From Halichondria panicea (Eukaryota; Porifera; Demospongiae; Suberitida; Halichondriidae), in the NCBI RefSeq assembly GCF_963675165.1, contig NC_087377.1:17939018-18003017 (forward strand): DNA of 64,000 nucleotides, written 5' to 3'. Position 1 is the stretch's first letter. Each line of letters begins with the position of its first letter. Of the stretch, positions 1 through 64,000 are shown in pieces. The notes under the pieces are model-generated. The model was not told the origin of the DNA, did not search any database, and saw only the letters and a list, made by a program, of their open reading frames with translations. A program made the position numbers and the translations under genes.

Positions 1-207
1 TTTCTCATTCAAAAAGAATTAACACACAATCATCTTGTATATACAAAAGACTATTAAAGCGACATTTCGGTATAAAAATAAGAACACACATATCCCTATT
101 ACACTCACAGGTTCTAAATTACTGTCTCACTGCTTCACGATTAATTATTATTTGATTGAGCCAACATACCCTCACCACTTGTTGTTGTTGTCAAGAGATC
201 GACAATT

Positions 208-2511
208 CTTAACGCTCCTGATCTATATCTGAAGGATAGGCATTATAATTAATTATAGCTTATCACACATGCACACTGTGCAGGGAAATGTACGCTAAAC
301 TCAGACAGTGGATATCATGCAACTTACCTGGATTAACATAATCATATGAGTGCTCCGATTTGACGTTGACTGCATCATTAGGGGCAGACATACCATATGC
401 GGGATTCCTCGCTGTGTGCATGTGATGCATAGTTAGTAACCATAACACAAGTGTTAACAACTTACATGCAGTTTGGTTGGGATGCAAGGAATAAGAAGGT
501 TTTCGTCTCTGACAATTCAACAGTATGAGAATAAAGAGTAGTATGATCACTATGACTCCAATAACTCCAACCACAGACACAGCGATTACCACTTCGTTAA
601 CATCACCTCCTATTTATGAATCTAATAATTATTATAGGCTGGCAATTGGAATAAAGAACCTTCTGTAGGTGGTGTGAGGAAGCTGATGGTGATGTTTGCG
701 CTCACGCCAGGGGTCAAAGTGCAAGAGTAGGTCCCTGTGTCTGTAGATTGTGGGTTAATGAATACGAGGTTATTGCCAACTTGAATGGCAGACGAGGGCA
801 GATTGAGTCGACCAACACGCCCCCAGCGTAGAGAAAGGACATTACTGACACTGGAGGAGCAGTTGAGTTGTGTTATCTGACCAGCAAAAACTTCCCTGGG
901 ACCGGAAACAGTGGGCGGTGAGGGTGCTGTGTGTGTGTGTGTGTGTGTGGAGGGGGAGTTGTGGGTGTGTGTGTGTGTGGAGGAAAAATTAAAGTATTGT
1001 AGTTGTCCATGGCAGGGATGTGCCCTCACCGCCAGTTTACCAAACAAGAGGCAATTTGTGTATAGAATTGAGATTGAAGATGCTACCACTCCACAACATT
1101 CCAGGCACACACTGGTTGTCCTGTACGCCACTACAGTGTACAACATTCCATGCACACACTGGTTGTCCTGTACGCCACTACAGTGTACAAGATTATACAA
1201 AACTTACGTTGTGTGGAAAATTCAACCTGAAATAAGAACTGAGATGTTCCCATCGCATTGACAGATGCAACACGCACGTCATACAAAGCACTCGGTATTA
1301 GATCCGTCAATATCACCATGGTAACATGGCTGGGTATCCTTCTTTCTATAACATCATTATCAGAGGTCCAATCATTGAGCCGCTCCTTGTATTGTATGAG
1401 GTATTCGTCCACTTGACCCCCAGGAAACACCCAGGAAATTAGAGCCGTTCGATTGGTTACTTGGTGCGAGATAGGTTCTAACAAAATTGGCTGTGGTTCA
1501 TCTGTGAGGGTCATGATCATTATTTTTTGGTCTGTTTTGATTCCCCCCCCCCCCGTTTAATCAATGGTTTGGGGACTCATTCAGCTTGCCATAACTTAAC
1601 CTTTGGATTTAAACACATCATTTGAAAGGTATTTTTCTCGGCTTTCAGAAAATCATTGACATTGTATCAACTGTACTAAAGTTATGGCCGTTAAAAGATG
1701 CTCTATTTAACACAATACTACTACAAATGGTTCTGTAACTATAGACTGTTCTAACTAACTAGCTCTGTAACTATAGACTGTTCTAACTGACTAGCTCTGT
1801 AACTAGACTGTTCTAACTGACTAGCTCTGTAACTATAGACTGTTCTAACTGACTAGCTCTGTAACTATAGACTGTTCTAACTGACTAGCTCTGTAACTAT
1901 AGACTGTAGCCTGATGGTATAGGGAATATAAACACTCACCCAGTGACTGGGTCATGATGGTAATGGTGGCAGCCTCTCCTCTACCAGCCAGGTTCACAGC
2001 TACCACTTGAACTCTGGAGGGGAGGGAGGGGGATAAAACAGAAAGCAATCAAATTGGAAGGTTGTTAGTATATGTGATATTAGCTACTACTACTAAATGT
2101 GTGTCATAGCAAATGCCTGTAACTATATAATGTCCATTATGCACAATCACACACTAGCTGCAATAATAACTATTATATATACAGACAGTCAACTCACTCA
2201 TAAGAAGTGTTGCTCACAAAGTCGACTGGTGGACTGGGGGTCCCACCATTAAATAGTAACAGGGAGGTCACTGTCAGAGGAATCTCGCTGAATGTTGATG
2301 CTCCTACTACTCTGTAGCGCATTATGTACTGAGTGACTGGGCGACCACCATTGTCAGTCGGTAGCAGCCAGGAGAGACTTAGACCAGAGGCACTCACACC
2401 CTCGCCAATCAGGTTAAGGGGCATTGAAGGAGCTGAGGGGGAGGTATTGTAATGTTCGCAATAATTCCGAGCAGTGCATGCAATCACACTAGCTACTATT
2501 CAAGTTACAAG

Positions 2512-2576
<65 letters not shown>

Positions 2577-2906
2577 GCATGCCCACAAGCACGCAAGCAC
2601 ACACACGCATGCACACAAGCACACACACACACACACACACTATACTCACGATCCACTAGCGTTTGACTGGACACAAAGTTTGAGTAATCTCCTATACCCC
2701 TAGTGTTGTTCCCAGCAACCCGAACGCTGTACTCTGACCCCTTGTTTAGTTGAGTGAATGCGTACATGAGGGTGGTGGGCTCAAACACTATGAAAGTGCG
2801 AAGGTCAATGTCGTTGCTATCACGAAGGCTAACAAACCAAGCTTCAGGTGGAGAGGTTGTGAAAAGGCTGGCAACAGGAGGCTATGGAAGGAATATACTT
2901 TATTAG

Positions 2907-2958
<52 letters not shown>

Positions 2959-2976
2959 TGTGTGTGTGTGTGTGTG

Positions 2977-3055
<79 letters not shown>

Positions 3056-4342
3056 TGTGAGGGTGTGGGTGTGTGTGTGATGTGTGGGTGTGTGTGGGTG
3101 TGATGTGTGGGTGTGGGTGTGTGTGGGTGTGGGTGTGTGGGTGTGATGTGTGGGTGTGTGGGTGTGTGTGTGTGTGTGTGTGATGTGTGGGTGTGTGTGT
3201 GATGTGTGGGTGTGTGTGTGTGTGTGATGTGAGGGTGTGGGTGTGTGTGATGTGAGGGTGTGGGTGGGGGAGGCTTACCTTGAATGATAACTTCCACACT
3301 GGCATTTGCAGAACCAACTACATTTGTTGCAACACAAGTGTAAGTACCGCCGCTGGTTGTAGTCAGTTCTGACCTCATTAGATTGGAAAATCCACCAGCA
3401 GAGTTAATGATAGCTCCACCAACGCCATTACTCAGAAGTGACCCTTCATGTAGCCAGGTTATAACAGAGACTGGGACAGAGTCAGAGATACAGGAGAGAG
3501 ATATGGTTCCAGTTATGAAGACCATGTTAGAGGCTGGATTACTAGACGCTATACTGGGCATATCTGCAGAGGAGGATATGACATAATACAGACAAATATG
3601 TCATCATCTTACAGTTAACGATCAAAGTTCCCGAGTCTTCAGCAAAATCTCCACTTTGTATGCTAGTCAGTCGACAAGTATAATCTCCAGCTTGGTCTCT
3701 TTGTACGTTCGTTAGCTGTGGTGTTTGAAATACAGAAATTTCTTCCCCAGCTGGATTGTACCAATGCCGCTGGAATGTCCCTGGTCGGTTGTTGGTCGAG
3801 ATACAGGTGAGCCTTATATCCCCTCCCTCTGTGACTACCCCATTATCTGGGATACTAACAATCGGTGCAGAAAGGCCTATATTTAGGGCAAGAAATAATT
3901 AATAGTATCATATCAAACTTGGATAGCTATAGCCACTTACCAGCTGGGTAAATGGAATCAACCCCACCGCCGCAGTGAAGTCTGACAGGTATCCCCAGAC
4001 CATTAAAGAAAGCATCAGCATCAGTGATTACCAAGATACCAGGCATTGAAGTAACAGATACTCCATTCATTCCGTCAGTAAGAACTATACTAGGTTCAGC
4101 AATCCACTGCACATCAGTTATGAACTGTCCACCTACAATGCATCGTATGCAGGAGGTAGCCAGTGAAGCATTTATAGAAAGATCATCAGTCAGATCGAAA
4201 GTTTCACTGCAAGTCTGGCCATGGACACCTGTAAGGAATATAATGTATGATCAGTATTACTTGTTGGCTATAATTATACCTGAAACTTACAAGGAATTAA
4301 GCAGAGGGGGATGAGAGCTATCAGAGCTATACCAACATCCAT
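208..4342 (-). CDS. B1: Ig/FN3 transmembrane receptor, family B, probably defective
   Basis: Family-B cell-surface receptor. Exons, 5' to 3': 4291-4342, 3941-4228, 3613-3876, 3279-3563, 2650-2881, 2198-2432, 1940-2013, 1208-1501, 660-926, 466-609, 328-411, 208-227. The start ATG gives the signal [17 protein letters not shown]. Three Ig exons follow, then FN3 pieces, a membrane-proximal Ig, a transmembrane helix ([20 protein letters not shown]) and a tail with one NPAYGM and one SYDYVNPG motif. Compared with B4, the first FN3 exon and the 68-base exon beginning the next FN3 are absent, replaced by a GT repeat at 2912-3265. Exon 3279-3563 ends in phase 1 but exon 2650-2881 starts in phase 0, so direct splicing shifts the frame. 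Skipping 2650-2881 would restore it. The final exon ends early (DIDQER then stop), where B4 continues with a YETI motif. The defect could also be an assembly collapse in the repeat. Confidence 0.72.
1734..1912. repeat. Tandem repeat of about 32 bp in a B1 intron
   Basis: About five copies of a unit reading roughly 'ctctgtaactatagactg' plus 'ttctaactgactag' lie in the intron between two FN3 exons. B2 and B3 carry only one unit at the matching place (near 14770 and 18430), so the expansion is specific to B1. Confidence 0.85.
2514..2573. repeat. CA microsatellite in B1 intron
   Basis: Pure (AC)n of about 60 bases followed by an interrupted CA tract to about 2640, lying between the FN3 exons 2198-2432 and 2650-2881. 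Confidence 0.95.
2912..3265. repeat. GT microsatellite/minisatellite replacing two B1 exons
   Basis: About 350 bases of (GT)n with GTGTGGGTGTGATGTG variants. In B2, B3 and B4 the matching interval holds a full FN3 exon and a 68-base exon, each flanked by shorter GT tracts. This is consistent with deletion between two tracts. Confidence 0.9.
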
Positions 4343-4677
4343 CTTGCTCAAACTATTATGGCTTCATGTAATATGCTGGCTTGGCACTTTAGTAAACCAC
4401 TGAACACATTGTCATATGTATGGTTGCCTCCCCACATGATGCACACAAGCACAGCAGAAGCACAAGTGCATAAACTTTCCATGGAAGTAATAACAAACAC
4501 ACATGCATGCACATAACACACATGCATGCACATAGACTACCATGTAACTTGCATTTTTTTTAACTATATACTTGTAAATTACTTGCTAACACTTATATGC
4601 AGTAATTACTTACTATGCAGTTAACAATGCAGCTAGCTACATAAGAACAGCTATTGGGAAATAGTTATTCTGTAGAT
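4343..4677. other. B1 5' flank and A1 3' flank
   Basis: No coding sequence seen. A near copy lies at 21155-21453 between B3 and A3, so B1-A1 and B3-A3 descend from one duplicated B-A pair. No GPI-type exon is present here. Confidence 0.6.
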
Positions 4678-7600
4678 CTAAGTTACAGTGTCATACACAG
4701 CATTTCCGCTTGACGTGTTCTCTTTGGTTAGACCATACGCTGGGTTGCTGGAGATGACAGGGTCTGTAGTGTAGGCGCCTTTCTTCCTTGACTTCACGAG
4801 CAATAAACTGAGCAATATTGCAACCAGAGTTATGAGAATAATCAGAAGGATGATGGCGGGAACCCCAATAGCCAGTCCAATAATAGACTCCATACTCAAT
4901 GGTTTTTCTGCAGAAGAATAGAATTGAGAAACTATATTATTATACTAAGTTAGAAATAACATACCTAGCATTTCCACATCAGTTATCATGACCTCCACGT
5001 TGATTACCATGGAAACGGTTCCAGCTGCATTCCTCCATACACATGTGTACACACCAGCATTGGCTAGCGTAGCACTGTCGATATTTACTCGAGACAGAAA
5101 CAAGTTGCCAGAAGGCCTGGAAATATCGATACCATCTCCAGAAGAAAGCACGTTACCATCTTTACGCCATATAATTTCCGGTGTGGGGATTCCCCTGACC
5201 TCACACTCTATATTCAGTCTAACGCCTACTATTGTGTTTGGTGTAGAACTAAAGTTTGTGATGATCGGATCGGCTGAAGAGAAGGAGGAGGGTTCAGGTG
5301 CATAAGTATGTGTTGCCTAGGAATTGACTTACTGCAAAATACAAATGGATTCTCTTGAAATACGGTAGACTCAGTTATACTTTCACAACTGTACGTTGCA
5401 GCATCACCCATGATGATATCAGACAGTTGTATCTGAAGGAAAATCAATATGCACGTTTAAGTAACATGCAATCACCATCCACCAATCACACGCAGGCACA
5501 AGCCTCACCTGGTCGGCAAAGGTTTGTGATACTCTTTGGAAGTTCCCCTCTCCTGGAGTGATGACGTTGCGCCTCATTAGAAATCTTACTTCAGGCCGTG
5601 GAAAGCCATCGGTTTGGCAAGTGATAATGACAGTGCTGGCGTTGAGTAGACACATAGCAGCAGAGTTATCAATAACTGACAAGCTCAATGAAGAAATTGG
5701 ATCGCTAGTGGCAACTGTAGGAAAAATTAACCAAACGCTAAACAAAGATATTTCAATTGTACCTGGTACAGTAATGTACAAGTCTGGAAGAACCCTGCTT
5801 CCAGCAAGATTGCTGAAGATAGCAGAATAAGCCCCTGATGTTTCGATGGTCAGACTAGTCACGGTCAACATAAACGTGAAGGGAGATTCCGCATTAACAT
5901 CACTGCAAGGGTTGGTGATAGTGTATTGGTCTCCGTTAGCAATGTTAGAGCCTTTGAAGGACCACTGTACACTCAGGCATGGGTCAGCCTCCACAGACAC
6001 AGGTACTGTTACCATGGTCCCAAAGTCACCCATAAAGAGAGTACCAACTTGTCTGTCTCTCACTGCTCCAATGACAGTCTCATTGAAAGCCAGGGCAGTG
6101 GGTGCAACTGTGTAATGAAACAAACTGATATTGAACACGAATAATTATACATTGTACATGGTAAATTAAGATGCATAATAATTATAGCAAACTGCTTATA
6201 GAACATGTACGTATACAAAAGCAATGGTATAATTATGTTACCTGGAGCTCTGACCTCCAACAACCAGGCAGCATTATCTTCAGACACTGTATTGCTGACA
6301 AAGCACTGGTACACTCCAGAGTGACTGACTTGAGGGTTTGCAATAGTCAGCATAGTGTCGTCAAAGACAATTCCAACGAATAAAGAGTCAATTACATCTC
6401 CATTGAAGTACCACACTGTTGAGGTTGCAGGGTAGCCAGTGTTGGCACAGGAGAAGGAGGTAGGCATAGCAGAGCTTGATCCTACAATCACTTCACGTGC
6501 GTTTGAGGGATCCACCGTTATCATGGCTCTCCCTGTGTGTGTGTGTGGGTGTGTGTGTGTGTGTGTGTGGGGGGGGGTGTACGACAACTTACGTTGCACT
6601 GTGACTGTTCCACTACTGATAACAGTGGCTTGGCCCTCTCTACATTGCAGAGTGACTACATCTGGAGGAGCAGGTAGGTTTGTGATCGTACCCACTGCTT
6701 CGTTGGAATCAGTGTTGGTTCCAACACTATTAGAGAAAGCACAAACACGATTTAGTGTCCCTTGTGAAGCAACATAGCTGAACTCAAAGTCCTCGTCCTC
6801 TCCCTCTGCAGAAAAAGCAGTAAGATCTCCTATTTCCTTGTACACAAAATCCATTCCAGTTACTAGTCCAGTACCGTTGACAAAGTATGTCTGAGGGCTT
6901 CTCACTGATTCGTGCATTCGAGCATTCCTTACTTCGCAGCGATAATCGCGTGAGAAAGTCTCAATATCTCGAATGTAGGCCCATCTTCCACCCTCCAGAA
7001 ACCTTATGAGATTAGTGTCCGTGTTCTCGACTAAAGGTGTACCGTCTTGAAACCACACGATGTCTGGAGGTGGCTGCGAGTCCCCAACCCTGCACTCAAG
7101 AGCTATGTCAATACCAAACCCAGCAGTAGGAAGTGCAGTTGGTACAAACGTACGCACTTCCTCAGTTGGCATAAAGCCACCGAAAACTGAAGATAGAAAA
7201 ATAATGATTATTACACAATACTTTCAATGCAAGTGCATGAATTGCTTACATGCATAGTGGACAGTGATGTCTCTACTGCGGATGGTTGCAATGAAGCCAG
7301 GCTCTCCAATGGTGTTAGTAGCCTCACAGCGATAGATAACTCCAACCATGGAAGCATGTTCTCCCTCAGTGATATTTTGAAACAAGAAGTTACCATTAGA
7401 AAGTATAAAGCCAGCGTCAACCACGTCATCTCCCCTGTACCAAGTCACGGTAGGTGTAGGGGTCCCAGAAACATCGCATTGTAAGCTAAGATCTGAATTA
7501 GATCCATCTTCATTGGTTGCAAAGACAACCACATCTTCTTGCTCACTGTTGAAACTAGGAGCCACTCCTACCTCTGTGTATTAGTATGTATAGTCTACCT

Positions 7601-7707
7601 ATAATATAAGAAGTTCATCTCTCACCTGTGTGTGCAGAGAACACAATATTGGTGCTGTAGATGCAGAGTAAGATAAGAACTCCTCCACTTGCTGTCATGA
7701 CACCCAT
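4678..7707 (-). CDS. A1: seven-Ig transmembrane receptor, family A (intact, 826 aa)
   Basis: Exons, 5' to 3': 7626-7707, 7250-7573, 6593-7186, 6242-6532, 5763-6107, 5509-5714, 5333-5432, 4965-5273, 4678-4907. They sum to 827 codons with all phases matching. The first exon is a signal peptide (MGVMTASGGVLILLCIYSTN, ending near FSA). Exon 2 is an Ig (CDVSG, VTWYRG, YRCEAT). Exon 3 (198 aa) is an Ig plus a degenerate second Ig-like domain. Exon 4 is an Ig (FSCANTG, VYQCFVS). Exon 5 is Ig-like with PCSD. Exons 6 and 7 share one Ig domain split by an intron. Exon 8 is an I-set Ig. Exon 9 carries the helix (IIGLAIGVPAIILLIILITL), a KSRKK stop-transfer, and a short tail with NPAYGL and VYDTV. The 60-base intron 6533-6592 is open in frame, so its retention would add a TH-rich stretch. 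Likely a plasma-membrane recognition receptor; ligand unknown. Confidence 0.85.
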
Positions 7708-7760
7708 TAGCTAGAACTATTAATTAGGTTGTTTATTTTTAGCTATAAATCTAGCTATCT

Positions 7761-7777
7761 AATACTGAAAGTGATTA
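7761..7777 (-). promoter_or_regulatory. Family-A shared promoter motif (A1)
   Basis: AATACTGAAAGTGATTA on the plus strand, about 55 bases upstream of the A1 ATG. All eight A genes have this motif in their 5' flank. It is not core-promoter-like and could be an activator site; the GAAAGTGA core resembles IRF-type elements, which is inference. Confidence 0.55.
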
Positions 7778-8305
7778 AAACAACAACATGCAACAGAGAG
7801 ATCTATCTAAAAATAACACAGCCAATATCTAGTGTATGTACACATCTATAACTACATACAATGCTTCTTGGAATGCACAGACTTGCAGGACTGCAATCAG
7901 ACTTGACTAAGATATGACTTTTGTAGACTCCAGTGACTTCAGTCAGCTATCTGACCATAGATCTATGATCTGACAACCACACCATGACACTCCCACAGGT
8001 GTTCGGTGTGGTTAGACCCCTCCGAACTACACCGAGGGTGTTCTACAAGTGTTCGATGTGATTCGACCCCACCAAACTTCTTCAAAGTACACTAATGGAC
8101 AGTTCAAGGAGGTGAGTTTGGGCTAATCCTCAGTCATGGTAATCTAAAATTAACTTAACTATGTCTTGTCTCTTATGTGAACTTTATCCTCAACACCCAC
8201 ACACAACCATGAAATAGGGATCAGAGATAGAAATGTAACTACACACATACACACACGCCAGTCCTATATGAAAATGAAAAAACTTGAGATGTGTTAATTC
8301 TGACT
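7778..8305. other. A1-A2 intergenic flank
   Basis: Family-A 5' flank with no coding sequence seen. It holds an imperfect direct duplication at about 7999-8080 (two units starting GTGTTCGGTGTGGTTAGACC and GTGTTCGATGTGATTCGACC). Confidence 0.5.
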
Positions 8306-8370
8306 CTATAATCTGAGCACCAGTGCCAGACACAGAGTGAGCAGTACACTCAGGCAGGAGCAGGTGGTCA
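8306..8370 (-). CDS. GPI-type hydrophobic terminal exon downstream of A2
   Basis: A 65-base open exon preceded by a C-rich acceptor (taaccccctccag then TGACC). It encodes VTTCSCLSVLLTLCLALVL, then RL and a stop. It is the A2-linked copy of the terminal exon used by C1, with one codon deleted in frame. A phase-1 upstream exon is required, which matches family-A exon 8. A2 itself is a pseudogene, so this copy may be a relic. Confidence 0.5.
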
Positions 8371-8656
8371 CTGGAGGGGGTTACCAGGGTTACTAGGGTT
8401 AGTAGATTATCCTCGCCCCCTCTAACGAACCATTACCTGATGGACAGGGAACACTTGTACGCTCATGCTACTAGTAACAGAGCACCACCCACAGAACCAA
8501 TGTACTCTGAACTATAGATCAGTGGAGTTATCGAATTATTTTAATTTACATCAATCAATAAAGTGATTCTGATAATTAATACAATGTCATTGGAACTATA
8601 ATATACTTTACAGTCATTAAATACTACATTGAACAACTAGTCTTACAGATCCATTA

Positions 8657-11600
8657 TTATCTTCTCGGCTCTGCTAAACCGTACGCTGGGTTGTCAGAAG
8701 TCAGTACAGGGTCCAGAGTGAAGTCACCTTGGTCTGTAGTGTAAGCGCCTTTCTTCCTTCTTGACTTCACGAGCAGTAAACTGAGCAATAATATTATTAC
8801 AACCAGAGTTATATATGAGGAGGATGATGGTGGGAATCCCAATAGCCAGTCCAATAATAAACTCCATACTCATTGGTTCTGCAGAAGAATATAATAGAAC
8901 TGAAATACTTACTAAGCATTTCCGTGACGACCCACACTGATATCCCTGATAACCAAAAATGTTGCGCTATACGGTATACTTTATAACGTACCTGGGCCTG
9001 CATTGATCTCCACACTGATGTCCCTGGTAACGGTTCCGGCTTCATTCGTCCCCACACAAGTGTACGTGCCGGTATTGGCTGACGTAGCACTGTCAATAGT
9101 TACTCGAGACTTAAAAGGTTCGCCAGTAGGCGTGGAAATATCGATACCAGGTCCTGAAGAGAGCACATTGCCAACTTTACGCCATGAAATTGTCGGTCGG
9201 GGGAGCCCATAATCTCACACTCCACCTCCAGTTCAGCGCCTTCTATTGTGTTTGTCGATGAACTAAAGTTTGTGACAAACGGCTCGGCTGTAGAGGGGGT
9301 CAGGTAAATGTGGTGTGTGTGTGTGCGTGTGTGTGTGTGGTGTGTGTGTGCATTGCCTATAAATTAACTTACTGCAAAATACAAAAGTCTCTTGAGCAAA
9401 TTCCTCAGAATCACTTAAAAGTTCGCATCTGTACACTGCATCATCTTCCATTACGATATCAGACAGTTGTATCTGAAGGAAAAGAAGTTTGTACGTGAGT
9501 ATCCACCCCAGCCTTTGCGTTAAAATTGCTGGATTTAATCAATTGGGAAGGTAATTCTGAGAGCTATTGGGCTCTCAAAGATAAGTATACCTGAAATTAA
9601 ACCCACCTGGTCGGCAAAGGTTTGTGAGACTCTTAGGAAGTTCCTCTCTCCTGGAGTGATGACGTTGCGCCCCATTAGAAATCTTACTTGAGGCCGTGGG
9701 AAGCCGTTGGTTTGGCAAGTCATGGTGACATTGCTGGCATTGAGTAGACACATGGCAGCAGGGTTATCAATAACTGACAAGCTCAATGAAGAAATTAGAT
9801 CACTAGTGGGAACTGCAGGGAAAAATTAACCAAAAGCTAAAACAAAGATATCTCAATTGTACCTGGTACAGTAATGTACAAGTCTGGAAGAACCCCACTT
9901 CCAGCAAGATTGGTAAAGGTAGCAGAATAAACCCCTGATGTTTCATTGGTCAGATTAGTCACAGTCAACATAAACGTGTAAGGAGATACGGCATTAACAT
10001 CACTGCAAGAGTTGGTGATAGTGTATTGGTCTCCGTTAACAATGTTAGAGCCCTTGAAGGACCACTGTACACTCGGGCATGGGTCAGCCTCCACAGACAC
10101 AGGTACTGTCACCATGGTCCCAAAATCACCCATAATGAGAGCTCCAACTTGTCTGTCTCTCACTGCTCCAATGGCAGTCTCATTGAAAGCCAGGGCAGTG
10201 GGTGCAACTGTATAATGAAACAAACTGATATTGAACACACATAATTATACATGATTGTACATGGTAAATTAAAGATGCATAATAATTATAGCAAACTGCT
10301 TATAGAACATGTATACATTAAAATAAAAGCAATGGTATAACAATTAGCAATGGTATAAGGTATAATTATGTTACCTGGAGCTCTGACCTCCAACAACCAG
10401 TCAGCATTGTCTTCAGACACTATATTACTGACAAATCACTGGTACACTCCAGAGTGACTGACTTGAGGGTTTGCAATAGTCAGCATAGTGTCGTCAAAGA
10501 CAATTCCAACGAATGAAGAGTCAATTACATCTCCATTGAAGTACCACACTGTTGAGGTGGCAGGGTAGCCAGTGTTGGCACAGGAGAAGGAGGTAGCTGG
10601 GCCTTGTCCTACAATCACTTCACGTGTGTTTGAGGGATCCACTGTTATCACGGCTTTCCCTGTGTGTGTGTGTGTGTGTGAGTTTATCTCGTGTGTGTGT
10701 GTGTGCATGTGTGTGTGGGACAACTTACGTTGCACTGTGACTGTTCCACTACTGATAACTGACTTGGCCGTCTCTGCATTCCAGAGTGACTACCACTGGG
10801 GGAGGGGGGAGGTTTGTGATTATACCCACTCCTCCGTTGGAAACAGCGTTGGAACCACCACTATTAGTGAAAGTACAAACACGATTTAGTGTCCCTTGTG
10901 AAGAAACATAGCTGAACTCAAAGTCCTCATTCTCTCCCTCTGCAGAAAAAGCCGTGAGATCTCCTATTTCCTTGTACACAAAATCCATTCCATTTACTAG
11001 TCCAGTACCATTGACAAAATATGTCTGAGGGCTTCTTACTAGTTCGTGCATTCGAGCATTCCTTACTCCACAGCGATAATCGCGTGAGAAAGTCTCAATA
11101 TCTGTAATATAGGCCCATCTTCCACCCTCCAGAAACCTTACGATAGTACCGGTCAGGCTCTCGTCTAAAGGAGTTGCAGAATTGTCTTGAAACCACACGA
11201 TGTCTGGAAGTGGCTGCGAGTCCCCAAGCCTGCACTCAAGAGCAATGTCGATGCCAAATCCAGCAGTAGGAAGTGAAGTTGGTATAAATGTACGCTCTAC
11301 CTCAGTTGGCATAAAGCCACGGAAAACTGCAAAGAAAGAAAAATGATATTATTTACAATAATTATAGAGCTGAATTGCTTACATGCATATAGTGGACAGT
11401 GATGTCTCTACTGCGGATGGTTGCATTGAAGCCAGGCTCTCCAATGATGTTAGTAGCCTCACAGTGATAGATTACGCCAGCCGTGGAAGCATGTTCTCCC
11501 TCAGTGATATTTTGAAACAAGAAGTTACCATTCGAAAGCATAAAACCAGCGTCAACCACGTCATCTCCCCTGTACCAAGTCACGGTAGGTGTAGGGGTCC

Positions 11601-11835
11601 CAGTAACATCGCATTGTAGGCTAAGATCTGAATTAGATCCATCTTCATTGGTTGCAAAGACAACCACATCTTCTTGCTCACTGTTGAAACTAGGAGCCAC
11701 TCCTACTTCTGTATATATTAGTATGTGCCTATAATAAGAAGTTGATCTCTCACCTGTGTGTGCAGAGAACACAATATTGGTGCTGTAGATGCAGAGTAAG
11801 ATAAGAACTCCTCCACTTGCTGTCATGACAGCCAT
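8657..11835 (-). pseudogene. A2: family-A receptor pseudogene
   Basis: All nine family-A exons are recognisable: 11754-11835, 11383-11708, 10729-11326, 10375-10659, 9863-10207, 9607-9812, 9373-9472, 8992-9287, 8657-8878. Lesions: a 2-base insertion at the end of the first Ig exon; a net 2-base loss near the end of exon 3 (about 10757); TGA at 10436-10438 replacing the conserved Ig cysteine codon in VYQC; a 1-base loss in the I-set Ig near 9200; and a 4-base gain inside the transmembrane helix near 8806-8825. The tail is also shortened to one NPAYGL, lacking the YDTI and YETI segments of A6-A8. Exons 6-8 resemble A6 most. Multiple independent lesions make this a pseudogene, although the signal exon and splice sites remain intact. 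Confidence 0.9.
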
Positions 11836-11938
11836 TGGCTAGAACTGCATGTAGATATCACATAGCATGCTTCAATATAATTATACACAAAGACTTATAA
11901 GTCTTATATGATTGACTGGTGCACCACTAACTTCCAGG

Positions 11939-12057
11939 TCACTTTCAGCATTAGCTAAATAGCATTCTATGATATGTGTGGTTGATAACTCAGTGGACTC
12001 AGCACTTATATCAACCACACATATCACAGAATGCTATTTAGCTAATACTGAAAGTGA
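11939..12057. repeat. Inverted repeat in the A2 5' flank
   Basis: Arms of about 49 bases (11939-11987 and 12009-12057) around a 21-base spacer. Each arm carries one copy of the family-A promoter motif, in opposite orientations. Confidence 0.85.
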
Positions 12058-12060
12058 TTA
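12044..12060 (-). promoter_or_regulatory. Family-A shared promoter motif (A2)
   Basis: AATACTGAAAGTGATTA, about 210 bases upstream of the A2 ATG. It is displaced from its usual distance by the inverted repeat at 11939-12057. Confidence 0.5.
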
Positions 12061-12333
12061 CCATAGACAATACATGCAGCACTTCATAGCTATCAGTACA
12101 TGTATGTACACACCAGTGCTTCTTAGAATGGACAGACTTAATTGTGCAATCAGATTTGACTATGAAGAGAGTGCATGGTAAACACAGCAATCTCAATCCA
12201 CCACACACCCTCTGCCACACATTAAGGCCACACATACAGTTTGAATAACACCCACACACAAACCATGCACCCATGCATGAATATAGCATATTAAGGAAGC
12301 AGAGGAAAATAAATAATTATGTTAATTCAGACT

Positions 12334-12401
12334 CTATAATATGAGCATCAGTGCCAGACACACAGTGAGCAGTACACTCAGTAGACAGGAGCAGGTGGTC
12401 A
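12334..12401 (-). CDS. GPI-type hydrophobic terminal exon downstream of B2
   Basis: A 68-base open exon with acceptor cccaccccctccag then TGACC. It encodes VTTC, then SCLLSVLLTVCLALML, then IL and a stop. It matches the terminal exon of C1 and lies downstream of the B2 tail exons. Whether any transcript uses it cannot be seen from sequence. Confidence 0.5.
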
Positions 12402-12794
12402 CTGGAGGGGGTGGGTGAGGGGTTACCAGGGTTACTAGGGTTAGTAGATTATCTCGCCCCCTCTAACAAACCACCACCTGATGGACAGGGAACACTTGTA
12501 TGCTCATGCTACTAGTAACAGAGCACCACCCTCAGAATCAAACTCTGAACTATAGATCAGATCAGCATAAAATGTTCATTTATCATTCAAAACTAATAAC
12601 ACACAATGACTGCTGGTATATACAAAAAAACTAAAACGATTATTAGCAGGAAATTTTATACGTAGTTTACATTCAGTTCTATGATAATTATTATAATATA
12701 GTCTCACTCTGTGGGCTGTGTTGATCGATATCATTAATTCCTTTAGATTAAAGTAAATACAATTAATTTATTATATTATTTTGAGCAAACATAC

Positions 12795-13038
12795 CTGTTG
12801 TTGCCAGGATAGATATTTTCGTAATCTGAATGATTGTAGGCACATTATGATAAAGCTATACACACACACGCATGCACGCACATACACACGCACATGTGAT
12901 AGGGTTATTACATGCACAGTATTATGACAGATGGAATCATACCTCGAATATGTTCATATGTGTGCTCATCATTTGATTGGACACTGGCTGCATCATTAGG
13001 AGCTTGTATAACAGACATACCATATGCGGGATTCCTCG
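12795..13038 (-). pseudogene. Orphaned cytoplasmic-tail exons of B2
   Basis: Two exons, 12943-13038 and 12795-12825, are in frame and correspond to B4 tail exons. They encode [21 protein letters not shown] and DYENIYPGNN motifs. The donor that should link them to the B2 transmembrane exon is mutated, so they are probably unused. Confidence 0.65.
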
Positions 13039-13085
13039 CTGTGTGCATGTGATATATATTCAGTGAATAAAACATACACTATATT

Positions 13086-16000
13086 TTATGACTTGCAATT
13101 GTATGCAGTTTGGTTGGGATGCCAGGAATAAGAAGGTTTTCGTCTCGTGCAAACCAACAGTATAAGAATAAACAGTAGTATGATCACTATGACTCCAATA
13201 ACTCCAACCACAGACACAGCAATTACCACTTCGTTAACGTCACCTCCTATAATTATATAATTATAATTATAATAGGCTGGCAATTGGAATAATAAACCTT
13301 CTGTAGGTGGTGTGAGAATAGGTGGTGTGAGAAAGCTGATGGTGATGTTTGCGCTCACACCAGGGGTCAAAGTGCAAGAGTAGGTCCCAGTGTCTGTAGA
13401 TTGTGGATTGATGAACACGAGGTTATTGCCAACTTGAGTGGCAGAAGAGGGCAGAGTGAGTCGACCAACACGCACCCAGCGTAGAGTAAGGACATTACTG
13501 ACACTGGAGGAACAGTTGAGTTGTGTTCTCTGACCAGCAAATACTTCCCCGGGAGGACCGGCGACAGTGGGCGGTGAGGGTGCTGTGTGTGTGGGTGGAG
13601 GGGGAGATTAGACTCGTACAGTAGTTTTCCTGCACACCACTAGTCATTAAACAGTGTGTGCAAGATACAAAACACTACAGTGCATCCAGTCTAGAGAGTA
13701 GAATACAAAAATAGGTGAGTAGTTGTACTTAAATGTATCTCAAGATTGGAACATTTCTAAGAAATTGTGCTGATATACCATTGTATAGGTAAAAGAATAA
13801 GCTAAAACATGATTCAAAAATATTTCCCAAAAGTTGTTGTAGTGGAAAATAATTTTAGGTGATAATGGGGGTGATCGTAAAAAAATGTACGTAACATCAA
13901 TTATCTCCGGAACTAAAGTATTTCTGGACAAATTTTTCTTGTCAAAAGTTAGACAATTTATTCAAGCTTACTCTGTGTAATTTTTGGACCTTAGCCGTAA
14001 GATTTTCTACTATCTATAGATGTTGTGACAAAATTCCAAACCTTAGCCGGAAACCGTTGGCCTTTTTTCTCTCCCTATAACCGATTACCCACTATAACAA
14101 TTGTTTATTGTTTTATTAATCACCACAAACCCACCACCTTATGTTGTCATGGAAACATTTTTGGATATGTTGTAGTTTATTCATTCACCTACACAATGGT
14201 ATCAGCAGATGTTCTTAGAAATGTTCCAATCATAAGATATTTACATTTAAGTACAACTACTCACACATTTTTGGCTCTTTAGACTGGATGCACTGTATCT
14301 TACCTTGTGTGGAAAATTCTCCCTGAAAGAAGAACTGAGATATTCCCATCGCATTGACAGATGCAACACGTACGTCATACAAAGCACTCGGTATTAAATC
14401 AGTCAATATCACCATGGTAACATTGCCGGCCACACTCCTCACGAGAACGTCGCTAGGAGTGGTCCAATCATTGACATGCTCTTTGTATTGTACGAGGTAT
14501 TCGTCCACCTGACCCCCGGGAAACACCCAGGAAATTAGAGCCATTCGATTGGATACTTGGTCCACCGTGGGAGCGACTAAAATTGCCTGTGGTTCATCTG
14601 TGAGGGATGGCCTTGACGAAATCAATTGAAATGTCTTTTCTAAGCTTTCATAAAATCATAAAATTGTTGGCATTGGATCAACGGTACTGCATGGCCGTTC
14701 AAAGATGCTCTAATTCAGTAATGCTAAATATATAAGTTTTAAAGTAGAACTATACTACTAGAAAATCGGCTCTGTAACTATAGACTGTTCTGATGGTCCA
14801 AGGAATAAAATAAGTTAATACTCACCCAGTGACTGGGTCATGATGGTAATGGTGGCAGCCTCTCCTCTACCAGCTGTGTTCACAGCTACCACTTCAACTC
14901 TGGAGGGGGGGGGGGGAGAAAGCAATTGTAATAAATCCTTAGGTTCAAACAAATCTGCTCACAAAGAGAACAGAACGGATATTAGCTACTAGACTATTGT
15001 TAACAAATGCATTATATACATGTATTAGGAAACAATTGCTGATACTATACTATACTAAACTACAATGCCCATTATGTATACATACACTACCTACAGTAGC
15101 GAGATAGTAACTATGCAGACAATAACTAACTCACTCATATGAGGTGCTGCCCACAAGGTCGATTGGTGGACTGGGGGTCCTACCATTAAATAGTAACAGG
15201 GAGAGGTCAGACAGATCAGTAATCTCAATCTCACTGAATGTTGGAGCTCCTATTATTCTATAGCGCATGATGTACTGAGTGACTGGGCGACCACCATTAT
15301 CAGCCGGTAGCAGCCAGGAGAGACTTAGACCAGAGGCACTCACACCCTCGTCAGTCAGGTTAAGTGGCATTGAAGGAGCTGGGGGGGAGGATGAGGTGGT
15401 AGTGAATCATACACCCCACAATATACTCACGATCCACTAGCGTTTGATTGGATACAAAGTCTGAGAAATCTCCGATCCCCTGGGAGTTGCTCCCGGCAAC
15501 CCGAACGCTGTACCCTGACCCCTTATCCAGCTGAGTGAACGTGTATGTGAGGGTGTTAGGATCAGATACTATGAAAGTGCGAAAGTCAACGTCGTTGCTA
15601 TCACGGAGGCTGACAAACCAAGCTTCCTGTGGAGAGGTTGTAGCAACACTGAAAACAGGAGGCTGTAAGGAAGGGGGGCAATATGACATTGGCTAAGTGT
15701 GGGGTGTAAGGTGTGTGTGTGTGTGTGGATGTGAGTGTGTGTGTGTGGGTGGGTGTGGGTGTCCTTACCAGCCACTCTGCAACGAGAGTTGTAGAAGTTG
15801 GACTGGTCAGTGTAACCATACGAGGAGCACCAAGCCCTACACATCACATGACCAGTAATTAAGCCACATGGAAGAAACTGCCTACTATATATGTAATTAT
15901 TAGTAATGTTTGTAACAAAGGCTGGCTAACAAAACACACACACACTTACTTAGAGAGAGAGTCATGGCTGATATCATAGCAGATTCACTAGAGCCAACAG

Positions 16001-16331
16001 CATTGTTAACAGTCACTGTAATATTGAAGAGTGTAAATTCATTTAGACCAGGAATCTGGGTTGATTGCAGAGAACTGTCGCCAGTGAGAGGTATCTCTCT
16101 AACTCGTACTATTCCATCGAATACTTTCACTGTGACCCCGGTTATAGGGCTCAGTCCATCGAAGCCGTTAGTCCAGGAGAGGTCCAGACTAGTCTCTCCA
16201 ATATTGGAGACCATCAGGTTAGTGGGGGGATCAGGGGGAACTGTGTGTGGTGTGAGATGTGAGGGTGTGTGTGTGTGTGTGATATGTGAGGAGGTGTGTG
16301 TGTGTGATGTGAGGGTGTGTGTGTGATGTGT

Positions 16332-16365
<34 letters not shown>

Positions 16366-17479
16366 TGTGAGGGTGTGTGTGGGGGAGGCTTACCTTGAAT
16401 GATGACCTCCACACTGGCATTTGCAGAACCAACTACATTTGTTGCGACACAAGCGTAAGTACCGCCGCTGGTTGTAGTCAGTCCTGACCTCATTAGATTG
16501 GACGATCCACCAGCAGAGTTAATGATAGCTCCACCAGCGCCATTAGTCAGAAGTGACCTTTCATGGAACCAGGTTATAAAAGAGACTGGGACAGAGTCGG
16601 AGATACAGGAGAGAGATATGGTTCCAGTTATGAAGACCATGTTAGAGGCTGGATTACTAGACGCTATACTGGGTATATCTGCAGAGGAGGATATGACATA
16701 ATACAGACAAATATGTCATTATCATCTTACAGTTAACGATCAAGCTTCCAGAGTCTTCAAGAAAATCTCCATTTTGATTGCTAGTCAGTCGACAAGTATA
16801 TACTCCAGCTTGGTCTCTTTGTACGTTCGATAATTGTGGTATTTGAAACGTAGAAAATAGTTCCCCGGCTGGATTGTACCACTGTCGTAGGAATGTCCCT
16901 GGTCGGTGTTGGTCGAGACACAGCCTAGCCTTATATCCCCTCCCTCTGTGACTACCCCATTATCTAGGATACTAACAATCGGTGCAGAAAGGCCTGTAAT
17001 TAGGGCAAGAAATAATTAATAGTATCATATCAAACTTGGATAGCTATATAGCCACTTACCAGCTGGGTAAATGAAATCACTGGCGCCGCCGCATTGAAGG
17101 GAGACAGGTATTCCCAGAAGAAAGAAAGCATCAGCATCAGTGATTACCAAGACACCAGGCATTGAAGTAACAGATACTCTATTTGTTCCGTCAGTAAGAA
17201 CCATATCAGTTTGAGCAATCCAATGTACATCAGTTGCGAACTGTCCACCTATAATACATCGTATGCAGGAGGTAGCCAGTGAAGCATTTATAGAAAGATC
17301 ATCAGTCAGATCGAAAGTTTCACTGCAAATCTGACCATGGACACCTGTATAGAGGTGGAATAGAACCTCATGACAATAATCATATTGCTCTAATATTATT
17401 ATTATTGTTGGCTACTCTGAAACTTACAAGGCATTAAGCAGAAGGAGAGCAGAGCTATCAGAGCTATACCAACAGCCAT
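13086..17479 (-). pseudogene. B2: family-B receptor, damaged
   Basis: Exons: 17428-17479 (signal [17 protein letters not shown]), 17060-17344, 16731-16993 and 16394-16678 (three Ig), 15950-16240 (FN3), 15769-15836 plus 15431-15662 (FN3), 15135-15378 plus 14826-14899 (FN3), 14304-14597 (FN3), 13298-13582 (Ig) and the transmembrane exon from 13246. The second Ig exon is 263 bases, one fewer than in B4, from a lost base near 16907. This shifts the frame to a stop within the same exon. At the end of the transmembrane exon the donor GTAAG seen in B1 is ACAAT, so the frame runs on to AYNCKS and a stop at 13086. The intron after exon 14304-14597 carries a 618-base foldback element. The region 14.6-16.7 kb is very close to B3, showing recent duplication or conversion. 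Confidence 0.82.
13678..14295. mobile_element. Tc1/mariner-type non-autonomous element (MITE) in B2 intron
   Basis: Inverted termini of about 140 bases, beginning CAGTGCATCCAGTC and ending GACTGGATGCACTG, flanked by TA on both sides (13676-13677 and 14296-14297). CAGT ends with a TA duplication are typical of Tc1/mariner relatives. No transposase reading frame is present. B4 lacks it at the matching site. It sits a few bases past the splice donor of the FN3 exon 14304-14597. Confidence 0.8.
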
Positions 17480-17716
17480 CTTGCTCAAACTATTAAATGG
17501 CTTCATGTAATATACGTAGCACTTTACTATAAGGAAACCACTAAACACCTTGAAATTTATCAGCCCACACACCCACACACACACATGCACACATGCACAC
17601 AAGCGTAAGAACTGGAAATAATAAGAACACATAATAGGCCAGGACCACGTTAGTAGGCATGGGGCCAATAGTCAAACACACAGATACCATGTAACTTAAT
17701 TGCAATAATTATGTTT

Positions 17717-19607
17717 TTAAAATTCCACGCACACACTGGTTGTCCTGTACGACACTACAGTGCACAAGATTATACAAAACTTACGTTGTGTGGAAAATTC
17801 TCCATGAAATAAGAACTCTGATGTACCCATCGCATTGACAGATGCAACACGCACGTCATACAAAGCACTCGATATTAAATCAGTCAATATCACTATGGTA
17901 ACATTGCCGGGTATCCTTCTCTCCATGACGTTATTATCAGAGGTCCAATCATTGAGGCGCTCTTTGTATTGTACGAGGTATTCATCCACCTGACCCCCGG
18001 GAAACGCCCAGGAAATTAGAGCCGTTCGATTGGTTACTTGGTCCACCGTGGGAGTGACTAAAATTGGCTGTGGTTCATCTGTGAGGGTCATAATCATAAT
18101 ATTGACCCCTTCCCCCGTTTAATCAATGGTTTGGGGACTCTTTTAGCTGCCATAACTTGAATTTCAACGACTTTCTGATCTTTTGAAACCTTTAAAATTC
18201 TGTCATCTTTGAGAATTGCCAATTTGGCCGTACCAATAGCCCATGGCCCAATTAAGCCGAAATGTGGACTATGGCCTTGATGAAATCAATTGAAACGTCT
18301 TTTCTAAGTTTTCAAAATCATAAAATTGTTGGCATTGGATCAACGGTACTGCATGGCCGTTCAAAGATGCTCTAATTCAGTAATGCTAAATATATAAGTT
18401 TTAAAGTAGAACTATACTACTAGAAAATCGGCTCTGTAACTATAGACTGTTCTGATGGTCCAAGGAATAAAATAAATTAATACTCACCCAGTGACTGGGT
18501 CATGATGGTAATGGTGGCAGCCTCTCCTCTACCAGCTGTGTTCACAGCTAACACCTGAACTCTGGAGGGGGGGGGGGGGGGAGAAAGCAATTGTGATAAA
18601 TCCTTAGGTTCAAACAAATCTGCTCACAAAGAGAACAGAACGGATATTAGCTACTAGACTATTGTTAACAAATGCATTATATACATGTATTAGGAAACAA
18701 TTGCTGATACTATACTATACTAAACTACAATGCCCATTATGTATACATACACTAGCTACAGTAGCGAGATAGTAACTATGCAGACAATAACTAACTCACT
18801 CATATGAGGTGCTGCCCACAAGGTCGATTGGTGGACTGGGGGTCCTACCATTAAATAGTAACAGGGAGAGGTCAGACAGATCAGTAATCTCAATCTCACT
18901 GAATGTTGGAGCTCCTACTGCTCTGTAGCGCATGATGTACTGAGTGACTGGGCGACCACCATTATCAGCCGGTAGCAGCCAGGAGAGACTTAGACCAGAG
19001 GCACTCACACCCTCGCCAATCAGGTTAAGTGGCATTGAAGGAGCTGGGGAGGAGGATGAGTTGGTAGTGAATCATACACCCCACAATATACTCACGATCC
19101 ACTAGCGTTTGATTGGATACAAAGTCTGAGAAATCTCCGATCCCCTGGGAGTTGCTCCCGGCAACCCGAACGCTGTACCCTGACCCCTTATCTAGCTGAG
19201 TGAACGTGTAGGTGAGGGTGTTAGGATCAGATATTATGAAAGTAGTGCGAAAGTCAACGTCGTTGCTATCACGGAGGATGACAAACCAAGCTTCCTGTGG
19301 AGAGGTTGTAGCAACACTGAAAACAGGAGGCTGTAAGGGAGGAGGGCAATATGACATTGGTTGAGTGTGGGGTGTGAGGTGTGTGTGTGTGTGGGTGGGT
19401 GTGAGTGTGTGTGTGGGTGTGGGTGTGGGTGTCCTTACAGGGACTCTGCAACGAGAGTTGTAGAAGTTGGACTGGTCAGTGTAACCATACGAGGAGCACC
19501 AAGCCCTACACATCACATGACCAGTAATTAAGCCACGTGGAAGAAACTGCCTACTATATATGATATGATGATAAAACAAGTAATGTTTGTAACAAAGACT
19601 GGCTAAC

Positions 19608-19638
<31 letters not shown>

Positions 19639-21154
19639 TTACTTAGAGAGAGAGTCATGGCTGATATCATAGCAGATTCACTAGGGCCAACAGCATTGTT
19701 AACTGTCACTGTAATATTGAAGAGTGTAAATTCATTTAGACCAGAAAGCTGGGTTGATTGCAGAGAACTGTCGCCAGTGAGAGGTACTGGTACTATTACT
19801 ATTCCATCAATTATTCTCACGGTGACCCCGGTGATAGGGCTCAGTCCATCGAAGCCGTTAGTCCAGGAGAGGTCCAGACTGGTCTCTCCAATATTGGAGA
19901 CCATCAGGTTAGTGGGGGGAGAAGGGGGGACTGTGAGGGCGTGTGTGTGTGAAAAGTGAGGGTGTGCATGTGTGTAATATGTGAGGGTGTGCATGTGTGT
20001 GATATGTGAGGGTGTGCATGTGTGTGATATGTGAGGGTATGTGTGTGCGTGTGTGGTGTGGGTGGGGGAGACTTATACCTTGAATGATAACTTCCACACT
20101 GGCCATTGCAGAACCTACTACATTTGTTGCGACACAAGTGTAAGTACCGCCGCTGGTGGTAGTCAGTCCTGACCTCATTAGATTGGACGATCCACCAGCA
20201 GAGTTAATGATAGCTCCACCAACGCCATTAGTCAGAAGTTACCCTTCATGGAACCAGGTTTATAACAGAGACTGGGACAGAGTCGGAGATACAGGAGAGA
20301 GATATGGTTCCAGTTACAAAGACCATGTTAGAGGCTGGATTACTAAACGCTATACTGGACATATCTGCAGAGGAGAATATGACATAATACAGACAAATAT
20401 GTCATCATCATCTTACAGTTGACGATCAAAGTTCTAGAGTCTTCAAGAAAATCTCCACTTTGCAAGCTAGTCAGTCGACAAGTATAATTTCCAACTTCAT
20501 TTCTTTGTACGTTCGTTAGCTGTGATGCTGGAAAAGTGGAAAATGGTTCCTCCCCGGCTGGATTGTACCACTCAATCCGGAATGTGCCTGGTCGGTTGTT
20601 GGTCGAGAAACAGTTGAGCCTTATATTTTCTCCCTCAAGGACTACCCCATTATTTGGGATACTAACAATCGGTGCAAAAAGGCCTGTATTTAGGGCAAGA
20701 AATAATCATATCAAACTTGGATAGCTATATAGCCACTTACCAGCTGGGTAAATGTCATCAACCCCACCGCCGCATTGAAGTCTGACTGGTATCCCCAGAA
20801 GACCAAAGAAAGCATCAGCATCAGTGATTACCAAGACACCAGGCATTGAAGTAACAGATACTCCATTCATTCCGTCAGTAAGAACTATACTAGGGTCAGC
20901 AATCCACTGCACATTAGTTGTGAACTGTCCACCTACAATGCATCGTATGCAGGAGGTAGCCAGTGAAGCATTTATAGAAATATAATCAGTCAGATCGAAA
21001 GTTTCACTGCAAATCTGACCATGGACACCTGTATAGAGGTGGAATAGAACCTCATGACAATAATCATATTGCTCTAATATTATTATTATTGTTGGCTACT
21101 CTAAAACTTACAAGGAATTAAGCAGAAGGAGAGCAGAGCTATCAGAGCGTCCAT
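17717..21154 (-). pseudogene. B3: family-B receptor lacking membrane exons
   Basis: Exons: 21112-21154 (signal MDALIALLSFCLIP, shortened by nine bases in frame), 20741-21028, 20417-20683, 20079-20364 (three Ig), 19643-19930 (FN3), 19439-19505 plus 19096-19330 (FN3), 18800-19043 plus 18488-18561 (FN3), 17785-18078 (FN3). One extra base in the third Ig exon near 20260 shifts the frame, and the split-FN3 exon is 67 rather than 68 bases. The membrane-proximal Ig, transmembrane and tail exons are absent: homology to B1 stops at about 17718, and B2 begins 240 bases further. If the last donor is ignored, the frame ends at 17717. This is a truncated duplicate next to B2, probably non-functional. Confidence 0.8.
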
Positions 21155-21453
21155 CTTGCTCAAACTGGCTTCATGTAATATGCTGGTTTGGCACTTTAGT
21201 AAACCACTGAACCAGCCACTGAACACATTGTCATGTCATATGTATGGTTGCCTCCCACATGATGCACACAAGCACAGCAGAAGCACAAGTGCATAAACAA
21301 ACACACACGCATGCACATACCATGTAACTTGCATTTTTTTAACTTGTAAATTACTTGCTAACACTTATATGCAGTAATTACTTACTATGCAGTTAACAAT
21401 GCAGCTAGCTACATAAGAACAGCTATTGGGAAATAGTTATTCTAATTGTAGAT

Positions 21454-21683
21454 CTAAGTTACAGTGTCATACACAGCATTTCCGCTTGACGTGTTCTCTT
21501 TGGTTAGACCATACGCTGGGTTGTTGGAGCTGACAGGGTCTGTAGTGTAGGCACCTTTCTTCCTTGACTTCACGAGCAGTAAACTGAGTAATATTGCAAC
21601 CAGAGTTATGAGGATAATTAGAAGGATGATGGCGGGAACCCCAATAGCCAGTCCAACAATAGACTCCATACTCAATGGTTCTT
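21454..21683 (-). CDS. Transmembrane/tail exon of A3, probably bypassed
   Basis: A 230-base intact exon, near-identical to the last A1 exon. It has an IIGLAIGVPAIILLIILITL helix, an RKK stop-transfer, NPAYGL and VYDTV, and a good acceptor. The exon before it in A3 ends in an in-frame TAG, so ordinary splicing never translates this exon. Confidence 0.65.
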
Positions 21684-21732
21684 CTGCAGAAGAATAGAAT
21701 TGAGTTATTATACTAAGTTAGAAATAACATAC

Positions 21733-24506
21733 CTATAGCATTTCCATATCAGTTATCATGACCTCCACGTTGATTACCATGGAAACTGTTCCGGCTGCAT
21801 TAGTCCCCACACATGTGTACACACCAGCATTGGCTAGCGTAGCACTGTCGATAATTACTCTAGACAGAAACGAGTTGCCAGTAGGCCTGGAAATACCGAT
21901 ACCATCTCCTGAAGAAAGCACGTTACCATCTTTAAGCCATGTAATTTCCGGTGTGGGGATGCCCATGACCTCACACTCTATATTCAGTCTAGCGCCTACT
22001 ATTGTGTTTGGTGTAGAACTAAAGTTTGTGATGATCGGATCGGCTGAAGAGGAGGAGGAGGGTTCAGGTGCATAAGTATGTGTTGCCTAGGAATTGACTT
22101 ACTGCAAAATACAAATGGATTCTCTTGAAATACGGTAGACTCAGTTGTACTTTCACAACTGTACGTTGCAGCATCACCCATGATGATATCAGACAGTTGT
22201 ATCTGAAGGAAAATCAATATGCACGTTTAAGTAACATGCAATCACCATCCACCAATCACACGCAGGCACAAGCCTCACCTGGTCGGCAAAGGTTTGTGAG
22301 ACTCTTTGGAAGTTCCCCTCTCCTGGAGTGATGACGTTGCGCCCCATTAGAAATCTTACTTCAGGCCGTGGAAAGCCATCGGTTTGGCAAGTGATAATGA
22401 CAGTACTGGCGTTGAGTAGACACATGGCAGCAGGGTTATCAATAACTGACAAGCTCAATGAAGAAATTGGATCGCTAGTGGCAACTGTAGGGAAAAATTA
22501 AACAAACGCTAAACAAAGATATCTCAATTGTACCTGGTACAGTAATGTACAAGTCTGGAAGAACCCTGCTTCCAGCAAGATTGCTGAAGATAGCAGAATA
22601 AGCCCCTGATGTTTCATTGGTCAGATTAGTCACGGTCAACATAAACGTGTAAGGAGATACGGCATTAACATCACTGCAAGGGTTGGTGATAGTGTATTGG
22701 TCTCCGTTAGCAATGTTAGAGCCTTTGAAGGACCACTGTACACTCGGGCAAGGGTCAGCCTCCACAGACACAGGTACTGTCACCATGGTCCCAAAGTCAC
22801 CCATAAAGAGAGTACCAACTTGTCTGTCTCTCACTGCTCCAATGACAGTCTCATCGAAAGCCAGGGCAGTGGGTGCAGCTGTGTAATGAAACAAACTGAT
22901 AGTGAACACGCAAAATTATACATGTACAAAGTAAATTAAGATGCATAATAATTATAGCAAACTGCTTATAGAACATGTACGTATACAAAAGCAATGGTAT
23001 AATTATGTTACCTGGAGCTCTGGCCTCCAACAACCAGGCAGCATTGTCTTCAGACACTGTATTACTGACAAAGCACTGGTACACTCCAGAGTGACTGACT
23101 TGAGGGTTTGCAATAGTCAGCATAGTGGCGTCAAAGACAATTCCAACGAATGAAGAGTCAATTACATCTCCATTGAAGTACCACACTGTTGAGGTTGCAG
23201 GGTAGCCAGTGTTGGCACAGGAGAAGGTAGTAGCAGGGCCTTGTCCTACAATCACTTCACGGATGTTCACCTCCGAGGGATCCATCGTTATCACGGCTTT
23301 CCCTGTGTGCATGTGTGTGTATGTGTGTGTGTGTGCGTGTGTGCGTGTGCGTATGTGTGTGGTGGGTGTGGGTGTGGGTGTGGGTGAGATAACTCACGTT
23401 GCACTGTGACTGCTCCACTACTGATAATAGTGGCTTGGCCCTCTCTACATTCCAGAGTGACTACAGCTGGGGGAGGGGGTAGGTTTGTGACCGTACCCAC
23501 TGCTTGGTTGGAATCAGTGTTGGTTCCAACACTATTAGAGAAAGCACAAACACGATTTAGTGTCCCTTCTGAAGAAACATAGCTGAACTCAAAGTCCTCG
23601 TCCTCTCCCTCTGCAGAAAAAGCCGTGAGATCTCCTATCTCCTTGTACACAAAATCCATTCCATTTACTAGTCCAGTACCATTGACAAAGTATGTCTCAG
23701 GGCTTCTCACTGATTCGTGCATTCGAGCATTGCTTACTTCACAGTGATAATCGCGTGGGAAAGTCTCAATATCTCGAATGTAGGCCCATCTTCCACCCTC
23801 CAGAAACCTTATGAGATTATTCTCCAGGTTCTCGATTAAAGGTGTACCGTCTTGAAACCACACGATGTCTGGAGGTGGTTGCGAGTCCCCAACCCTGCAC
23901 TCAAGAGCTATGTCAATACCAAACCCAGCAGTAGGAATTGCAGTTGGTACAAACGTACGCTCTACCTCAGTTGGCATAAAGCCACCGAAAACTACAAATA
24001 GAAAATGATTACAATACAATGTAGGAGCATGAATTGCTTACATGCATAGTAGACAGTGATGTCTCTACTGCGGATGGTTGCATTGAAGCCAGGCTCTCCA
24101 ATGATGTTAGTAGCCTCACAGTGATAGATAACTCCAGCCGTGGAAGCATGTTCTCCCTCAGTGATATTTTGAAACAAAAAGTTACCATTAGAAAGCATAA
24201 AGCCAGCGTCAACCACGTCATCTCCCCTGTACCAAGTCACGGTAGGTGTAGGGTCCCCAGTAACATCGCATTGTAGGCTAAGATCTGAATTAGATCCATC
24301 AGCGTTGGTTGCAAAGACAACCACATCTTCTTGCTCACTGTTGAAACTAGGAGCCACTCCTACCTCTGTATGTATATATAATAATATGTATGTATACCTA
24401 TAATATAAGAAGTTGATCTCTCACCTGTGTGTGCAGAGAACACAATATTGGTGCTGTAGATGCAGAGTAAGATAAGAACTCCTCCACTTGCTGTCATGAC
24501 AGCCAT
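21733..24506 (-). CDS. A3: family-A Ig protein ending as a soluble form (750 aa)
   Basis: Exons: 24425-24506, 24042-24365, 23398-23991, 23012-23302, 22534-22878, 22279-22484, 22103-22202, 21733-22043. All phases match, from the signal MAVMTASGGVLILLCIYSTN through seven Ig-like domains. A 2-base insertion just before the last donor (CTATAG where A1 has CTAG) turns the final codon into TAG at 21733-21735, exactly at the exon end. The product would be the complete ectodomain without helix or tail, that is, secreted. The rest of the frame is undamaged, so a decoy or soluble receptor is possible. A very recent single lesion or a sequence error is the alternative. Confidence 0.75.
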
Positions 24507-24569
24507 TGGCTAGAACTATAGACACTAATTATAATAAGGCCTAAGTTGTTTATTTTTAGCTATAGATCT

Positions 24570-24586
24570 AATACTGAAAGTGATTA
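24570..24586 (-). promoter_or_regulatory. Family-A shared promoter motif (A3)
   Basis: AATACTGAAAGTGATTA about 65 bases upstream of the A3 ATG, inside a conserved flank also seen at A6 and A7 (AAAACAACAACATGCAACAG adjoining). Confidence 0.55.
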
Positions 24587-24829
24587 AAACAACAACATGC
24601 AACAGAGATCTATCTGAAAATAACACACCCAATATCTAGTGTATGTACACATCTATAACTACACAATACTTCTTGGAAAGGACAGACTTGCAGGACTGCA
24701 ATCAGACTTGACTAAGATATGACTTTTGTAGACTCCAGTGACTTCAGATCAGCGATCTATGACCACCCCACACCCCCACAGACTTCAGATGGCATTGTGA
24801 ATCAACACCCACACACAAACATTGATTAA

Positions 24830-27800
24830 CAACTTGTGTCGCAGTATCGGGTATAATTCTACGAGTATATCGTTATGCAGAATTACTTGCTAATAATATT
24901 ATATGCAAACCAATAGCATAATGATATTGGTTGGGGTTCAAGAGCATTGTTCATCTGAATGGGCATCCCCGCCTAGGGGATTAACCCCTCAGCCTTTCGG
25001 GGGTTATATTTTAGCCAGATCTTGTTTTCTTTAAAATGGTATTTTACCACATATCTTTACGTCTATCTTTTGTTTGGGTGAGGAATGAGTCCCTTCGACT
25101 CACAAATACTCCCAAGCTGAGCCCAAACAACCTTTATTGTCATTTATGTACCTTTTATTTACTCAGTCTGACGTATGTTATATTATCTCCATAATATTAC
25201 AGATCTTTCTTTAGTTAGTGTATAGGAAGCCTATCTTGATTTCATGTATACCGGTATAATCATCATTATATAGATAATGTACTAAGGGCATGACGGAATT
25301 AGCTCCATAATTCAGACACAAGACACAACAACCAAAGTTAGAGAAGAACGATTACTTCTCGGCTCTTTCTATAATTATGATGCTGGGAAAAATGTAGCCA
25401 AGGAGTGCATGTGCATGCAGAGCTTGACCATGCAAATAACGCTTGCTGTTAGCACTATTGCTCTGATTCTAAAGGAGTGGCCAGTATAGTAAAGAGGATT
25501 CAGGCCAATTGTGGATATGCGTGGACAAAGCGAGATTTTCTGAGTAGTCTACCGTCGTTGAACTGACTAAAACGCCATGTAAGCTAATATAACATAGCAT
25601 ATGCAGAAGTGATTGTTGCGAGAGAGAGCGTCGGCTAATTAGTTATGTATTCCTCTAATATGGGATGCCAACACTGTAAAGTTAAATTTGGCTGTAATAG
25701 AGACCAGACATCTCTCCTCATGAGGCTATACCACGGCTGAGTTATCTGATTGGAAACGAACCGAATGTCTAACCCAGCGTTTGCCTGCTGCTATGATCAT
25801 TTCTTTTATCGATATATAACTATATGGCATTGGGTTAGGCCATTGGAGTTGGAACCATTGTCCTGCTTCATAGGCACCGCAGCCCCATGTATAACAGTGA
25901 AACTATAGGGTTGTCCTTGATGCAGCGAACGAGCAGGAAGTGGCATGTATTCCACTGTGAAGCAAATGTTGACCACCATTGAATGTCAGAACGTGCAGCG
26001 ACATTCAGGCGGCGAAAGCCGTCTAAGTGATGGAATGTGGTAGATGCATCAATCAGTCACAAACATGCTGAGGTATGTCCAATGAGGGACAGCAACCCCT
26101 TGTCCTCCCCGCCTTTATTTAGTTTAGTGCTCTACAATATTATAGTGAATTCCAATTTAATTGGCCATCCGCCCATCCCTGAGAATTTGCTAAGCTCCAA
26201 GAGGGGGGGGGGCCGTTGCCTGTTCCGCGGTTGTTTCATTATATCCACTGTATAACGCCGTCTGCGGGAGATGAGCACTTTACTATTCCATTGCATGCGC
26301 ACCTATATATAGCAATCATATAATACTGATACGATAATTATACTGCAACATATCGTTGTTGATTCTATCATTGACGCTGGCGTTATAATAGATCAATAAT
26401 AAGCTGCCATGCCATTTGCCTTTTTGCAATGTTAATATATGGGACCTGTCCCTGAGGTTTTATCACCATGCATGCTGCTGCAGGTGTAGTCTTTGGGCGG
26501 AAATTTCATGTAATTTGTAAGGAGCCTTTGACTATATCCCAATCTGTTTACGACATACTAACTACATTGGGTATTATCTGGGTGGTGGCTCGGTTCTGCC
26601 TCCCAGGTTTCGGCTTTTAATGGTGTGCATGCATTACCGCGCTTCCAGCTGTTGAGTGTAACTGGTACCCTTTAGTTTTTGGCCTGCAGATCATGCATGC
26701 ATGGTAATGTCTTTTGTAGGCTGGCCCCTTGCTGCCAGGCATGTTGCAGATAGATATAGGTTACCATTAAAGTTAGGAAATACGGGTAAATTAAAAATGA
26801 TTGTGGTGAATGTAGGATAACATGGGGATGAACTAGAAAATGTAAACAAATACCTGAGAAGTGGAGTAAGTATACTAAACGTGCACAAGCTAGCTGTTTC
26901 ATTGTTTTTGTGCAAGAGAGTATATCGCTCTCTTTGGGGTTATACATGCACTTGTGGGCAGCATGGTTTAATTTATTTTGGTTTGCACATAATTATATAT
27001 ACATACAGAAATCGGAGCTGTAGGTTTCCAGTCCCACCAGCCGTAGCTGCTTTGGGGGGTGGAGTCGACAACACCGAGCGACGCTAGTGCCCCTTATACT
27101 GGGCTATTTTGGAGCGGCTGCATGCTTGGGAATGGGTCTGAGGAGTTGCAAATGTGACACCAGCCCGACATATAATATTCCAGCCTCCATTTTTTTTTTT
27201 TTTTTTTTTACCAATCACGCTGTCCTATATTGCTGCTGCGTCCTCCCGAAGGTTGTGGTCATACGTGGTCCATGATGGAATTTTACTTTTTGCTGAGCTT
27301 GGCGATTGTATATAGCCGTGTACATTAGTAAGCATAAGGGGCATGGCTTGCATGGCTGAGAATAACGGCTGTGCATGTATGCCTAGTTCCAATGTGTTTA
27401 TACCCTATAATAGTGCCACTAGCAATGTATATTATAGTGGCTTGCTCAGCCCTCAGCCCCCCCCCCTTCATGATGGCAATCGATTCCACCATGGAGCGTT
27501 TGACTATAATGATGGTGTTAGATCGAGACTACTTTCTTCTTTGTTGGGTAGGAAGCTGAGTATCCGTAGTTGAGAACTCCTGATTGTCAGGGTGTTTAGC
27601 AGGCGGGGCATTGATCCGGTACCTGCGGTGAGCCGTGTATAATTTTAAAGTGCTCTTTGCTTGCTTGCTGTAGGGAGGTGCACTTATATCTCCCATGGCT
27701 GTGATGGGTGGCGACCATCGTTTAAGGCCATTACTATCAAGACATGTAGGTTTGCCAATACCGCCTACCCTGCCATTTTATTGAGTTTGCTGCCAGTTAC

Positions 27801-28888
27801 CATAACCCGCCTTTTGTCGGTGCCATTTTCTGAGTTTGCCCTGCACTTGTTCCTAAATGTTGTTGAGTTTGCCATACCCCTCCTGTTGTTGGTACCATTT
27901 GTTGAGTTTGCCATAGCTATACCCTACTGAGTTTTGCTGCGTTTGCCATACTCAGAGTTTTCCATACCTGCGAACTTTGCGGAGATACCTGTGGTGCGTG
28001 CAGGAGCAGTTCATAAAGTGTACTGTGGCTCTTTGCTTGCTGAGGTGTATATTGTGTTTGATTGACCTGCCCCGACATTTATTTTGGGGGATGGGCCCAG
28101 GGGGGTATATATGCCATACCCCGCTACTTGAGGTTAACTTGCAATACCAGGGTTTGCCACACCCTACTCGGCTATATTTGTTGAGTGTGTTGCCATTTGT
28201 TGAGTTTGCATTTGCTATACTCTGGTTTATTAGTATGCCATTTGTTGGGTTTTGCCATACTCGCCATTATTGTGCCTCGGTGCACATGCGCAAGCGAGGT
28301 ATACGGTAGTATGTTTGTGTGTGTGTGTCAGTGTAGACTGCTAAAGCTGTTCAAGGATCAATGAAGTGCAAGTAAGAGTTTCTCTATAGGCTTCTAGTCA
28401 TGTTTTCTTGGATTTGCACAATAATCAGTGCTTCGTTCTCGAGTTATGCCTGGTTTTGCTTACTTGGAATGCCAGAGCATGTATCCAAACTTGTTTACCG
28501 AGTGTTGCTACTCTGCGAAGTAGTTAGCTCTGAACTAGAACGCTAGCTAATTGGTAGCTGCACGAGTGAGAAGAGAGCTGCAAGGCTCTGCTGATGGCAG
28601 TCATTAATTTTCTGACAGAGACGATTAATTTTAGACTTGAACTTTTTAACAACAACCTTGGTCGATCATTACCCACTCTGAGTTTGCATGCAGCAAAAAT
28701 GTTCACCAGACCAGGCAAAGCAGACCAGCAGCCTCCCACCACCACATGGTTTTTTAAAAATTGATGAGGCCATAAGGGGTCACTAATCACTCTTTATTAT
28801 GCTGACAATGCAATATTTCGGTACACAACCATTACATCATCAGTAATCGGTTTCTAATTTGCCGTGTGGGCTGGGTGTAACCATAGTA
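24830..28888. other. Gene-poor block without recognisable genes
   Basis: About 4 kb with no receptor exons, only short unconvincing frames and a base texture unlike the cluster (no CA tracts, more T and G). It contains a T tract near 27190, the GAGTTTGCCATAC repeat region listed separately, and near 28274-28300 a short palindromic segment (CTCGGTGCACATGCGCAAGCG) that may be the edge of a dispersed repeat. Nothing else recognised. Confidence 0.5.
27760..28265 (+). repeat. Degenerate dispersed repeat (TTGTTGAGTTTGCCATAC)
   Basis: At least eight diverged copies of a motif near TTGTTGAGTTTGCCATACCC, irregularly spaced. The reverse complement (GTATGGCAAACTCAACAA) recurs at 30160-30400 and 31470-31710 and, more diverged, through the minisatellites beside the gap. 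Confidence 0.7.
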
Positions 28889-29038
28889 CAACCCCAGGTA
28901 TGTTATGAAGTAGGTCTATACTATACCGTATATATAGCGCTAAATTTTCGGTTATTAGGGATATCAGTGTGGGTCGCCATGAAAATGGTTAGTATGTCAT
29001 TTCTAACTAAAATTCGTTTCAATAACATTCTTCTGCAG

Positions 29039-29391
29039 ATTCATTGAATATGGAGTCTATTATTGGACTGGCTATTGGGATTCCCGCTATCATTCTCCTC
29101 ATAACTCTGGTTGTAATAATATTATTGCTCAGTTTACTGCTCGTGAAGTCAAGAAAGAAAGGCGCCTACACTACAGACCCTGTCATCTATGACACTATAG
29201 ACGACAACAGCTCCCCAGATCCTGTACTAGCTTCTGTCAACACAGCGTATGGTCTAGCAGAAGAGAACACATCAGGTGGCAATGCAGAATATGAAACCAT
29301 CGAAGGTGACTTCACTCCGGACCCTGTACTGACTTCTGACAACCCAGCGTATGGTCTAGCAGAGCCGAGAAGAAATGAAACTCTAGTATAA
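29039..29391 (+). pseudogene. Isolated family-A transmembrane/tail exon (inverted copy of A4 exon 9)
   Basis: A 353-base exon on the plus strand with acceptor ttctgcag. It encodes the helix (IIGLAIGIPAIILLITLVVI) and a tail with VIYDTI, TAYGL, AEYETI and NPAYGL. Protein identity with the A4 exon is complete. No upstream Ig exons exist on this strand; the copy stops nine bases into the preceding Ig exon. It is therefore a gene fragment or an assembly duplicate, not a gene. Confidence 0.85.
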
Positions 29392-29621
29392 GACTAGTTG
29401 TTCAATTGTACCTTATTATAGTTTCGTATAATTTATAAATCCAGTGACATTGTTTCTTTTAGCATAATTATATTGATTAATGCTGATGATGTAAAAAAAT
29501 GATTAAAATTGCAAACTATGTATATACTGATCTATAGTTCAGAGTACATTGGTTTTGAGGATGGTGCTCTGTTACCAGTAGCATGTGTGTAGTTACATTT
29601 ATATCTGTGCTCCCTAATTTC

Positions 29622-29675
29622 TAGTCGGGCGCCGCCTCCCTCTACCTTTGCCCGGAAGGAGGCGGCGCCCGACTA
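29622..29675. mobile_element. 54-bp foldback element with 9-bp target duplication (left copy)
   Basis: Near-perfect palindrome with TAGTCGGGCGCCGCCTCC at one end and its complement at the other, flanked on both sides by CCTAATTTC (29613-29621, 29676-29684). Terminal TAGTYGGG and a 9-bp duplication are shared with the element at 62063-62191. Confidence 0.75.
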
Positions 29676-29974
29676 CCTAATTTCAATGGAATTTAATAGC
29701 ATATTAAATGGGGTTAACAACAAGGAGCAGGCCGCAATGACGTCACTCATCTCAACGCATGTGCACTAAAGTTGAAGCCTCGTGGCAGTCTCAGAACTAT
29801 TAGCAGTCACTTTGTGAGCATATCAGACGTCCATCATTCATTCATTCATTCATTCATCTTCTGTCTACCAATTCTCTCTACCGATTAGTGCCCGGTCATC
29901 GGCCATGGACCCCCCCCCCTCAGTTGGCAGGTACAGAACACCTAAGCCTTTAGCCAAAAGTTACTTAGACACCA

Positions 29975-31081
29975 CCGCAGCTGGCACGTCGATAACCCCT
30001 CTCCATTCTAATACGAATGTGAAAAATCAGGGGCACAATTGACTGCCAAGGTGGTGTAGGATCAATACATATAGTCGCTAACCATGCCTTATACGTACCT
30101 CATGCTCAGTGTAGCTATAGACAATAAATTAATAAATTATATCATGTCGCTGCATGGAGAGTATGGCAAACTCAACAAGTAGCAACAGAGTATGGCAAAA
30201 TCAACATAGCAACAGAGTAAGCCTATGTACGTGCATATAGATGCTTTATTCGTATACCTGTATAGACAATACCTATAATGATCATGTCGCTGCATGGACT
30301 CAAACAGATAAGAGTATGAGTATGGCAAACTCAACAAATAGCAACAGAGTATGGCAAACTCAACAATGGCAGGGTATAGCAAACCACTGCCAAGGTGGTG
30401 TAGGATCAAATGCTTTATACGTAGTTAAGTACCTAGCTATATACAGTACATGTCATGTCGCTCCACGGACAGCGGCCAACTCAACAAGGTACGGCAAACA
30501 CAGCAAATGGCAGGGTGATGGCAGACCCAACAAATGCCAGGTACCGGCAGGGTGATGGCATACCCACAAATGCCAGGGTGATGGCATACCCAACAAATGC
30601 CAGGGTAATGGCAGACCCAGGGTGATGGCATACCCAACAAATGCCAGGGTAATGGCAGACCCAGGGTGATGGCATACCCAACAAATGCCAGGGTAATGGC
30701 AGACCCAGGGTGATGGCATACCCAACAAATGCCAGGGTAATGGCAGACCCAGGGTGATGGCATACCCAACAAATGCCAGGGTAATGGCAGACCCAGGGTG
30801 ATGGCATACCCAACAAATGGCAGGGTGATGGCAGACCCAACAAATGCCAGGGTGATGGCATACCCAACAAATGGCATACTAACAAACTGCCGAGTGTGCA
30901 TGTTAATAAATGCCGACTGTAGCAAACGCAACAACTGGCAGGGCGTGGCAAACCCAGCAAATGAAAGCACCACAGGAGACACAAAGTTATTATACCAGGC
31001 AGACTAGATCAGTAATTTCTCATCAGCCCCCTCATCACTTTTAGCCTTCCCCCCAAAAGTTCATTATTCATTATTTGTTAG
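29975..31081. repeat. Direct repeat, left copy, with 44-bp minisatellite
   Basis: Copy of 31282-32391 offset by 1310 bases and differing by a 3-base indel near its start; I saw no other difference. Positions 30540-30860 hold about five units of 44 bases built from CAAATGCCAGGGTAATGGC and AGACCCAGGGTGATGGCATA. Long open frames here are by-products of the repeat. Confidence 0.9.
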
Positions 31082-31281
31082 NNNNNNNNNNNNNNNNNNN
31101 NNNNNNNNNNNNNNNNNNNNNNNNNNNNNNNNNNNNNNNNNNNNNNNNNNNNNNNNNNNNNNNNNNNNNNNNNNNNNNNNNNNNNNNNNNNNNNNNNNNN
31201 NNNNNNNNNNNNNNNNNNNNNNNNNNNNNNNNNNNNNNNNNNNNNNNNNNNNNNNNNNNNNNNNNNNNNNNNNNNNNNNNN
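31082..31281. other. Assembly gap, 200 N
   Basis: Exactly 200 Ns, a conventional placeholder length, between the two direct-repeat copies. True size unknown. Confidence 0.98.
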
Positions 31282-32391
31282 CCGCAGCTGGCACGTCGAT
31301 AATAACCCCTCTCCATTCTAATACGAATGTGAAAAATCAGGGGCACAATTGACTGCCAAGGTGGTGTAGGATCAATACATATAGTCGCTAACCATGCCTT
31401 ATACGTACCTCATGCTCAGTGTAGCTATAGACAATAAATTAATAAATTATATCATGTCGCTGCATGGAGAGTATGGCAAACTCAACAAGTAGCAACAGAG
31501 TATGGCAAAATCAACATAGCAACAGAGTAAGCCTATGTACGTGCATATAGATGCTTTATTCGTATACCTGTATAGACAATACCTATAATGATCATGTCGC
31601 TGCATGGACTCAAACAGATAAGAGTATGAGTATGGCAAACTCAACAAATAGCAACAGAGTATGGCAAACTCAACAATGGCAGGGTATAGCAAACCACTGC
31701 CAAGGTGGTGTAGGATCAAATGCTTTATACGTAGTTAAGTACCTAGCTATATACAGTACATGTCATGTCGCTCCACGGACAGCGGCCAACTCAACAAGGT
31801 ACGGCAAACACAGCAAATGGCAGGGTGATGGCAGACCCAACAAATGCCAGGTACCGGCAGGGTGATGGCATACCCACAAATGCCAGGGTGATGGCATACC
31901 CAACAAATGCCAGGGTAATGGCAGACCCAGGGTGATGGCATACCCAACAAATGCCAGGGTAATGGCAGACCCAGGGTGATGGCATACCCAACAAATGCCA
32001 GGGTAATGGCAGACCCAGGGTGATGGCATACCCAACAAATGCCAGGGTAATGGCAGACCCAGGGTGATGGCATACCCAACAAATGCCAGGGTAATGGCAG
32101 ACCCAGGGTGATGGCATACCCAACAAATGGCAGGGTGATGGCAGACCCAACAAATGCCAGGGTGATGGCATACCCAACAAATGGCATACTAACAAACTGC
32201 CGAGTGTGCATGTTAATAAATGCCGACTGTAGCAAACGCAACAACTGGCAGGGCGTGGCAAACCCAGCAAATGAAAGCACCACAGGAGACACAAAGTTAT
32301 TATACCAGGCAGACTAGATCAGTAATTTCTCATCAGCCCCCTCATCACTTTTAGCCTTCCCCCCAAAAGTTCATTATTCATTATTTGTTAG
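31282..32391. repeat. Direct repeat, right copy, with 44-bp minisatellite
   Basis: Second copy of 29975-31081; minisatellite at about 31850-32170. It ends at TTCATTATTTGTTAG, after which 32392-32484 is unique and includes a hairpin (CCATAGATTGAA, TTCAATCTATGG). Confidence 0.9.
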
Positions 32392-32484
32392 GTGTGGCCT
32401 AAATTAATGAGCCACACCCACTGTATATTAGGCAGTGGTCTACAATTAATGAGTTACACCATAGATTGAAGAGTTCAATCTATG

Positions 32485-33531
32485 GTACCTGCCAACTGAG
32501 GGGGGGGGGTCCATGGCCGATGACCGGGCACTAATCGGTAGAGAGAATTGGTAGACAGAAGATGAATGAATGAATGAATGAATGATGGACGTCTGATATG
32601 CTCACAAAGTGACTGCTAATAGTTCTGAGACTGCCACGAGGCTTCAACTTTAGTGCACATGCGTTGAGATGAGTGACGTCATTGCGGCCTGCTCCTTGTT
32701 GTTAACCCCATTTAATATGCTATTAAATTCCATTGAAATTAGGTAGTCGGGCGCCGCCTCCTTCCGGGCAAAGGTAGAGGGAGGCGGCGCCCGACTAGAA
32801 ATTAGGGAGCACAGATATAAATGTAACTACACACATGCTACTGGTAACAGAGCACCATCCTCAAAACCAATGTACTCTGAACTATAGATCAGTATATACA
32901 TAGTTTGCAATTTTAATCATTTTTTTACATCATCAGCATTAATCAATATAATTATGCTAAAAGAAACAATGTCACTGGATTTATAAAATTATACGAAACT
33001 ATAATAAGGTACAATTGAACAACTAGTCTTATACTAGAGTTTCATTTCTTCTCGGCTCTGCTAGACCATACGCTGGGTTGTCAGAAGTCAGTACAGGGTC
33101 CGGAGTGAAGTCACCTTCGATGGTTTCATATTCTGCATTGCCACCTGATGTGTTCTCTTCTGCTAGACCATACGCTGTGTTGACAGAAGCTAGTACAGGA
33201 TCTGGGGAGCTGTTGTCGTCTATAGTGTCATAGATGACAGGGTCTGTAGTGTAGGCGCCTTTCTTTCTTGACTTCACGAGCAGTAAACTGAGCAATAATA
33301 TTATTACAACCAGAGTTATGAGGAGAATGATAGCGGGAATCCCAATAGCCAGTCCAATAATAGACTCCATATTCAATGAATCTGCAGAAGAATGTTATTG
33401 AAACGAATTTTAGTTAGAAATGACATACTAACCATTTTCATGGCGACCCACACTGATATCCCTAATAACCGAAAATTTAGCGCTATATATACGGTATAGT
33501 ATAGACCTACTTCATAACATACCTGGGGTTG
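32485..33531. repeat. Right arm of the 1-kb inverted repeat
   Basis: Reverse complement of 28889-29934. It covers the A4 transmembrane exon, its 3' flank and the last intron up to the edge of the I-set Ig exon. Confidence 0.9.
32744..32797. mobile_element. 54-bp foldback element with 9-bp target duplication (right copy)
   Basis: Mirror copy of 29622-29675 inside the right arm, flanked by GAAATTAGG on both sides. Confidence 0.75.
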
Positions 33532-33851
33532 CATTCACCTCCACACTGATATCCCTGGTAACTGTTCCGGCTGCATTAGTCCCCACACATGTGTACGTGC
33601 CGGCATTGGCTGACGTAGCACTGTCGATAGTTACTTGAGACTTAAACGGTGCATCAAAAGGTGTGAAAATATCGATACCAGTTCCTGAAGAGAGCACATT
33701 GCCATCTTTACGCCATGTAATTGTCGGTAGGGGGATTCCTATAATCTCACACTCCACCTCCAGTTCAGCGCCTTCTATTGTGTTTGTCGATGAACTAAAG
33801 TTTGTGAGAAACGGCTCGACTGTAGAGGAGGGAGGGGGGTCAAGTAAATGT

Positions 33852-33897
<46 letters not shown>

Positions 33898-34080
33898 CTA
33901 TAAATTAACTTACTGCAAAATACAAATGTCTCTTGGACAAATTCAGTGGAATCACTTAAAAGTTCGCATCTGTACACTGCATCATCTTCCATTACGATAT
34001 TAGACAGTTGTATCTGAAATGGGTACATGTAATTAACATAAAGTATCCACCCTAGCCTTTGCATTAAGATTTCTGGATTT

Positions 34081-34126
34081 CGACTAATCACAAAACTTGT
34101 ATACATACAAGTTTTGTGATTAGTCG
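34081..34126. repeat. Perfect 22-bp hairpin in A4 intron
   Basis: CGACTAATCACAAAACTTG and its complement form 22-base arms separated by two bases. Paralogs have only one arm or a decayed version here. Confidence 0.85.
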
Positions 34127-34970
34127 TATTAAGCATGTCATTGGAAAGGTAATTCTGAGAGCTATTGAATGCATCAATTAGTTTTTAAATTGGACAATCT
34201 GAGCACAAATTATGGGCTCTTAAAGATAGCTACCATGAAATAAAAATAAAAAACTCACCTGGTCGGCAAAGGTTTGTGAGACTTTTTGGAAGTTCCCCTC
34301 TCCTGGAGTGATGACGTTGCGCCCCATTAGAAATCTTACTTCAGGCGGTGGGAAGCCGTTGGTGTGGCAAGTCATGGTGACAGTGCTGGCGTTGAGTAGA
34401 CACATGGCAGCAGGGTTGTCAATAACTGACAAGCTCAATGAAGAAATTGGATCACTAGTGGCAGCTGAAGAGGAAGAATAAACCATAAAGAAGAGGTTTT
34501 TAACACTAAAACAAAATCAATAGTATATCTTAATTAATTGTGTATACAATTGTACCTGGTACAGTAATGTACAGGTCTGGAAGAACCCCGCTTCCAGCAA
34601 GATTGGTAAAGGTAGCAGAATAATTTCCTGATGTTTCGATGGTCAGATTAGTCACGGTCAACATAAACGTGAAGGGAGATGCCGCATTAACATCACTGCA
34701 AGGGTTGGTGATAGTGTACTGGTCTCCACTAGCAATGTTCGAGTCCTTGAAGGACCACTGTACACTCGGGCATGGGTCAGCCTCCACAGACACAGGTACT
34801 GCTACCTCGGTCCCAAAGTCACCCATAAAGAGAGTACCAACTTGTCTGTCTCTCACTGCTCCAATGACAGTCTCATTGAAAGCCAGGGCAATGGGTGGAA
34901 CTGTGTGAAACAAACTGATATTGAACACGCATAATTATACATGTACATGGTAAATTAAAGATGCATAATA

Positions 34971-35364
34971 AGTACTTAGGAAAAGGGCCCTTAAGCACGT
35001 AATTATCAATTTGTGCTATGTTCAAAAATAAGAGAGTGATATCTAGGGCAAACTGCTTTTTTTTATATGCAAAGCTTAACCTTTCTTCTAACTGCCTGCA
35101 AAGTTTTGGCCCTCTGTGATGCTTTAAACAAATGTTGAAGAAACACACCAAACGACCATCTTTTGAATGTAGAAATTAACCTTTGAACGTTGATTTCTCA
35201 AAACGTCACTTCAGTACTACTAACCCTTCACCATAAATATCTCAGGCTATGAAAGTGCAAACTGTTCAATTCTGGTATCATTTTGAAGCCAAAGCTCTGC
35301 TCTATCCAATTAAGCAATAAAATTAAATTTTATATTTAGCTTAAGGGCCCTATTCCTAAGTACT
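34971..35364. mobile_element. Foldback element (MITE) in A4 intron
   Basis: Inverted termini of about 25 bases, starting AGTACTTAGGAAAAGGGCCC and ending GGGCCCTATTCCTAAGTACT, enclose 394 bases absent from paralogs (A1 and A3 read straight through GCATAATAATTATAGCAAAC). I see no clear target-site duplication and no transposase. Confidence 0.72.
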
Positions 35365-35749
35365 ATCACGTATAGCAAACTGCTTATAGAACATGTATAC
35401 ATTCAAATAAAAGCAATGGTATAACAATTAGCAATGGTATAAGGTATAATTATGTTACCTGGAGCTCTGACCTCCAACAACCAGGCAGCATTGTCTTCAG
35501 ACACTGTATTACTGACAAAGCACTGGTACACTCCAGAGTGACTGACTTGAGGGTTTGCAATAGTCAGCATAGTGTCATCAAAGACAATTCCAACGAATGA
35601 AGAGTCAATTATAACTCCATTAAAGTACCATGCTGTTGAGGTTTCAGGGTAGCCAGTGTTGGCACAGGAGAAGGTAGTAGCAGGGCCTCGTCCTACAATC
35701 ACTTCACGAACGTTTGTCTCCAAGGGATCCATCATTATCACGGCTTTCC

Positions 35750-35910
<161 letters not shown>

Positions 35911-37138
35911 ACAACTCACGTTGCACTGTGACTGTTCCACTACTGATAACAGTGACTTGGCCCTCTCTGCATTCCAGAGTGACTACAGCTGGGGGAGGGG
36001 GGAGGTTTGTGATTATACCCACTCCTTCGTTGGAAACAGCATTGGAACCACCACTATTAGAGAAAGTACAAACACGATTTAGTGTCCCTCGTGAAGCAAC
36101 ATAGCTGAACTCAAAGTTCTCGTCCTCTCCCTCTGCAGAAAAAGCCGTGAGATCTCCTATTTCCTTGTACACAAAATCCATTCCATTTACTAGTCCAGTA
36201 CCGTTGACAAAATATGTCTGATTGCTTTTCACTGATTTGTGCATTCGAGCATTCCTTACTTCACAGTGATAATCGTGTGGGAAAGTTTCAATATCTCGAA
36301 TATAGGCCCATCTTCCACCCTCCAGAAACCTTATGGCATTAGTGACCCGGTTCTCAACTAAAAGTGTACCGTCTTGATACCACACAATGTCTGGAGGTGG
36401 CTGCGAGTCCCCAACCCTGCACTCAAGAGCTATGTCGATACCAAATCCAGCAGTAGGAAGTGCAGTTGGTACAAACGTACGCACTTCCTCAGCTGGCATA
36501 AAACCACCGAAAACTGTAAAGAAAGAAAAATGATTATTACACAATATTATTTAAAATGTAGGAGCATGAATTGCTTACATGCATAGTGGACAGTGATGTC
36601 TCTACTGCGGATGGTTGCAATGAAGCCAGGCTCTCCAATGGTGTTAGTAGCCTCACAGCGATAGATAACTCCAACCATGGAAGCATGTACTCCCTCAGTG
36701 ATATTTTGAAACAAGAAGATACCATTTGAAAGCATAAAGCCAGCGTCAACCACATCATCTCCCCTGTATCAAGTCACGGTAGGTGTAGGGGTTCCAGAAA
36801 CATCGCATTGTAAGCTAAGATCTGAATTAGATCCATCTTCATTAGTTGCAAAGACAACCACATCTTCTTGCTCACTGTTGAAACTAGGAGCCACTCCTAC
36901 CTCTGTGTATTAGTATGTATAGTCTACCTATAATATAAGAAGTTGATCTCTCACCTGTGTGTGCAGAGAACACAATATTGGTGCTGTAGATGCAGAGAAA
37001 GACCAGAACTCCTCCACTTGCTGTCATGACAGCCATTGGCTAGAACTACATGTAGACAACAGTATACACAGTGATTTAGCTAATATAGTTAAATCAGTGA
37101 ATGCTGGTATGCTACTGTTATAGGTTGTTTATTTAGCT

Positions 37139-37155
37139 AATACTGAAAGTGATTA
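37139..37155 (-). promoter_or_regulatory. Family-A shared promoter motif (A4)
   Basis: AATACTGAAAGTGATTA about 105 bases upstream of the A4 ATG. The remaining flank to 37557 shows no coding sequence. Confidence 0.55.
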
Positions 37156-37557
37156 TAGACTCATCTGAAAATGACAGCACATGCAACACATGTACAGTGT
37201 ATGTACACATCTATAACTACAGTCAATGCTTCCTGGAATGCACAGACTTACAGGGCAATCAGACTTGACTAATAAGATATGACTAGACAGACTGTGCACA
37301 CTAATTTCTCTCCATGATCCAGTGCAGTGACTTCAGTCAGCTATCTGACCTATGATCTATGACCTGACCACCCACACCATGACACCCCCACAGATGTGTA
37401 CAGTGCTTTGAATCAACACCCACACAAACCATGAATGAATAACATTTGTAATTTTCATGTAACGATTAAAAATAACACATTATTATAAAATATCAACATG
37501 CACTGATTGACTTGATTGACTTGATGACACACACAGTTACATTTGTGTTCTATGACA

Positions 37558-40500
37558 TCACAATCTCACTCCGTAGGCTGCATTGCTGGATACCATAACT
37601 GCTCCACCTGTAACAGTGATTATCATTAAAAGTTAATTAGTAGCACGTGCACAAACCTTCACCGTCGTTGTTGCTGTTGTCAGGATCGATAGTCTCGTAA
37701 AGCACCTCATCTATATCTGAAGGATAGGGACATACATACACACACACACACACAAGGAGCACGTGAGAAAATGCTCCAGTGTCTTACTACGCGGATTCTG
37801 TATCGTCTAGCTATGTACAATTTGTGCCATATATGTCAAACCGCTAAGTGCTGCTTACATTGTACTTAATGATATTCACTATTAGTAGATCAAACGCCGT
37901 TATCAGCCGCACATGTACAAAACACTTAGCACATTACAAACAAGGAAACATGGTCTAACGATAGTGATTCCGCAATACTATGCATAGTAAGACGCTCCAT
38001 CTCCTCATCTGCTCCTGTCCACACCACACACACCTCACACACACTCCACAAATACACACCATACAATGTGATAGGGCTATTAAATATAGTGTATGCACTA
38101 ATAATGATCGGCTAATGTTAAACTCAGACAGATGGAATCATGCACCCCTTTTGTACCTGGAATATCTTCATATACGTCCTCATCATTTGATTGGACACTG
38201 GCTGCATCATTAGGAGCTTGTCTAACAGACAAATCATATGCAGGATTTCTGACAGCATCGTTAGACAAATCATATGCAGGATTTCTGACGGCATCGTTAG
38301 ACAAATCGTATGCAGGATTTCTGACTGCATCAGACAAATCATATGCAGGATTTCTGACTGCATCATTAGACAAATCGTATGCAGGATTTCTGACTGCATC
38401 AGACAAATCATATGCAGGATTTCTGACTGCATCATTTGACAAATCGTATGCAGGATTTCTGACTGCATCATTAGACAAATCGTATGCAGGATTTCTGACT
38501 GCATCATTAGACAAATCGTATGCAGGACTTCTGACTGCATCAGATAAATCACATGCAGGATTTCTGACTGCATCATTAGACAAATCATCAGGATTTCTGA
38601 CTGCATCATTAGACATACCATGTGCAGGATTCCTTGCTGTGCATGTGATACTGATCAGAACACACACAATACTTAGTGTAAGCAATACTTACCTGCACTT
38701 TGGTGGTCATTGGAATAAGAAGGTTTTCGTCTCGTACAAACCAACAGCATCACAACAAAGAGTAGTACGATCACTATGATTCCAATAACTCCAACCACAG
38801 ACAAAGCGATTACCATTTCGTTAACGACACCACCACTTGGCCCTATACGCATGCACGAACATATCTAATAGGCTGGCAATTGGAATAACAAACCTTCTGT
38901 AGATGGTGTGAGGAAGCTGATAGTGATGTTGGCACTCACACCAGTGGAGATCGAAATGCAAGAGTAGGTCCCTGTGTCCGTAGATAGTGGGTTGGTGAAC
39001 ACGAGGTTATTGCCAACTTGAGTGGCAGAAGAGGGCAGAGTGAGTCGACCAACACGCACCCAGCGTAGAGTAAAGACATTACTGACACTGGAGGAACAGT
39101 TGAGTTGTGTTGTCTCACCAGCAAAGACTTCCCTGGGACCGGAAACAGTGGGCGGTGAGGGTGCTGTGTGTGTGTGGAGGGGTGTGTGTGTGTGTGTGAG
39201 TGGAGGGGGAGTTGTGCATGTGTAGATGTGTGTGATGTGTGGTGTGTGCATGTGTAGATGTGTGTGATGTGTGATGTGTGGTGTGTGGGTGGAGGGGGAG
39301 ATTAGACTCGTACAGTAGTTGTCCTGCACACCACTAGTCATACTAAACAGTGTGTGCAAGATACGAGCACTAGCTTACCTTGTGTGGAAAATTCTCCCTG
39401 AAAGAAGAACTGAGATGTTCCCATCGCATTGACAGATGCAACACGCACGTCATACGAAGCACTGGGTATTAAATCAGTCAACATCACCATGGTAACATTG
39501 CCGGCCACACTCCTCACAAAAATATCGTTAGGAGTGGTCCAATCATTGAGCCGCTCTTTGTATTGTACGAGGTATTCGTCCACTTGTCCCCCGGGAAATT
39601 CCCAGGAAATTAGCGCAGTTCTATTGGTTATTAGATCCACAACGGGAACGACTAAAATTGGTTGTGGTTCATCTGTGAGAGTCATTAAATTTGTAAAATC
39701 AATATTTTTGGTTTGTTTTGATTCCCCCTCCCACCCATTTAATCAATGGTTCGAGAACTATTTCAGCTGCCATAACTTGAATTCCATGTACTCAATTGTT
39801 CAGAAAATGATGTCATCAAATTCCATATTTGAGAGATAAGAGACTTGCCAATATGGCCACACCATAGATAATAATACCCCATAGTCCAAGGCCGAAAAAT
39901 TAATAATTTTTAGAGACTAGAGTTGGCTCTGTAACTAGAGTTCTGATGGGACTAACACAAAACTTACTCAGTGATTGGGTCATGATGGTAATGATGGCTG
40001 CATCTCCTCTACCAGCCGTGTTCACAGCCAATACCTCAACTCTGGGGGGGGGGGGGCAGAAAGCATTTAGAAAAGAAAGTGGTAAAAGTTGTTTGAATGT
40101 TCACTATTGAGCAATTGCACGAATGTACTAGACACTCTCATTTAATACGTAAATATACACTTATGTATATAGTTATATGCAGACACTCACTCATAAGAGT
40201 TGCTGCCCACAAGGTCGGCTGGTGGACTGGGGGTCCCGCCATTAAATAGTAACAGAGAGGTCTCTGTCAGAACAATCTCACTGAATGTTGATACTCCTAC
40301 TATCCGATAACGCATGACGTACTGAGTGACTGGGCGACCACCATTATCAGTCGGTAGCAGCCAGGAGACAGTTAGACCAGAGGAACTCACACCCTCGCCA
40401 ATCAGATTAAGGGGCATGGAAGGAGCTGAGGGTGGGGGGTAGTGAGAATAAAATTTTATACTATCACTACAGTAATACTCACGATCCACTAGCGTTTGAT

Positions 40501-40974
40501 TGGACACAAATTCTGAGAATTCTCCAATCCCCCGGGAGTTGTTCCCGGCAACCCGAACAATGTACTCTGACCCCTTGCCTAGTTGAGTGAATGCGTACGT
40601 GAGAGTGGTGGGCTCGGAGACTATGAAAGTGCAAAGGTCAATGTTGTTGCTATCACGAAGGCTGACAAACCAAGCTTCAGGTAGAGAGGTTGTGGCAACA
40701 TTGGGAACAGGAGGCTGTAAGGGAGGAGGGAAATACGACATTGACTGAGTGTGGGGTGTGAGGTGTGGGTGTGTGTGTGTGTGTGTGAGTGTGGGGGGTG
40801 TGTGAGGTACTCACCAGCCACTCTGCAACGAGAGTTGTAGACGTGGGACTGGTCAGTGTAACCATACGAGGAGCACCAAGTCCTATACATAACAAGACCA
40901 GTAATTAAACCACATGAAAGGAACTGCCTACTATATATGATATGATGATAAAACAAGTACAAAGGCTGGCTAAC

Positions 40975-41011
<37 letters not shown>

Positions 41012-42531
41012 ACTTAGAGAGAGAGTCACGGCTGATATCATAGCAGATTCACTAAAGCCAACAGCATTGTTAACTGTCACTGTAATATTGAAGAGCGTAA
41101 ATTCATTTAGACCAGAAAGCTGGGTTGATTGTAGAGAACTGTCGCCAGCGAGAGGTATCAGTTTAGCTCGTAATATTCCATCGAATACTTCCACTGTGAC
41201 CCCGATGATAGGGCTCAGTCCATCGAAGCCGTTAGTCCAGGAGAGGTCCAGACTGGTCTCTCCAATATTGGAGACCATCAGGTTAGTGGGGGGAGAAGGG
41301 GGGACTGTGTGTGTGGTGTGTGAGATGTGAGTGGTGTGTGAGATGTGGGTGTGTGTGAGATGTGAGGGCATGTGTGGTGTGAGACGTAAGGGTGTGTGTG
41401 TGTGGTGTGAGACGTGAGGGTATGTGTGTGCGTGTGTGGTGTGGGTGGGGGAGGCTTACCTTGAATGATAACTTCCACACTAGCGTTTGCAGAACCAACA
41501 ACATTTGTTGCAACACAAGTGTAAGTACCGCCGCTGGCTGTAGTCAGTCCTGACCTCATTAGAGTGGACGATCCACCAGCCAGAGTAATGATAGCTCCAC
41601 CAGCGCCATTAGTCAGAAGTGACCCTTCATGGAACCAGGTTATAACAGAGACTGGGACAGAGTCGGAGATACAGGAGAGAGATATGGTTTCAGTTATGAA
41701 GACCATGTTAGAGGCTGGATTACTAGACGCTATACTGGGCATATCTGCAGAGGAGGATATGACATAATACAGACAAATATGTCATCATCATCTTACAGTT
41801 AACGATCAAAGTCCCAGAGTCTTCAAGAAAATCTCCATTTTGCAAGCTAGTCAGTCGACAAGTATATACTCCAGCTTGGTCTCTTAGTACGTTCGATAAT
41901 TGTGGTATTTGAAACGTAGAAAATGGTTCCCCAACTGGATTGTACCACTGGCGCTGGAATGTCCCTGGTCGGTTGTTGATCGAGATACAGCTGAGCCTTA
42001 TATCCCCTCCCTCTGTGACTACCCCATTATCTGGGATACTAACAATCGGTGCAAAAAGGCCTGTATTTAGGGCAAGAAATGATAGTATCATATCAAACTT
42101 GGATAGCTATAGCCACTTACCAGCTGGGTAAATGGAATCACTGGCGCCGCCGCATTGAAGGGAGACAGGTATTCCCAGAAGAAAGAAAGCATCAGCATCA
42201 GTGATTACCAAGACACCAGGCATTGAAGTAACAGATACTCCATTCATTCCGTCAGTAAGAATCATATTAGATTGAGCAATCCACTGTATATCAGTCATGA
42301 ACTGTCCAGCTATAATGCATCGTATGCAGGAGGTAGCCAGTGAAGCATTTATAGAAAGATCATCAGTCAGATCCAAAGTTTCACTGCAAGTCTGGCCATG
42401 GATGCCTGTACAAGGAATAGATAATAATAATTGCTATCTAATTATAATCATGTATAATTATAATTATTGTTGGCATGGAACTTACAAGAGCAGAAAGAGA
42501 GCAGAGCTATCAGAGTTATACCAACATTCAT
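37558..42531 (-). CDS. B4: intact Ig/FN3 receptor with NPxY-repeat tail (1027 aa)
   Basis: Exons: 42486-42531, 42121-42405, 41797-42060, 41460-41744, 41014-41304, 40815-40882, 40483-40714, 40191-40425, 39968-40041, 39379-39672, 38894-39163, 38693-38842, 38157-38636, 37657-37716, 37558-37607. They sum to 1028 codons with every phase matching, so this is the reference for family B. Residues about 1-15 are the signal (MNVGITLIALLSFCS), 16-293 three Ig, 294-691 four FN3 (two split by introns), 692-781 Ig, and about 790-817 the helix (ALSVVGVIGIIVIVLLFVVM). Residues 832-991 are encoded by one exon with twelve RNPAYDLSNDAV-type units: eight NPAY, one SPAY, and decayed NPAH, NPDD and NPAC. The tail then has VYEDIPG, LYETIDP and NAAYGV. 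NPxY motifs bind PTB-domain adaptors and endocytic machinery in animals; here that role is inferred. Confidence 0.9.
38213..38636. repeat. Coding minisatellite in the B4 tail exon
   Basis: Twelve in-frame units of 33 or 36 bases encoding S(N)DAVRNPAYDL. The central units are almost identical in DNA, implying recent expansion; units at the membrane side have decayed. Confidence 0.93.
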
Positions 42532-42943
42532 TTTGCTCCAAACTATAATGGGCTTGGCACTCTACTAATTATGTAAAGAATCTAATGGCAACCTATACCC
42601 CCACACATACAAAATGCATACAAGTATAACTTAAGTGCAATGCATAAACCGTTTTCACTGGAAATACTAACAAACACACACATTATATAGGTTACCATGT
42701 GACTTGCAGTGTACACTATTACACACCTATATTACAATGCTTCTTTAGGTGAACAGACTTGCAGGGGGCAATCAGACTTGACTATACCATAGCCATGCAG
42801 CTATATCCACAACACACACCATGCCACTATATGCACGTACATGCACCATGCATGCATATCATTAAAAAGGAAGCGGAGAAAAAATGTATAGTTACACGTA
42901 GTCATTCCTCGATTTATATGATAAGTGTTAGCTAATCTATAAC

Positions 42944-43011
42944 ATAATCTGAACACCAGTGCCAGACACACAGTGAGCAGTACACTCAGTAGACACAGGA
43001 GCAGGTGGTCA
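42944..43011 (-). pseudogene. Broken GPI-type exon downstream of A5
   Basis: Same position and acceptor (cccaccccctccag then TGACC) as the other copies, but a 2-base insertion gives VTTCSCVY and a stop, and the original stop is also altered. It lies beside a pseudogene. Confidence 0.65.
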
Positions 43012-43312
43012 CTGGAGGGGGTGGGTGAGGGGTTACCATGCAGGGTTACTAGGGTTAGTAGATTATCCTCACCCCCTCTAACGAATCACCACCTGATGGA
43101 CAGGGAACACTTGTACGCTCATGCTACTAGTAACAGAGCACCACCCTCAGAACCAATGTACTCTGAACTATAGATCAGTGGAGTTATCGAATTATTCGAA
43201 TTTACATCAATCAATAAAGTGATTCTGATAATTAATACAATGTCATTGGAACTATAATATACTTTACAGTCATTAAATACTACATTGAACAACTAGTCTT
43301 ACAGATCCATTA

Positions 43313-46557
<3,245 letters not shown>

Positions 46558-46613
46558 TGGCTATAGAACTATACACAGTAAGGCCTAGGTTGTTTATTTT
46601 TAGCTATAGATCT

Positions 46614-46630
46614 AACACTGAAAGTGATTA
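46614..46630 (-). promoter_or_regulatory. Family-A shared promoter motif (A5)
   Basis: AACACTGAAAGTGATTA (one change) about 57 bases upstream of the A5 ATG. From here to 47143 nothing else is recognised. Confidence 0.5.
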
Positions 46631-47143
46631 AAACAACAACATGCAACAGAGATCTATCAGAAAATGACACACCCAATATATATAACTACACAATGCTTCT
46701 TGGAATGGACAGAGACTTGCAGGGCATCATGCAGACTCGACTAAGAGTGGTGTATATCTATCACTGGCTGCACACTAATTCCTTGTCCATAGATCTATAA
46801 ATTCAGTCCACTTTACTGAATAGATCTACTGTGAAATTAAGCTTATATGGACATGGTGTGGTTAGTGCTTTAAACCCTGTTTTGTCTTGCTCAACACAAG
46901 TACAGCTAAACCTGGACTAAGTAGGCTGTGTCCCAAGTTTCTAGTTCACAGCTTTCAGTCACATAATTATAGACTCTGACCACACACACCCCCGCAGACT
47001 GATGGCGGCTTGGCCAACTCCCACACATGCACAAAACCACAGTTGAATCAACACCCACACACAAACCATTTCAGAGATAGAAATTTAACTACACACACAC
47101 CAGTCGTAGAAATGAAAAAACTTGAGATGTGTTGATTCAGACT

Positions 47144-47211
47144 CTATAATCTGAGCACCAGTGCCAGACTCAGAGTGAGCATTACACTCAGTAAACAAGA
47201 ACAAGTGGTCA
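47144..47211 (-). CDS. GPI-type hydrophobic terminal exon downstream of A6
   Basis: A 68-base open exon with acceptor cccctcccctccccctccag then TGACC. It encodes VTTC, then SCLLSVMLTLSLALVL, then RL and a stop. Several substitutions relative to C1 (V to M, VC to LS) keep it hydrophobic and in frame. It lies 360 bases beyond the A6 tail stop. Its phase fits the A6 I-set Ig exon, which would place small residues (NAGPV) before the hydrophobic tail. Confidence 0.6.
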
Positions 47212-47570
47212 CTGGAGGGGGAGGGGAGGGGTTACCAGGGTTACTAGGGTTAGTAGATTATCCTCACCCCCTCTAACAAATCACCTATTCCACACGTCAG
47301 CCCCTCTGGACATGCCCCCTCTAACGAACCACCACCTGATGGACAGGGAACACTTGTACGCTCATGCTACTAGTAACAGAGCACCACCCTCAGAACCAAT
47401 GTACTCTGAACTATAATTATAGATCAGTATATAGTTTGCAATTTTAATACATCATTAACATTAATCGATATAATTATGCTAAAAGAAACAATGTCACTGG
47501 ATTTATAAAATTATACGAAACTATAATAGATCTACTTACAGTCATTAAACTACATTGAACAACTATAGTC

Positions 47571-49691
47571 TTATACTAGAGTTTCATTTTTTCTCGGCTC
47601 TGCTAGACCATACGCTGGGTTGTTAGAAGTCAGTACAGGGTCCGGAGTGAAGTCACCTTCGATGGTTTCATATTCTGCATTGCCACGTGATGAGTTCTGT
47701 TCTGCTAGACCATACGCTGCGTTGTCAGAAGTCAGTACAGGATCTGGGGAGCTGTTGTCTTCTATAGTGTCATAGATGACAGGGTCTGTAGTGTAAGCGC
47801 CTTTCTTCTTTGACTTCACGAGCAGTAAACTGAGCAATAATATTATTACACCCAGAGTTATGAGGAGGAGGATGGTGGGAATCCCAATAGCCAGTCCAAT
47901 AATAAACTCGATACTCAATGGTTCTGCAGAAGCTAGAAGAATAGAACTGAAATACTAATTTTAGTTAAAATTGACATTTCCGTGCCCACCCACACTGATA
48001 TCCCTGATAACCAAACATTTCACACTATACAGTATACTTTATAACATACCTGGGCCTGCATTGACCTCCACACTGATATCCCTGGTAACTGTTCCGGCTG
48101 CATTAGTCCCCACACATGTGTATGTGCCAGCATTGGTTAGCGTAGCACTGTCAATAGTTACTCGAGACTTAAAAGGTTCGCCAGTAGGCGTGGAAATATC
48201 GATACCAGGTCCTGAAGAGAGCACATTGCCATCTTTAAGCCATGAAATTGTCGGTGTGGGGATGCCCCTAATCTCACACTCCACCAGTTCAGCGTCTACT
48301 ATTGTGTTTGTCGATGAACTAAAGTTTGTGACAAACGGCTCGGCTGTAGAGGGGGTCAGGTAAATGTGGTGTGTGTGTGTGCGTGTGTGTGTGTGGTGTG
48401 TGTGTGTATTGCCTATAAATTAACTTACTGCAAAATACAAATGTCTCTTGAGCAAATTCCTCAGAATCACTTAAAAGTTCGCATCTGTACGCTGCATCAT
48501 CTTCCATTACGATATCAGACAGTTGTATCTGAAGGGAAAGAAGTTTGTACGTGAGTATCCACCCCAGCCTTTGCGTTAAAATTGCTGGATTTAATCAATT
48601 GGAAAGGTAATTCTGAGAGCTATTGGGCTCTCAAAGATAAGTATACCTGAAATTAAACCCACCTGGTCGGCAAAGGTTTGTGAGACTCTTAGGAAGTTCC
48701 TCTCTCCTGGAGTGATGACGTTGCGCCCCATTAGAAATCTTACTTGAGGCCGTGGAAAGCCGTTGGTTTGGCAAGTCATGGTGACATTGCTGGCATTAAG
48801 TAGACACATGGCAGCAGGGTTATCAATAACTGACAAGCTCAATGAAGAAATTGGATCGCTAGTGGGAACTGGAGGGGAAGAATAACCAAAAGCTAAAACA
48901 AAGATATCTCAATTGTACCTGGTACAGTAATGTACAAGTCTGGAAGAACCCCACTTCCAGCAAGATTGGTAAAGGTAGCAGAATAAGCCCCTGATGTTTC
49001 ATTGGTCAGATTAGTCATGGTCAACATAAACGTGAAGGGAGATACGGCATTAACATCACTGCAAGGGTTGGTGATAGTGTATTGGTCTCCGTTAACAATG
49101 TTAGAGCCCTTGAAGGACCACTGTACACTCGGGCATGGGTTAGCCTTCACAGACACAGGTACTGTCACCATGGTCCCAAAATCACCCATAAAGAGAGTAC
49201 CAACTTGTCTGTCACTCACTGCTCCAGCAATGGCAGTCTCATTGAAAGCCAGGGCAGTGGGTGGAACTGTGTAATAAAACAAACTGATATTGAATAAATA
49301 ATAATGTGAATTTTAACAGAGTATAATGCATGTACATGTACGTAGCAAATATAAACTGACACGTACATCACAAGCAAACGTAAGTAGTGGTATATGTTAC
49401 CTGGAGCTCTGACCTCCAACAACCAGGCAGCATTGTCTTCAGACACTGTATTGCTGACAAAGCACTGGTACACTCCAGAGTGACTGACTTGAGGGTTTGC
49501 AATAGTCAGTGTAGTGGGGTCAAAGACAATTCCAACGAATGAAGAGTCAATTACATCTCCATTGAAGTACCACACTGTTGAGGTTGCAGGGTAGCCAGTG
49601 TTGGCACAGGAGAAGGAGGTAGGCATAGCAGAGCTTGATCCTACAATAACTTCACGTGTGTCCGAGGGATCCATTGTTATCATAGCTTTCC

Positions 49692-49740
<49 letters not shown>

Positions 49741-52292
49741 AGTGTGTGTGTGTGTCCTTACGTTGCACCGTGACTGTTCCACTACTGACAACGTTGACTT
49801 GGTTAGATCTGCATTCTAGATTGACTACAGCTGGAGGAGCAGGTAAGTTTGTGATTGTACCCACTGCTCTTAAGGCAGGAGTTTGTTCATCATTAAAATA
49901 GAAAAAGCAAAGACGATTTGCTGTCTCTTCTGAAGCAACATAGCTGAACTCAAAGTTGTCATCTTCTCTCTCTTTAGAAAAAGCCGTGAGATCTCCTATT
50001 TCCTTGTACACAAAATTCATTCCATCTACTAGTCCAGTACCGTTGACAAAATATGTCTGAGGGCTTGTCTCCGATCCGTGAATAAGAGCATTGCTCACTT
50101 CACAGTGATAATCGCGTGGGAAAGTCTCAATATCTATAATATAGACCCATCTTCCACCCTCCAGAAACCTTATGGCATTAGTGACTGTGTTCTCGACTAA
50201 AAGTGTATCACCTTGAAACCACACAATGTCTGGAGGTGGCTGCGAGTCCCCAACCCTGCACTCAAGAGCTATGTCGATACCAGCTCCAGAAGGGGGTGCA
50301 GTTGGTACAAATGTATGCACTGTCTCAGCTGGCATAAAGCCACCGAAAACTGCAAAGAAAGAAATGATTAATACACAAAAATTCTTTATAGGTGCATGAA
50401 TTGCTTACATGCATAGTAGACAGTGATGTCTCTACTGCGGATGGTTGCAATGAAGCCAGGCTCTCCAATGATGTTAGTAGCCTCACAGTGATAAATAACT
50501 CCAGCCATGGAAGCATAGTCTCCCTCAGTGATATTTTGTACCAAGAAAGTACCATTCGAAAGCATAAAGCCAGCGTCAACCACGTCATCTCCCCTGTACC
50601 AAGTCACGGTAGGTGTAGGGTCCCCAGTAACATCGCATTGTAGGCTAAGATATGAATTAGATCCATCTTCATTGGTTGCAAAGACAACCACATCTTCTTG
50701 CTCACTGTTGAAACTAGGAGCCACTCCTACCTCTGTATGTATATCCGACTAGAAAAACATTTGCAATGTGAAAAATTGCTAGGATTGGCCAGGGGAACCA
50801 CAAAAAAGCGTGGGAACAAGAAATCAGACGAGAGCATAACTCCAATCCGTTACAACGTCAATCACATGTATACTGGTAGTTTTCCCATGTTTTCCCAGCC
50901 AATATGCCACGCAATTTTTACTGGTGGAGTGATGACCAATCCCTATATATATTTATTATACATCCATTTTAGAATGTGGGGCACATAATCATGATGATTT
51001 GTGATGAATTGATGTTCCTAATACATGCAGTGTTGAGCACAGGTACACACAGTCCATCCATGCGTAGTAACATGCACGGACCGTACTGGTGACTGCATGG
51101 AATGATGTGGTGGATGGAAGCTGATAGGTGGATCTGGAACACAGTCTATTATTTAATATACTATGTATTGTACATGTTCATGACGTTGTAACGGATTGGA
51201 GTTATGCTCTCGTCTGATTTCTTGTTCCCACGCTTTTTTGTGGTTCCCCTGGCCAATCCTAGCAATTTTTCACATTGCAAATGTTTTTCTAGTCGGATTC
51301 CCTTTCTTTTTCAGTACAGTTTACGTATCATGACATGCATAAGTGGAACGTCAAGAGAGGCAGTACAAGAAGAGAAGACAGGACTAATCAGATATCTTCT
51401 CGAATATCTCTGGACTAATAATTATAGTATAATGAGTAATAATTATTTTATTACTTGATAATTATGTTGAATTTGCGAATCAGTATTAATTAAATGACAG
51501 CCATTTTAAGAGCATGATATCTAGCCAGTGCATATAGCATGCCTGTCAGAGAAAGGGAGCTAGAGCTGAACAGTGTGAAGAAAAGGAACACCTCAGGCTC
51601 TGGAAAAGCACTGCTGCACTGATTTTAGGCGCACGGTTTATTAGCCACGCCTATCTATTATTATTGGCCACAACACAATTGCTGAGTCATTAAAGATGGC
51701 GGAATTGTATAGGTAAGAGAAATAGAGACTGAGAGGTGATCTGCCTTGTGGAAGCAATCGCAAATCTGAAGAAGCGCTTTGTAATCCAGGTTGTAGTCGT
51801 TTGGAAACCCTGTGCAGAATGTCCTGGAGATGGCTGTACTTGGAGTAAATGCTGGGCAAGAAACTTACTTACTTACTCACTTACTTACTTACTTAGTCAG
51901 TCAGACAAAGAGCGGTGAAACGTCGAAATAGTGCAATTTTTAAAATGAAAATATTCATTCATTAAAATGTTTATGGATTATGAAATGAGAGATACAAAGA
52001 GAGAAAAGGCTAAATAAACTATCTGTTCAGCCACTTTCTTGATGTGGCCTTTCCCTGCAGAGATAGAACAGTTTGAACATGAGTCAAAATAATTGAAATA
52101 TTGCTAAACACAGGCAAACCCACTGCCAATCCTATGTAAAACCTACTGGTTTTACTAATATAATAATATGCATGTATACCTATAATAATTATAAGAAGTT
52201 GATCTCTCACCTGTGTGTGCAGAGAACACGATATTGGTGCTGTAGATGCAGAGTAAGATAAGAACTCCTCCACTTGCTGTCATGACAGCCAT
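47571..52292 (-). CDS. A6: family-A receptor (intact, 861 aa) with insertion in intron 1
   Basis: Exons: 52211-52292, 50409-50732, 49762-50349, 49401-49691, 48919-49266, 48663-48868, 48429-48528, 48050-48343, 47571-47923; exactly 862 codons. It has a signal peptide, seven Ig-like domains, a helix (IIGLAIGIPTILLLITLGVI), a KSKKK stop-transfer and a tail with VIYDTI (ITIM-like), NAAYGL, AEYETI and NPAYGL. Exon 3 carries a distinctive segment (YFNDEQTPALRAVGTI) different from A1, A3 and A8. Intron 1 is about 1.5 kb because of a 1415-base Helitron-like insertion; splice sites are intact. An intact GPI-type exon lies downstream. Confidence 0.85.
50744..52158. mobile_element. Helitron-like insertion, 1415 bp
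   Basis: The uninterrupted site in A7 and A3 reads GTATGTATATATAATAATATG. A6 has GTATGTATA, then the insert starting TC, then the insert ending CTAA, then TATAATAATATG. Insertion between A and T without duplication, 5' TC and 3' CTRR are the Helitron rules, and a hairpin (GTAAAACC, GGTTTTAC) sits at the 3' end (52136-52155). Unusually, the first 117 bases (50744-50860) recur inverted at 51181-51297. No Rep/helicase frame is present, so it is non-autonomous. Confidence 0.68.
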
Positions 52293-52355
52293 TGGCTAGA
52301 ACTATACACACTAATTATAATAAGGCCTAAGTTGTTTATTTTTAGTTATAGATCT

Positions 52356-52372
52356 AATACTGAAAGTGATTA
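52356..52372 (-). promoter_or_regulatory. Family-A shared promoter motif (A6)
   Basis: AATACTGAAAGTGATTA, about 64 bases upstream of the A6 ATG. Further out, near 52550-52575, is a short insert (GGTCGGGCCACGCCCAACTA) related to the ends of the 62063-62191 foldback element. Confidence 0.55.
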
Positions 52373-52730
52373 AAACAACAACATGCAACAGAGATCTATC
52401 TGAAAAAACACAGCCAATATCTAGTGTATGTACACATCTATAACTACATACAATGCTTTATGGAATGCACAGACTTGCAGGACTGCAATCAGACTTGACT
52501 AAGATATGTCATGACTTTTGTAGACTCCAATGACTTCAGTCAGCTATCGGACGGTCGGGCCACGCCCAACTACTATCTGACCATAGATCTATGACCTGAC
52601 CACCCCACACACTGCATTGAATCAACACCCACACACAAACCAGGGATCACAGAGATAGAAATGTAACTACACACACACCAGTCCTATAGAAACTAGAAAT
52701 GAAAAAACTTGAGATGTGTTAATTCTGACT

Positions 52731-52798
52731 CTATAATCTGAGCACCAGTGCCAGACACACAGTGAGCAGTACACTCAGTAGACAGGAGCAGGTGGTCA
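52731..52798 (-). CDS. GPI-type hydrophobic terminal exon downstream of A7
   Basis: A 68-base open exon; the acceptor ends ccccctttag before TGACC. It encodes VTTC, then SCLLSVLLTVCLALVL, then RL and a stop, the same protein as C1. It lies about 320 bases beyond the A7 tail stop. The phase fits the A7 I-set Ig exon. Confidence 0.6.
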
Positions 52799-53120
52799 CT
52801 AAAGGGGGTGGGTGAGGGGTTACCAGGGTTACTAGGGTTAGTAGATTATCCTCGCCCCCTCTAACGAACCACCACCTGATGGACAGGGAACACTTGTACG
52901 CTCATGCTATACTAGTAACAGAGCACCACCCTCAGAACCAATGTACTCGAGTCATAACTATAGATCAGTGGAAGTATCGAGTTACATCAATCAATAAAGT
53001 TTTTATGATTCTGACAATTAAGAAACAATGTCATTGGAACTATAAAATTATACGAGGTACATGTATACTATATATACTTACAGCCATTAAATACAACTAG
53101 TCTTACACTGAGATCCATTA

Positions 53121-53918
53121 TTATCTTCTCGGCTCTGCTAAACCGTAAGCTGGATTGTCAGAAGTCAGTACAGGGTCCGGAGTGGAGTCACCTTCTATGG
53201 TTTCATATTCTGCATTGCCACCTGATGTGTTCTCTTCAGCTAGACCATACGCTGCATTTACAGATATCACAACAGGATCTGGGGAGCTGCTGTCTTCTAT
53301 AGTGTCATAGATGACAGGGTCTGTAGTGTAGGCGCCTTTCTTCCTTCTTGACTTCACGAGCAGTAAACTGAACAATATTACAACCAGAGTTATGAGGAGG
53401 ATGATAGCGGGAATCCCAATAGCCAGTCCAATAATAGACTCCATACTCAATGAATCTGCTGCAGAAGATGATAGAACTGAAATTCAAATTTTAGTTAAAA
53501 TTGACATACCGTCTAGCATTTTCATGACCACCCACGCTGATATCCCTGATAACCGAAAATCGCGCTATACGGTACACTTTATAACATACTTGGGCCTGCA
53601 TTGACCTCCACACTGATGTCCCTGGTAACGGTTCCGGCTTCATTCGTCCCCACACATGTGTACGTGCCAGCATTGGCTGATGTAGCACTGTCGATAGTTA
53701 CTTGAGACTTAAACGGTGCATCAGAAGGCGTGAAAATATCGATACCAGTTCCTGAAGAGAGCATATTGCGATCTTTAAGCCATGTAATTGTCGGTGGGGG
53801 AATGCCCATAATCTCACACTCCACCTCCAGTTCAGCGCCTTCTATTGTGTTTGTCGATGAACTAAAGTTTGTGAGAAACGGCTCGGCTGTAGAGGAGGGA
53901 GGGGGGTCAGGTAAATGT

Positions 53919-53952
<34 letters not shown>

Positions 53953-56549
53953 GCCTATAAATTAACTTACTGCAAAATACAAATGTCTCTTGGGCAAATA
54001 CAGCAGAATCACTTAAAAGTTCGCATCTGTACACTGCATCATTTTCTATTACAATATCAGACAGTTGTATCTGAAGGAAAAGAATTGGGTACGTGTAATT
54101 AACATTAAGTATCCACCCCAGCCTTTGAGTTAAATTGCTGGATTTCGAGTAATCACAGAACTTGTATCTAAACACAGCATTGGAAAGGTAATTCTGAGAG
54201 CTATTGAATGCATCAATTAGCTTTTAATCTGAACACAAATTATGGGCTCTCAAAGATAACCACCAAAGCAACTGAAATTTAGAAAAAAAAACTCACCTGG
54301 TCAGCAAAGGTTTGTGAGACTCTTTGGAAGTTCCCCTCTCCTGGAGTGATGACGTTGCGCCCCATTAGAAATCTTACTTCAGGCCGTGGGAAGCCGTTGG
54401 TTTCGCAAGTCATGGTGACATTGCTGGCGTTGAGTAGACACATGGCAGCAGGGTTATCAATAACTGACAAGCTCAATGAAGAAATTGGATCACTAGTGGG
54501 AACTGTAGGGGGAGAATAAACCATAAAGAAGAGGTTTTTAACACTAAAACAAAATTAATAAATTGTGTATATAATTATACCTGGTATAGTAATGTACAGG
54601 TCTGGAAGAACCCCGCTTCCAGCAAGATTGGTAAAGGTAGCAGAATAATTTCCTGATGTTTCGATGGTCAGATTAGTCACGGTCAACATAAACCTGAAGG
54701 GAGATGCAGCATTAACATCACTGCAAGGGTTGGTGATAGTGTACTGGTCTCCGCTAGCAATGTTTGAGTCCTTGAAGGACCACTGTACACTCGGGCATGG
54801 GTCAGCCTCCACAGACACAGATACTGTCACCGTGGTCCCAAAACCACCCATAAAGAGAGTACCAACTTGTCTGTCTCTCACTGCTTCAGCAATGGCAGTC
54901 TCATTGAAAGCCAGGGCAATGGGTGCAGCTGTGTAATAAAACAAACAGATTGAATACATACATTAATTAATAAATTTTTTATTATACCCTGTACTTGTAC
55001 AGGAATTAAATGGATATATGCAGCAAATATTAACTGACATGCAAACAAAAGCAATGGTATATAGTTATATTACCTGGAGCTCTGACCTCCAACAACCAGG
55101 CAGCATTGTCTTCAGACACTGTATTGCTGACAAAGCACTGGTATACTCCAGAGTGACTGACTTGAGGGTTTGCAATAGTCAGCATAGTGTCGTCAAAGAC
55201 AATTCCAACGAATGAAGAGTCAATTACATCTCCATTGAAGTACCACACTGTTGAGGTTACAGGGTAGCCAGTGTTGGCACAGGAGAAGGAGGTAGGCATA
55301 GCAGGGCTTGATCCTACAATCACTTCACGTGCATCCGAGGGATCCATTGTTATCATGGCTTTTCCTGTGTGTATGTGTGGGTGTATGTGTGTGTGTGTGT
55401 GGGTGGATATGTATATATGTATGTGTATCTACAACTTACGTTGCACAGTGACTGTTCCACTACTAACGACAGTGAATGCGTCAGATCTGCATTGCAGAGT
55501 GACTACAGCTGGAGGAGGGGGTAAGTTAGGAATCGTACCCAACGCTAGTGAGGAAGAAGCTGAATTCTCATCAAAAAAAAAAAAGCAAAGACGATTTCGT
55601 GTCCCTTGTGCAGAAACATAGCTGAACTCAAAGTCCTCGTCCTCTCCCTCTGTAGAAAAAGCTGTGAGATCTCCTATCTCCTTGTACACAAAATCCATTC
55701 CATTTACTAGTCCAGTACTGTTGACAAAATATGTCTGATTGCTTCTCACTGATTCGTGAAGTCGAGCATTGCTTACTTCACAGTGATAATCGTGTGGGAA
55801 AGTTTCAATATCTCGAATGTAGGCCCATCTTCCACCCTCCAGAAACCTTATGGCATTAGTGACCCGGTTCTCAACTAAACGTGTACCGTCTTGATACCAC
55901 ACGATGTCTGGAGGTGGCTGCGAGTCCTCAACCCTGCACTCAAGAGCAATGTCAATACCAGTTCCAGAAATATCAGGTGCAGTTGGTATAAAGGTACGCA
56001 CTGTCTCAGCTGGCATAAAGCCACCGAAAACTGCAAAGAGAAAATGATTACAATACAATGTAGGAGCATGAATTGCTTACATGCATAGTGGACAGTGATG
56101 TCTCTACTGCGGATGGTTGCATTGAAGCCAGGCTCTCCAATGATGTTAGTAGCCTCACAGTGATAGATAACTCCAGCCGTGGAAGCATATTCTCCCTCAG
56201 TGATATTTTGAAACAAGAAGTTACCATTAGAAAGCATAAAGTCAGCGTCAACCACGTCATCTCCCCTGTACCAAGTCACGGTAGGTGTAGGGTTCCCGGT
56301 AACATCGCATTGTAAGCTAAGATCTGAATTAGATCCATCTTCATTGGTTGCAAAGACAACCACATCTTCTTGCTCACTGTTGAAACTAGGAGCCACTCCT
56401 ACCTCTGTATGTATATATAATAATATGCATGTATACCTATAATAATTATAAGAAGTTGATCTCTCACCTGTGTGTGCAGAGAACACAATATTGGTGCCGT
56501 AGATGCAGAGTAAGATAAGAACTCCTCCACTTGCTGTCATGACAGCCAT
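53121..56549 (-). CDS. A7: family-A receptor (intact, 857 aa)
   Basis: Exons: 56468-56549, 56081-56404, 55440-56030, 55074-55364, 54581-54928, 54297-54502, 53971-54070, 53590-53886, 53121-53455; exactly 858 codons. Standard family-A layout. Exon 3 has its own variant segment with a run of phenylalanines (CFFFFDENSASSS) from an A12 tract on the plus strand near 55571, a site prone to slippage. The helix is IIGLAIGIPAIILLITLVVI. The tail has VIYDTI, NAAYGL, AEYETI and NPAYGL. The donor of the I-set exon is CAA then GTATGT, rather than CAG. An intact GPI-type exon is downstream. Confidence 0.85.
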
Positions 56550-56612
56550 TGGCTAGAACTATACACACTAATTATAATAAGGCCTAAGTTGTTTATTTTT
56601 AGTTATAGATCT

Positions 56613-56629
56613 AATACTGAAAGTGATTA
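56613..56629 (-). promoter_or_regulatory. Family-A shared promoter motif (A7)
   Basis: AATACTGAAAGTGATTA, about 64 bases upstream of the A7 ATG. The flank to about 56870 is near-identical to those of A3 and A6. Confidence 0.55.
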
Positions 56630-57118
56630 AAACAACAACATGCAACAGAGATCTATCTGAAAATAACACACCCAATATCTAGTGTATGTACACATCTATA
56701 ACTACACAATACTTCTTGGAAAGGACAGACTTGCAGGACTGCAATCAGACTTGACTAAGATATGACTTTTGTAGACTACAGTGACTTCAGGTCAGCTATC
56801 TGCATGCCATAGATCTATGATCTGACCACCCCACACACCCCCACAGACTTGCATTGAATCAACACTCACACACAAACCATGAAATGGGAGCACAGATATA
56901 AATGTAACTACACACATGCTACTGGTAACAGAGCACCATCCTCAAAAAACCAATGTACTCTGAACTATAGATCAGTATATATATAGTTTGCAATTTTAAT
57001 CATTTTTTTACATCATCAGCATTAATCGATATAATAATAATTATGCTAAAAGAAACAATGTCACTGGATTTATAAAATTATAACGAAACTATAATAAGGT
57101 ACAATTGAACAACTAGTC

Positions 57119-61440
<4,322 letters not shown>

Positions 61441-61514
61441 TGGCTAGAACTGCATGTAGACAACAGTACACAGTGAATGCTGGTATGCTACTGTTATAGG
61501 TTGTTTATTTAGCT

Positions 61515-61531
61515 AATACTGAAAGTGATTA
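61515..61531 (-). promoter_or_regulatory. Family-A shared promoter motif (A8)
   Basis: AATACTGAAAGTGATTA, about 75 bases upstream of the A8 ATG, in a flank closely matching A4. Confidence 0.55.
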
Positions 61532-61927
61532 TAGACTCATCTGAAAATGACAGCACATGCAACACAAGTACAGTGTATGTACACATCTATAACTACAGTC
61601 AATGCTTCTTGGAATGGACAGACTTGCAGGGCTGCAATCAGACTTGACTAATAAGATATGACTAGACAGACTGTGCATAATAATTTCTCTCCAGTTCAGT
61701 GACTTCAGTCAGCTACTATCTGACATATGATCTATGACCTGACCACCCACCCCATGACGCCCCCACAGATGTGTACAGTGCTTTGAATCAACACCCACAC
61801 AAACCATGAAAAGGGATCAGAGATAGAAATGTAACTACACACATACACACACGCCAGTCCTATATGAAAACTAGAATATAAAAACTTAGAAATGAAAACA
61901 AAAACTTGAGATGTGTTAATTTTGACT

Positions 61928-63774
61928 CTATAATCTGAGCACCAGTGCCAGACACACAGTGAGCAGTACACTCAGTAGACAGGAGCAGGTGGTCACTGGA
62001 GGGGGAGGGGAGGGGGTGTGTTTAAGGTAGTACAGCTAGCGAGGAGTTAGTAAGCAAACACATAGTTGGGTGTGGCCGACCTCATCATTAAGAAAGGAGG
62101 TTGCGGGTTTCAACATGCTATCAATGAAGTAAGACATTAGGCTTGAAACCCGACCTCCTATCTTAACGGGAGGCCGGGCCACATCCAACTAGCAAACACA
62201 CAATATACCGTATAGCGTGTAATTTTCGTGGGGCAAAATATTTGTGGTGGTTGGAGGTCTGACCACTAATATTTTACCCACGATTGAAGTGACCTTGCCT
62301 ACTTTTACCTGCAGTGCAAGCAGCAACCACGAAAATATTACCCACGAAATGTCTCAATATTGCTGAACCACGAATATTTTGTCCCCCGACAATTACCCGC
62401 TATACGGTATACACAGAGTTAGGGTTTCCTTGTTGTTAAATGCTGTTAGCTACCTATTACTATAATGTTTTGTAAGCATCAAACATATGCAACTTTGCGA
62501 GGCCATGCAAGGTTGATCAATTCGCAACGCAAAACCAAAACACAATAGTTAGATCACAAAAGTTAATTTTCTCAGTGCTGATTTGGCAAGATTTTTCACC
62601 CGCAAAATATTGTAGTGACACACACACACATACACACAGTTGTAGTCTCACCTGAGCCTCCATTGCCACCACTGTTATCACCCACTGTGCAACAAGAGAA
62701 TAATTATAGTGTAACCAACCGTTTCACACAACAATGCTTCACAGTATACACACACACACACTAGGCCAGGCTTCACAATAGCTTCCAAACTAGGAGTTTA
62801 TAGCACACAGTGTATACACTGGACTAGCAGTCTCATGAATCTGCTGCCCTTCTAAGGGGTCTTGATTGTTATTGCAAGAGTCTCATAGCGGCTACCATGC
62901 AATCTGCAACTATATCTACCTAGCTGCACCAGGCCACTATTATGTAACAAAGCCTAGCTGGGTAGCTAGCTACTAGTATTATACTCACTGGGAGTTGTAA
63001 ACTGACTGGCAGCCGCAGTACTCCCCAACTGATTCTCTGCTCTGAGCTCAACGTTGTATCGAGTGTTTTCCTCAAGTTCTAACACATCCACTGTGAGGCT
63101 TCTCTCACTAGGCCCAGCAGTGCCATCCCTGACAACAGTTGAACCACTAGTAGCTGCTTGTATAGTGTAGGAGAATTGAACGAGAGGGATATTAATGTTG
63201 TCAGGGTCAGAGTAGGTCCACGAGACAGTTAAGATGCTGCCAGAGATAGTTGCCGTGACGTCAGTAGGTTGAGCAGGACCTCCTACAAAAAAACACAACA
63301 CACAGTTAATACAGAACATGCTCCATAACTAGATTCTCTGCCAAATACTTCACATTTTTCCATACCACACAAACAATCAAACACGACGTGTAATAGCATA
63401 ACATTGATTGTTTGTACTTTTACATTTGCTATCTTAATCCGTTTTATCCTTACACTTGCATTAAAGCCACTTACTGCCAACATGGACGATGAATGATCTT
63501 GACACAGTGACATCTCCATTAGTGGCAGTACAGTCCACCGTGGCTCCATTCTCTCCATTAGTGGCGGAGCTAAATGTTACCAATCCTGTGATGTTGTTTA
63601 CAGAGATTTGCTCAGACACATCTGAGTTGATTGTGAGGGTGGGTGGGGGATTTCCCACGGTAGCACAGTTCAGAGTTCCCCCCATCCCCTCTAACAACAC
63701 ACAGGTGTAGGAGGAGGTGGTGGTCTCAGTGCATACTAGACCAGTGCTGGGTTCAGCAGTGAACATAGGTGGGT
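61928..63774 (-). CDS. C1: Ig-FN3 protein with GPI-type C terminus (partial, 5' end outside window)
   Basis: Exons seen: 63475-63774 (Ig: LNCATVG, VDCTATN), 62989-63282 (FN3: PTDVTATISGSILTVSWTYS, YNVELRAENQ), 62652-62684 (linker MGDNSGGNGGS), 61928-61995 (terminal). All boundaries are phase 1 and the frame reaches its stop exactly at 61928. The end reads a small-residue linker, VTTC, then a hydrophobic stretch (CLLSVLLTVCLALVL), RL and stop. With no basic stop-transfer this is the usual pattern of a GPI-attachment signal, so the protein is probably GPI-anchored; a tail-anchored form is less likely. More exons lie beyond 64000. The last intron contains two foldback elements. The predicted last exon needs transcript support. 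Confidence 0.72.
62063..62191. mobile_element. Foldback element with 9-bp target duplication
   Basis: Inverted arms of about 48 bases beginning TAGTTGGGTGTGGCC and ending GGCCACATCCAACTA, with identical flanks GCAAACACA at 62054-62062 and 62192-62200. Ends and 9-bp duplication match the small palindromes at 29622 and 32744. No coding capacity. Nine-base duplications are typical of Mutator-like elements; the assignment is tentative. Confidence 0.78.
62204..62411. mobile_element. Foldback element with TATACCGTATAGCG ends
   Basis: Inverted ends of about 37 bases (TATACCGTATAGCGTGTAAT at the left, complement at the right) around 130 bases with further internal complementarity. A TA duplication is possible. 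Fragments of the same end sequence occur in the last intron of most A genes. Confidence 0.7.
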
Positions 63775-64000
63775 CTGTGTGGGGAGGGTGTGTGAGTGGT
63801 GTGTGAGTGTGTGGGGAGGGTGTGTGGGGAGGGTGTGGGGAGGGTGTGTGAGTGGTGTGTGAGTGGTGTGTGAGTGTGTGTGGGGAGGGTGTGTGGGGAG
63901 GGTGTGTGAGTGTGGGGAGGGTATGTGAGTGGTGTGTGAGTGTGTGGGGAGGGTGTGTGGGGAGGGTGTGTGGGGAGGGTGTGTGAGTGGTGTGTGGGGA
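63775..64000. repeat. GTGTGGGGAGG minisatellite in C1 intron
   Basis: Irregular tandem array of GTGTGGGGAGGGTGTG and GTGAGTGGTGTG units running off the window edge. Confidence 0.9.

Follow-up and report, generated by a model that had tools for sequence, protein, structure and literature searches.

A candidate GPI-signal exon recurring in a tandem array of immunoglobulin-type receptor genes of the sponge Halichondria panicea

Closely related immunoglobulin-type ectodomains in Halichondria panicea appear to be joined to different kinds of membrane anchor: the gene C1 ends in a short exon that most likely constitutes a genuine GPI-type signal exon, whereas its paralogue C2 runs into a transmembrane tail of the type carried by the neighboring A genes. 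The structure of the exon is read from the sequence, and the anchoring is predicted from it. This contrast between C1 and C2 is a stronger finding than the possible alternative use of further copies of the exon by the genes A6 and A7, on which the original prediction of GPI-anchored receptor isoforms had centered. For the distribution of the exon as a whole, we lean modestly toward an explanation in which a GPI terminal exon of C1-type genes has come to lie behind A and B genes as a tandem-duplicated passenger, its use by A6 and A7 being possible.

The window, a stretch of 64,000 nucleotides, spans positions 17939018-18003017 of NC_087377.1 (contig C1) in a 131.5-Mb, 39-contig genome across which Ig domains are numerous. 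The genes of interest occupy the minus strand throughout and, as located by tblastn with exemplar exons, follow one another from high to low coordinates in the order C1, A8, A7, A6, A5, B3, A4, A3, B2, B1, A2, A1, B0. In an A gene, a signal-like exon (N terminus MAVMTASGGVLI.., judged by eye) precedes several Ig exons, after which come an I-set exon and a single exon encoding the transmembrane (TM) segment and the tail. Among eight proteins submitted to Pfam, Ig families were matched by A and B exons and fn3 by C1; the TM-tail exon had no match in this set. The A-gene version of that exon contains tyrosine motifs, and VIYDTI in its tail would fit the ITIM consensus.

The window contains six copies of the GPI exon, each encoded by the minus strand and located at the coordinates originally predicted, and two more are found elsewhere on contig C1. 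Where the frame is open, the translation is TTCSCLLSVLLTVCLALVLRL or differs little from it. The last exon of C1 (61928..61995) reads TTCSCLLSVLLTVCLALVLRL behind a C-rich acceptor with TACTAAC 52 nt upstream; the copy behind A7 (52731..52798) is identical to it in sequence, and the copies behind A6 (47144..47211) and B1 (12334..12401) read TTCSCLLSVMLTLSLALVLRL and TTCSCLLSVLLTVCLALMLIL, respectively. The predicted length of 68 nt applies to C1, A7, A6, and B1, but not to the copy behind A2 (8306..8370), which carries a 3-nt in-frame deletion and measures 65 nt. Behind the pseudogene A5, the copy (42944..43011) is broken as anticipated, having gained 2 nt by insertion and lost its stop. TACTAAC lies 29-52 nt upstream of the acceptor in all six window copies. 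Outside the window, one copy extends from contig C1:17916045 downward, its frame interrupted after LCLA, where a short palindrome has been inserted, and the other, 1.5 Mb off, from contig C1:16402803 downward; with the exceptions of this interrupted copy and the one behind A5, the contig copies are open to the stop (6/8). A genome-wide DNA search, confined to the best candidates (eight scored), returned the six window copies, the two same-contig copies, and one 27-bp partial match. A core pattern allowing up to three mismatches recovered 7/8 copies (A2 was missed) plus one three-mismatch site on contig C12, the backwards control of the pattern giving one match; neither of these two genome-wide searches revealed a further good match. 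When all 8077 AG dinucleotides on both strands of the window were scanned for a following phase-1 tail of 15-30 codons, at least as hydrophobic as these exons and free of D, E, K, and H, only ten qualified, five of which are GPI exons and five (GT)n repeats; the recurrence of the exon exceeds what chance would give.

Since the exon closes the reading frame of C1 and no alternative terminal exon was seen by eye in the stretch read, C1 appears to be the clear home of the exon. Its 3′ part, on the minus strand and ordered by eye, comprises an Ig-like exon (63475..63774; Ig_2 E=0.0011, below Pfam's cut-off), a fibronectin type III (FN3) exon ending ..TTP (62989..63282; Pfam fn3 E=1.4e-7), and a 33-nt linker exon encoding MGDNSGGNGGS (62652..62684; phase 1 on both sides, acceptor cacag, donor gtgaga), after which the GPI exon completes the gene in frame, as had been proposed for a Gly/Ser/Asn linker. 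All exons of C1 within the window are open, and the gene seemingly extends past it, with open reading frames in which two Ig-like stretches and, near 65.8 kb in window numbering, a signal-like peptide MKLLVLLTACVLC.. are recognizable by eye. The paralogue C2 (contig C1:17813176-17813932) has Ig and FN3 exons with 84-85% protein identity to those of C1, the FN3 counterpart being located at contig C1:17813633-17813932. About 65 bp past this exon lies an A-type TM exon (81% identity over query residues 1-82), and close to where the FN3 exon ends the DNA likeness switches within a few bases from C1 to the intron and TM exon of A7. C1-like Ig and FN3 exons are thus joined to an A-type TM tail, and closely related ectodomains therefore occur with each kind of anchor.

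The exon is also found in a gene 1.5 Mb off, an A/B chimera in which B-type exons precede A-type ig4, ig5, ig5b, and I-set exons, an A gene being represented by its C-terminal half. The I-set exon ends NGSS, and the GPI exon follows directly, ~160 bp on. A tail-like exon lies farther 3′ without a TM exon, and comparison of the A6 TM exon with the stretch bearing the far GPI exon gave only chance-level matches, hence no TM remnant, between the I-set and tail exons. The first B-type exon seems frameshifted because it was matched in two frames, and the gene, which is partly damaged, may itself be a pseudogene. In C1 and in this far gene, the exon would supply a lipid-anchored C terminus.

A6 and A7 were described as intact, with the exon 320-360 bases beyond the TM exon, and both points hold: nine exons checked in each gene are free of stops, and the distance from the TM stop to the GPI exon is ~360 nt in A6 and ~323 nt in A7. 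On the minus strand, the I-set exon of A6 (48050..48343; I-set E=8.5e-15) is followed by the TM and cytoplasmic exon (47571..47923), and that of A7 (53590..53886) by its equivalent (53121..53458, 5′ end approximate). A computed join of the I-set donor to the GPI exon removes 838 nt in A6 (48050 to 47211) and 791 nt in A7 (53590 to 52798), yields ISVEVNAGPVTTCSC.. and ISVEVNAGPMTTCSC.., respectively, and leaves the frame open to TAG. The TM exon (by eye) and the GPI exon (computed) are both in phase with the I-set donor. The phase match invoked in the original prediction is thereby confirmed for A6 and A7; it is weak evidence, however, because the junctions read in this receptor family are phase 1. 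Between the TM stop and the GPI exon, ATTAAA is present in A6; the corresponding gap of A7 contains neither AATAAA nor ATTAAA, only CATAAA, which is unremarkable since either hexamer occurs in only 29% of shuffled versions of this gap. Past the GPI stop, AATAAA is found 390 nt downstream on the A7 side (52335..52340, minus strand), at 61509 in C1 (418 nt), 46598 in A6 (545 nt), and 7737 in A2 (568 nt), with none before the next gene after the B1 copy.

Homology shows that tandem duplication of the array has spread the exon, together with its acceptor and flanking sequence, to the intervals separating A and B genes, so that the copies behind A7, A6, A5, A2, and B1 would be passengers of the duplication unit. 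Among 13 intergenic stretches compared, six of them as queries, the GPI exon belongs to a module that gaps downstream of all three gene types (A, B, and C) have in common, and the homology of copies continues through the flanks to the start of the next gene; on the C1 side, similarity to other gaps begins only ~20 bp before the exon. This sharing of flanks irrespective of the upstream gene supports the passenger explanation, as does the disagreement between the state of a copy and that of its host. Of the hosts that are open, C1 (window exons), A7, and A6 have open copies, and so do the broken A2 and B1, the latter with a frameshift in its second Ig exon; of the three broken hosts with a copy in the window, only A5 has a broken one. 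No copy accompanies A8, A3, and A1, which are open in the exons checked, or A4, which has a stop in ig1. A8 has a deletion junction (56909..56916, minus strand) at which the module, ~220 bp of A7, is gone, and the junction is identical in A4 (~32828-32835); in an A gene at contig C1:17.75 Mb, similarity ends ~80 bp before the position of the exon. These losses likewise favor a passenger. The broken copy beside A5 had been taken as a sign of selection on use, an argument not upheld in view of the open copies behind broken A2 and B1 and of the deletion shared by open A8 and broken A4.

Sequence conservation points both ways. The upstream 100 bp stay within 4.4 percentage points of exon identity in 10/10 pairs among A7, A6, A5, B1, and A2 (lower in eight), as would be expected of a passenger. 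A hand tally of 15 exon changes, A5 left out, also argues for this explanation in that coding constraint is not significant: 7/15 are synonymous (expected fraction 0.342, P=0.22) and 1/15 is disruptive (expected 0.235, P=0.10), and selection on the exon thus gains no support from this side either. Against it, the downstream 100 bp are less identical than the exon, often far less, in 13/15 pairs once C1 is added (exceptions, C1-A2 and A7-A6), as constraint or gene conversion would bring about; gap events are more numerous downstream than in the exon in 15/15 window pairs (100 versus 68 bases). The pairs lack independence, and the flanks downstream of the A5 and B1 copies apparently form a separate lineage, so that conversion or recombination with an endpoint at the exon accounts for this drop as well as constraint does. 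Also against a mere passenger, the A6 copy, the most diverged in the window, yet retains frame, acceptor, and branch site, and the C1 and far exons are identical at 53/62 positions while their flanks can be aligned only with many gaps. The private exon changes of A6, counted by hand, comprise 4/6 synonymous (P=0.11) and 0/6 disruptive ones (P=0.20); its private upstream changes (29/103) were set aside, as a 27-bp internal repeat misaligns there.

It is less probable, though worth serious consideration, that A6 and A7 maintain the exon for use as an alternative gene ending; skipping of the TM exon would then trade the tyrosine-motif tail for a GPI anchor and give a non-signaling or sheddable receptor. 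Both joined tails place N-A-G nine residues ahead of the hydrophobic core, TACTAAC lies 39-40 nt from the two acceptors, and the far gene offers a precedent for an A-type I-set exon directly before the GPI exon; the downstream conservation pattern fits as well. Yet both endings occur together in just two A genes whose exons are open, A8, open in the exons checked, has lost the exon, broken A2 and B1 have kept theirs open, and the tallied changes reveal no significant coding constraint. At its end, the I-set exon reads GGCCCA (Gly-Pro) in the four A loci bearing a copy and ACCCCA (Thr-Pro) in the two loci sharing the deletion, a contrast that might suggest use of the exon but counts as a single event because A8 and A4 share that deletion. 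Host integrity does not favor alternative use by A6 and A7, with which the flank comparison may be compatible. The original GPI-isoform proposal is supported in part: the sequence of the exon fits a GPI signal, C1 is completed by it, the A6 and A7 joins are in frame, and in the far gene, frame-damaged in its B-type exons, the exon comes directly after an A-type I-set exon. The proposal's argument from selection on use is not upheld. Under the favored passenger explanation, the exon behind A6 and A7 still looks splice-competent and in frame, and some transcripts may use it.

As to the nature of the exon, a scan by simple, uncalibrated rules found a small-residue site, a short spacer, and a C-terminal hydrophobic run in the C1, A7, A6, and far tails. 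GPI signals had been characterized as lacking basic residues, but 4/5 open window copies, those of C1, A7, and A6 included, end ..LVLRL and carry an Arg second from the C-terminal end. An Arg at this position is unusual in a GPI signal and could mean that the exon encodes a tail-less membrane segment instead; alternatively, it might be kept as an upstream part of the next gene, given that the five copies preceding an A gene sit 436-599 bp before its start exon. We regard either possibility as improbable. The ending of the far copy, ..LALML, contains no Arg, most contig copies have kept their frame to the stop, the A2 deletion preserves the frame, and the regions upstream of A7 and A4 resemble the others yet lack the exon.

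Exchange of membrane anchors is familiar from vertebrate Ig-superfamily genes. NCAM-120 versus NCAM-140/180, and likewise CD58/LFA-3, derive a GPI or a TM ending from a single gene by choice of the terminal exon; A6 and A7 are candidates for this arrangement and would match these genes if both endings were used. If so, vertebrate Ig-family GPI/TM switching and paired-receptor logic would reach a tandem array of invertebrate type. Among invertebrates, the Alr allorecognition complex of Hydractinia is an Ig-superfamily gene complex with which the array may be compared. In the mammalian CEACAM (CEA) family, GPI-linked members are reported to have arisen through stop codons and other mutations inside the TM exon, and the likeness lies in a fast-duplicating Ig receptor family whose close paralogues differ in membrane anchorage (PMC2832619, PMC5856374). 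The sponge genes differ in that an exon of its own encodes the GPI signal and in that the TM end of C2 is a fusion to an A-type tail. As for a CEACAM-like origin of the GPI exon from a TM exon, the A6 TM exon matched the far stretch with the GPI exon at chance level. Even without switching in A6 and A7, C1, C2, and the far chimera would amount to a reshuffling of anchors among closely related ectodomains. A wider proposal, which we consider doubtful, is that the anchor is an exchangeable module, fixed as GPI in C1 and TM in C2; A6 and A7, with both endings in one gene, would alternate through their choice of last exon between a receptor with a tyrosine-motif tail and a decoy anchored to lipid. 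Among titles on sponge Ig receptors and on GPI/TM isoforms, none describes such a GPI exon array. A search for the GPI transamidase of the organism produced one partial match to Peptidase_C13 (E=9.2e-10), which contains an internal TAG and may represent PIG-K or legumain.

The start regions of the A genes, the receptor genes of the minus-strand tandem array that combine Ig, I-set and transmembrane/tail exons, are very compactly spaced. In five of the six A genes examined (A8, A7, A6, A5, and A1), an AATAAA motif lies 30–65 bp upstream of the start exon, as exemplified by the region 61444–61509; the exception is A2. An AG is located just upstream of the ATG at A-gene starts.

The region 29032–33388 contains a repeated A4 transmembrane exon and repeated open reading frames. 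A tblastn search with exemplar exons revealed an inverted copy of this exon at 29032–29388 (100% identity), and the reading frames at 30137–31003 recur at 31447–32313, flanking a run of N. These repeats represent either a recent duplication or an assembly artefact. In the B-type receptor gene B3, the tail (38098–38688) harbors about a dozen repeats similar to NPAYDLSNDAVR, a tandemly expanded tyrosine motif.

Outside the window (contig positions prefixed C1:), the partly damaged A/B chimera 1.5 Mb away features a tail-like exon (..AHGLSKENTS.., C1:16402249–16402076) 3′ of its putative GPI-signal exon; no accompanying transmembrane exon was found, and a genome search returned no other match to the tail-like exon. 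A GPI exon copy adjoining a B gene is cut by a short palindromic, MITE-like insertion (C1:17915996–17916045). Calx-beta domains are found in sponge aggregation factors, and the gene beyond C2, the gene C1 paralogue, displays a weak Calx-beta match (L042, about 2440–4001; C1:17.815 Mb; E=4.1e-5, below the Pfam cut-off).
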